Source of the DNA: Anaerolineales bacterium
Lineage (GTDB): Bacteria; Chloroflexota; Anaerolineae; Anaerolineales; UBA6663
NCBI GenBank assembly: GCA_020845955.1
Contig: JADLEU010000311.1
Coordinates: forward strand, 1 to 42,867
Length of the DNA: 42,867 bases
Reading direction: 5' to 3'
Part shown: positions 1 to 42,867 of the stretch, piece after piece
How the letters are laid out: each line of letters opens with the position of its first letter
Numbering within the stretch: the stretch's first letter is position 1
Program-made: the position numbers and the translations under genes
Notes under the pieces: generated by a model
What the model saw: the letters and a program-made list of their open reading frames with translations, nothing else
The model's database searches: none
What the model was told of the DNA's origin: nothing

Positions 1-3000
1 AGGCCCATCTTCTCAGCCAGGTACGGGGCCATGACCGCGATCGTCGGATAGTTCCAAGCCAGGGTGGCCGAAAGCTGCAGGCCCAGCCCCCGCTCGAAGC
101 GGTTGCGTAGCTCAATGGCGGTGAACGAGTCGATGCCCAGGCTGCCCAAGGGTGTTTCCAGGTCAATCGACGCTGGCTCAATCCGCAGGACGCTGGCCAC
201 GAGGCCGCGGATGTGCTCCTGGAGCTTGCGCAGGCGCAGCGGCCCTGGGTCGAGTTCGAGCAATTGTGCGAAGATATCGGCGGCCGGTTCGCCAGCCTGG
301 CCGGCGCGCGCCATATGGCGCAGGAAGGGCGGCACGCCAACCAGGCGGCTGTGGCTGCGCCAGCGTTCCCAGTCCATCTTCAGCGCGGCCGCCTGGGCCA
401 GATCGGGCCGCGCCAGCAGATGTGCCAGCACGGCGAGGGCTTCCCCTGCCCGGAAGGATGCCATCCCGAAGGCGGACATGTAGGCGACGGCGCGTTGGCC
501 GCCGGGCGTGCGGGCAAAACCCAGGTCCTCCCAGAACCCCCAGTTGATGCTGAGAGCGGGCAGGCCCGAAGCCCGCCGAGCGTGCGCCAGGGCATCGAGG
601 TAAGCATTGGCGGCGGCATAGCTGCCCTGGCCGGCCGCTCCCATCAAGGCGCCCGACGAGGAGAACAGCAGGAAGAAGTCGAGCGGCTTATTCAGAAAGT
701 ATCGATGCAGGTGCCAGGCGCCGGCCGCCTTGGGGTGAGCCACTCGGCCCAGGCTCTCGGCGTCGAGCTCGACCAGCAGATGGTCCTCAATCACCGCCGC
801 ACTGTGGATGACGCCGCGAATCGCCGGCCAGCCCTCGGCGGCGTACTGATCGAGATACGCGGCCAGCGCGCCAGCATCGCCCACATCGACCGCGCCCCAG
901 TGAACCGCGGCGCCGAGCGCTTCAAGCTCCAGGACCGCGACCGCCCGGTGGCCGGCCGGCGTGCCAGGATCGAGCGATCGCCATTCCAGGCGCGGCGGCA
1001 GCGCACTGCGCCCAAGCAGGATCAACCGGCGAGCGCCCTGTCCCACGGCCCAGCGCGCTACCGCCAGAGCAATGTCGCCGAAACCGCCGGTGATCAGGTA
1101 GGCGCCGTCGGGGCGAAAGACCCGTCCGGCTGGCGCATCGACCGCACAGGGAGCAAGCCGGGCTGCCAGCCGCCGTTCGCCGCGCAGCGCGACTCGATCT
1201 TCCCCGTCGCCCGCCGCGAGATGCCCGTGCAAGTGGCGCGCGATGCCAGCCGCCTCGCCGTCTGGGTCGCAATCGATCAACCCGCCCCACAACTCATGAT
1301 GCTCTTCGGCCAGCACCTGACCGAGGCCCCATACGGTGGCCTGTTCGGGAAGAACCCGAGCCTCGCCAGCCGGCTGAGCGCCCCTGGTTACTAGCCAAAG
1401 CGGAACGACCGCCTCCGGCGCTGCTCGCTTGAGCGCCTGGACCAGGCGCAGAACTGCCGCCGCGTGGCGCGTTTGGCGCCGACCCCGATCGTCGACAACG
1501 CCTTGCGGGCCGGCTTGGCTGAGGCTCCACAGGTGGGCAATACCCCGCAGGCCTGCGACCGGGACTCTCTGAAAGAGGAGGTCGTAATCCTCGGCGCAGT
1601 CCGACCGGATGTGCCATTGGCCGCCCGCCTCGCGCGCTGAGGCAGCAGCCTGGCGGATCAGGGCAACCTGGCCGCCATCTCGGCCGATGAGGGCAGACAG
1701 CGCGTCGCCAACACCCTGGTCGTCGGCGAAGATCAGCCAGCGGCCCGATAACACGGCCGGCCGATCCGGCAGGCTGGCTGGCTCCCAACTCACCTGGTAG
1801 AGCCAGTCGGCGGCGCTCGCCGCATCCGCCGGCCTGACGATGTCGAAGCGGATGTCTTCCAACGCTAGCAGCGGCGCGCCGTCCTCGCCGAGGAGGACAG
1901 CGCGGCCAGTAATGGCCTGGTCCGCCTGCGGTGCGAGCTGGACGTGAACCCAGGCGGGCGCTACCCCACGCCGATGCCAGGTGGCGGCGCCGATAGCGGC
2001 CGGCGCATACAGCTCTCCATCTGCGCGCGACCGCTGGGCCACCAGCCAGGCAACGGCCTGTAGCGCGGGCTCGATGGCCGCAGCGGGCATGGCGCCAGCG
2101 GCTATCTCGCGCCGGTAACGCTCACCTAATCCAACACGCGCGAGGGCCTCGACGCTCTCCCACCAGATTTCGGTAACGCTCTGCAGTTCCGGCCCAAGGT
2201 CGACCCCGAGGGCCTCCAGATGCCGGTAGAAAGCCGGCCCATCGGCATGGTCGGGCAGCACTTCGCGCAGCCGGTCGATGGAGGCCTGCCACGCAGTGCC
2301 GTTGCGTTTTTCGGCGGGCACCCCGGGCCGGCCGGCGATCGAGCCGGTGGCGTGCTGCCGCCACTGGCCGGAGGCGAGACTGTAGAAGCGGAGCGCAGTT
2401 GAGCCATCGGCTTGTTGGTCGAGGACGAGCTGGCCCTGGGTCCAGGGCGCCTCATCAGCCAGGATCAGCGCCTTAGTAAAGGCGAAGTCCAACAGCTGCG
2501 CCTCCCCCAGGGCCGGCGCCGCAGCGAACGCCATCTCGGCATAAGCCGAGACAGGCAGGACCGGGCGACCGAAGAGACGATGCTGGAAGAACTGCGGCAG
2601 GAAACGCCGGTCGTAAACGCGCTCCCAGATGACCTTGCCCGGCTCGCCGGCCACTTCCAACCGCTCACCCAACGCCGCGTGAGCCGCAAGGCCGGCGTTG
2701 GCGCGGCCAGCACGTCCAGCCGGGCTGGCGAGGGCAGCCGTGTCCACCGGAAGCCAGAACCGCTCTCGCTGCCAAGCATAGGCCGGCAGGGGCACGACGT
2801 CGCCCGCTGGGTAGAGCCTGTCCCACTTCACCGGGTAGCCCAACGCGTAGAGCTGCCCCAGGCTTCCCAGCAAGGCGGCGTACCCGCCGGCATAGCGTCC
2901 TTGCGAGGCCAGAGCGGCGCCTTCCACGCTGCCATGCTGCAGAACTTCTTCGATGGCGGGACCCAACACTGGGCCTGGGCCGATCTCGAGAAAGAGATCA

Positions 3001-5507
3001 TGGCCGCTCTCGGCCAGCTTGCGCGCCGCTTCGGCAAACAAGACTGGCTGGTTGAGATGGCGCACCCAATAGTCGGCGTCGAACTGGCGGCCGTCGTCCC
3101 GATCGCCAGTCACGGTTGAGTAGAGCGGCAGCAACGCCTCGCCACGCCCCACCCGGCCGATGGCCTGGCGGAGCTGCGCATTAAGCGCCGCCATGCGCGG
3201 GCTGTGCGAAGCCACGTCGGCCACGCCCCAACCGCAGAAGACTCCGCGCGCCTGGAGTTGGTCGAAGAGCGTCTCCAGCGCGGAGGACTCCCCAGCCAGG
3301 ATCGTCGAGCGCGGACTGTTGCTGGCCGCGATACTGAGCCGGCCGCCAAATGGGGCGATGGCCGCCCGGGCCTGCTCGTACGACAACTCGATCACGCCCA
3401 TAGCGCCTTCGCCAGTGACGGCGCGCAGCAACTGCGCGCGCCGGCAGATGATACGGGCAGCGTCGTCCAGTGAGAGCACGCCAGCGACGTGTGCCGCCGC
3501 CACCTCGCCCATGCTGTGGCCGACGACCGCGTCGGGCTCCACGCCCCAGGCCCGCCAGGCCCCTGCCAGCGCAACCTGGAAGGCGAAGAGGAAGGGCTGC
3601 AGGACGTCGATGGCGTCTAGCCAGCTGCCGTCTTCGGCCCACAGCTTCTCCTCCAGCGACCAGTCGACGTATGGCCGCATGGCCGCCTGGCACGCTTCCA
3701 AGCCCGCGCGGAAGGCGTCGGACTGCGACCACAGTTCGCGCCCCATGCCCAGCCACTGCGCGCCGTGGGGAGAAAAGACAAAGACCAGTTTACGCCGCCG
3801 GATGCCCTGGCAGCGGCCGGCGGCGACACCGGCCACCTCCGGATCGGCCAGATAGGCGTCCAGGCGTTGGGCCGCTTCGCTATGGCTGGCGCCGACGACG
3901 GCGAGCCGGTGGGGATGGTGGCTGCGGCGGACGGCCGCGGTATAAGCCATGTCGGCCAGGGCGTGGGCCTGCGTCGCCGGCAGGCGCAGATGGCGGCCAA
4001 ACACGCCGGCCATCTCGCGCAAGGCGGCCTCGCTGCGAGCAGAGAGAACGAGAATGTGTGCGGGGGATGCCGCGCATTGCCTCTCGGCCACGGCCGGCTC
4101 AGCAGGCGCACGTTGCGGCGGGTCCGAAACAATGACGTGAGCGTTGGTGCCAGACCAGCCAAAGGCGCTGACACCCGCGAAACGGGGCGCGGCCGACCGC
4201 AGCCAGGCCACTGGCTGGGCGGGAATGGCGAACGGCGTGTTCTCCAGTTTGATGTGCGGGTTCAACTCGCGGAAGTGCAGGTTAGGCGGCACGACTTCGT
4301 GCTGCATCCCCAGGACGACCTTGATGATGCCGGCCACGCCCGCCGCCGCTCCGGTGTGGCCAATATTGCTCTTGACCGCGCCAAGGTAGACCGGCCGCCG
4401 TTGATGGTCATCAGCCCCCTGCTGGCTAGGCGCAAAGACCGCGCGCAAGGCGTCTGTCTCGATTGGATCGCCCAACGCGGTTCCAGTGCCGTGCAATTCG
4501 ATGAGCGACAGATCGGCCGGCTCCAGGCGGGCACTCTCCAGCGCCTTGCGGATGACGGCTTCCTGCGAGCGGCCGTTTGGAGCCGACAGGACGTTGGTGC
4601 GGCCGTCTTGGTTAACGGCTGACCCGCGAAGGAGCGCCAAAATCGGGTCACCAGCCGCCTCGGCCTCCGACAGGCGCTTGAGAACAAGCAGCCCGCAGCC
4701 CTCGCCGCTGCCAAAGCCATCGGCGCGGGCGTCGAGCGTCTTGCAGCGGCCATCAGCGGCCAACAAGCCCATGCGGCTGAAGGGCATCAGCGCCAGCGGC
4801 GACAGGATGGTGCTGACGCCGCCGGCCAGGGCGAGGTCGCATTCGCGGCTGCGCAGCGCCTGGCAGGCCAAGTGAATCGCCACCAGTGAGGAGGAGCAAG
4901 CCGTATCCAGGGTAACGCTGGGCCCCTGGAGGCCGAGCACGTAGGAGAGCCGCCCGCTGGCCACGCTGTGCGAAGTGCCGGTGCCAGAGTAGACATCCAG
5001 GCTGGCCAGGTCTCGAAACTGCAGCCAGGCATACTCGCTGTTGAGCATCCCAATGTAGACGCCAGTAGCGCTGCCGGCCAGCGATGCCGCCGGCTGCCCG
5101 GCCGCCTCCAGCGCTTCCCAGGCCACTTCCAGCAACAGGCGCTGCTGGGGGTCCATTTGGGCCGCTTCCTGAGGTGCGATGCCAAAGAATCGGGCGTCAA
5201 AACCAGCGACGTTATCCAGGAAACCGCCCCACCGAGTGCCAATCTTCCCCGGCCGGTCAGGCTGCGGATCGTAGAAGGCGCCGGCATTCCAGCGGTCGGG
5301 TGGCACCTCGGTGATCCCATCGCGACCGGTGTGCAGCAACTCCCAGAAGGCTTCGGGGGAGTTCGCGCCATTTGGGTAGCGGCAGCCCATGCCGATGATG
5401 GCGATCGGCTCGGTCTGGGCGTGCTGCAGCCCTTCCAGTTTGTTCTGCAGCTTCTCGATGGTCAGATAGACCTGCTTGAGCTGCGCAATACGATCAGGTT
5501 GTGACAT
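1..5507 (-). CDS. Type I modular PKS, KS-AT-DH-KR-ACP (partial, runs off the window start)
   Basis: One open frame starts at the ATG at 5507 and is still open at base 1, giving about 1835 residues. A short coiled-coil docking segment (residues 1-32) precedes KS, about 33-460, with active Cys204 in DTACSSS and the HGTGT and NIGH histidine motifs. AT (about 565-880) has Ser665 in GHSMGE, IDVLQ upstream and VASH ending at His768, a methylmalonyl-like signature; its FPGQGxQ loop reads FSPHGAQ. DH has His976 in HRLFGRPVLP, but the second catalytic position is Glu1146 (IEPALQ) instead of Asp. KR reads TGGFGDIA from residue 1473, losing the last Gly of GxGxxG, and keeps Tyr1630. ACP has Ser1794 in LGIDSF. 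It lies 74 nt after the previous PKS in the same operon. The domain calls are secure; the substrate and the activity of DH and KR are inferred. The C-terminus is not visible. Confidence 0.95.
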   Translation of the reverse strand, partial: MSQPDRIAQLKQVYLTIEKLQNKLEGLQHAQTEPIAIIGMGCRYPNGANSPEAFWELLHTGRDGITEVPPDRWNAGAFYDPQPDRPGKIGTRWGGFLDNVAGFDARFFGIAPQEAAQMDPQQRLLLEVAWEALEAAGQPAASLAGSATGVYIGMLNSEYAWLQFRDLASLDVYSGTGTSHSVASGRLSYVLGLQGPSVTLDTACSSSLVAIHLACQALRSRECDLALAGGVSTILSPLALMPFSRMGLLAADGRCKTLDARADGFGSGEGCGLLVLKRLSEAEAAGDPILALLRGSAVNQDGRTNVLSAPNGRSQEAVIRKALESARLEPADLSLIELHGTGTALGDPIETDALRAVFAPSQQGADDHQRRPVYLGAVKSNIGHTGAAAGVAGIIKVVLGMQHEVVPPNLHFRELNPHIKLENTPFAIPAQPVAWLRSAAPRFAGVSAFGWSGTNAHVIVSDPPQRAPAEPAVAERQCAASPAHILVLSARSEAALREMAGVFGRHLRLPATQAHALADMAYTAAVRRSHHPHRLAVVGASHSEAAQRLDAYLADPEVAGVAAGRCQGIRRRKLVFVFSPHGAQWLGMGRELWSQSDAFRAGLEACQAAMRPYVDWSLEEKLWAEDGSWLDAIDVLQPFLFAFQVALAGAWRAWGVEPDAVVGHSMGEVAAAHVAGVLSLDDAARIICRRAQLLRAVTGEGAMGVIELSYEQARAAIAPFGGRLSIAASNSPRSTILAGESSALETLFDQLQARGVFCGWGVADVASHSPRMAALNAQLRQAIGRVGRGEALLPLYSTVTGDRDDGRQFDADYWVRHLNQPVLFAEAARKLAESGHDLFLEIGPGPVLGPAIEEVLQHGSVEGAALASQGRYAGGYAALLGSLGQLYALGYPVKWDRLYPAGDVVPLPAYAWQRERFWLPVDTAALASPAGRAGRANAGLAAHAALGERLEVAGEPGKVIWERVYDRRFLPQFFQHRLFGRPVLPVSAYAEMAFAAAPALGEAQLLDFAFTKALILADEAPWTQGQLVLDQQADGSTALRFYSLASGQWRQHATGSIAGRPGVPAEKRNGTAWQASIDRLREVLPDHADGPAFYRHLEALGVDLGPELQSVTEIWWESVEALARVGLGERYRREIAAGAMPAAAIEPALQAVAWLVAQRSRADGELYAPAAIGAATWHRRGVAPAWVHVQLAPQADQAITGRAVLLGEDGAPLLALEDIRFDIVRPADAASAADWLYQVSWEPASLPDRPAVLSGRWLIFADDQGVGDALSALIGRDGGQVALIRQAAASAREAGGQWHIRSDCAEDYDLLFQRVPVAGLRGIAHLWSLSQAGPQGVVDDRGRRQTRHAAAVLRLVQALKRAAPEAVVPLWLVTRGAQPAGEARVLPEQATVWGLGQVLAEEHHELWGGLIDCDPDGEAAGIARHLHGHLAAGDGEDRVALRGERRLAARLAPCAVDAPAGRVFRPDGAYLITGGFGDIALAVARWAVGQGARRLILLGRSALPPRLEWRSLDPGTPAGHRAVAVLELEALGAAVHWGAVDVGDAGALAAYLDQYAAEGWPAIRGVIHSAAVIEDHLLVELDAESLGRVAHPKAAGAWHLHRYFLNKPLDFFLLFSSSGALMGAAGQGSYAAANAYLDALAHARRASGLPALSINWGFWEDLGFARTPGGQRAVAYMSAFGMASFRAGEALAVLAHLLARPDLAQAAALKMDWERWRSHSRLVGVPPFLRHMARAGQAGEPAADIFAQLLELDPGPLRLRKLQEHIRGLVASVLRIEPASIDLETPLGSLGIDSFTAIELRNRFERGLGLQLSATLAWNYPTIAVMAPYLAEKMG

Positions 5508-5581
5508 GAGTTCTTTCAGCGCCGAACGCGGCTGGCTGAGGGACTTGTCTCGGCCCGTCTGCCGGCCGCACGGCCACACCA

Positions 5582-8500
5582 TTACAGAGCCTTCTTCAAC
5601 CGCTCCAGCTTGTCGCCCAGCTTGTTCAATAGCTCCGTTTCCGACAGTTCGGCCAGCGGGTCGAGCGCCGGCGCCGAGGCTCGCGGCGCGGCCTGCTCGA
5701 GGCTGGCGCCAAATTCCGCCGCGAGATAGCCCGTCAACTCGGCTACGGTCGGGTAGTTCCACACCAGCGATACGGGCAGGACCAGGCCGAGCTGCTTCTC
5801 CAGCTTGTTCTTCAGCTCCATCGCCATCAGCGAATCGAAACCGAGCGAGCCAAAGGGCGTATCGGGCTCGATCTCGGCCGGCGAAAGGCGCAGCACCCCC
5901 GCGATCTCGCGGGTGAGAAAGGCTTGCAGAAAATCGCGCCGCTCGCTGGCCCGGCTGAGGCCAGCCAACTGCGCTGCCGCCGAGGCGGGCGCGACCGCCA
6001 CGGCGTTGGCCCCGGTATGTGCCTGCGCCAGATCGGCCAGGAGGGGCACGCCAATCGCGGCCGGGTAAGCTCGGAACCAGCGGCCCCAGTCGACCGCCAT
6101 GGCAATGGCCTGCGGCAACGGTGCAGCCAGCAAGCGCTCCAGCAGCTCGAAGCCCCAATCTGGCTCAATCGCCGCCATGCCCCCTGCGATGACACGCTCG
6201 GTGCTCGGCTTGCCTTGTGCTGCGCCGATGCCGGCCCACGGACCCCAGTTGACGCTCAGACCCGGCAGCCCCAGGCTCCGCCGGTAGTGCGCCAGACCAT
6301 CCAAGAAGGCGCTGGCAGCGGCGTGATTGCCTTGCCCAGGCGAGCCGAACACAGCCGCAACGGACGAAAATAGGACAAAGAAGTCCAAACTCCGCGCCTG
6401 AGTCAACTCGTGCAGATGCCAGCCTCCAAGGACTTTGGCGCGGAGCACTCGACGCAGGCGCGCCGCATCCATATTGGCAAGCAGGCTGTCATCGAGCGTG
6501 CCAGCCGAATGGATTACGCCAGCCAGGGGCGGCAGCTGCTCCAAGTGGGCCAAGGCCTTTTCCAAATCGGCCCGCTGGGCGACGTCGGCCAGCGCCTCGA
6601 TCACCTGCACCCCGCTGGCCCGCAGCTGGTCAAGGGTCAATTTCCCTTGTGGGGATGGCGCACGCCGGCCCACGAGCAGCAGGTGGCGGGCGCCGTTACC
6701 GGCCAGCCAGCGGGCCGCAGCCAGGCCCAGGCCGCCAAAGCCTCCAGTGATTAGGTAGCTGGCCTCCGACCAGACGAGTGGCGCGACCGGGGGATCACGC
6801 TCCAGCATACCGGCGGCCCATCCGCTCAGCAGCGGCCTCAACCGGGCGACGCATCGCTGGCCGCCACTCAGAACGACTTGATTCTCGGCGCTGCCGCTTA
6901 ACACCTGGTCCACCAGCGCTTTGGCTTCGCCCGCGCCGCCCACGTCGACTAAGACACAGCGTAGGTCGGCCAACTCGTTCATAATGACCCGGCCAAGGCC
7001 CCACACGGGCGACTGCCAGACCCCCTCGGCAGATTGTCGGCTGGGCGCGGAGCGCCTCGGATTGGCTTGGTCAGGCGGGCCGGATGGTTGGGCGCTTGCC
7101 TCGACGATGGCCCCCTGGGTGATCAACCACAGCCGGGGCGGCTTGGGCAATTCGCTCAAGGCCTGCGCCAGGTAAAGGACGCTGAGGCAGCCCCGCTCCA
7201 CGGCCGCCTCAACCGCCGGGCCACCCTGGCCGAGTTGAGCATCCAGGCTCCAGAAGTGCAGCACGCCTCGCAGATCCCGGTGCGCCGCCAGCGCTTCCTT
7301 CAACAAGCGGCGATAGGCTTCCGGCCGGTCGTCAACGTCAGCGCCGTCGACAAGGATCGGGAAACCGCCTCGCCGTCGCAGTTCCGCCGCCACTGCGCCA
7401 GCCACGCCCTGGCTATCCCGAAGTAGGAGCCACTGGCCGTGGGTCGGCAGAGCTGGCAGGTTGAGCGCCTGCGGCTGCCAGTGAAGCTCGTAGAGCCAGT
7501 GGGACAGCCGCCGGCTGCCCGCGCTGGTGAACCGGCCGGCGTCGATCCGGCGGGCCTGGAAGCCTGCGATGGCGGCAACCATCCGCCCAGCCTCGTCGAA
7601 GAACTCCACGTCACCCGCTATTGTCTCGCCGCCCGCATCCGGCCGGACTCGCGCGCGGCACCATCGGGCTTCCTCGCCGCGCGCGTGCCAATAGACCGAA
7701 TCGATCGCGACAGGCACAAAGATCTCGCCTGGCGCCAACGGCCGGCGGTCAAGGTCGAAAAAGGCGGCCGCGCCGATGGCCTGCAGGCCCGAATCAATCA
7801 GGCCCGGATGGAGCCGGTAATCGTCCGCTTCGTCCGGGGACATGGGCGCACGGAAACGCCCGGCCAAGGAACCATCTGCCTGGCGCCAGAGCGCTTCGAG
7901 CCGGCGGAAGCTGCCGGTGAGCCGGTACGGCTGAGCGTCGAGGGCCGCGTGGTAGTCCCCGAGCGACAAGGGATCCGAGGCGGCCAGCCAGTCTGAGATG
8001 GGCTGCGGCGCTCTCTCTTGGTCCTGGCCGGCCTCGAGCAGCGCGGTGACGTGCAACGACCATTTGTCCGCCATCGCAGCCTGCTCGGGCCGGCTGAAGA
8101 GCCGGACGGTGTAGCGGCCGGCGCCCGCCGGGTCCAGCACGGTCTGCACCGCCAGCGCTTCATCGCCAGGCAGTAGCATCGGCTCGACGAAGGACAGGCT
8201 GCGCAGCGTGACAGGCTGCGCAGCGAACGCCGTGCTCGCCACTTCCAGCACTTGGGCCACGTGCGAAGCTCCAGCGACGACGATGGCCCCTTCGACACGG
8301 TGGTCTGGCAGATAGGGCGGCGTCGCGACGTCAAAGGCGGCGCTGAACTGGAGCGCGGCCAGCGGCGACGCGACGCGCTGGCCGCGCAGGGCAACCGGGC
8401 CCGAGCTTCCGGCCGGCTGGCGCATAACGTGAGCCGGGCCGCGGCCGTTGTCAGCCTTGACCCAGTAGCGGTCGCGATCCCAGGCGTAGGTTGGCAGCGG

Positions 8501-11218
8501 AAGCACAGTCCCGGTCGGAACGAGGGCCTGCCAATCTGGCGCAATCCCCGACGTGTACAGCTTGCCGGCGTTGGCAAGCAGGCTCACCAGCTCGCCCTGG
8601 CGGCGCACCAGGGAGCCAGCGGCGACGACTTCGCGGTCAAACGCCTGCGCCGCCTGCTCGATTGTAGGTAGCAAAGTAGGATGCGGGCTGACCTCAAGAA
8701 AGATCTGGTAGCCGTCGGTCAAGAGCGCCTGGAGCGCGCCATACCACCGGACCGGCTCGGTGATGTTGCGCTGCCAGTAAGCGGCGTTGACACGCTCCGG
8801 CGCGAAGCGCGAGGCCGTCACCGAAGAATAGAACGCTACCTCCGACGGTGCGGCTAACAGGCCGGCCGCCCACTCGCCCAGCCGGTCGACAACCGGATCA
8901 GCCACCGGGCAGTGCGTGGCGACATCGCCCACGACAATGCGGCAGAAGACACCCGCGGCCTGCATGCGGGCGGCGAACCGATCCACCGGCTCTGGCCGCC
9001 CGGCAACCACGACAGAATCGGGGCCACGCTGGACAGCCACGTAGAGCTGTTCACCCATCTCGGCGATGGCCGCGCGGGCTTCGGGCTCACTCAGGCCAGC
9101 CATGACCATCCGGCCAGTGCCGTGCAGTTGGCTGATGAGCTGGCTGCGCGCCACCATCAAGGTCAGCGCATCGCGCAGGCCCAGGCTGCCGGCGATGTGC
9201 AGGGCCGTGATCTCGCCCAGGCTCTGGCCGACGACGGCCGCCGGCCGGATGCCCCTGCTCTGCCACAACCGGGCCAGGCCCACCTGAAGAGCGAAGAGCA
9301 CGGGATGAATGATGGCTACGCCCACGAGGGAGGGCGCATCAGGACCCTGCTCGAAATAGGCCCGCAGGGACCAACCAGCGACATCCTGCACGATAGCGTG
9401 GCAGGCCTCGATGGTCTCGCGGAAGACGGCGCTCTCGGCGTACAACTGCTGCCCCATGCCGGCCCACTCGGGTCCCTGCCCGGGAAAGACGAAGACCACC
9501 TCACCGGAGCGCCGCGGCCCGACGATGCCGGCGGCCAGACCGTCAGGGCTCTCGCCGCCTGCAAACGCAGCCAGCTTCTCGGCTAGCGCGCCGGTCGAGG
9601 CCGCCACGGCTGCCAGTCGGTGGTCGTAGTGGGCCCGCCGCCGCGCCGCTGTAAAGGCGACATCGTCCGCCCGCAGTTCCGGGTGGGCCAGCAAGAACTC
9701 GGCCCAGCGGCCGGCCAGCCGGCGCAGCGCCTCGGCAGACTTGGCCGACAGGGGCAGGAGGACGTCCTGCGCCGCTGGCCGCGTGCTGGGCGCGGGTAGC
9801 GGCGCTTCTTCCAGCACGACGTGCGCGTTGGTCCCGCTGAAGCCAAAAGAGCTCAGGCCCGCCATCCGAGCGCTGCCGGGCCGCGCTGGCCATGGGGTCA
9901 GCCGCGTCGGTACCTGAACAGCGCCTAACTTGGCCCATTCAATGCGCGGTGATGGCTCGCGGAAATGCAGGTGGGGCGGAATCTGCTGGTGCTGCAGCGC
10001 CAGCACCACTTTGAGCAGGCCGGCGATCCCGGCCGCGGCTTCCAGGTGACCCAGGTTGCTCTTGACCGAGCCGACGTAGAGCGGCGGTGAAGGCTCGAAG
10101 TGCTGGCCGGAAGCCGCCGCGCCAAAGACCGCCGCCAGAGCGTGCATTTCGATCGGGTCGCCCAGCGCCGTGCCCGTGCCGTGGGCCTCCACGTAGCCTA
10201 TCTGCGCCGGATCCACGTTGCCGTCGCGCAGCGCCAGCCGGATGACGGCCTGCTGCGCCGGGCCGTTCGGCACGGTCAGGCCGCTGCTGGGGCCGTCGTG
10301 ATTGATGGCCGTGCCGCGAATGATGGCCCGCAGGGGATCGCCGTCGCGGATGGCGGCCGAGAGGCGCTTGAGCACCACCGCCCCCGCGCCTTCACCGCGG
10401 ACGTAGCCGTTGGCGGAGGCATCAAAGGCCTTGCAGCGGCCATCGGGCGATAGCGACTGCAGCTTGGCGAAGAACACCGTCGTATCCGGAATCAGCATCA
10501 GGTTGACGCCGCCGACCAAGGCCAGGCTGCAATCTCTGGCGCGCAAGCTGCGGACAGCCTCGTGCAGCGCGACGAGCGACGACGAGCAGGCTGTGTCCAG
10601 CGCGAAGACCGGTCCCTGGGCGCCCAACAGAAACGCGATCCGGCCGGCCGCCACGGAGAAGCTATTGCCGGTCCCGTAGTACGCGTCAATCCGGCCCAGA
10701 TCGCCGTTCCCCAACCCGATCCGGGCGTAGTCGGCGGTGCTGATGCCCACAAACACGCCGGTCGGCGTGCGCTCAAGTTCGGCCGGCACAATGCCGGCGT
10801 TTTCCAGCGCCTCCCAGGTGACCTCCAGCAGCAGGCGCTGCTGGGGGTCCATGTTGTCCACCTCGCGCCGCGCCAAGCCAAAGAAGCGGGCGTCAAAGGC
10901 GTCGACCTCGCTCAAAAAGGCCCCCCAGCGGGAGTACATCTTTCCCGCGGCGGCGGGATCGGGATCGTAGTAAGCGTCCACCGGCCAGCGCGCGGGCGGC
11001 ACCTCGTCAACCGCATCCACACCGTTCTTCAGCAGTTCCCAGAAGGCCTCCGGGCTGTCTGCCCCGCCTGGGAAGCGGCAGCCCATGCCGATCACGGCGA
11101 TGGGCTCATTGATCGACGGGCCCGGCGGGCGCTGCTCCTGGAGCCGCAGGGCCAGCACTGCCTGCTGCTTGGCCGTTAGCCTGGCGGTAGGACCAGCACG
11201 ATTCATCGGCTCACTCAT
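5582..11218 (-). CDS. Type I modular PKS, KS-AT-DH-KR-ACP with unusual AT and KR residues
   Basis: This is an extension module of about 1878 residues from the ATG at 11218. That start follows a GAGGAG at 11232-11237 and gives an N-terminus of 38 residues before KS, as in sister proteins; a GTG at 11248 is an alternative. KS has Cys211 and normal HGTGT and NLGH motifs. AT has Ser666 in GQSLGE (Gln for the usual His) and VATH ending at His769, so extender choice cannot be read from the standard rules. DH has His973 (HRVEGAIVVAG) and Asp1142 (HPGLIDSGLQ) and looks intact. KR has a good TGGFGGLG (from 1491) and an LDD motif (B-type), but the catalytic Tyr position in QGNHAAAS is His1632. ACP has Ser1796 in LGFDSL. 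The C-terminal tail (LSETELLNKL) resembles a PKS docking peptide. It begins 37 nt after the preceding PKS stop. Confidence 0.94.
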   Translation of the reverse strand: MSEPMNRAGPTARLTAKQQAVLALRLQEQRPPGPSINEPIAVIGMGCRFPGGADSPEAFWELLKNGVDAVDEVPPARWPVDAYYDPDPAAAGKMYSRWGAFLSEVDAFDARFFGLARREVDNMDPQQRLLLEVTWEALENAGIVPAELERTPTGVFVGISTADYARIGLGNGDLGRIDAYYGTGNSFSVAAGRIAFLLGAQGPVFALDTACSSSLVALHEAVRSLRARDCSLALVGGVNLMLIPDTTVFFAKLQSLSPDGRCKAFDASANGYVRGEGAGAVVLKRLSAAIRDGDPLRAIIRGTAINHDGPSSGLTVPNGPAQQAVIRLALRDGNVDPAQIGYVEAHGTGTALGDPIEMHALAAVFGAAASGQHFEPSPPLYVGSVKSNLGHLEAAAGIAGLLKVVLALQHQQIPPHLHFREPSPRIEWAKLGAVQVPTRLTPWPARPGSARMAGLSSFGFSGTNAHVVLEEAPLPAPSTRPAAQDVLLPLSAKSAEALRRLAGRWAEFLLAHPELRADDVAFTAARRRAHYDHRLAAVAASTGALAEKLAAFAGGESPDGLAAGIVGPRRSGEVVFVFPGQGPEWAGMGQQLYAESAVFRETIEACHAIVQDVAGWSLRAYFEQGPDAPSLVGVAIIHPVLFALQVGLARLWQSRGIRPAAVVGQSLGEITALHIAGSLGLRDALTLMVARSQLISQLHGTGRMVMAGLSEPEARAAIAEMGEQLYVAVQRGPDSVVVAGRPEPVDRFAARMQAAGVFCRIVVGDVATHCPVADPVVDRLGEWAAGLLAAPSEVAFYSSVTASRFAPERVNAAYWQRNITEPVRWYGALQALLTDGYQIFLEVSPHPTLLPTIEQAAQAFDREVVAAGSLVRRQGELVSLLANAGKLYTSGIAPDWQALVPTGTVLPLPTYAWDRDRYWVKADNGRGPAHVMRQPAGSSGPVALRGQRVASPLAALQFSAAFDVATPPYLPDHRVEGAIVVAGASHVAQVLEVASTAFAAQPVTLRSLSFVEPMLLPGDEALAVQTVLDPAGAGRYTVRLFSRPEQAAMADKWSLHVTALLEAGQDQERAPQPISDWLAASDPLSLGDYHAALDAQPYRLTGSFRRLEALWRQADGSLAGRFRAPMSPDEADDYRLHPGLIDSGLQAIGAAAFFDLDRRPLAPGEIFVPVAIDSVYWHARGEEARWCRARVRPDAGGETIAGDVEFFDEAGRMVAAIAGFQARRIDAGRFTSAGSRRLSHWLYELHWQPQALNLPALPTHGQWLLLRDSQGVAGAVAAELRRRGGFPILVDGADVDDRPEAYRRLLKEALAAHRDLRGVLHFWSLDAQLGQGGPAVEAAVERGCLSVLYLAQALSELPKPPRLWLITQGAIVEASAQPSGPPDQANPRRSAPSRQSAEGVWQSPVWGLGRVIMNELADLRCVLVDVGGAGEAKALVDQVLSGSAENQVVLSGGQRCVARLRPLLSGWAAGMLERDPPVAPLVWSEASYLITGGFGGLGLAAARWLAGNGARHLLLVGRRAPSPQGKLTLDQLRASGVQVIEALADVAQRADLEKALAHLEQLPPLAGVIHSAGTLDDSLLANMDAARLRRVLRAKVLGGWHLHELTQARSLDFFVLFSSVAAVFGSPGQGNHAAASAFLDGLAHYRRSLGLPGLSVNWGPWAGIGAAQGKPSTERVIAGGMAAIEPDWGFELLERLLAAPLPQAIAMAVDWGRWFRAYPAAIGVPLLADLAQAHTGANAVAVAPASAAAQLAGLSRASERRDFLQAFLTREIAGVLRLSPAEIEPDTPFGSLGFDSLMAMELKNKLEKQLGLVLPVSLVWNYPTVAELTGYLAAEFGASLEQAAPRASAPALDPLAELSETELLNKLGDKLERLKKAL

Positions 11219-11231
11219 ACGCCGCCTGACA

Positions 11232-11237
11232 CTCCTC
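11232..11237 (-). promoter_or_regulatory. Ribosome binding site supporting the PKS start at 11218
   Basis: The minus strand reads GAGGAG here, 13 nt before the ATG at 11218 and downstream of the alternative GTG at 11248. The spacing is longer than ideal, but this is the best Shine-Dalgarno match near the N-terminus and supports the shorter start. Confidence 0.4.
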
Positions 11238-11285
11238 ACACCGCGCACTGGCGCTTGCGGGCGCCTTAGCCTTCATAGACTCGGA

Positions 11286-14200
11286 TCAGGCTTGCTGATC
11301 CCGCTCCAGGTTCGTCAACATCGTATCCAGCTCGTCATCGGTCAGGGCCTCGACCTCGAGCCGCGCAGCCGTCAGAGAGGCATCAGCCGCCTCGCGCTTG
11401 TCCGTCGCCTCCTGCTCGATGGGGCAAAGCAAGCCGTCGAGATACGCGCCCAGGCGCTCGAGGCTGGGGTAGTCGAACACGGCCGTCGCCGGCAACCCAA
11501 GGCCCAGCGCGCGCTGCAGGCGCTGCTGCAGCTCAACCGCCATGAGCGAGTCCATGCCGAGTTGGAAGAAGCCCCTTTTCGGATCCAGGCGCTGGCTGGA
11601 AGCCAACCCGAGCACGCCACGCACCTGACTGCCGATCAGGCGCTGCAACGCCTCCAGTCGCTCGGGTGCTGGCAGGCGGCGCAGTCGCTCACGCTCTGCT
11701 TGGGCAGCTTGCGCGCCTGCCTCGACCGCGGCCCGAGCTGGCAGCCGCTCGCGCAACAGCGAGCGCTTGCGCCAGACCGGCAGCGCCTGATCAAAGCGCC
11801 GCCAATCGACCGGCATCACGACCGCCTGCGGGCAGCCGGCCGCCAGCGCTTGACCGAGCGCTGCCAGCCCCAGCTCGAGCGAAATCGGCCGTAAGCCGTA
11901 AGCGTCCAGGCGAGCCTGGTCGCCCTCCGCTAGCCGCGCGGCCATGCCCGTCTCGGCCCAAACACTCCAGTTAACGCTGAGCGCGGGCAGGCCTCGCCGG
12001 CGGCGGTAATGCGCCAGGTCGTCCAGGCAGGCATTGGCGGCGGCGTAGTTCGCCTGCCCAGCCGCTCCCAGCAGCCCAGACACAGAAGAGAACAGGACGA
12101 AGACGTCAAGGGACAGCGCCTCGGTCAGCGCGTGCAGGTGCCAGGCGGCCGCAGCCTTTGGGCCCATGACCCGGGCAAAGCGCTGCCAGCTTTGGCGAAG
12201 CAGCACGCCGTCGTCGAGCGCTCCAGCCAGGTGAAAGACGCCGGCCAGCGCGGGACCCTCCCGCTGAATGGCCTCCATGACGGCTGCCAGGGCGGCCCGG
12301 TCGCCGACATCGGCCTGGAAGAAGCGTGCTTGCACCCCCTCTGGCAGGCTGCCGCGCAGCGCCTCCGCTTGTGGGCTATCGGCCGAACGCCGGCTGACCA
12401 CGGCCACGTGGCGCGCGCCGTGCTGAACGAGCCATCGGGCAGTCGGCTGGCCCAGGGCGCCCAGGCCGCCCGTGACCAAGTAAGTGCGGTCGGGCCGGAA
12501 TGACGGCCCCGCGGCGGTCGGCCGTGGCAGCGGCCGCAGCCTGGCAAAGTAACGGCCATCGGCACGGATATCGATCTGGTCCTCATCGTCACCCGACAGC
12601 ACCGCGCGCCGGATAGCCTCGGCGGCCTTGTCAGGCGGCAGTCCGTCGTCGATACGGATTGTGCCGCCCCACAACGTGCTGTGCTCCAAGGCAAACGTGT
12701 GGGCCAAGCCCAGCAAGCCGCTGGCGTCCGCAGCCTGCTCTGGCGCAGCCTTGAGGGCGGTCTGGCCGCCCTGAGTCACGAACCATAGGCGCGTCCCGGC
12801 CAAAGCGTTGCGCGCCGCCATCAGCGTCACGCCTAAAGCCGCCGGCAGACCCGGGCCGCCGATTGGGATAGCGCTCCACAGGCACAGCACCGTCGTGCAG
12901 GGCGCCGCGGCACTGCCAAAAGCCTGTTTCCACAGCCGATCGAGGTGTTCGGGCTGATGAGGATCGACCAAGAAGACGCCGGACGCCGTGCGGCTGTATT
13001 GTTCGGCCGCAACGACGAGAATGCACGGCAGGCCCTGCGCCTCGCGCTGTGCCTGGATGGCCCCGGCAATGCCCTGCGTGTCGGCCAAAAGCAGCCAGGC
13101 GCCAGTGTCCTGGCGCGTGGGCTGGGCAGCCTCCACGGCAGGTTTTTGCCACTCCAGTTGGTAGAGCCCTTCGATGGGCTCTGCCACTCCCAGCGCCTGC
13201 CGCTGGATGCTTTCGCGCGCCACGCGCTTAAGCCGCAGCCCCTGCAAACAGGCGATTGGACGGCCATCATCATCGACGATGTCGACGTCGGCGGTGTAAG
13301 TCTCAGGCGGTTGGCCGTCGACCAGGCCCGGTTGTGACGTTCCAATGCGGGCATGACACCAAACGGCCGCCTCCGGCCGGCGCAGGAAGACCAGCCGGTC
13401 CACCGCCAGCGGAACGTACAGATGCTCGGTCTGCCCAGGTTGGCCAAACAAGGGGGCGGCCACAACCTGCAAGCAGCTCTCAAACAAGGACGGCGGGAGC
13501 TGGTATGGCCCGGGGGCGGCGGCAGACGCTTCCGATGCCGGTCGCGCCCTGCCGACCTCGATCCGGCCGAGCGCCTCCCCCTCCCCCGTCTGCAGCCCGA
13601 CGACGTGCCGATAAGCCTCGCCGTGGACCAGCCCGCGCTCCCGAAAGCCCGCATAGAGTTGGTCTGGCGCCTGCTCTTGCGGCAGCGACTGGCGCAGGGC
13701 CGCCAGATCAATGTCTCTGCCCGGCCAATCGTAAAGCTTCCAGTGGAGCCGGCCATGCGCGTGCTCGATCCAATCCGCGCCAGCCTCACCGCTCGCCGCG
13801 CCGCTGCAGATGCGGAAGCCGGCGCTGTTGGCGCCCTCCGGCTGCAGGATTAATTGGAGAATGCGTTCTTGTTCCGGATCGACCACCAGGGGCGCCTGGA
13901 TCAGCACTGCCTCCAGCGCGATCGGCGCCTGGGCGGCCCAAGCGCGCGCGGCCGCGCTGAGGGCCATGTCGAGCATCACGACGGCGGGGACGACCGCAAC
14001 GCCGTGCAGACGGTGTTCCAGCAAGATAGGCAGGCTCGCGGCCGCCAGCCGGGCCTCAAAGACGATCTCCGGCCGCAGGGGCGAGTCGTGGCGCACCCCC
14101 ACGAAGGGGTGGCGCCCGGTCACCAGGGCCGGCCGCGGTTCGCCCTGGTCTGCCTGGGGATGCCTCGGCTCCGCCCAGAAACGCTCACGCTGCCAGGCGT

Positions 14201-16958
14201 AGGGCGGCAGCGCAACGGGCCGCTGGCGCCAGCCATAAACGCGCCGCCAGTTCAGCTGCAGCCCCGCGCTGTAAAGCACTGCCAGGCTCTGGCGCAGTGA
14301 CTTGCTCGGATCCTGCCCCTGGCGCAGCGAAGCCGCCAGCGCGATGCCCGAGGCATTGTAAAAACCATCGAAAACCTCGTCGGGCGCGCCGGTCCGCGCT
14401 GCGATGCATTGCCGCATCGGCCGCAGCAGAAGCGGGTGGACGCCGATTTCGAGAAATACGTCATAGCCGGCCTCCAGCACGGAAGCCATGGCCTCGGCAA
14501 AGCGGACCTGCCCGGCCAGGTTGCGGCCCCAATAGGCCGCGTCGAGCTGAGGGCCGGCGCAGGGCCGGCCGGTCACCGTCGAGTGGAATGGAATCTGGGC
14601 GGCTTGCGGCTTCAGGCTGGCCGCTAGCCGGACCAACTGGTCGCCGAAGGGGCGGACTTGCTCGCTGTGAAAGGCGTAATCTACCGGCAGATAGCGAAAC
14701 AAACGCCCGGCCGTTTTCCACTCGGCCATGATTTCATCCAGGACCTGGGGCTCGCCCGAAAGGATCACCGAGACCGGGCTGTTGCTGGCGGCGACAGCCA
14801 AGCGGCCGGGAAACCGGCCAGCCAGCGCCGCGGCTTCGGCCGGCGTGGCCTGGACCGAAGCCGCCCGGCCCAGCCCGTGGGCCGGCTGCATCAGCCGGCC
14901 GCGCTCGCTGACCAGCCAGGCTGCGTCAGCCAGGGTCAGAATCCCGGCGACGTGCGCGGCGGCGATCTCGCCCACGCTGTGACCGACCACCGCCTCGGGC
15001 TCGATCCCCCACGATCGCCACAACGCTGCCAGGGCCACCTGCACCGCAAACAGCGCCGGCTGGGCAACGCTGGTGTCGCGCCAGGAAAGGTCGGGCCTGC
15101 GGCCCAACAGGAAATCAACTGCCGACCACCCGGTGTGGCGGGCCAGCGCGTCAGCGCAGTCTGCCAGAGCGCCGCCGAAGACCGGCTCGCTGTCGAGAAA
15201 TCGGTCCGGGAGCTGGCAGGCGTCGGCGCCTTGCCCGGTGAAGACCCAGGCCAGCCGGCCGGCGCCGGCCGCTGCGGCGGCGCGTCTCTCGCCACGCACA
15301 AATGCGTCAAGCTGAGCGGCGATTTCCTCGCCGGTTTCGCCGGTGACCGCCAGCCGACAGCGATGGTGTGTCCGCTGCCGCGCGGCGGTGTGGCAGACAG
15401 CCATCAGTGGCGGGGCCTGCTCGTTCAGGTAGTCGCGATAGCGCGCCGCCATCTGCCGCAGCGCCTCCGGCGTGTGAGCCGAGATCGGCAGAAGGGCTGC
15501 CTGCCCAGGGCGCGCCGGCTGGCTCGCGTCGTCCCCATCTGGAACAGCCGGCGGCGCTTCGAGGATCAGGTGGGCGTTCGTCCCGCCGAACCCAAAGGAG
15601 CTGATGGCGGCGCAGCGGCGCTGGCTGCCGTTCTGCCAACGCTGAGGCGCGGTGGGAATGGTAAAAGGAGTTCCGGCCAGGTTGATGTTTGGGTTCAGCG
15701 TGTCGAAATGCAGGTTGGCCGGGATCTGCCCGTTCTCGATGGCCAGGACCACCTTGATCAGACCGGCAATTCCGGCTGCCGCCTCGAGATGCCCGATATT
15801 CGTCTTGACCGCGCCCAGGAAGATCGGAGACCTCGGCGCAACGCCCTCGTTCGCAGCCGGGTCCCCGTAGACTGCCGCGATGGCCTCGACTTCAATCGGA
15901 TCGCCCAGGGACGTGCCGGTGCCGTGCGTTTCGATATACGAGATCTGCTGGGCGGCGACGCCGGCGTTGGCCAGCGCCCAGCGCATCACGGCCTGCTGTG
16001 CCATGCCGTTCGGCGCGGTCAGGCCCGTGCTGCGGCCGTCCTGGTTGACAGCCGAGCCGAGAATGACCGCCAGGATGTTGTCATTGGCTGCCAGGGCGTC
16101 CGCCAGCCGTTTCAGCACGATTACGCCGCAGCCCTCGCCGCGCGCATAGCCGTTGGCGCGGGCGTCAAAAGTCTTGCACCGGCCGTCCGGCGCCAGCATC
16201 TGCGCCTGAGACAGAGCCAGCATCGGCTCTGGGGCCAGGATCAGGTTCACGCCGCCAGCCAGGGCCATGTCGCAGTCGCCCAGCCGCAGGCTCTGGCAGG
16301 CCAGATGAACGGCAACCAGCGAAGAAGAACAGGCGGTATCGACCGCCAGACTCGGTCCCTGCAGGTCCAGCAGATACGAGAGCCGATTGGCGACGATGCT
16401 GTGGGCGGTGCCTGAACCGGCGTAAGCATTGATCGCCCGCCGGTCTGACAGCAGCAAATGTTGATAGTCGTTGGTCGAGACGCCGACAAAGACGCCCGTT
16501 GGGCTGCCCGCCAGGTGTTCGCGCGTCTGGCCGGCCTGCTCCAGGGCCTCCCAGGCCACCTCCAAGAGCAGGCGCTGCTGCGGATCCATCTGCTCGGCTT
16601 CGCGCGGGGCAATCCCGAAGAATCCAGGATCAAAGCCCTCGACGCCGTCGACGAAGCCGCCCCACTGCGCCGACATCTTGCCGGTTACCAGGGAGTCTGG
16701 ATCGTACCAAGCCTGCGCGTCCCAGCGCGTATCCGGCACTTTCGTGATGGCGTCTACGCCGTCGCGCAGCAGCGACCAGAAGGCAGCCGGCGAGTTGGCG
16801 CCGCCCGGAAAGCGGCAGCCCACGCCGATGATGGCCAGCGGTTCGCCCGCAATAATGCGCGGGGCGTCCGATGTGGCCCGCAGACGATGTGCCATCAGCG
16901 CCTTTTTTTCGGAGGACAGCCTCCTCGCCTCCGAGGCGCGCCTGTCTCGCTCTTCCAT
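11286..16958 (-). CDS. Type I modular PKS, KS-AT-DH-KR-ACP (malonyl-type AT)
   Basis: This is a 1890-residue extension module. Its ATG lies 10 nt after the stop of the upstream PKS, with an AGGGA just before it, so translation is probably coupled. The N-terminus is charged and helical (docking). KS has Cys210 in DTACSSS. AT has Ser661 in GHSVGE, a TSVAQP segment upstream and YAFH ending at His764, which fits malonyl-CoA better than methylmalonyl-CoA. DH has His982 (HRLHGVAVVPA), but the second motif is PPSLFESCLQ, with Glu1160 for Asp and Pro for the usual His. KR has TGGLGALG from residue 1496, LDD and Tyr1638 (QANYAAANA) and looks active and B-type. ACP has Ser1804 in LGMDSL. The tail contains LTDDELDTML, a docking-type peptide. 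If DH is inactive the module leaves a beta-hydroxyl; if it is active, a double bond. Confidence 0.95.
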   Translation of the reverse strand: MEERDRRASEARRLSSEKKALMAHRLRATSDAPRIIAGEPLAIIGVGCRFPGGANSPAAFWSLLRDGVDAITKVPDTRWDAQAWYDPDSLVTGKMSAQWGGFVDGVEGFDPGFFGIAPREAEQMDPQQRLLLEVAWEALEQAGQTREHLAGSPTGVFVGVSTNDYQHLLLSDRRAINAYAGSGTAHSIVANRLSYLLDLQGPSLAVDTACSSSLVAVHLACQSLRLGDCDMALAGGVNLILAPEPMLALSQAQMLAPDGRCKTFDARANGYARGEGCGVIVLKRLADALAANDNILAVILGSAVNQDGRSTGLTAPNGMAQQAVMRWALANAGVAAQQISYIETHGTGTSLGDPIEVEAIAAVYGDPAANEGVAPRSPIFLGAVKTNIGHLEAAAGIAGLIKVVLAIENGQIPANLHFDTLNPNINLAGTPFTIPTAPQRWQNGSQRRCAAISSFGFGGTNAHLILEAPPAVPDGDDASQPARPGQAALLPISAHTPEALRQMAARYRDYLNEQAPPLMAVCHTAARQRTHHRCRLAVTGETGEEIAAQLDAFVRGERRAAAAAGAGRLAWVFTGQGADACQLPDRFLDSEPVFGGALADCADALARHTGWSAVDFLLGRRPDLSWRDTSVAQPALFAVQVALAALWRSWGIEPEAVVGHSVGEIAAAHVAGILTLADAAWLVSERGRLMQPAHGLGRAASVQATPAEAAALAGRFPGRLAVAASNSPVSVILSGEPQVLDEIMAEWKTAGRLFRYLPVDYAFHSEQVRPFGDQLVRLAASLKPQAAQIPFHSTVTGRPCAGPQLDAAYWGRNLAGQVRFAEAMASVLEAGYDVFLEIGVHPLLLRPMRQCIAARTGAPDEVFDGFYNASGIALAASLRQGQDPSKSLRQSLAVLYSAGLQLNWRRVYGWRQRPVALPPYAWQRERFWAEPRHPQADQGEPRPALVTGRHPFVGVRHDSPLRPEIVFEARLAAASLPILLEHRLHGVAVVPAVVMLDMALSAAARAWAAQAPIALEAVLIQAPLVVDPEQERILQLILQPEGANSAGFRICSGAASGEAGADWIEHAHGRLHWKLYDWPGRDIDLAALRQSLPQEQAPDQLYAGFRERGLVHGEAYRHVVGLQTGEGEALGRIEVGRARPASEASAAAPGPYQLPPSLFESCLQVVAAPLFGQPGQTEHLYVPLAVDRLVFLRRPEAAVWCHARIGTSQPGLVDGQPPETYTADVDIVDDDGRPIACLQGLRLKRVARESIQRQALGVAEPIEGLYQLEWQKPAVEAAQPTRQDTGAWLLLADTQGIAGAIQAQREAQGLPCILVVAAEQYSRTASGVFLVDPHQPEHLDRLWKQAFGSAAAPCTTVLCLWSAIPIGGPGLPAALGVTLMAARNALAGTRLWFVTQGGQTALKAAPEQAADASGLLGLAHTFALEHSTLWGGTIRIDDGLPPDKAAEAIRRAVLSGDDEDQIDIRADGRYFARLRPLPRPTAAGPSFRPDRTYLVTGGLGALGQPTARWLVQHGARHVAVVSRRSADSPQAEALRGSLPEGVQARFFQADVGDRAALAAVMEAIQREGPALAGVFHLAGALDDGVLLRQSWQRFARVMGPKAAAAWHLHALTEALSLDVFVLFSSVSGLLGAAGQANYAAANACLDDLAHYRRRRGLPALSVNWSVWAETGMAARLAEGDQARLDAYGLRPISLELGLAALGQALAAGCPQAVVMPVDWRRFDQALPVWRKRSLLRERLPARAAVEAGAQAAQAERERLRRLPAPERLEALQRLIGSQVRGVLGLASSQRLDPKRGFFQLGMDSLMAVELQQRLQRALGLGLPATAVFDYPSLERLGAYLDGLLCPIEQEATDKREAADASLTAARLEVEALTDDELDTMLTNLERDQQA

Positions 16959-16968
16959 CTACCGATCC

Positions 16969-19900
16969 CTAGTCACCTATCAACTCGCGCAGCGCCGCTT
17001 CGTCTGAAAGGTCCTCAACTTCGGCCAGGATTGCCTGCCCAGCGTCCCGTGCTCCGGCCGGCACTGGTTCCACCCGCATGGGACCCAATGATCCAATGTC
17101 CGGCCGGTCAGGCGCTGGCTGGGCCTCCACGATCGAGGCTAGATACGACACCAACGCCGGCAGCGTCGGATAACGCCAGATCAGCGTGGCCGAGAGGCGC
17201 ACGGCCAGGCTCAACTCCAACCGATTGCGTAATTCCAGCGCCAGAAGTGAGTCGAAACCCAGGCTGTCCAAGGCGGCAGCCGGGCCGATCCGGCTGGTCG
17301 GGACGCGCAGCACGGTCGCGATCTCGCGACGCAGATACTTCTCTAGCAGGGCGCGGCGCTCTTTGGCCGAAGCTGTGGACTGCAGCTCGGCCCGCAATAG
17401 GCCGCCGGCCGGTTGCGCCTCGGCCAAATCACCCGCAGCGAGCGTCGACACCAGCGGCAGCGCGGCAGCCTGCGGGAACGATTGCCGCCACTGGCGCACG
17501 TCGAACGGCATCACGGCCAGCACGGGTTCTGTTTCAGCCAGGGCCCAATCCAACGCCCGTAGGCCTTGATCGGCCGGGATGGTGTCAAAGCCGCGATGGC
17601 TGAGCCGGGCAGCTCGGTCAGGCCGGGCCGCCAAGCCGATGTCTGCCCACGGTCCCCACTGGATGCTCAACGCGGGCAGTCCCTGGGCCTGGCGGTAGCG
17701 CGCCAGCCCATCCATGAAGGCGTTGCCGGCCGCGTAGCTGGCCTGGCCGGGCGAACCAAGCAGCGCGGCGGCCGACGAGAACAGGACAAACACCTCGACC
17801 GGGTGAGCAAGCGATAGCCGGTGCAGCAGCCAACTGCCGGTCGCCTTGGGCGCCATGACCGCCTCGAAGCGCTCCGCCGTCTGGCGAAGCACGACGCCAT
17901 CGTCCAGCACGCCAGCGGCGTGGAAGATACCCCGCAGCGGCGGGAAGCGTTGCGCGGCTGGTCCGTTGGCGGCGGCTGGCTCAGCGCCGTCCGCCTCGAA
18001 GCGCGCAAAGAGGGCTTGCATGTCGGCTGCGGAGGCGGCATTGGCCTGAACGACGCGCACCGATGCGCCGGCGGCCTCCAGCGCCTGGAACTCGACCAGC
18101 GCGGCAGCCGAAGGCGCGCCGCGGCCAGCGAGCACCAGGTTGCGTGCTCCCTGCGCCACCAAGTAGGCCGCCACCCTGCGCCCAAGTGCGCCCAGGCCGC
18201 CCACGATCAAGTAGGAACCGTCGGGGCGGACGGCGGGCGCCGGTCCACTCCCCCGGCGATATTGCCCCGAAACCAGGCTCTCGCCCGCGGCGACCTGGAG
18301 GATAACTTTGCCGTGATGCCGGGCCTGGGCCATTTGCCGGAAGGCGGCGTAGGCGTCTGCCAGCGCAAAACACTCGTGGGGTAAGGGCTCGAGCGCTCCC
18401 CGCTCGAACAACAGCAGCAGCTCCCTCAACAGCCGGCCGACATAGGCCCGGTCCTCGACCGCCAGGCCGGCCAAATCCACAACTGAGACCGAAAGGTTGC
18501 GCCTCAGCGCGTAGAGGCCCACTTTGCGCCGCGCATAGAGGTCGCGCTTTCCAAGCTCGATGAAACGGCCGCGCGGCCGAAGCAGTGACAGGCTGGCCGG
18601 GATCGCCTCGCCGGACAGCGAATTGACGACCACATCGACCCCGTCACCGCCCGTTGCCTGCCTGACGCCCTCGACGAACGCCAGGCTGCGCGAGTCGAAG
18701 ACGTGGCGCACTCCGAGCGAACGCAAATAGGCCCGCCGCTCTTCGCTGCCGGCCGTGGCGTAGATGTCCGCCTTCAGCCATTGAGCCACTCGCACGGCTG
18801 CCAGGCCGGTGCCGCTGGCGGCCGAGTGGATGAGGACACGTTCACCAGCCTGCACGCGGCCCACCGGGCAGAGGGCGTAGTAGGCGGTCAGGAACGCGAC
18901 CGGCAGGGTCGCGGCCGCCTCCCAACCGAGACCGGCGGGCCTGCGCGCCACCAGCTCGGCCCTGGTCGTGGCAAAGGAGGCGAACGCGCCCGGGGCCAGG
19001 GCGACGACGTCGTCGCCGGCCTGGAGATCGGTCACCCCATCACCCACGGCCGTCACGCGGCCAGCGCATTCGAGGCCAAGCGCGAGCGCGGCTTCCGGCT
19101 GGTCTGGCCGGTCGCCCATCGCCGAAAGCAGGTCGAGAAAATTCAGCCCCGCTGCCTGTACCGCAATCTCAACTTCGCCGGCCGCTGGCGTGCGCCGCTC
19201 CATGGGCGCCAGGCACAGGCTGTCGAGGAGGCCCGGCTGGTGCGCCTGCAGACGGCGCGGCTGGCCGCTCGCCGGCGCGGCCGGGCGCTGCCACCCGTGC
19301 GCGGCAGATGGCTGGTGCGGCCTCAGGCGGCCCACATAGCGCTGCCCGCCCTTGAAGGCGACCTGACGCTCGATCGAACCAGCCAGGCATTCCCGCACAA
19401 TCGCTTCGGAAACGCTTGGGCCGGCGTTCACGCCCAGGTCGAGCACGGTGCACCGGAACTCGGGATGCTCATGGTTGAGCGTCGCCGCCAGCCCTGCCAA
19501 GGGAGCGCCCGCCGGCCCACCGGCCAAGACGTACAAGCGCGGCGCCTGGCGCCAGCCAGAGGCCGCCAGCGCCTGCGCGAGATGCAGAGCGCCAACCACA
19601 GCCCGAGTCCCCTCCTCAGCAGCCTCGTCCGCGTCTGCGGCCAGACCCCAACCATAGACAATCCCTGCCACCGCATCGACCCCGGCCCCGACAGCCCTCA
19701 ACAATGCCCGAAAGTGGTCGGGCTCGGCAGCCGACAGCCGGTAGCTGGCACTGTCGAGCTGGTCGAAAGCCGCGCCTGGGAACACGAACAGGCACTGGCA
19801 GCCGTTGGCGCTCAATTGCCTGGGCAAGTCCGGCAGCCAACCGCCGGAGCGCGCAAACAGCAGCCACGCCCCCCCACGCGGGTCGCCGGCCGGCGCGGCC

Positions 19901-22900
19901 AGCGGCTGTTCTTCCCAGGCCAGCCGGTAGAACCAGCGGCTGATGGCCCGATCCTCCTCCGGCAATGTCACGTCGGCCACAGCCCGCAACCGAAGATCTT
20001 CGGCCGCCGCGATAATTTCGCCGTCCTGGTTCAGCAGCCAGGCACTGCCCTGGACGGACGCGGGCGCACCACCAGAACCATCCACGAAGCCGCTCAGGCG
20101 CGTGTAACACCACAGCGGCACAGCCGCGGGCGGCCGAGTGAACTGGCGCAGGGATCCCAGTGAGATGGGCAGAAACAGGTGGCCGGCCGTCTGCTGGCGC
20201 AGGCTTTCCGGCATGGCCGCGGCCAGCGCCTGGAAGGCGGCATCCAGCACGGCCGGGTGTAGTTGATATCCGCCCCCAACATCCGGAACGCTCAGGCGCA
20301 CCAGGGCCTCGCCCTGGCCTGTCCACACCTCGACCACGCGCCGAAAGGCGGGACCGTACTGCAGGCCGCGCGCGGCGAGGGCGCCATAGAAAGCCTCAGC
20401 CGTCGTGGGCTGTCCGAAGCGCTCCTGTATTCCCGCGAGCGTGCCCGGCCCAACCGCCGGGCTGGCGCCGCCTTCATCCAGGCATACGGACCCTCGCGCA
20501 TGCCGCGTCCATTCTCGCGCCCCATCGGCCGTCGCCACGTGAAACGCTGCCTGCCCTAACCCTTCGGCTGTGAGCACAAGCTGGGCCGCGACGTTGGCGC
20601 CGGCCGGCAGCGTCAGCGCCTCGTCGAACTGAACTCCCTCGAGGCGAAAAGGCCGGCCGCCGGCGAAGCGTGCCGCGGCGGCCAACGCCATTTCCACATA
20701 TCCGGCAGCCGGGAAGATCACCTGGCCTCGCACCCGATGGTCAGCCAGAAAAGGCAGTGCCTGGAACGACAGGCGGCCCTGCCACACATGCGTCTGGTCT
20801 TCGGTTGCCAGGAGGGTATGAGCGCCAAGCAGCGGATGCGCCTGGCTACCGCTATCGCCAGAAGGCGCCCGGCGAGCGGCTGTCGCGCCGGGTTCGAACC
20901 AGAAGCGCTCGCGCTGCCAGGGGTACGGCGGCAGCCAAACGACCGGCAGCGGCCGCGGGTACAGGCCCGACCAATCAACCGGGTAGCCGTGGGCGTGGAG
21001 CTGGCCCAGGCTGGCCAGCAAGGTCCCCCACTCGTCGGCGGCGCGGCGCATCGAAGCAGCCAGTACCATGGCCCGGCCATCGGCCGGCTGCATTTGGCCC
21101 AACGCCGGCAGCAAGACCGGGTGCGGGCTCAACTCCACAAATGTGAGGAACGATTCGGCCTGGAGCCGCGCCACGACTGGAGCGAAGAGGACCGGCCGGC
21201 GCAAGTTGTTGGCCCAATAGTGCGCGTCCATTTCTGGGCCGGCCAGGAGCTCGCCCGTGACGGTGGAATAGACGGGCAGCCGCGCCGGCTGTGGCCGGAT
21301 CGCCGCCAGCAGCTCGAGCAAAGGCTGGCGCAGCTTGTCGACCTGCGGGCTATGCGAGGCGACGTCTACTGTGACCCGGCGGCAAAAGACGCCGCGCGCC
21401 TGCAGATCGGCGAGCACTGCCTCCACCGCGACCGGCTCGCCGGACAAGACCACGCTGCGCGGCCCGTTGATCGCCGCCACGGCCACACGGTCGGACCGGC
21501 CGGCCAGGCAGGCCTCGGCCTCTTCAGCTGTGAGCTCGACCAGCACCATCATGCCATTTCCGCTGATCTGGCGCAGCAGCCGGCTCCGCCCACAGATTAC
21601 CCGGCTCGCATCTTCTAGAGAAAGCACGCCGGCAATATGCGCGGCGGCCACCTCGCCCATGCTGTGGCCGATCACGGCCGCCGGCTCAACGCCCATCTCG
21701 CGCCAAAGCGCCGCCAGAGCGACGGAAAGGGCGAACAGCACTGGCTGGATCACGTCGATGTGATCGGGCAGCTGGCTGGCGAACAGGACTTCGACCAAGT
21801 CCCAGTCGACAAAGGGCCGAAAGGCAGCGCTGGTCTGCTCCAATGAGCGGCGGAAGACCGGCTGCTGCGCAAACAGCTCGCGCCCCATGCCCAGCCACTG
21901 CGAGCCCTGGCCTGGGCACACGAAGACCACTCTCTCGGGATGACCCACGGCCACGGCGCCGGTTTCCAGCCGGGGATCGGCCTCACCGGTCAGGAACCTG
22001 TTCAGCAGCTCGCGCGCCTGAGCGGATGACGCCGCCACCAGGGCCAGCCGTTGGTCCAGGTGCGTCTGCCGCCGAGCGGCGGTGCAGCACACGGCCTCGA
22101 AGTCCTGGCCTTCATCAAGCCAGTTGCTCCAGCGGCGGACCGTTTCCGCCAACGCCTCACCTGTGCGAGCCGATAGGAGCAGCAAGCGCGGCAGCGCGGC
22201 GGGCGGCTGGGTGGGCGCCTCCGGCTGCCGCGCCCCATCTGCTTCTCGCGGCGCCGCAGGTCTTGTCGCCTCCGCTCGTGCCTCGATTTCGGCCGCGCTC
22301 GCCAGCACAACATGGGCATTGGCGCCCCCAAAGCCAAACGAACTGATACCCGCGACCGCTCGTTCACCCGCCCGCGGCCACGGCTCCAATTCGGCCTGAA
22401 CCCGCAGCGCGAGCTCATCAAAGGGAATGAGCGGGTTGGGCGCCTCGAAATGCAGGCTGGCCGGCAACTGCTGGTGATGCAGGGCCAACGCGACCTTCAC
22501 CAGCCCGGCGACTCCGGCAGCCGCCTCGAGATGGCCCACGTTCGTCTTGACCGAGCCAATCCGCAAGGGATGCGCCCCAGTTGCATTGCCAGCATCGGCG
22601 CGCCGCACGGCAGCCAGGGCTTTAGCCTCAATCGGATCGCCCAGCAGCGTTCCCGTTCCGTGAGCCTCCACGTAAGACAGGTCGGCGGCCCGCACGCCAG
22701 CGTCGCGATAGGCGGCCTGCAGCACCTCTTCCTGCGAGCGCGGGTTAGGCGCCATCAGCCCGTTCGTCCGCCCGTCCTGGTTGATGGCGCTGCCGAGGAT
22801 CACAGCGTAGATCCGGTCGCCGTCGGCCTGGGCCCGGGCAAGCGGCTTGAGCACAACTACCCCTACGCCCTCGCTGCGCACATAACCGTCGGCTCGAGCG

Positions 22901-23949
22901 TCGAACGCCTTGCACCGGCCGTCGGCGGCCATTGCCCCGGCCTCATTGAAGTTCACAGTCACTGCCGGCGTCAGGATGAGGTTGGCGCCGGCGGCCACTG
23001 CCAAGCTCGCCTCGCCGGCGCGCAAGCTGCGGCAGGCGAGGTGGACGGCGACGAGCGACGACGAGCAGGCCGTGTCGATGGCCAGGCTCGGGCCGCGCCA
23101 ATCGAAATAGTAGGAGAGGCGGTTAGCCGCCACGCTCAGAGCGCTGCCGGTCGCGAAGTAGCCGTTGACTTGGTCAATCCGGCTCATCTGGGCCTGGCCA
23201 TACTCGCTGCCGGAGATGCCGACGTACACCCCCACGGGTTGCCCAGCCAGCTGGTTCACCGGCATCCCGGCGTTGGCCAGCGCCTCCCAGGTCACCTCCA
23301 GCAGCATCCGCTGCTGCGGGTCGATGTGGACGGCCTCGCGGCCCGAGATCCCAAAGAAGGCGGCGTCGAATTCATCGACCCGTTCCAGGAAGCCCCCCCA
23401 AGGCGCCAGCGCCTTCTTTTCGGCGAGCTGGACAGCGAGCTGGTCGATATCCCAGCGCCCGTCCGGCACCTTGCGGATGCAGTCCTTTCCCTGGACCAGC
23501 GCCTGCCAGAAGGCCTCCAGGCTGTCTGCGCCTGGGAAGCGCACGGCCATGCCTACGATGGCAATGGGCTCGCGCGAGGTCACCGGGAACGGCGCCGCGG
23601 CGGGCGCCCACGCCTGGCTGGTGTCCTGCGCGCCGGACAACTCAAGGTTCGCTGGGGCGCCTTTTGCGCGGCCCATCGCCGTTGGGCTGCCGGCCGCCTT
23701 GGCCGCCGCTAAATAAGCGGACAGGGCACGAATTGAAGGGTGCTCATAGAGCAGCACCGGAGACAGATCGATGCCCAGCCATTCCTCCAGGTCACCGGAA
23801 AGCATCACGACCTCGCGCGAGCTGAGGCCGAAGCTTTCGAACGGCGCCAGGGGGTCGAGCACGTCCGGGGCCAGGCCGAAGTCAGCGATCAGCCGGCCCA
23901 TCATCCACGCTTCGATCGCGCCAGCAGAGAAGGACGCCTCTGTCAGCAT
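16969..23949 (-). CDS. Type I PKS, ACP-KS-AT-DH-ER-KR-ACP (acyl-loading and fully reducing module)
   Basis: This 2326-residue protein starts with its own carrier domain (about 5-85, Ser44 in FGLSS). That is the arrangement used when a FAAL loads a fatty acid directly onto the first PKS. KS (about 128-550) has Cys295. AT has Ser763 (GHSMGE), HIDVIQP and VASH ending at His866, a methylmalonyl-like pattern. DH is canonical, with His1071 (HRVRGQVIFPAAG) and Asp1236 (HPAVLDAAFQ). ER spans about 1575-1885 with nucleotide-binding HSAASGTG near 1708. KR reads VGGLGALG near 1912, has LDD (B-type) and Tyr2072. The last ACP has Ser2234 (LGFDSL). Together these predict one fully saturated, probably alpha-methylated extension. 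Its ATG overlaps the FAAL stop by 7 nt (23943-23949), strongly linking the two proteins. Confidence 0.96.
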   Translation of the reverse strand: MLTEASFSAGAIEAWMMGRLIADFGLAPDVLDPLAPFESFGLSSREVVMLSGDLEEWLGIDLSPVLLYEHPSIRALSAYLAAAKAAGSPTAMGRAKGAPANLELSGAQDTSQAWAPAAAPFPVTSREPIAIVGMAVRFPGADSLEAFWQALVQGKDCIRKVPDGRWDIDQLAVQLAEKKALAPWGGFLERVDEFDAAFFGISGREAVHIDPQQRMLLEVTWEALANAGMPVNQLAGQPVGVYVGISGSEYGQAQMSRIDQVNGYFATGSALSVAANRLSYYFDWRGPSLAIDTACSSSLVAVHLACRSLRAGEASLAVAAGANLILTPAVTVNFNEAGAMAADGRCKAFDARADGYVRSEGVGVVVLKPLARAQADGDRIYAVILGSAINQDGRTNGLMAPNPRSQEEVLQAAYRDAGVRAADLSYVEAHGTGTLLGDPIEAKALAAVRRADAGNATGAHPLRIGSVKTNVGHLEAAAGVAGLVKVALALHHQQLPASLHFEAPNPLIPFDELALRVQAELEPWPRAGERAVAGISSFGFGGANAHVVLASAAEIEARAEATRPAAPREADGARQPEAPTQPPAALPRLLLLSARTGEALAETVRRWSNWLDEGQDFEAVCCTAARRQTHLDQRLALVAASSAQARELLNRFLTGEADPRLETGAVAVGHPERVVFVCPGQGSQWLGMGRELFAQQPVFRRSLEQTSAAFRPFVDWDLVEVLFASQLPDHIDVIQPVLFALSVALAALWREMGVEPAAVIGHSMGEVAAAHIAGVLSLEDASRVICGRSRLLRQISGNGMMVLVELTAEEAEACLAGRSDRVAVAAINGPRSVVLSGEPVAVEAVLADLQARGVFCRRVTVDVASHSPQVDKLRQPLLELLAAIRPQPARLPVYSTVTGELLAGPEMDAHYWANNLRRPVLFAPVVARLQAESFLTFVELSPHPVLLPALGQMQPADGRAMVLAASMRRAADEWGTLLASLGQLHAHGYPVDWSGLYPRPLPVVWLPPYPWQRERFWFEPGATAARRAPSGDSGSQAHPLLGAHTLLATEDQTHVWQGRLSFQALPFLADHRVRGQVIFPAAGYVEMALAAAARFAGGRPFRLEGVQFDEALTLPAGANVAAQLVLTAEGLGQAAFHVATADGAREWTRHARGSVCLDEGGASPAVGPGTLAGIQERFGQPTTAEAFYGALAARGLQYGPAFRRVVEVWTGQGEALVRLSVPDVGGGYQLHPAVLDAAFQALAAAMPESLRQQTAGHLFLPISLGSLRQFTRPPAAVPLWCYTRLSGFVDGSGGAPASVQGSAWLLNQDGEIIAAAEDLRLRAVADVTLPEEDRAISRWFYRLAWEEQPLAAPAGDPRGGAWLLFARSGGWLPDLPRQLSANGCQCLFVFPGAAFDQLDSASYRLSAAEPDHFRALLRAVGAGVDAVAGIVYGWGLAADADEAAEEGTRAVVGALHLAQALAASGWRQAPRLYVLAGGPAGAPLAGLAATLNHEHPEFRCTVLDLGVNAGPSVSEAIVRECLAGSIERQVAFKGGQRYVGRLRPHQPSAAHGWQRPAAPASGQPRRLQAHQPGLLDSLCLAPMERRTPAAGEVEIAVQAAGLNFLDLLSAMGDRPDQPEAALALGLECAGRVTAVGDGVTDLQAGDDVVALAPGAFASFATTRAELVARRPAGLGWEAAATLPVAFLTAYYALCPVGRVQAGERVLIHSAASGTGLAAVRVAQWLKADIYATAGSEERRAYLRSLGVRHVFDSRSLAFVEGVRQATGGDGVDVVVNSLSGEAIPASLSLLRPRGRFIELGKRDLYARRKVGLYALRRNLSVSVVDLAGLAVEDRAYVGRLLRELLLLFERGALEPLPHECFALADAYAAFRQMAQARHHGKVILQVAAGESLVSGQYRRGSGPAPAVRPDGSYLIVGGLGALGRRVAAYLVAQGARNLVLAGRGAPSAAALVEFQALEAAGASVRVVQANAASAADMQALFARFEADGAEPAAANGPAAQRFPPLRGIFHAAGVLDDGVVLRQTAERFEAVMAPKATGSWLLHRLSLAHPVEVFVLFSSAAALLGSPGQASYAAGNAFMDGLARYRQAQGLPALSIQWGPWADIGLAARPDRAARLSHRGFDTIPADQGLRALDWALAETEPVLAVMPFDVRQWRQSFPQAAALPLVSTLAAGDLAEAQPAGGLLRAELQSTASAKERRALLEKYLRREIATVLRVPTSRIGPAAALDSLGFDSLLALELRNRLELSLAVRLSATLIWRYPTLPALVSYLASIVEAQPAPDRPDIGSLGPMRVEPVPAGARDAGQAILAEVEDLSDEAALRELIGD

Positions 23950-25655
23950 AGCTCGAGGGCGCCAGACAGATAAGCAGCGCGGCAGGCCCGGCGCTGGATC
24001 TTGCCGCTGGAGGTCTTCGGAAGGGTCCGCGGCTTGATAAAGGCCACGTCGTCGAGGCGCACGCCGTGCTCGGCCGAGAGCGATTGGCGGATGGCCTGAG
24101 CGACCTGGCTTGGATCCAGCGCGCCGTTCGAAGCGCCGCGCTGCTCCAGCTCGGCCACGACGACCAACCGTTCCTGGCCTTCGCGATCCACCGAAAAGGC
24201 CGCGGCACCGCCCGGGCGCAGGGCGGGATGGGCCCCCTCGACGGTCACCTCGAGATCCTGCGGGTAGTGATTGCCGCCATCGATAATGATCAGGTCTTTG
24301 ATGCGGCCGGCGATGTAGAGCTGGTCGTCATGAAAGAAACCCAGATCGCCAGTCCGCATGAAGGGCCCTTCGCCTGTGCCGGCGATCCGGGCCTGGAAAG
24401 TCGCCGCCGAAAGTTCTGGCTGTTGCCAGTAGCCGGCAGCGACGTTCTCGCCAGCGACCCAGATCTCGCCGACCTCGCCGGGCGCGCACGCCTGCTGGGT
24501 CTCTGGATGCACAATGCGCACGCTCTGGCCGCCTAGAGAAGCTCGACCACACCCGACCAGGGTAAGCGCGGCCTGGCCGTCCACGGCCGGGGCCAGGCGC
24601 TTCTTTTCGAACTCAGCCGCCTCCACCTGGTAAAAGGCCGGGCGCTGTTCTCGGCTGAACGAGACGACCAGGGTCGCCTCGGCCAGGCCGTAGCACGGCC
24701 GCATGGCCTCCGGGCGGAACCCGTACGGCGCGAAGGCCTCAATAAACGCCCGGATCGTCGCCGGCCGCACCGGCTCGGCCCCGTTGGCCGCCACCCGCCA
24801 CGAGCTCAAGTCGAGCCCCTCGCAGGCCGCCGGGGTCGCCTTGCGCGCCGCCAGAGCGTAGGCGAAATCGGGCGCGGCGCTATAGTAGCCCCCATAGCGC
24901 GAAATGGCCTTGAGCCAACGCGTCGGCCGCTGCAGGAAGGCGGCCGGCGGCATCAGCACCGAGCGGCTGCCGACGTAAGCCGTCAGCACCACCATGGAGA
25001 TCAGGCCCATGTCGTGGAAGAGCGGCAGCCAGCTCACGCCCACCGTATCACGCCCGACCTGCAGCGCCTGGATGAGCATCTCACAGTTGCCTACCAGGTT
25101 GCCATGGGTCACCATGACACCCCGCGGCGCTCCGGTCGAACCGGAGGTGTACTGCAGAAAAGCCACCGTGTCGCGTTCCAGAGCAGGCATCCGCCATGGG
25201 TCAGCCCAGGCCGGCTCGACGGCATCGGTGGCCAGCCAGCGAAAAGGCGGCCGATCGGGGCTGGCCTCCGCCCAGGTGTCGAAGCGCGGCAGGAGCTGGC
25301 TGGTCGTCAAGATCATCTGCGCCTGGGCATCCTCGGCAATGCTCTTGATGCGCAGCAGGTGGCGGGCCTTCACTGGCTCGACGACCGGCACGGCGATCAC
25401 GCCGGCGTACAGGCACCCGAAGAATGCAGCCAGGAACTCCGCGCTCGTCGGGTAGATGAGAATAGCGCGCTCGCCGGGCCGCAGCTCGCTCTGCAGGCGG
25501 CCGGCAATCGCCCGCGCCTGGCAGTCCAGCTCGCGATAGGTCAGGTGGGTTTCCTGCTCGTCTCCGTCCGCGAGCAGGGTGTACGCAAGCGCGTCTCCAA
25601 GCGCCTCAACATTGGCCCTGGCCGCCTCGACGGTGTTGGTGAAGTAACGGCGCAT
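23943..25655 (-). CDS. Fatty acyl-AMP ligase (FAAL)
   Basis: This is a 570-residue member of the adenylate-forming family. It is expected to activate a fatty acid with ATP and pass the acyl-AMP to the N-terminal ACP of the next protein, priming the assembly line. The P-loop reads YTSGSTGAPRG near residues 168-178, followed by VMVTHGNL. The segment GEVGEIWVAGENVAAGYW and the C-terminal PKTSSGKIQRR with the late Lys are typical of FAALs. The length, and the direct overlap with a PKS that begins with an ACP, favour FAAL over a CoA ligase; the FAAL-specific insertion was judged by eye only. The ATG lies 1 nt after the stop of the UbiB-like gene, and the stop overlaps the PKS start (ATGCTGA), so all three are likely translated together. 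Chain length of the fatty acid cannot be read from the sequence. Confidence 0.94.
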   Translation of the reverse strand: MRRYFTNTVEAARANVEALGDALAYTLLADGDEQETHLTYRELDCQARAIAGRLQSELRPGERAILIYPTSAEFLAAFFGCLYAGVIAVPVVEPVKARHLLRIKSIAEDAQAQMILTTSQLLPRFDTWAEASPDRPPFRWLATDAVEPAWADPWRMPALERDTVAFLQYTSGSTGAPRGVMVTHGNLVGNCEMLIQALQVGRDTVGVSWLPLFHDMGLISMVVLTAYVGSRSVLMPPAAFLQRPTRWLKAISRYGGYYSAAPDFAYALAARKATPAACEGLDLSSWRVAANGAEPVRPATIRAFIEAFAPYGFRPEAMRPCYGLAEATLVVSFSREQRPAFYQVEAAEFEKKRLAPAVDGQAALTLVGCGRASLGGQSVRIVHPETQQACAPGEVGEIWVAGENVAAGYWQQPELSAATFQARIAGTGEGPFMRTGDLGFFHDDQLYIAGRIKDLIIIDGGNHYPQDLEVTVEGAHPALRPGGAAAFSVDREGQERLVVVAELEQRGASNGALDPSQVAQAIRQSLSAEHGVRLDDVAFIKPRTLPKTSSGKIQRRACRAAYLSGALELC

Positions 25656-25656
25656 A

Positions 25657-27618
25657 TCAGGTGTTGGTGTCGCGGTCTCGCAGCCGAAACAGGATGTGGC
25701 GGACGTTCAGGACCAAGATGACCAGGACGCCCGCCAGGTAAAGCCGGTTGTGGACGACAGCCGCGAGGGTGTCCATCATGTTGGGCACGTCCGCTCGAAG
25801 CGCGCTGCTGATCGAAACGCCGATCGCGAACAGCCAGGTGAAGAAGATCAGACGCACGACCATGCGGGCCAAAACCGAGGTCGTGAAGGCCCACTTGTGA
25901 ACGACCGAGCCAAAATGCAGCACCGGCGAGGAGACCACGTGCTGGGCGCGGCCGAGCAGCTCCTCGGCCGTTTCGGCCAGCTCCTCCAGCCGCAGAAAAA
26001 AGTAGTCGCCGCTGCTGTCCTCGATGCGCTTGATCCAGCGCTTGCGGGCAAACTTCGCCCGGTCATCCATGAACTTGGCGTATTCTTCGTAGCGGTCGGC
26101 CGACCCGTCGAGGCGCAGCACCAGCGTATCGTAGAGCAGCGTCGCCCGGATCATCCGCAGGGTGTGCCGGTTCATTGGCAGGTTATAGGCGCGCGCCACG
26201 CGGATCATCGCCAGCCACTGCTTGGCCGACGTGCGCTCCCACCACTCGGTAAAGCGGGGCTTGACGTCGAACGTGTTGAGCACCCGCACGAACTCGGCTT
26301 CGGCTTCCTTGATCAAGGAGGTGATATCGATCGGCGGGAATGGCTCCAGCAGCTTGAGAGTCGCGCGGGCCATCCCGCTGACGTCGCGCTTCTGCAGCGC
26401 CAGCACCACCCGCTCCAGCGCCGCTCGCTGCTCATCGTTGAATGAGCCGCACGAACCAAAGTCAATGAAGACGAGCGTGCTGCCCGGCCCGACGACAATG
26501 TTGGCCGGGTGGGGGTCGGCGTGGAAGAACAGGTTTTCGTCCATGCTCCAGAACGCCGCCCACAGGATGCGCCGGGCGACAAGCTTCGGGTCGATGTCGA
26601 GCTGCCGCATCAGGGCCAGGCCTTCGGGGTCTTTCTGCTCGACCGAGGCGATGACTTCCCACAGCCACATGCCCGAAACATATTCCTGGACGATCATGGC
26701 CTCGCCGCTGTATTCGGAATAGACCCGGGGCGCTGTCAGGAAATCCTTGCCGCACTTCTGGCTGTTGCGGCGGTAGATCTCCTGGAAGCGCGCTTCGCGG
26801 CGGAAGTCGAGCTCTTCCAAGAGCGTCTCCTGGAACTCAAGCCGCAGGTTGCGGGTGAAACCAGGCCGGACAATGGTGAGGAACTCGACCAGGTCGGAGA
26901 TCCAGTCCATCACCTTGAAGTCAGCCATAAAGCGCTCGCCGATGCCCGGCCGGCGGATCTTCACGGCGACTTTGGTGCCGTCGCGCAGCAGGGCCTGAAA
27001 GACGCAGGCGATCGAGGCGGAGCCGATGGGGTGCGGGTCGAAGACGGCAAAGATCTCGTCCCACTTCTTTCCGGTGGTGGCCTCGACCGTGGCGAGCGCA
27101 TGCTCGACCGGGAAGGGCGGCATCCGGTCGAGCATCTTGGCGAGCTCCACACAGTATTCCCAGGGCACCAGGTCGATGCGCATGGCGACCTGCTGGCCAA
27201 GCTTGACGAAGGTGCCGCCCACGCGCTCCAAGCCGCGGCGCAGCCGAGCCGCCCGCCGCTCGACCGTGTCACGCCGGAGGAGCCGGTCCCAGGTATTGCC
27301 GGCCAGCAGCGCTGCGATCAAGGCCAGCCACCTTCCCAGACGGCCCAGCGCCTGGCGCAGGCTGACCTTGAAGGCGGGCAGATCAATGGGTGGCGAAGCG
27401 ACGGTGACGCTCGTCGGAGAGATGAGGCGCGGGCGGCGGGGCATACTGCCCAGCACGTTACCGTCCAGCGGGACGCTGATCGCGCCGGGCAGCGCGGGGC
27501 GGCTCCCGGCGGCCTGACGCTTGCGCGGCGGCGCCTTAGGACCGTTGTGCCAGCGGCGCACGCCCTGGCCGACCGCCCGCTGGATTCTGACGCTCGATTT
27601 GTCCACTCGCTCTACCAT
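25657..27618 (-). CDS. UbiB/AarF (ABC1) family atypical kinase-like membrane protein, motifs intact
   Basis: This 653-residue protein belongs to the UbiB/COQ8/AarF family, membrane-associated atypical ATPases or kinases linked to lipid and quinone handling. All family motifs are present: KLGQ in the N-terminal extension, VAVK with Lys220, the ELD triad with Glu269 and Asp271, HADPHPAN, and IDFG with Asp386. The first about 90 residues are basic and low in complexity; Met59 is a possible later start. The C-terminus has hydrophobic membrane segments and ends in a pattern shared with the neighbouring paralogue (NVRHILFRLRDRD). The FAAL ATG follows its TGA by one base, an unusual coupling of a UbiB protein to a PKS loading enzyme. 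The true substrate is unknown; a role in membrane lipid supply or export for the pathway is only a hypothesis. Confidence 0.9.
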   Translation of the reverse strand: MVERVDKSSVRIQRAVGQGVRRWHNGPKAPPRKRQAAGSRPALPGAISVPLDGNVLGSMPRRPRLISPTSVTVASPPIDLPAFKVSLRQALGRLGRWLALIAALLAGNTWDRLLRRDTVERRAARLRRGLERVGGTFVKLGQQVAMRIDLVPWEYCVELAKMLDRMPPFPVEHALATVEATTGKKWDEIFAVFDPHPIGSASIACVFQALLRDGTKVAVKIRRPGIGERFMADFKVMDWISDLVEFLTIVRPGFTRNLRLEFQETLLEELDFRREARFQEIYRRNSQKCGKDFLTAPRVYSEYSGEAMIVQEYVSGMWLWEVIASVEQKDPEGLALMRQLDIDPKLVARRILWAAFWSMDENLFFHADPHPANIVVGPGSTLVFIDFGSCGSFNDEQRAALERVVLALQKRDVSGMARATLKLLEPFPPIDITSLIKEAEAEFVRVLNTFDVKPRFTEWWERTSAKQWLAMIRVARAYNLPMNRHTLRMIRATLLYDTLVLRLDGSADRYEEYAKFMDDRAKFARKRWIKRIEDSSGDYFFLRLEELAETAEELLGRAQHVVSSPVLHFGSVVHKWAFTTSVLARMVVRLIFFTWLFAIGVSISSALRADVPNMMDTLAAVVHNRLYLAGVLVILVLNVRHILFRLRDRDTNT

Positions 27619-27644
27619 ACCGTTTCGCGCTCAAACCGAAGTCG

Positions 27645-29759
27645 CTACCCCACGTCCACGTCCTCCAGATGAAACAGGACACTGCGTGTGTTGATCAGAA
27701 AGAGCGCCAACAGCAGCAACTGGTACCACGGGTTGGACAGCAGCGCTTCGACCACGGCCGCTTGTGACGGCATCGCGCCGCTGAACGCCAGCCGCGCCAG
27801 CACGGTCGCGCCGGCGAACACGGCCGTGACCAACAACGCCTGGACGGCAAAGGCCACCAGGGAAAAGATGGCGCTCGAACCTTTGCCGATTAACGCGCTG
27901 AAATTGGCCGCCGGGATCGACAGCACATGGCGTAGGCGGGCGAAAAGGCCGTCGGTCATGTAGGCAAAGCGTTCCAGCCGGATATAAGTCTTCTGGTCAG
28001 AGCCCTTGTCGAGCTGCCGCTTGATATTCCGCATAACCCGCAGCCGCGCGCGCCGCGCGCGATAGCGGGCAAACCGGCGGTATTCCGGGACCAGGTCAAC
28101 GTCCGGATGCAGCCGGCCCGCCAAGGTGTCGGAGAACAGCATCGTCCGCAGCAGGCGGAGCGCCTGAAAGTCCATCGAGATCCCATACCGCGCGGCGACG
28201 CGAAAGACGCCAATCCACTGAATGGCCAAAGAGCGGTCCGCCCGCGACGGGTTGGCCAGGCTGCTGGCGCGCACGTAGAGCATCTGCCAGTTGTAGGCCT
28301 CCAGCTCCTTAGTGAACTCCAGGACATCGATTGGCGGCAGCGGTTCCAGCAGCGTGACCGTGGCGCGCGCCATACCCAAAGGGTCGTTCCTGTCCAGGTA
28401 ATACATGTTCTGGTGCATCGCGGCCCGCTTCTTGGGGTCGATCGCGCCAATCGCGCTGAACCCCAAGAACGTCAGCCGGCCGTTGCGGCCGATGATGATG
28501 TTGTCGGGGTGCGGATCGGCGTGGAAAAAGAAGTTCGCATCCCAGCCCCAGAAGTTGATCCACATCAGCCGCTGGGCCACTCGGACCGGATCGATGTTCA
28601 GCTCGCGGGCCAGCGCCAGCACGCGCTCATCCTGCTGCTCGATGCCGGCCAGCAGCTCCCACATCCACATGCCGCTGACAAACTCCTCGACGATGACGTC
28701 CTCGCCGGAATAGTCGAAGTAGATGCGCGGGGCCGTGAAGAAGCGCCTTCCCGAGCGCTTGGCGGCGCGGCGAAAGGAGTCTTGGAAGCGCGCCTCCTGG
28801 ACAAAGTCCAGGCTCCCCAGGATCGCCGAGCGGAACTCGTGCCGCATCTGCTGCGAAAAGCCAGGGCGCAGAATCGTCAGGTACTCAATCGCCAGCAAGA
28901 TCCAGTCGAGCACCAGCAGGTCGGCCATAAACAGTTCGCCCACCCCCGGCCGGCGCACTCGCACCACGACCTGCTGGCCATTGCGCAAGATCGCCTGGTA
29001 GACGCCGGCGACTGAATCAGAGCCGACCGGCTCCGGGTCAAAGCGGGCAAAGGTCTGCGCCAAGGGCTGGCCGGTCCGCCGCTCGATGGCAGCGATGGCG
29101 GCCGTGGCCGGAAAGGGCGGGACCTTGTCGAGCATCTGAGAGAGCTCGACGCAGTACACCCAGGGCAAGAAGTCCAGCCGCATGGCCAGGTACTGGCCGA
29201 TCTTCACGCCCGTCCCGCCGACGCGCTCAAAGGCCTGGCGCAGGCGCGCCGCCCGCCGCTCTGGCGTGCTCCGGCTCCTAATAGCGTCCAGCCAGTTGGC
29301 GCCAAGATAGCGCAGAAGCGTCACCAGCCAGACGACCAGGCGGCCGAATGCCTGGGCCGGCCGGGCCTCAAAGACCACTCGGCGCATCTTGGGCGGCGTT
29401 GTCTCACCACCGCGGATTTTCAGAAAGCGAGAGCGAGGCAGTGCCGCCAGGGCTCCGGGCTCAGCCGGGCCGGGCACCTTAAGGTCTGGCGCGGGCGCCG
29501 GGCGCCGGGAGCGACCATTCTGACGGTTGGCCACCCAGTCAGCGCGGCCCAGGCGGTGGGGCGGCGTGGGCTCAGCCTGTCGCCCATTCGTCCAGGCGCC
29601 GGGGGAAACCATACGCGGCGCCCCTGGCCGCTGGCCCTGGCGCCACAGGTCCACGCTCTGCGCGACTGATCGAGTGAGGCGCGCTCGTCGTTTGCTGAGG
29701 CCGGAGGACGACCGGCCAGGATGCGCCTCAGGCGGCAACAGGTTCACCTCAGCAGGCAT
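27645..29759 (-). CDS. UbiB/AarF (ABC1) family paralogue, predicted pseudokinase
   Basis: This 704-residue paralogue lies 26 nt upstream of the intact UbiB gene and has the same layout: hydrophobic segment near 140-160, VKIGQ, kinase-like core, two hydrophobic C-terminal segments, and the end pattern NTRSVLFHLEDVD. Three family residues are changed. The VAVK lysine is Arg267 (VVVRVRRPG), the Glu of the ELD motif is Ser316 (SLDF), and DFG reads GFS, with Gly433 for the Mg-binding Asp. HADPHPDN and KIGQ are kept. The frame is intact over its full length, so this looks like a preserved non-catalytic partner, not a decaying gene. The first about 120 residues are Pro/Arg-rich with no domain seen; Met125 is a possible shorter start. 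Function is unknown, and partnership with the intact copy is inferred from adjacency. Confidence 0.88.
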   Translation of the reverse strand: MPAEVNLLPPEAHPGRSSSGLSKRRARLTRSVAQSVDLWRQGQRPGAPRMVSPGAWTNGRQAEPTPPHRLGRADWVANRQNGRSRRPAPAPDLKVPGPAEPGALAALPRSRFLKIRGGETTPPKMRRVVFEARPAQAFGRLVVWLVTLLRYLGANWLDAIRSRSTPERRAARLRQAFERVGGTGVKIGQYLAMRLDFLPWVYCVELSQMLDKVPPFPATAAIAAIERRTGQPLAQTFARFDPEPVGSDSVAGVYQAILRNGQQVVVRVRRPGVGELFMADLLVLDWILLAIEYLTILRPGFSQQMRHEFRSAILGSLDFVQEARFQDSFRRAAKRSGRRFFTAPRIYFDYSGEDVIVEEFVSGMWMWELLAGIEQQDERVLALARELNIDPVRVAQRLMWINFWGWDANFFFHADPHPDNIIIGRNGRLTFLGFSAIGAIDPKKRAAMHQNMYYLDRNDPLGMARATVTLLEPLPPIDVLEFTKELEAYNWQMLYVRASSLANPSRADRSLAIQWIGVFRVAARYGISMDFQALRLLRTMLFSDTLAGRLHPDVDLVPEYRRFARYRARRARLRVMRNIKRQLDKGSDQKTYIRLERFAYMTDGLFARLRHVLSIPAANFSALIGKGSSAIFSLVAFAVQALLVTAVFAGATVLARLAFSGAMPSQAAVVEALLSNPWYQLLLLALFLINTRSVLFHLEDVDVG

Positions 29760-29894
29760 ACAATGGTCATGGATCTGCCGCCGGCCAGGGCAGCCGGTTC
29801 AGCAGAGAGAGAGGGTTCAACCCGAACGTTCAGGCTTGAAGCCCCTGGATCCCCCACCCTGAGCCGAGTACCGCCTGGCGCACCGGTTAGCCGG

Positions 29895-30344
29895 CTACCA
29901 GCGCCAGAGCCGGAGCCCGCTGCGCGCCAGGCGCATTTGGCCGCGGAGCATGCGGCGGGCACTCTTGGTATTGAGGGCGTCGGCGATGTCCACCGGGATC
30001 GAGCTGGCGCGGCTGATCGACTCGCTCAGACCTTCAGCCAAGTTGGAACCGAAGTCGCGGAGCGCGCCGTCGCGCTTCTTGTCGGCCGACTTCTTGCGCG
30101 CCTGGTTGTAGACCTTAGCGCCCTTGGCCACGGCCCGCGCCGCCTTTTCGGAGACTTTGGCCAGATCAGACTCCGTTTTCTGCGCGTCGCGGAACGCCTT
30201 GGAATTGCCCTTCTTCTTGTTCTTACCGCGCTTGTACTTTAGGACAATGGGGCGGTCGAACCGTTGTCCCGCGGCGGCCGGACTACGATCGTCGCCCGTC
30301 TGCTCGGCGGCGACTATGCTCTCGGGGTTGGTGGTTTCAGTCAT
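29895..30344 (-). CDS. Small Lys/Arg-rich hypothetical protein (149 aa)
   Basis: I do not recognise this family. The protein has a polar N-terminus, then a very basic stretch (about residues 33-100) with KYKRGKNKKKG, many Lys/Ala repeats and probable helix, and an Arg/Trp-ending C-terminus (RSGLRLWRW). No signal peptide or clear membrane helix is seen. The start is well supported by GAGGAG at 30353-30358, 8 nt before the ATG. It begins 18 nt after the stop of the 89-aa gene and precedes the UbiB pair by 135 nt, so it probably belongs to the same operon. The basic helices could bind nucleic acid or acidic lipid surfaces or serve as a scaffold, but nothing in the sequence decides this. Confidence 0.75.
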   Translation of the reverse strand: MTETTNPESIVAAEQTGDDRSPAAAGQRFDRPIVLKYKRGKNKKKGNSKAFRDAQKTESDLAKVSEKAARAVAKGAKVYNQARKKSADKKRDGALRDFGSNLAEGLSESISRASSIPVDIADALNTKSARRMLRGQMRLARSGLRLWRW

Positions 30345-30352
30345 GGGTCGCG

Positions 30353-30358
30353 CTCCTC
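30353..30358 (-). promoter_or_regulatory. Shine-Dalgarno for the 149-aa gene
   Basis: The minus strand reads GAGGAG, 8 nt upstream of the ATG at 30344. This fixes the start of the otherwise unknown 149-aa protein. Confidence 0.7.
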
Positions 30359-30362
30359 AAGC

Positions 30363-30632
30363 TTAGGGTGAAGGCAGGAGTGGGAAGCCACGGCGGAATC
30401 GCCGGCTCTGCTTCCGATAGACCAGAATCACGGGCACGAAGATCTTGCCATCCGCTTCTTCGCCCAGGCTCCCCTTGACCTCATCCAGCACATCGACGAC
30501 TTCTTTCCACAGCTTACCGTTGCCCTGCTTCAGCGCCTTGATGCGCTTGGGCCGCTGCTTGCCTAAATCAACAAGAATCGGCTGGGTCACTTCAGCGCTG
30601 GCCTTCGTCTGTTCTGCAACTTGATCTGCCAT
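30363..30632 (-). CDS. Small hypothetical protein (89 aa), first gene of the minus-strand operon
   Basis: This 89-residue protein was not assigned to a family. It has an acidic/polar N-terminus, a Lys-rich middle (GKQRPKRIKALKQGNGKLW) and a short beta-like hydrophobic stretch (KIFVPVILVY) followed by a basic tail (RKQSRRFRRG). There is no signal peptide or membrane helix. A strong GGAGGA lies 9 nt before the ATG, which makes it a credible gene despite its size. It is the first gene of the block leading through the UbiB pair and FAAL to the PKS genes, so any promoter for the block should lie between here and 30918. Its small size and lead position suggest an accessory or regulatory role, but that is speculation. 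Confidence 0.75.
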   Translation of the reverse strand: MADQVAEQTKASAEVTQPILVDLGKQRPKRIKALKQGNGKLWKEVVDVLDEVKGSLGEEADGKIFVPVILVYRKQSRRFRRGFPLLPSP

Positions 30633-30641
30633 GGTCTGTTT

Positions 30642-30647
30642 TCCTCC
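30642..30647 (-). promoter_or_regulatory. Shine-Dalgarno for the 89-aa gene
   Basis: The minus strand reads GGAGGA, 9 nt upstream of the ATG at 30632. It is the strongest ribosome binding site in the minus-strand operon and supports the reality of the small gene. Confidence 0.75.
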
Positions 30648-30855
30648 ATGCGAAATGGCGGCTGCCCAAGCTTACAGCCAGAAGCGAAAATCACGACATA
30701 AGGACCCTCACAGCATGCTCGTAGCGGCGAACACCGAAGCGGAACGCCAGGCGCCCGTGTAACTTCCGCGACAGCGCTCAGGTTGCCACCCCCAACGGGA
30801 TGGCGCCAATCATGCCCCCGATTGGTTCAGAAGTCAAATCAAACGGGTCTGTGAT

Positions 30856-30884
30856 GTGGCATTCTCCTCGCCGGCTGCTATAAT
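30856..30884 (+). promoter_or_regulatory. Sigma70-like promoter for the KS-AT / NRPS / TEII arm
   Basis: A perfect TATAAT lies at 30879-30884, with GTGGCA (4 of 6 to TTGACA) at 30856-30861 and a 17-bp spacer. Transcription would start near 30891. This rules out the GTG at 30856 and makes the ATG at 30883 unlikely as starts, leaving the ATG at 30919 with a leader of about 28 nt. Confidence 0.6.
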
Positions 30885-30918
30885 GCAGCGCCATCGAACG
30901 GAGCGGACTGAACCCGAC

Positions 30919-33837
30919 ATGCCAAACAACCCCGGCCGCCCGGAACCGCTGTCGCCTGTCAAACAGGCGCTCTTGGCCGTTGAACAGTTGAAGGCTCGCC
31001 TGGCGGTGGCCGAGCGCCGGCAGCGTGAGCCGATCGCCATCGTCGGGATTGGCTGCCGCTTCCCCGGCCGGGCTCACTCCCCCCAAGATTTTTGGAACCT
31101 CCTGGCCACCGGGGCCAACGCGGTCACGCGCATCCCGGCCAACCGCTGGGACGCTGAGGCTTACTACGATCCCAATCCAGAGGCGCCCGGCAAAGCCTAC
31201 ACGACCTACGGCGCTTTCTTGGAGGGCATCGACGAATTTGATGCCCAGTTCTTCAGCATTGCGCCGATCGAGGCGGCCAGCATGGATCCGCAGCAGCGCC
31301 TGCTGTTGGAGGTCAGTTGGGAGGCCTTGGAGCATGGCGGCCTGGCCGGGGCATCGCTGAGGGGCAGCCGCACGGGAATCTTTACCGGTATCTGCAACAG
31401 CGACTACCTGCTGTACACGCTGGGGAGCCGCGACCCTCAGCGCGTCGACGCGTTTGCAGGGACCGGCTCGGCCAACAGCATCGCCGCCGGCCGCTTGTCC
31501 TATTTCTACGATTTCCACGGACCGAACTTCCCGATCGACACTGCCTGTTCGTCGTCCCTGGCGGCGCTGCACCTGGCGGTGCAGAGCCTGCGCAACCGGG
31601 AGTGCGACATGGCCCTGGCGGCTGGCGTGAGCGCGATGCTCGCGCCCGAGCCATACGTCTATTTTGCCAAGACCCGGGCGCTATCGGCCGGCCCGAAAAG
31701 CTACACCTTCGACGCCCGCGCCGACGGGTATGTCCGGGGCGAGGGCTGCGGAGTGCTGGTCTTGAAACGGCTGATTGACGCCGAAGCGGCCGGCGACCGC
31801 GTATTGGCGGTCATTCGGGGCACGGCCATGAACCACGACGGGCGCACGGGCGGCCTGACCGCCCCGAACGGCCCAGCCCAGCAAGACGTCATCCGGGCCG
31901 CGTTGGCTAACGCGGGGGTTGTCCCCGATGAGGTCACCTACGTCGAGACCCATGGCACCGGGACGCCACTGGGCGACCCAATCGAGGTACAGGCCCTGGG
32001 GGCGGCTTATCGGGCAGCGGCGCCTGCGAAGAAGCGCAAACTCTACATCGGCGCCGTGAAGACGAACATCGGCCACCTGGAAGGCGCGGCCGGGATCGCC
32101 GGGGCCATCAAGGCGGCCTTGATGCTCCACCACCGCGAGCTGGTGCCCCACCTCCATTTCGAACAGCCGAGCCCGCACATCCCCTGGGCAGACCTGCCGG
32201 TCGAGGTCGTCACCGCCCGGCGGCCCTGGCCGGCGGGCCAGCCGCTGCTGGCCGGCATTTCTGCCTTTGGCTTCAGCGGCACCAACGTGCACGTCATCAT
32301 GGAGGCTGCCTCGGAGCCCGCTGCCGGCGGGCGCGAGTCCGGGGCGCCCACGCGCCAGGCCTCCGCCTGGCTGGGAGAGGCCGCACGACCCCAGGTCGGC
32401 CGCCGCACGCACGTCCTCCCGATGTCAGCCCGCACTGTGACCGGACTCAAGCGCCTGGCAGGGCGCTACGCCGCGCATCTCCGGCAGCCCGCGGCGCCTC
32501 CGCTAGGAGATATCTGCCATACTGCGGCCATCGGCCGGGCTCACTTTCCGCACCGGCTGGCGGTCGTGGGCGCTGACGCAATCGAAATAGCCGAGCGACT
32601 GCAAGCCTTCGAGCAGGGAAATGGCAGTGCCCCAGGTCTCAGGGCACACCACGCCCGGCCGCAGGCGCCACCGCGCCTGGTTTTCCAGTTCTCCGGGCAG
32701 GGCGCCCAGTTCCCCGGGATGGGCCGCGATCTCTACGAAAGCGAGCCCCTCTTCCGCGCGAGGCTGGACGAGTGTGATCAACTCCTCCGGCCCCATCTGG
32801 ACATCTCGATCCGCGCCGCCATGTTCGGCGCGCCGCTCACGGGCAGCGCTGAAAAGGGGCCGCTTGCGCTGGACGAAACCTGGCTGGCCCAGCCGGCCCT
32901 GTTTGCCTTTGAGTATGCGCTGGCGAGCCTGTGGCGGTCGTGGGGCCTTGAGCCCGAAGCAGTGATCGGCCACAGCATCGGCGAGTACGTCGCCGCCTGC
33001 CTGGCTGGGGTCTTCACACTGGAAGACGCGCTGTACCTGGTGGCAGCCCGCGGGCGGCTGATGCAGGCGCTGCCGCGGGCTGGCGCGATGGTAGCCGCCT
33101 TCGCCCCCGAGACCCGGGTGGAGGCTGCCCTCGTTGGCAAGGTTGGCGTGGATATTGCGGCGGTCAACGGGCCAGATCACGTCGTCCTGTCCGGGGTCCG
33201 TGAGGCGGTGCTCGCGACGGCCGACGAGCTTGAAATCGCCGGGGTCGCTACGCGCTCGCTGCGCGTGTCGCACGCCTTCCACTCGCCGCTGATGGAACCC
33301 GTGCTGCAGGAATATCAGCGCATCGCCGCCGAGGTCGCCTATCATCCGCCGCGGCTGCCGATGATCGCCAACTTGACCGGCCGCTTCTTTGGGCCCGGCG
33401 AGGCGCCTGACACCGCGTATTGGACCCGCCATGTGCGGCAGACCGTACGTTATTTTGATGGCTTACAGACCCTTGTCGCCGGCGGGTACAGCCTCTTCGT
33501 GGAAGTCGGGCCCAGGGCCGTGCTCACGGATCTGGGCCAGCACATCGCGCCCGAGGCGGGGCACTGGCTGGCCTCCTGCCGGCCTAACCACCAAACGGCG
33601 CTGTATGACAGCCTGGCCGCGCTCTACGGGCATGGCTGCCCGATTGACTGGGAGGCCGTCTACCCGCGCGGCCAGCACAGGCGGGTTGACCTGCCCACCT
33701 ACCCCTTCGAGCACAAACGCTACTGGCTCGATCGGACGGCTGCGGCCCAGCCCCAGGCGGCGGCCACCCCCGCCCCGGCGGCCCGCAACGGCAGCGGCGC
33801 CTCGCTACTCAATGCCTTTGTCGATGTGCTGGAATGA
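30919..33837 (+). CDS. Type I PKS fragment module, KS-AT only
   Basis: This protein is about 972 residues from the ATG at 30919, chosen because the promoter overlaps the earlier in-frame starts. A helical docking segment (about 12-35, LSPVKQALLAVEQLKARL) leads into KS with Cys210 (DTACSSS), HGTGT and NIGH. AT has Ser686 (GHSIGEYVAA) and HAFH ending at His788, the standard malonyl-CoA signature. There is no KR, DH, ER or carrier domain. The protein ends soon after the AT linker with an Ala/Pro-rich tail (ending FVDVLE). The missing carrier is supplied by the N-terminal ACP of the next gene, 49 nt downstream, so the module is split between two proteins. The expected product is an unreduced beta-keto unit passed to the NRPS part. 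It probably accepts the chain from the minus-strand PKS series. Confidence 0.94.
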   Translation: MPNNPGRPEPLSPVKQALLAVEQLKARLAVAERRQREPIAIVGIGCRFPGRAHSPQDFWNLLATGANAVTRIPANRWDAEAYYDPNPEAPGKAYTTYGAFLEGIDEFDAQFFSIAPIEAASMDPQQRLLLEVSWEALEHGGLAGASLRGSRTGIFTGICNSDYLLYTLGSRDPQRVDAFAGTGSANSIAAGRLSYFYDFHGPNFPIDTACSSSLAALHLAVQSLRNRECDMALAAGVSAMLAPEPYVYFAKTRALSAGPKSYTFDARADGYVRGEGCGVLVLKRLIDAEAAGDRVLAVIRGTAMNHDGRTGGLTAPNGPAQQDVIRAALANAGVVPDEVTYVETHGTGTPLGDPIEVQALGAAYRAAAPAKKRKLYIGAVKTNIGHLEGAAGIAGAIKAALMLHHRELVPHLHFEQPSPHIPWADLPVEVVTARRPWPAGQPLLAGISAFGFSGTNVHVIMEAASEPAAGGRESGAPTRQASAWLGEAARPQVGRRTHVLPMSARTVTGLKRLAGRYAAHLRQPAAPPLGDICHTAAIGRAHFPHRLAVVGADAIEIAERLQAFEQGNGSAPGLRAHHARPQAPPRLVFQFSGQGAQFPGMGRDLYESEPLFRARLDECDQLLRPHLDISIRAAMFGAPLTGSAEKGPLALDETWLAQPALFAFEYALASLWRSWGLEPEAVIGHSIGEYVAACLAGVFTLEDALYLVAARGRLMQALPRAGAMVAAFAPETRVEAALVGKVGVDIAAVNGPDHVVLSGVREAVLATADELEIAGVATRSLRVSHAFHSPLMEPVLQEYQRIAAEVAYHPPRLPMIANLTGRFFGPGEAPDTAYWTRHVRQTVRYFDGLQTLVAGGYSLFVEVGPRAVLTDLGQHIAPEAGHWLASCRPNHQTALYDSLAALYGHGCPIDWEAVYPRGQHRRVDLPTYPFEHKRYWLDRTAAAQPQAAATPAPAARNGSGASLLNAFVDVLE

Positions 33838-33886
33838 ACTCCAGGCCGGCTTCGCACCTGCGTAGTGGAATGATGACAGAACCAAC

Positions 33887-36800
33887 ATGCTGATGGAAGC
33901 CAAGTCTGCCAGGCCAAGCGCCCCCCACAGGGCCAGTATTCGCGATCAATTGCGGGACATCGTCGCCACAGCCCTGGGACTCGACGTGGCGGACGTGGAT
34001 TTGGAGGCGCCCTTCATCGACCTGGGGGCCAGCTCGCTGGCACTGGTGGACGCTTTCCGCGCCATCTACGAGTGCTTCGGCGTCCGGCCCTCGATTCGCA
34101 AGGTCTTCGACGAGTACGACTGCATTGAGCGACTGGCCGACTACGTGCTGGAGCTCTTGGCCACTCAGCCAGCTGTCGATCCCGAGCAAGTCAGGGCCGA
34201 ACGGCGGGCCGCGCTGCAGGCGCAGGACGGGCAGGCGTTCACGACGCTGCCGCTGACGGCGGCCCAGACCCACCTGTGGTTCCTGGCCGCGTACTCCGAC
34301 GGCGCGATGCTGGCGCATACGCACCGCATTGCGCTGCAGGTAACTGGTCCGCTGGATGCCGCGGCATTGCGCCGAGCGTTCCAGGCGGTGGCGGACCGGC
34401 ACCAGGCGCTGAGGCTTGTCTTCGACACGGCTGAGGCGCAGCGGGTCGCGCTTGAGCGCCCGGTGTCGCTGGAGGTGGTCGACTTCGCCGGTCAACCGGA
34501 CGAGGCGCGGCTGGCAGCCGCCGGCGACTGGCTGCGCACTGAAGGCCGCCGGCCCTTCGAGCCAGCGGACTCGCTATGGCGCGCGGCCCTGCTGCGCCTG
34601 CGACCCGAGCGCCACCTGCTGATCGTCAGCGCCCACGCCCTGGTGGCCGACGAACCAGCCCTGCAGCGCCTGCTCGCCGAAGTGGCAGCAGTCTACACCT
34701 CCTGGATCAACGGCGCGGCGCCCGCGCTGGAGGCGGCTGTGCCGTTTCAGGCCTACGTCGACGCCTTGGCTGAACACGCAAACCAACCGCAGTACGCGCG
34801 CTCGCGCGAATTCTGGTCGGGGGTGTATGCCGACGGCATTCCCTCGGTCGACCTGGCCGCCTGGCAGAACCGGCCGCCAGTCAAAAGCTACGCCGGGACC
34901 CGGCTGGTCGTGCCCCTCCCAGCCGCGCTGGGCCAGGCGCTGCAAGACTGGAACACCGCTCACAAGGGCTCTCCGTACGTCACGCTGTTGGCTGCCTTTC
35001 AGCTCTGGCTCCAGCGCATGAGCGGGCAAGATGATCTGGTCGTCGGCGTCATGAGCCGCGGCAGCACTCTGTTGCCGCGGGCCGGCTCGCTCATCGCCAA
35101 TACGACGAATCCCCTGCCCATGCGCACGCGGGTTGACGCCGCGGCGCCATTTGCCGACCTTGTCCAGAAGGTGCAGGACAGCCTGCTCACCGCCTTCGAT
35201 TACCAGGACTATCCTTTCTCGGCCATCATCCAGGATCTGGATCCCGAGCGCGACCAGAGCCGCTCGCCAGTTTTCACCGTGGCCTTTGACTGGCAGCCCG
35301 AAGCCGCCCGGCTGGACTTTGGCGGCCCGAGCGCCCAGCCGATCACGGCGCCGATCCAGTACGTGCCATACGATTTGTTCCTGACCGTGATCGAGGTCAG
35401 CGGCCAGATGCAGCTCCAGTGCGACTACAGCACCGAGCTGTTCGACTCGGCCACGATCCGCCGCTGGATGAACTCCTTCCGGACGTTATTGGCCGCGTGC
35501 CTCGAGCCGCAGGCCAGGCCTATGGCCCAGTTGCCCATGCTGACCCTCGAGGAGCGCCGGCAGATGCTCGTCGAGTGGAACGACACGGCGCGCGCTTACC
35601 CCAACGACATTTGCGTCCATCAACTACTCGAGGCCCAGGCGGCCAGGACACCCGGGGCCGTAGCCCTTGTCGACCGCCGATGCGAATTGACCTACGCCGA
35701 GCTGAACGACGCGGCTGAGCAGATCGCTGCCAGCCTGCGCCAGGCTGGCGTGGTCCCGGGCGCCTTTGTCGCCGTGTGCCTCGACCGCTCATCCGGCGCG
35801 CTGGCCAGCCTGTTGGGCGTTCTCAAGTCCGGCGGCGCCTATGTCTTTCTCGATCCTGCTTTTCCCGTGGAGCGGCTGGCCTTCATGCTGCAGGACTCCC
35901 AGGCCGCGATCCTCGTGACGGAGAGTGAGTGGCGCGACCGCTTCCCAGGCTATGCGGGGCAGACCTTCCTGCTCGACGGGCTGGCCCTGGCGCGGCAGGG
36001 CAAAGCGCCGGCTTCCGGGCCAGCCGCCAACCGCGCGCTCGCGCTGTCCTCCGGCCACCCGGCCATGATGATCTACACTTCCGGGTCCACTGGCCGTCCC
36101 AAGGGCGTGCTCATCGCCCACCGCGGTGTGGTCAACCTCCTTCACGCGGTCACGGCCGAGCCTGGCCTGTCGCCTGGGGACCGCCTGCTGGCCGTCACCA
36201 CGCTGTCGTTCGACATCGCCGGACTGGAGATCTATCTCCCCTTGATGATCGGCGCGACGGTCGTGCTGGCCAGCCGGGACGACGCGTCTGATGGCGAACG
36301 ACTGCTGGCGCTGCTGCAGCGCTCGGGGGCGACGGTCATGCAGGCAACGCCGGCCACCTGGCAGATGCTGCTGGCGGCCGGCTGGCAAGGCGACGGCCGC
36401 CTGAAGATGCTGTGCGGCGGCGAGGCCATGTCGCGCCAACTGGCCGACGCGTTGTTGGCCCGGGGCGGTTCGCTCTGGAACCTCTACGGGCCGACGGAGA
36501 CGACCATCTACTCCACCGGGCACAAGGTCGAGAAACGCGATGGCGCGGCGCCCATTGGCCGGCCTCTCGCCAACACCCAGCTTTACGTGCTGGACAGGCA
36601 CCTGCAGCCCGTGCCGATCGGCGTCCCCGGCGAGCTCCTGATTGGCGGCGATGGCGTCAGCCCGGGTTACTGGCAGCGCCCGGAGCTAACGGCCGAGAAG
36701 TTCGTGCCTAATCCGTTTGTGGAGGCCGCGCCCGGCCAGCCGCGGCCCAAACTCTACCGGACCGGCGACCTGGTGCGCTACTTGCCGAACGGCGACGTGG

Positions 36801-38647
36801 CCTATCTCGGCCGGATGGACTTTCAGGTCAAGATCAAGGGTTTCCGGATCGAGTTGGGCGAGGTGGAAAGCGCGCTCGGCGCTCACCCGGCCGTGGGGCG
36901 CAGCGTGGTCGTGGCCCGCGACGACGACCACGGGCGCAAGTACCTCGCCGCATACTTCCTCGTGCGCGATGGGCAGGCTCCGCCGGCCACGACCGAGCTG
37001 CGCGCGCACCTGTCCGAGCGTCTGCCAGAATACATGATCCCGGCGGCCTTTGTGCCGTTGGAAGCATTCCCACTGACGCCGAATGGCAAGGTCAACCGCA
37101 GGGCCTTGCCGGCGCCAGAGCGCGGCCTGCGCGCCGGTCTCGATCGGGCTTACGCCGCCCCGCGCAACCGGGTCGAGGAAATTCTGTGCCGCATCTGGGG
37201 CGAGGTGTTGAGCCTGGAAAAGGTCGGCATCCACGACAACTTCTTCGACCTGGGCGGCCATTCGCTGCTGCTGACGCCGCTGGTGCTGAAGCTGCGCGAG
37301 TACTTCCAGCTCCGGATCAGCATGCGCGAGTTCTTTTCACGGCCAACGGTCGCCGAGCTGGCTGAAATGATCGCCGAAGCGCGCGGCCACGCCCCGGCGG
37401 GCGGCAACGGCCATTGGATCAGCCCCACCCTGCGCCAGGACGGGCCCGAGGCCAAGGCCCGCTTTGACTTCCTGCGCGCGGAGGCGCGGCTGGACCCAGC
37501 GCTCCAGCCAAAAGGGCAGCCGTACGCGGCCAAGGCCGGCCTGGAACGCTTGTTTATGACCGGCACCACCGGTTTCGTCGGCGCCTACTTGCTGCGCAAC
37601 TTGATGGAGCAGACGGACGTTGTCCTCTACACTCTGGTGCGGGCCGACGACGAGGCGGCCGGGCTGGCGCGCATACGCCGGCAGGCGAGCAAGCTAGGCC
37701 TGTGGCAGGAACATTACCAGGACCGCCTGCGGGTCATCACCGGCGATGTGAGCCAGCCGCGGCTGGGCCTGGAAAAAAAGACGTACCAACGCCTGGCGGG
37801 CGAAGTCGACGCGGTTCTCCATTCGGCCGCGGTCGTCAACTTCATCTACCCCTATCAGGCGATGAAGGCCGTCAACGTTGAGGGGGTGCGCCGGGTGATC
37901 GAGTTTGCCTTCGAGGGCCAGGTCAAGCCCGTCCACTACCTCTCGACCACCGCCATCTGGCCCATGGGGGCCCACCGGACGTTCACGGAGGCGATGGACC
38001 TCGATCACGATTTGCTCCTGAACCTGGCCTACGACGAGACCAAGTGGGTGGCCGAAAAGATGCTGCGCGAGGCGGCCAGCCGCGGCCTGCCCCTGGCGGT
38101 CTACCGGCCGGGCGAGGTCTCCGGCGACAGCCGGACCGGTTTCTCCGACCTCTCGCACCTGGCCAGCGCCCTGCTGAAGGGCTCGATCCAGGCCGGCATG
38201 TTTCCGGCACTCGACTCTTTCCTGGATGCGGCGCCGGTGGACTACGTGGCCCAGGCCATTGTTTACCTGATGACCAGGCGCCAGCCACTGGGCCGGGCCT
38301 TCCACCTGTGCAACCCGCGGCCCATGCACGCCCACGACGGCTACACTTGGCTGCGGAAACGCGGCTACACCTTTGGCGTGATTCCGTTTGACGAGTGGCG
38401 CTGGCGCATCTTGACCGACGACGCGTTTCCAGAGAACGCGCTGTATCCGTTCGCGGCGCTGCTCGAGGAGTTTACGGAGCTCAGCCTGCAGCTGCCGGTC
38501 TGGGATACCGCGGCGACAGTGAAAGAGTTCGCGGGGAGCGAGGTCGCCTGCCCGCCCCTCGACGAAGCGCTGGCCGACGTGTACCTGCGTTACTTTATTG
38601 AGGCAGGCTACCTCCCCACGGCCGAGGCCATGGCGGCTGTCCGCTGA
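33887..38647 (+). CDS. Hybrid NRPS, ACP-C-A(Gly)-PCP-thioester reductase
   Basis: This 1586-residue protein has an N-terminal carrier (Ser50 in GASS) completing the preceding KS-AT module. C (about 115-560) has an atypical core, AHALVADE with His250, in place of HHxxxDG. In A (about 585-1075), YTSGSTGRPKG lies near 730, GPTETTIY and the A10 motif NGKVNRRALP are present, and pocket positions read by eye give D-I-L-Q-L-G-L-I-Y plus the A10 Lys, one difference from the glycine code DILQLGLIWK. PCP has Ser1126 (GGHSLL). R (about 1220-1586) has TGTTGFVG, STTAIW, and Tyr1382/Lys1386 (YDETK), the catalytic set of NAD(P)H-dependent thioester reductases. It should condense the polyketide acid with glycine and release the product as an aldehyde or, after a second reduction, an alcohol. 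No TE domain is fused. Confidence 0.95.
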   Translation: MLMEAKSARPSAPHRASIRDQLRDIVATALGLDVADVDLEAPFIDLGASSLALVDAFRAIYECFGVRPSIRKVFDEYDCIERLADYVLELLATQPAVDPEQVRAERRAALQAQDGQAFTTLPLTAAQTHLWFLAAYSDGAMLAHTHRIALQVTGPLDAAALRRAFQAVADRHQALRLVFDTAEAQRVALERPVSLEVVDFAGQPDEARLAAAGDWLRTEGRRPFEPADSLWRAALLRLRPERHLLIVSAHALVADEPALQRLLAEVAAVYTSWINGAAPALEAAVPFQAYVDALAEHANQPQYARSREFWSGVYADGIPSVDLAAWQNRPPVKSYAGTRLVVPLPAALGQALQDWNTAHKGSPYVTLLAAFQLWLQRMSGQDDLVVGVMSRGSTLLPRAGSLIANTTNPLPMRTRVDAAAPFADLVQKVQDSLLTAFDYQDYPFSAIIQDLDPERDQSRSPVFTVAFDWQPEAARLDFGGPSAQPITAPIQYVPYDLFLTVIEVSGQMQLQCDYSTELFDSATIRRWMNSFRTLLAACLEPQARPMAQLPMLTLEERRQMLVEWNDTARAYPNDICVHQLLEAQAARTPGAVALVDRRCELTYAELNDAAEQIAASLRQAGVVPGAFVAVCLDRSSGALASLLGVLKSGGAYVFLDPAFPVERLAFMLQDSQAAILVTESEWRDRFPGYAGQTFLLDGLALARQGKAPASGPAANRALALSSGHPAMMIYTSGSTGRPKGVLIAHRGVVNLLHAVTAEPGLSPGDRLLAVTTLSFDIAGLEIYLPLMIGATVVLASRDDASDGERLLALLQRSGATVMQATPATWQMLLAAGWQGDGRLKMLCGGEAMSRQLADALLARGGSLWNLYGPTETTIYSTGHKVEKRDGAAPIGRPLANTQLYVLDRHLQPVPIGVPGELLIGGDGVSPGYWQRPELTAEKFVPNPFVEAAPGQPRPKLYRTGDLVRYLPNGDVAYLGRMDFQVKIKGFRIELGEVESALGAHPAVGRSVVVARDDDHGRKYLAAYFLVRDGQAPPATTELRAHLSERLPEYMIPAAFVPLEAFPLTPNGKVNRRALPAPERGLRAGLDRAYAAPRNRVEEILCRIWGEVLSLEKVGIHDNFFDLGGHSLLLTPLVLKLREYFQLRISMREFFSRPTVAELAEMIAEARGHAPAGGNGHWISPTLRQDGPEAKARFDFLRAEARLDPALQPKGQPYAAKAGLERLFMTGTTGFVGAYLLRNLMEQTDVVLYTLVRADDEAAGLARIRRQASKLGLWQEHYQDRLRVITGDVSQPRLGLEKKTYQRLAGEVDAVLHSAAVVNFIYPYQAMKAVNVEGVRRVIEFAFEGQVKPVHYLSTTAIWPMGAHRTFTEAMDLDHDLLLNLAYDETKWVAEKMLREAASRGLPLAVYRPGEVSGDSRTGFSDLSHLASALLKGSIQAGMFPALDSFLDAAPVDYVAQAIVYLMTRRQPLGRAFHLCNPRPMHAHDGYTWLRKRGYTFGVIPFDEWRWRILTDDAFPENALYPFAALLEEFTELSLQLPVWDTAATVKEFAGSEVACPPLDEALADVYLRYFIEAGYLPTAEAMAAVR

Positions 38648-38666
38648 CGGAGCGCTGAGGAGGACG

Positions 38667-38717
38667 GTGAAAGGATTGGCATATCCGGCAGCTCGAGCGA
38701 GTTCACATGACCGCTGA
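38667..38717 (+). other. Possible 16-codon leader ORF overlapping the TEII start
   Basis: A GTG at 38667 follows GAGGAGG (38657-38663) and opens a 16-codon frame (MKGLAYPAARASSHDR) whose TGA at 38715-38717 lies just past the TEII ATG at 38707. TEII has no strong ribosome site of its own, so re-initiation is possible. This is weak evidence: spacing from the GAGGAGG is tight and the ORF is very short. Confidence 0.2.
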
Positions 38718-39486
38718 GCTGCGCTGGACGAAGAACAGCACTTCCGCCGTCAGCGCTTGGGTAGCTCATCGCAAACCCAAGCCCCAGGCGCGCTTGCGAT
38801 TGTATTGCCTGCCGTATGCCGGCGGAAGCGCCTCGGTCTTTCGAACCTGGGCCGACGGGCTGCCGGCCGGCATCGACGTCTGGCCCATCCAGTACCCGGG
38901 CCGCGAGAACCGCCTGCGCGAGCGCCCGATCAACAGCGTCTCCGGCCTGGTGGACACCTTGGGACAGGCCCTCGAGCCCACCCTGGAAGCGCCTTACGCC
39001 ATTTTTGGCCACAGCATGGGCGGGCTGGTCGGCTTTGAGCTGGCGCGCTGGCTAGCCGCGCGGCAGCGCGCCCCGCTGCACTTGTTCGTTTCCGGCTCGC
39101 GCGCCCCGCACCGCGCCGACCCCGATGTGCGCATCCATGATTTGCCCGACGCCCAATTTGTCGAGGCGCTGCGCCGGCTGAAAGGCACGCCCGAGCCGGT
39201 TCTGCAAAACCCCGAGCTGATGGAGCTGCTCTCGCCAGCGCTGCGGGCCGACTTCGAGGCCGTGGAAACCTACCGCTACCGGCCGGGACCGCCGCTGGAC
39301 TGCCCGATTTCGGCCTTTGCCGGCCGCGACGACCAGAAAGTCAGCGAAGCCGACATCACCGCCTGGAAGGAGCAGACGCGGGAGCGGTTCCGGTTCCGCC
39401 AGGTGCCCGGTGACCACTTCTTCGTCCGGACGGCGCCGCAGCCGCTGTTGTGGGCCATCGCCCAGGATCTCCACGTCGCCTGGTAG
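38707..39486 (+). CDS. Type II (editing) thioesterase
   Basis: This 259-residue alpha/beta hydrolase is of the stand-alone TEII family found beside PKS and NRPS genes. These enzymes clear misprimed or stalled acyl groups from carrier domains. The N-terminal LYCLPYAGGSAS, the nucleophile Ser103 in GHSMGG, the acid in FAGRDD (near 209) and His237 in GDHFF form the expected triad. PGRENRLRERP is also typical of the family. The ATG at 38707 is the only usable start in frame, because a stop lies upstream at 38668. It is 59 nt downstream of the NRPS stop and ends the biosynthetic arm on this strand. Since the NRPS releases its product by a reductase, this enzyme is most likely for proofreading, not release. 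Confidence 0.95.
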   Translation: MTAELRWTKNSTSAVSAWVAHRKPKPQARLRLYCLPYAGGSASVFRTWADGLPAGIDVWPIQYPGRENRLRERPINSVSGLVDTLGQALEPTLEAPYAIFGHSMGGLVGFELARWLAARQRAPLHLFVSGSRAPHRADPDVRIHDLPDAQFVEALRRLKGTPEPVLQNPELMELLSPALRADFEAVETYRYRPGPPLDCPISAFAGRDDQKVSEADITAWKEQTRERFRFRQVPGDHFFVRTAPQPLLWAIAQDLHVAW

Positions 39487-39943
39487 CCCCCGCTGCCCTC
39501 CCGATCCAATCGATGATCGCCGCCCCACTGCCGTGGCGCACGCCGCCGGCAGCGTTCACCCTCGCAGCAGGCCAATTCCACCTCTGGCCGGCAGAGGCAG
39601 CCTGCGCCAGCGCGCAGCTGCGGCACACGACCCCGGGCTGTGCTTCAACCGTCGCGCTCGGGCGAGTTGGTGCGCGGTCGCGCGCCGACGATTGACAAAC
39701 CCGGTGGTCTTCGTAAACTGTAGGTGCGGCATTGCTGGGGGATGACAGGTCAAGCGCGATCGCAAGGGGCGCCCACGAAAAGCGGGCGCTCAACTCGCGC
39801 GCCTGCGCCTGGCGGCCTGACAGCCAGGGCTGCGCGCCGGCATTGAGGAACCGGCCCGATACCCTGCTGCTGGGGTCGATGGCTTTGCCTGGCGCGCCGG
39901 CGGGGCAGCCGGGACGACGTGCGGATTGATTAAGGCAGTTCAC
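39487..39943. other. Intergenic region between the biosynthetic arm and the regulator pair
   Basis: This 457-bp stretch has no convincing gene. The small frames in it lack homology-like patterns and good ribosome sites. It holds a promoter at 39692-39719 that would give the sensor kinase a leader of about 215 nt. I saw no clear intrinsic terminator after the thioesterase stop, so read-through from the biosynthetic arm into the regulators cannot be excluded. Confidence 0.6.
39692..39719 (+). promoter_or_regulatory. Sigma70-like promoter for the sensor kinase/regulator pair
   Basis: A perfect TTGACA at 39692-39697 is followed after 16 bp by TAAACT (4 of 6 to TATAAT) at 39714-39719. The nearest gene downstream is the sensor kinase at 39944, so the transcript would carry a long leader. 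Confidence 0.5.
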
Positions 39944-41833
39944 ATGCTTCACCGCCTCAGGCCCCAGCTTGGCCTCGTCTTTGTCGCTTTTCTGGCGCTG
40001 GTCGGCGGCTCGGTCGCGGCGACCTTCGCCGCCATCCGCGGCCAAGCGTCCGATGCCGTGGTCATCAATCTGGCCGGCCGCCAGCGCATGCTGACACAGA
40101 GGATGCTCTGGCTGGCGCTGCTCCAACCGGACAGCCCAGAGCTCGACGCCTCGATCCACCTCTTCGAAGACACCCTGGCAGTGCTGCGCGACGGCGGCCT
40201 GGCCGTCGATCCGCGCGGCCAAGCCGTGAGGCTGCCGCCGACCGCCGAGGCCGACTTGCGATCTCACCTTGACGCGGTCGCGCAGCGCTGGGCCGGGTTT
40301 CGCGCGCACCTGCGGCCGCTTGACGTGGCCGCGCTGCAGTCCGAATCAACTCTGATCCTGGCCGAACTCGATACGGCCGTCGGCGCCTTCGAGGCGCACG
40401 CGGAGGCCAAGTTGGCCCGCCTGCAGGTGATCCAGGCTGCGTTCCTGGTCACCGCGCTCCTGCTGTTAGCATGGAGCTACCGGCTGACGCGGCGGCGAAT
40501 CGTCGAGCCAGTCGCCGCACTGGGCGCGGCCGCCCGGCGCATGGCCGGCGGGCATCTCGCCGAGCCGGTGGTGGTGACCGGCGGCGGCGAACTGGGCGAG
40601 CTGGGCCAGGCGCTGGAAGATATGCGGACCGAATTGGCCGCCGCCCGCGACCAGTTGGGGACACGCGTGACGCAGCGGACGAGCGAGCTGGCTACGGTCT
40701 TCGAGCTGAGCCAGGAGATCGTGGCGCAGCTTGACCTCGAATGCGTTTTGCGGTCGGTGGCTGGCCGCGTCCGCGCGCTGGTCGAGGCCCAGAGCACTTG
40801 CCTCTGCCTGCTGGCCGCCGACGGTCAGCAACTCGAGCTGGCCGCCGGCAGCGGCGCCGCCCTGGCCTACATCGGGCAGCGACAGCCCGCTGGAAAAGGG
40901 CTGCCATCGCGCGTGATCGGCGCCGGCCAGGCAGCGGTGGTCGAGGCGGCCTGCTCAGTCTGCCGCTTCTTCGACACCGCCGCGGCGGGCCAATGCGCGG
41001 CCGCGCCGCTGCGGGTCGGCGAGCACACGCTCGGCGCACTGTGCGCCGTGCGGGCGAAGAACGGCCAGCCGTTCAACCGGGACGAATCTCGCGCCTTGAC
41101 CCTGCTGGCTAACTCGGCAGCGATCGCCATCGCGAATGCCCGGCTGGTCGAGGCCGGGCGACAGCAGGCCCGGCAGACGGCGATCCTGGCCGAGCGGGAA
41201 CGGCTGGCGGCGGAGCTTCACGATCACCTGGCTCAAACGCTGGCCGCCCTCGGCCTCAAGATCGAGCGCGTCCGGCAAGCCTGCACGCCGGCCGAGGCCG
41301 GCGCGGCGGCCGCGGAGCTCGAGGCGATGGAGGCGGCCGTGGCCAGAGCCTACCGGCAGGTGCGGGCCGCGCTCGTGGACCTGCAGGAGCCGCCTGGCCG
41401 AGCCGAGCCGGCCGCGGAGAGCGACGCCGAGGCGCTGGCGCGGGCTGTGGAGGCGTGCGTGGCCGAATTTCGCAATGCCACCGGCCTGGCCGTCGATCTG
41501 AGGCTGCCCGACCCCGCCGCGTTGAGGCTCCCGCGTCTGGCGCAAGTCCAGGCCGTGCACGTGGTGCGGGAGGCGCTGGCCAACGTCCGCCGGCACGCGC
41601 AGGCTCGGCAGGCCTGGGTCACGGTGGAGCGGGCGAACGGCGAGGTTCGTTTCGCGGTGGAGGACGACGGCCGTGGTTTCGATCTAGAGGCCGTCGAGAG
41701 CGACAAGCATCTGGGGCTGGCCATCATCCGGGCGCGCGCCGAGCGGAGCGGCGGATGCCTGAGCATCGCTTCGACCCCGGGGAGCGGCACGCGCGTCACG
41801 GCCGTGTTTCCGGTGGAGGAGGCGGCGCCATGA
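39944..41833 (+). CDS. NarX-type membrane sensor histidine kinase with Cys-bearing GAF region
   Basis: This is about 629 residues from the ATG at 39944, which has AAGG 8 nt upstream; a TTG at 39926 is a less likely start. Order: TM1 (about 7-28), a periplasmic or extracytoplasmic sensor with a NarX/PilJ-like box (NLAGRQRMLTQRM, residues 42-54), TM2 (about 162-182), HAMP (about 183-240), coiled coil, GAF (about 255-405), HisKA_3 dimerisation domain with His426 in ELHDHLAQTL, and HATPase_c with an EDDGRGFDLEAV segment. The GAF region carries Cys286/288 and Cys337, 340, 351 and 367, spaced CX2CX10CX15C, which could bind a metal or iron-sulfur cluster. The family commonly senses nitrate/nitrite or redox state; the ligand here is unknown. 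Its stop overlaps the regulator start by 4 nt. Control of the nearby cluster is suggested by position only. Confidence 0.92.
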   Translation: MLHRLRPQLGLVFVAFLALVGGSVAATFAAIRGQASDAVVINLAGRQRMLTQRMLWLALLQPDSPELDASIHLFEDTLAVLRDGGLAVDPRGQAVRLPPTAEADLRSHLDAVAQRWAGFRAHLRPLDVAALQSESTLILAELDTAVGAFEAHAEAKLARLQVIQAAFLVTALLLLAWSYRLTRRRIVEPVAALGAAARRMAGGHLAEPVVVTGGGELGELGQALEDMRTELAAARDQLGTRVTQRTSELATVFELSQEIVAQLDLECVLRSVAGRVRALVEAQSTCLCLLAADGQQLELAAGSGAALAYIGQRQPAGKGLPSRVIGAGQAAVVEAACSVCRFFDTAAAGQCAAAPLRVGEHTLGALCAVRAKNGQPFNRDESRALTLLANSAAIAIANARLVEAGRQQARQTAILAERERLAAELHDHLAQTLAALGLKIERVRQACTPAEAGAAAAELEAMEAAVARAYRQVRAALVDLQEPPGRAEPAAESDAEALARAVEACVAEFRNATGLAVDLRLPDPAALRLPRLAQVQAVHVVREALANVRRHAQARQAWVTVERANGEVRFAVEDDGRGFDLEAVESDKHLGLAIIRARAERSGGCLSIASTPGSGTRVTAVFPVEEAAP

Positions 41834-42513
41834 GCCCGGCGCCGGTTCAGGTCCCGCGCCCTGCTCGAGCCCAGGTCGTGCTGGCGGACGACCACGAGTT
41901 GTTCCGGGAAGGGCTGGCCAACTTGATCAACGCCCAAAGCGACCTGGCTGTCGCGGGCCAGGCCGGAGATGGGCTGGAGGCTCTGACCCTGGCCCGCGAC
42001 CTGCGCCCCGACCTGATCGTCATGGACATCCAGATGCCGGTCTGCAGTGGGCTGGAAGCCACGCGCCTGATCCGGGCGGCCTGGCCCGAGGCCCGCATCG
42101 TGATGCTCACGATCCACGACGAGGACGAGAAGCTGTTTGAGGCGATCAGAAGCGGCGCAAGCGGCTACCTGCTCAAGGACACCCGCTCGGCTGAGTTCCT
42201 GCGCGGCATCCGGGGCGCGCTGGCGGGCGAGGCAGCCCTGCCGCCGAGGCTGGCCGCGCGCTTGTTGGCCGAGTTTGTGCGCCTGGCCAACCGGCCAGCC
42301 GCGAATACGCCGGAGCCAGACCTCACCGCTCGCGAGCTGCAGGTGCTCCAACTCATCGCAACCGGCGCCGCCGACAAGGAAATCGCCGAACGGCTCGCCC
42401 TGAGCTTACACACGGTCAAGACTCACGTCCGCAGCATCCTGAGCAAGCTGCACGCCGTCAACCGGCGGGAGGCGGCCAGGCTGGCCGCGCAGGCCGGCTG
42501 GGTGAAACGCTAG
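41830..42513 (+). CDS. NarL/FixJ-type response regulator (REC-LuxR HTH)
   Basis: This 227-residue regulator starts at the ATG in ATGA overlapping the kinase stop (41830-41833); the much longer frame upstream is antiparallel-like coding noise within the kinase gene. The receiver domain (about 14-130) has the acidic pair in LADDHELFREG, phospho-acceptor Asp66 in VMDIQMP, the Thr in MLTIHD, and Lys in GYLLKD. The C-terminal LuxR helix-turn-helix (about 160-222) reads LTARELQVLQLIATG and DKEIAERLALSLHTVKTHV. It should be phosphorylated by the adjacent kinase and bind promoter DNA as a dimer. Its targets are unknown; the divergent region at 30633-30918 is a natural candidate because it controls the biosynthetic genes. 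Confidence 0.95.
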   Translation: MSPAPVQVPRPARAQVVLADDHELFREGLANLINAQSDLAVAGQAGDGLEALTLARDLRPDLIVMDIQMPVCSGLEATRLIRAAWPEARIVMLTIHDEDEKLFEAIRSGASGYLLKDTRSAEFLRGIRGALAGEAALPPRLAARLLAEFVRLANRPAANTPEPDLTARELQVLQLIATGAADKEIAERLALSLHTVKTHVRSILSKLHAVNRREAARLAAQAGWVKR

Positions 42514-42670
42514 GGCGGCCGTAGCGCGCCAGCGACCTGGCAGCATCGCATAAGCGTGGGAGGGGCCGCGGAGGACGCTGCGCGCCGCGGCGGCGCCAAC
42601 CGCCCGCTTGGGCTGACAGGCCCACCCGGGGGCTGTCGGCTGAGAACGGAGCTAGGTCTTTTGGGCCGGA

Positions 42671-42696
42671 GAGCGACCGCACGGTCGCTCTTTTTT
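42671..42696 (+). terminator. Rho-independent terminator after the regulator pair
   Basis: An 8-bp stem (GAGCGACC / GGTCGCTC) with a GCAC loop is followed directly by six T residues at 42691-42696. It lies 157 nt after the regulator stop and closes the kinase/regulator transcript. Confidence 0.9.
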
Positions 42697-42721
42697 CAGC
42701 CTTTGTGCCTGCGAGGACGGA

Positions 42722-42751
42722 TGGACAGACCGGCCTCCTAAGCCCTATCCT
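42722..42751 (+). promoter_or_regulatory. Promoter for a probable leaderless transcript
   Basis: TGGACA at 42722-42727 (5 of 6 to TTGACA) and TATCCT at 42746-42751 (4 of 6) are separated by 18 bp. The start of transcription would fall about 7 nt on, at or next to the ATG at 42758, so the mRNA may have no leader. No Shine-Dalgarno is seen before this ATG. Confidence 0.45.
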
Positions 42752-42757
42752 GCCCCC

Positions 42758-42867
42758 ATGGGCACACGGAGCGTCTTCATCGTCGGCGCCTCGCTGTTCG
42801 CCGAAGTGCTGGCGCACACCCTGGCGGAGAATACGGTGACGGTCGCCGGCTGCGCATCGACGCCGGA
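42758..42867 (+). CDS. Partial hypothetical protein, N-terminus only
   Basis: Only the first 36 codons are present before the window ends. They read as a beta-alpha-beta start: MGTRSVFIVGASLFAEVLAH, then a second hydrophobic strand (TVTVAG). This resembles the opening of a receiver or nucleotide-binding fold but lacks the acidic pair of a response regulator. There is no Shine-Dalgarno; the promoter just upstream suggests leaderless expression. The gene is separated from the regulator pair by a strong terminator, so it is a new transcription unit. No function can be assigned. Confidence 0.55.
   Translation, partial: MGTRSVFIVGASLFAEVLAHTLAENTVTVAGCASTP

Follow-up and report, generated by a model that had tools for sequence, protein, structure and literature searches.

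The window, a stretch of 42,867 bases from a member of the little-studied Anaerolineae, appears with good probability to encode a single modular PKS-NRPS assembly line that is primed by a fatty acyl-AMP ligase (FAAL), distributed over two divergent operons and ended by reductive release. The minus arm holds the FAAL and a series of PKS proteins, and the plus arm holds a KS-AT protein, an NRPS and a type II (editing) thioesterase (TEII). All domains named in an earlier note on this DNA were found with Pfam and a local domain scan, in the order and on the strand given there, and the E-values reached 1e-101, so that chance matching was not an issue. The parts are of known kinds in a new combination, and the same layout is kept in a related genus. 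The literature searched yielded no described compound with exactly this order, in agreement with the earlier note, and portions of the order do have precedents: mutanoclumpin shares the ending, myxalamid has release by the MxaA-type R domain, and haliangicin has the cassette described below. The predicted products would form a testable class of fatty-acid-primed polyketide amides that bear methyl and methoxy groups and end in a reduced glycine unit, in a lineage for which no cultured producer was seen here.

The two operons and the proposed reductive release

The window is the entire contig C311 of its genome (6.06 Mb, 431 contigs); its left end is therefore an assembly break. When the NRPS was searched against 61 relatives, a protein of 69% identity was found in G001 (MAG Anaerolineales SJ819), a genome of the same family and another genus. 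The G001 contig carries PKS1-PKS4, the FAAL, both ABC1 proteins, the DUF6312 protein, the KS-AT, the NRPS and the TEII in the order of the window, with identities of 59-73%, and also a DUF6200 gene. In the window, the operons diverge from an intergenic region of 286 bases (30633-30918).

The FAAL (23943-25655, minus strand; 65% identical to that of G001) had a PKS FAAL as its best solved match (551 bits), followed by FadD32 (413 bits), whereas stand-alone CoA ligases reached at most 105 bits. The protein is thus a FAAL, as the earlier note had held, and not a CoA ligase, and its gene adjoins that of PKS1 (16969-23949, minus strand; ACP-KS-AT-DH-ER-KR-ACP), in which the N-terminal ACP keeps its Ser. 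The FAAL would activate a fatty acid and load it onto this ACP, and PKS1 would add one fully reduced unit, probably methylmalonyl. PKS2 (11286-16958), PKS3 (5582 to about 11218) and PKS4 (3 to about 5507), all on the minus strand, are KS-AT-DH-KR-ACP proteins, and the contig end cuts just after the ACP of PKS4. All four PKS proteins have orthologues in G001 (66% identity for PKS4).

In AT domains, VASHS is associated with methylmalonyl and HAFHS with malonyl. The ATs of PKS1 and PKS4 have VASHS in both genomes, which suggests methylmalonyl as the unit of both proteins and makes the partial methyl branching proposed in the earlier note probable. The other AT motifs were GHSMGE in PKS4, YAFHS in PKS2, and GQSLGE with VATHC, kept in G001, in PKS3. 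PKS2, PKS3 and PKS4, together with two PKS proteins beyond the contig end, would add units mostly reduced to alkenes. In the KR of PKS3, His replaces the catalytic Tyr in the window and G001 alike, and the second DH motif has Glu for its Asp in both PKS2 orthologues and in the window PKS4. Because of these substitutions, some of the KS-AT-DH-KR-ACP proteins may give no alkene, and the number of alkenes is uncertain.

The plus arm starts with the KS-AT protein (about 30919 to 33837; 66% to G001), whose AT motif HAFHS suggests malonyl as its unit and which has no reductive domain. It is followed by the NRPS (33887-38647), with the domains ACP-C-A-PCP-R, and by the TEII (38707-39486; 59% to G001), which would have an editing role. 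The chain would move from the last PKS of the minus arm, PKS6, to the KS-AT, and a malonyl unit would be added onto the N-terminal ACP of the NRPS and left unreduced, giving a β-ketoacyl-ACP. The NRPS would then join the β-ketoacyl chain to an amino acid, likely glycine. Directly to the right of the TEII gene, a histidine kinase (PilJ, HAMP, GAF, HisKA_3) and a LuxR-type response regulator are encoded at 39926-42513 on the plus strand. This pair may regulate the cluster; in the stretch of G001 that was examined, no orthologue of it was found beside the cluster.

The codes of the A domains were read by hand against an alignment with LgrA and a local alignment. A glycine specificity code is DILQLGLIWK. 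The code of the window NRPS (DILQCGLIYK) agreed with it in eight of ten positions, that of a short paralogue on contig C284 of the same genome (DILQCGLIWK) in 9/10, and that of the G001 orthologue (DIMQSALIYK) in 6/10. Glycine is the likely residue of the window A domain and is less clear for G001, where the differing code means that glycine is not secure; a glycine-like A domain supports the glycine-derived end of the earlier note to this extent.

The R domain scored over the TIGR01746 cut-off, as in R-terminated NRPSs, and its GxTGFxG cofactor motif and its Thr/YxxxK residues (Thr-Tyr-Lys) were intact. With NAD(P)H, it would release an aldehyde. Since the KS-AT lacks a KR, a β-keto amide is expected, and aldol condensation could close an acyl-pyrrolinone. 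The myxalamid line of Stigmatella aurantiaca likewise ends a PKS series in an R-domain NRPS; its end derives from alanine, and it is not known to have a FAAL start or a split KS-AT. Among solved R domains, the closest was that of MxaA (4u7w, 287 bits), and the release of myxalamid by this domain gives an alcohol (PMC2835699). Reductive release, as the earlier note had it, is well supported, and the aldehyde or its cyclised form became one of two outcomes because the nearest solved R domain forms an alcohol. In the other, a second reduction would make the release a four-electron reaction, and the product would be an N-(2-hydroxyethyl) β-ketoamide, that is, a linear, myxalamid-like ethanolamine amide of the polyketide instead of an aldehyde or pyrrolinone. 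This outcome is a serious contender in view of the likeness to MxaA, although alcohol release is established for myxalamid and here predicted from similarity, which for R domains is no reliable predictor of electron count, and although the unreduced β-keto group next to the amide favours cyclisation of the aldehyde, as described for mutanoclumpin.

In the available part of the report on the mutanoclumpin cluster mcg of Streptococcus mutans (PMC12403116), a FAAL start, a ketide extension by McgB, the terminal residue of McgC, aldehyde release by an R domain and an aldol reaction to a five-membered lactam are described. The FAAL start, the last ketide extension followed by a terminal R-domain NRPS, and a β-keto amide able to cyclise after reductive release are shared with the window line. 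That part of the report places Phe and Glu in a three-module first protein and Ser as the last residue, and it mentions neither a methoxymalonyl cassette or an ABC1 set nor a long run of DH-KR modules.

The far end of the minus arm

The minus arm runs off the window with modules missing, as had been supposed. Beyond PKS4, the G001 contig encodes two more KS-AT-DH-KR-ACP proteins (PKS5 and PKS6), followed by a protein with a degenerate KS, AT, ACP and FkbM methyltransferase, an acyl-CoA dehydrogenase, FkbH and an FHA-ABC transporter of 1,239 residues. In the genome of the window, parts of the orthologues of PKS5 and PKS6 lie on contig C148, and contig C244 holds the end of PKS6, the KS-AT-ACP-FkbM protein, a 3-hydroxyacyl-CoA dehydrogenase, an acyl-CoA dehydrogenase, FkbH and the FHA-ABC transporter. 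The joins of C311, C148 and C244 are based on synteny, the contig ends having no overlap. Two further partial PKS modules were seen on contig C307. They were considered as a continuation of the minus arm and rejected: they matched no G001 module, the KS identity to any of these being at most 66% compared with 76-83% for true orthologue pairs, and the ends of C307 do not join the other three contigs.

The far end of the minus arm is a methoxymalonyl-ACP cassette and not a thioesterase, as judged from its gene content. All four parts are on C244, namely the AT-ACP-O-MT protein, FkbH, the acyl-CoA dehydrogenase and the 3-hydroxyacyl-CoA dehydrogenase, and G001 has orthologues of FkbH and the acyl-CoA dehydrogenase. 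The same four parts make up the cassettes of haliangicin (hli) and of the SorC type in soraphen. The haliangicin cassette consists of HliH/I/K/Q, and the listed homologue of HliQ is a putative methoxymalonyl synthase of Sorangium (PMC4768178); in soraphen, the sorCDEF operon supplies methoxymalonyl units (PMC12397197). In contrast to these cassettes, the O-MT here is of the FkbM type and a degenerate KS is retained. A separate small ACP was not found in the cassette stretch examined. At least one extender unit of the line probably comes from methoxymalonyl-ACP made by this cassette. The ATs of PKS3 and PKS6 are unusual in both genomes, that of PKS6 having a four-residue insert, and they are candidates for methoxymalonyl uptake, by inference only.

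The degenerate-KS-AT-ACP-FkbM protein keeps a docking-like helix at its N-terminus, and its gene stands directly after that of PKS6 in the operon, as might be expected of a terminal module working in line to modify or cap the chain instead of supplying methoxymalonyl-ACP. This reading is unlikely, however, because the KS no longer has its active-site Cys and lacks much of its fold, and because the dehydrogenase genes and FkbH come after this gene as in the haliangicin cassette. Supply of methoxymalonyl-ACP is the preferred role.

The condensation domain and the probable continuity of the two arms

The HHxxxDG motif of the window C domain reads HALVADE, in which the second His is replaced by Ala, and alignment to a solved C domain agreed on this loss. 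Ala was found at this position in all four NRPSs linked to ABC1 genes (window; G001, HALLADE; G450, HALVLDL; G451, HALLLDH). Such a change in all four would fit an inactive C domain, the amide being made by another enzyme or the NRPS serving only as a unit for loading and reduction. This is improbable, because the domain is otherwise conserved (68% to G001) and the predicted model (pLDDT 83.7) has the C fold, with a Z of about 40 and an rmsd of 2.6-3.0 over ~418 residues against PCP-C didomains. Moreover, some C domains can do without the second His according to a review, which reports one natural enzyme with Gln at this position (PMC11546977). The C domain, judged from its model, may therefore work as a C domain even though it departs from the defining motif. 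Direct tests are possible both for this C domain, which seems to function despite lacking the usual histidine, and for the accessory set described below.

The second His is kept in the short single-protein forms of this type of line. One of them is in the genome of the window, where a protein of 3,254 residues with the domains FAAL-ACP-KS-AT-ACP-C-A-PCP-R and a glycine-like code is encoded on the minus strand of contig C284 (G000:C284:12577-22341, L025-L026). Similar proteins were found on G001 C13 and G014 C277. The short forms share the logic of priming, extension and release with the window line, and an FHA-ABC exporter gene adjoins them in the genome of the window (G000) and in G014; they differ in that neither a long PKS series nor an ABC1 set was found near them.

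The earlier note treated both arms as one line, with a terminal TE module on the left as the finding that would speak against it. Neither a TE nor an R domain was found on the complete minus arm of G001 or on C244, so that a TE closing this arm as a separate pathway was rejected, and no loading domain is present in the plus arm. The cassette in the place of a TE favours one assembly line. That the arms are instead separate pathways sharing the intergenic region, the minus-arm polyketide being released by another enzyme and the plus arm making a short product, would suit the divergent operons, a KS-AT and NRPS arm that could take an acyl chain from elsewhere and the short version on C284, but is very improbable, since both arms stay together in the same order in another genus, and since the completed minus arm lacks a release domain and the plus arm a loader.

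The ABC1, DUF6312 and DUF6200 genes

The earlier note had overlooked the methoxymalonyl cassette with its exporter, the ABC1/DUF6200/DUF6312 set and the missing His of the C domain. The features of the cluster least accounted for are this set and the C domain. The four genes of the set stand first in the minus operon, ahead of the FAAL (25657-30632). The first gene encodes a DUF6200 protein of 89 amino acids (30363-30632), and it is followed by those for a small, basic DUF6312 protein (29895-30344; 67% to G001), ABC1b (27645-29759) and ABC1a (25657-27618; 73% to G001), all on the minus strand. ABC1a is an atypical kinase of the UbiB/ABC1 family with hydrophobic segments at its C-terminus. Its KxGQ, VAVK (catalytic Lys), HADPHPAN (HxDxHPxN) and DFG motifs are intact in the window, and every kinase motif was kept in ABC1a of all five pairs examined. 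In ABC1b of the window, VAVK is changed to VVVR and DFG to GFS; the motif losses differ by genome (window, G001, G450, G451 and G452), and by these losses ABC1b is a probable pseudokinase. The pair shares the ABC1 fold family, and ABC1a the catalytic motifs, with known members such as COQ8 and MABP-1, but scored only 217 and 190 bits against the UbiB equivalog cut-off of 488 bits, and here a kinase and an eroded kinase stand beside DUF6200, DUF6312 and an exporter.

The set is rare. When 84,980 species genomes were scanned with a profile of the ABC1 alignment, whose short patterns can miss distant members, four loci were obtained, in SJ819 (L041), a Chloroflexota MAG (L042, G450), an Anaerolineae MAG (L043, G451) and an Acidobacteria MAG (L044, G452). 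Among 400 genomes of the phylum, ABC1a was matched at 1e-60 in the genome of the window only, and in a search of 400 genomes drawn from the phylum DUF6312 was found only there. The ABC1 profile matched three of 396 genomes of the class, including G451 (counted once, G918 being the same genome) and the new G811, and G452 was the sole match among 149 genomes of its phylum. No match to the set was found on plasmids. A literature search returned no paper on DUF6200 or DUF6312, and one for FAAL with ABC1 and PKS returned a review of cyanobacterial antifungals.

DUF6200 and the ABC1 pair occur together in the window, G001, G450 and G451. Pfam assigned DUF6312 in the window and in G451, and G001 and G450 each had a match resembling DUF6312. 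In G001, G450, G451 and G452, the ABC1 pair again stands in the company of ABC exporter genes, and an FHA-ABC transporter gene adjoins it in G450 and G451. In G452, genes resembling those for membrane-fusion, permease and ATPase proteins were read by eye beside the pair, and the contig, of 12.6 kb, carries no assembly line. The accessory set, rare and conserved, accompanies ABC exporters and assembly lines with reductive release. Because of this gene company, the set may handle or export the lipophilic product, a task in which the FHA-ABC exporter would probably act with the ABC1 pair. A member of the ABC1 family, the mycobacterial MABP-1, binds erythromycin (PMC8696161). As a tentative proposal, ABC1a, the eroded ABC1b, DUF6312 and DUF6200 could form one accessory system for assembly lines with lipophilic products, in which the pair lifts or gates the product at the membrane before passing it to an ABC exporter. 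If true, this would give a role to two domains of unknown function and a role in natural-product export to the UbiB family.

Other genes were seen near the ABC1 homologues. The loci G450:C212 and G451:C61 (L073-L076, L042, L043) carry ABC1-linked genes for a C-A-PCP-R NRPS, a KS-AT-DH-ACP protein and radical SAM proteins, and the G451 cluster also has a gene of the tryptophan-halogenase family. In G811, a single ABC1 gene is accompanied on contig C92 (L091) by genes for a FAAL-like ligase and a small carrier protein and by ABC-exporter-like genes.

Follow-up and report, generated by a model that had tools for sequence, protein, structure and literature searches.

Two adjacent genes in the window, which is the whole 42,867-nt stretch analysed and makes up an entire contig (C311) of a draft genome of 6.06 Mb, encode proteins of the ABC1/UbiB family, one with an intact active site (copy A) and one with a degenerate active site (copy B). 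The presence of 15 distinct pairs, low dN/dS values and mirrored trees together show that the pair is ancient and has been kept. The UbiB family itself is known; a pair with one degenerate copy in a setting of polyketide synthase (PKS), non-ribosomal peptide synthetase (NRPS) and fatty acyl-AMP ligase (FAAL) genes appears to be new.

Organization of the window and active-site residues of the pair

The start codon of A lies 26 nt past the stop of B and a gap of 1 nt separates A from the FAAL gene (Table 1), so that B, A and FAAL look co-transcribed. The two copies are 41% identical across 650 columns. Both match Pfam ABC1 (186.6 bits for A and 142 bits for B, cut-off 22.9), and both fall below the cut-off of 487.55 bits for the NCBIfam UbiB equivalog TIGR01982 (217.2 and 189.6 bits, respectively). 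A third ABC1 gene in the same genome (contig C319) encodes an ordinary UbiB with intact motifs. Genome G001, which belongs to the same family, also has a separate ordinary UbiB besides its pairs.

Table 1. Features of the window, and FHA-ABC exporter genes at three other loci
Feature	Coordinates	Strand	Basis or remark
Type I PKS, KS-AT-DH-KR-ACP	5582..11248	(-)	
Type I PKS, KS-AT-DH-KR-ACP	11286..16958	(-)	
Type I PKS, KS-AT-DH-ER-KR-ACP	16969..23949	(-)	
Fatty acyl-AMP ligase (FAAL)	23943..25655	(-)	1 nt past A stop
Copy A, intact ABC1/UbiB, 653 aa	25657..27618	(-)	ORF and Pfam ABC1
Copy B, degenerate ABC1/UbiB, 704 aa	27645..29759	(-)	ORF and Pfam ABC1
B Gly433-Phe-Ser435, replaces DFG	28455..28463	(-)	
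B HADPHPDN, residues 413-420	28500..28523	(-)	intact in the window, broken in several other B copies
B Ser316, replaces ExD Glu (COQ8A Glu405)	28812..28814	(-)	alignment
B Arg267, replaces VAVK Lys (COQ8A Lys358)	28959..28961	(-)	alignment
B Asp248, site of COQ8A Ala339 (Ala-rich loop)	29016..29018	(-)	alignment to COQ8A
DUF6312-like small basic helical-looking protein, 149 aa	29895..30344	(-)	adjoins B upstream; 27.3 bits, cut-off 27
Divergent KS-AT protein	30856..33837	(+)	relatives at nine further pair loci likewise diverge from the pair
NRPS, condensation-adenylation-carrier-thioester reductase	33887..38647	(+)	
Thioesterase	38707..39486	(+)	
Rv1747-like FHA-ABC exporter	L023 4955-8242		Chloroflexota PKS/NRPS cluster
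Rv1747-like FHA-ABC exporter	L027 13805-17101		Chloroflexota PKS/NRPS cluster
Rv1747-like FHA-ABC exporter	L032 4858-7767		Chloroflexota PKS/NRPS cluster

An earlier, sequence-only reading of this DNA had described three lesions in B, and these were borne out: Arg267, Ser316 and Gly433 of B stand opposite Lys220, Glu269 and Asp386 of A. The glutamate that it had placed in an ‘ELD’ motif is indeed lost from B, but it corresponds to COQ8A Glu405 of the UbiB-specific ExD motif; the residue equivalent to the αC salt-bridge glutamate, COQ8A Glu411, is retained in B as Glu322. Both open reading frames, the KIGQ and HADPHPDN motifs of B and the C-terminal R..LF.L.D.D pattern common to A and B were also as described. 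A further lesion, absent from the earlier reading, is Asp248 at the Ala-rich-loop alanine position of B.

All of the motifs of the ABC1/UbiB family (KxGQ, the Ala-rich loop, ExD, H.DPHP.N and DFG) are present in copy A. Copy B has the ABC1 match and a COQ8-like fold, with the Ala-rich loop, the ExD glutamate and DFG missing; both its fold and its sequence mark it as a divergent ABC1/UbiB relative that lacks these functional motifs. A pseudokinase has been defined as a kinase fold that lacks at least one conserved nucleotide-binding or catalytic motif (PMC4718504). Having lost the equivalents of both Lys358 and Asp507, the window B therefore falls within this definition as far as its sequence is concerned.

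We also noted a column that sets apart the A, B and ordinary UbiB groups. At residue 372 of A, within the HADPHPAN motif, the A copies have alanine, two ordinary UbiBs have glycine and the B copies mostly have aspartate or asparagine.

Distribution of the pair

We found 15 distinct pairs, that of the window and those of 14 further loci, and the genes were always adjacent in the order B then A. The 14 loci (labelled L0xx) came from a contig scan with a six-row alignment (A1), and every one has two tandem copies; a contig scan with a single B sequence as the query gave no match. The named sources are metagenome-assembled genomes (MAGs) from Anaerolineae, Anaerolineales and other Chloroflexota, a Candidatus Aquidulcis-labelled MAG (L039) and one Acidobacteria MAG (L028). 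At these 14 loci the first in-frame start of A lies between 20 nt before and 63 nt after the B stop. B is full length everywhere except at L037, where the frame is broken at a position at which the record carries unknown bases; we treated this as an assembly gap.

The distribution of the pair is rare and patchy. In the order scan 7 of 301 genomes were positive, each with at least two copies. One of these, G001 (Anaerolineales MAG SJ819), has two pairs, which match L026 and L038 at 100% identity, and the five matches beyond the window and G001 are likewise identical to contig-scan loci. Two class scans gave 2 positives in 298 genomes and 3 in 396, the scan of the order to which genome G298 belongs gave 2 in 56, and the phylum scan gave 1 in 151, which was the window only. 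These samples overlap, and all of the pair counts are lower bounds because the genome scans are samples and the contig scan needs two peptide patterns, by which L043 was missed.

This last locus, in G298, holds one lone copy, in which every motif is intact and which has a DUF6312-like gene on its upstream side; G298 has other ABC1 candidates, none of which reached an E-value of 1e-60. No lone B was found in the contig and genome scans, nor any A without B except the single intact L043.

Loss of ATP-cleft residues in copy B

Active-site motifs were tabulated for the 15 A copies, the 15 B copies, L043 and 12 ordinary UbiBs from related genomes. KxGQ, the Ala-rich-loop alanine, the VAVK lysine, the ExD glutamate, the αC glutamate, HxDPHPxN and DFG are kept in 15/15 A copies, in L043 and in 12/12 ordinary UbiBs. 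The checked catalytic residues are not all kept in any of the B copies (0/15), a contrast that exceeds chance. The ExD aspartate is replaced by asparagine in two A copies, two B copies and one ordinary UbiB.

The equivalent of Ala339 is alanine in 15/15 A copies and is lost in 15/15 B copies, where serine (five), threonine (five), asparagine (three) or aspartate (two) is found instead. The other losses are less uniform. The DFG glycine is lost in 13/15 B copies and the DFG aspartate (Asp507) in 9/15, being kept in the other six; the full DFG is intact in only two. The KxGQ glutamine is lost in 11 of 14 (L037 is unreadable at this site), the second histidine of HADPHP in 8/15 and the first in 5/15, Asn493 in 5/15 and Asp488 in 3/15. 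Lys358 and the ExD glutamate are each lost in two copies, so that the lysine is kept in 13/15, and Glu411 is kept in all 15. At least one of Lys358, Asp488, Asn493 and Asp507 is lost in 14/15 B copies, differing between lineages. The GFS sequence proved not to be conserved in orthologues: glycine in the DFG aspartate position is confined to the window, and the common lesion is that of the Ala-rich-loop alanine.

Parsimony on the tree gives one event for the loss of Ala339, at least four for Asn493, four for the first histidine, three for the KxGQ glutamine, at least three for Asp507 and two for Asp488. These counts point to one founding change, at the alanine, after which different catalytic residues were lost independently in different lineages. 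ATP binding or use may persist in some B copies, as the residues retained at two loci suggest. The L035 B has lost the Ala339 equivalent, the KxGQ glutamine and the DFG glycine but keeps Lys358, Glu411, Asp488, Asn493 and Asp507, and the L027 B lacks only Ala339 and Asp488 among the checked residues.

The losses in B are concentrated in the ATP cleft. Among the 48 columns that do not vary across the A copies, L043 and two ordinary UbiBs, that of Ala339 is the only one to be retained in no B copy. Mean retention in B is 66% in the 18 cleft-motif columns and 95% in the other 30 (p = 2e-4, assuming independent columns, with the 18/30 split set from known motifs after the table had been seen).

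Selection and phylogeny

Both copies are under purifying selection, with dN/dS values for B (0.04-0.27) like those for A. By a simple NG86 count over six locus pairs, the values for A and B, respectively, were 0.258 and 0.265 (window-L022), 0.045 and 0.039 (L029-L031), 0.062 and 0.042 (L032-L036), 0.134 and 0.099 (L037-L039) and 0.066 and 0.101 (L029-L033); L030-L034 was saturated and gave no value.

The A-A and B-B distances are closely correlated (r = 0.977, reached by 0 of 5000 permutations), and the B distances are longer in 104 of 105 comparisons, at 1.31 times those of A. The mirrored trees could also have arisen if the cluster had been transferred as a unit. All of the B rows group together in the tree (99/97), with L043 on the branch between the A rows and the B rows. 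The branch to the ordinary-UbiB outgroup is very long (3.96 changes per column as drawn), and its root was left unused.

The sequence-only reading had proposed an active/inactive-looking pair that is preserved together, and had allowed for a one-off sequence error or recent decay. The latter is answered by the 15 pairs, the purifying selection on both copies and the mirrored trees, and the idea of a preserved pair is strengthened by this comparative evidence. The heteromeric complex with a regulatory subunit that the same reading suggested would be part of the model discussed below.

Predicted structure of copy B

An AlphaFold2 model of B from 15 alignment rows was poor (pLDDT 56.6) and was set aside in favour of one from 30 rows (pLDDT 74.8, pTM 0.65), in which most of the kinase-like domain has a pLDDT above 80. 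This domain spans residues ∼168-572 and is followed by a C-terminal helical hairpin at ∼626-699 (helices 626-660 and 677-699), which in the model looks as if it may be membrane-embedded. The nearest solved fold is that of COQ8A (5i35; Z 25.7, rmsd 4.2, 362 aligned), followed by other near folds such as MSMEG_1954/Rv3197, with RIO kinases at Z 12.3 and below. Given this ranking, the predicted structure makes it very likely that B keeps the UbiB fold, including the N-terminal KxGQ extension.

Genes that accompany the pair

A DUF6312-like gene lies directly upstream of B at 14 of the 15 pair loci, the exception being L028, and is also present at the single-copy locus L043. The encoded protein is basic and helical-looking, with an invariant core around SA..K.DGA. 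A motif common to this protein and the N-termini of A and B was unsupported: the best match scored 1.3 bits (L043) against shuffle maxima of up to 4.1 (20 shuffles), with several weak matches on the same model positions.

PKS, NRPS or FAAL genes are found in the flanks of 14/15 pair loci. PKS genes occur at 11/15, FAAL genes at four (window, L022, L032 and L036) and an NRPS piece at L027. Directly downstream of A, 10/15 loci have a gene for an FHA-ABC exporter (the L038 protein and nine others that are 55-64% identical to it), and a 32-33% identical relative is located elsewhere in the flanks of L032 and L036. The L023, L027 and L032 proteins have an Rv1747-like architecture, with FHA, ABC ATPase and ABC2 membrane domains in one chain, and nine more FHA-ABC proteins were found by blastp at 32-64% identity. 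No FHA-ABC exporter was seen in the flanks of the window and L022, and the window has no exporter of any kind within its 42,867 nt. The 12.6 kb contig of L028 has no PKS, NRPS, FAAL or FHA-ABC gene and has an ABC-GAF ATPase, a MacB-like permease and an HlyD-like gene. The flank of L043 holds a FAAL, a PapA-like acyltransferase, a cNMP-binding ABC ATPase and a MacB-like permease. From these tallies, what recurs is a combination of genes for lipid-type assembly with an exporter gene. The genome of the window has FHA-ABC genes at two other places, beside PKS genes and with no ABC1 neighbour; the exporter therefore needs no pair and belongs to such clusters generally.

Several further genes in these neighbourhoods were noted. 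Sensor-fused ABC ATPases, with cyclic-nucleotide-binding or GAF domains, lie near the ABC1 genes of L043 (5067-6602) and L028 (3390-4829); sensor-bearing exporters recur near ABC1 genes and the type of sensor varies. PapA-like acyltransferases of the phthiocerol dimycocerosyl transferase type are present with FAAL genes near ABC1 at L032 (7745-9070) and L043 (1785-3077), which hints at a wax- or PDIM-like product. A radical SAM protein at L029 (3437-4879) is encoded between PKS and NRPS genes divergent from the pair; its relatives at six other loci are 77-99% identical and mark one conserved cluster type. A Wadjet JetA-type protein is encoded at L023 (17854-19254), near the second pair of G001.

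Discussion

We favour, with a probability of about 0.5, a reading in which A is an ATPase and B its non-catalytic partner in a membrane-associated UbiB machine working for a lipid-type PKS/NRPS pathway. What the comparison establishes is the pair itself, its age, the selection on it, the concentration of losses in the cleft and the kind of cluster in which it occurs; we infer that A and B associate physically, that A is an active ATPase and B is inactive, that they handle lipid and that their work is linked to export. A single intact UbiB-like gene would have been duplicated in tandem to give A and B. B would have lost the Ala-rich-loop alanine at its origin and then other ATP-cleft residues lineage by lineage, while it kept its fold and stayed paired with A. 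A would hydrolyse ATP to move or present a hydrophobic product or intermediate at the membrane. This is the role proposed for COQ8, as the ATPase activity of Coq8 is described as possibly coupled to the membrane extraction of hydrophobic CoQ precursors (PMC8346625). Bound to A, B might tune the activity of A or form part of a lipid-binding platform, by analogy with Fam20C, which is reported to be activated by its degenerate paralogue Fam20A (PMC4718504). Neighbouring ABC exporters would then take the product over. In a more specific and tentative form, an obligate ATPase/pseudo-ATPase UbiB pair might act with the DUF6312-like protein to extract PKS/NRPS lipids and pass them to sensor-bearing ABC exporters, the former ATP cleft of B having taken on a regulatory or lipid-binding function that began with the loss of the Ala339 equivalent.

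SelO looks like a pseudokinase yet transfers AMP, and B could similarly be not dead but a UbiB enzyme with changed chemistry and altered nucleotide use, which we consider rather unlikely. Ala339 of COQ8A is reported to control nucleotide preference, and its replacement by glycine to shift that preference and permit autophosphorylation (PMC4718504); it is this site that is altered in every B copy, while Lys358 is kept in most and Glu411 in all. However, if a new chemistry were conserved, the same set of residues should be kept throughout, and catalytic or metal-binding residues (Asp507, Asn493 and Asp488) are lost from B in varied combinations, which argues against it. Separate action of A and B, in opposition on the same lipid and with no complex, has a precedent in the yeast UbiB proteins Cqd1 and Cqd2, which are described as reciprocally controlling CoQ distribution (PMC8346625). 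That source also says that both need canonical active-site residues, which B has lost, and the strict adjacency of B and A at 15/15 loci is more than opposition needs; we find this model unlikely.

The downstream position of the FHA-ABC gene at 10/15 loci could mean that the pair is a protein-kinase switch of the exporter, with A phosphorylating an FHA-bound threonine. In Mycobacterium tuberculosis pknF and Rv1747 are described as sharing a two-gene operon, the kinase acting as a modulator of the exporter (PMC3908365). In COQ8A, a kinase-like fold in which the KxGQ and ExD elements are reported to occlude the substrate pocket (PMC4718504), these are elements that A retains, and the FHA gene is not constant: it is missing from the flanks of the window and L022, and GAF- or cNMP-bearing ABC ATPases occur instead at other pair or single loci. 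For these reasons such a phospho-switch is less likely than the ATPase/partner reading, and indeed improbable. That B is merely a decaying duplicate carried within a mobile biosynthetic cluster seems very improbable. Its lost catalytic residues and its longer distances would fit decay, but its dN/dS values are those of A, it is full length everywhere except at L037, 95% of the core columns outside the cleft are kept, and A occurs without B only as the single intact L043.

How UbiB/COQ8 proteins use ATP is still disputed, and a naturally kept pair with one cleft-degenerate member offers a direct handle, enabling ATP turnover and lipid binding to be compared for A alone, B alone and A plus B. 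The pair also links UbiB proteins with natural-product clusters of the lipid type and their exporters, beyond ubiquinone synthesis. Within the open-access literature searched on UbiB/AarF pseudokinases and on UbiB or AarF in PKS clusters, titles and abstract openings describe no such pair; subscription papers lay outside this scope.

Among known systems, the UbiB/COQ8 (ADCK3) family, PF03109, is matched by the ABC1 hits of A and B, the motifs of A and the fit of the B model to COQ8A with AMPPNP (5i35). Unlike that family, the genes here are tandem paralogues, one of them degenerate, in PKS/NRPS/FAAL clusters and below the UbiB equivalog cut-off. MABP-1 (Rv3197, MSMEG_1954) is also a bacterial ABC1 protein, and among PDB sequences both A and B match it best (5yjz), but by their structure titles the MABP-1 proteins were solved singly, some with ligands, and those titles name no degenerate partner. 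Like most of the pair loci, Rv1747-PknF has an FHA-bearing ABC exporter gene beside a kinase-fold gene (PMC3908365), and we counted three FHA stretches in the L023, L027 and L032 proteins; here, however, the neighbours are a UbiB pair rather than a Ser/Thr protein kinase, and no FHA-ABC gene lies beside the pair of the window. Cqd1 and Cqd2 are likewise two UbiB proteins that act on the distribution of one lipid, but in the account of PMC8346625 both require canonical residues and no tandem operon is involved. The UbiB paralogues COQ8A (ADCK3) and COQ8B (ADCK4) have been proposed to form a heteromeric complex (PMC12193262). ATPase activity has been measured for COQ8B (PMC7615680), whereas B lacks active-site residues. 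A mechanistic analogy is offered by Fam20A-Fam20C, STRAD-LKB1 and HER3-EGFR, in each of which a degenerate kinase-fold protein is described as kept beside an intact one (PMC4718504). Those pairs are eukaryotic and belong to other kinase families, and the complex formation and activation that are reported for them would, for A and B, be parts of the model proposed here.
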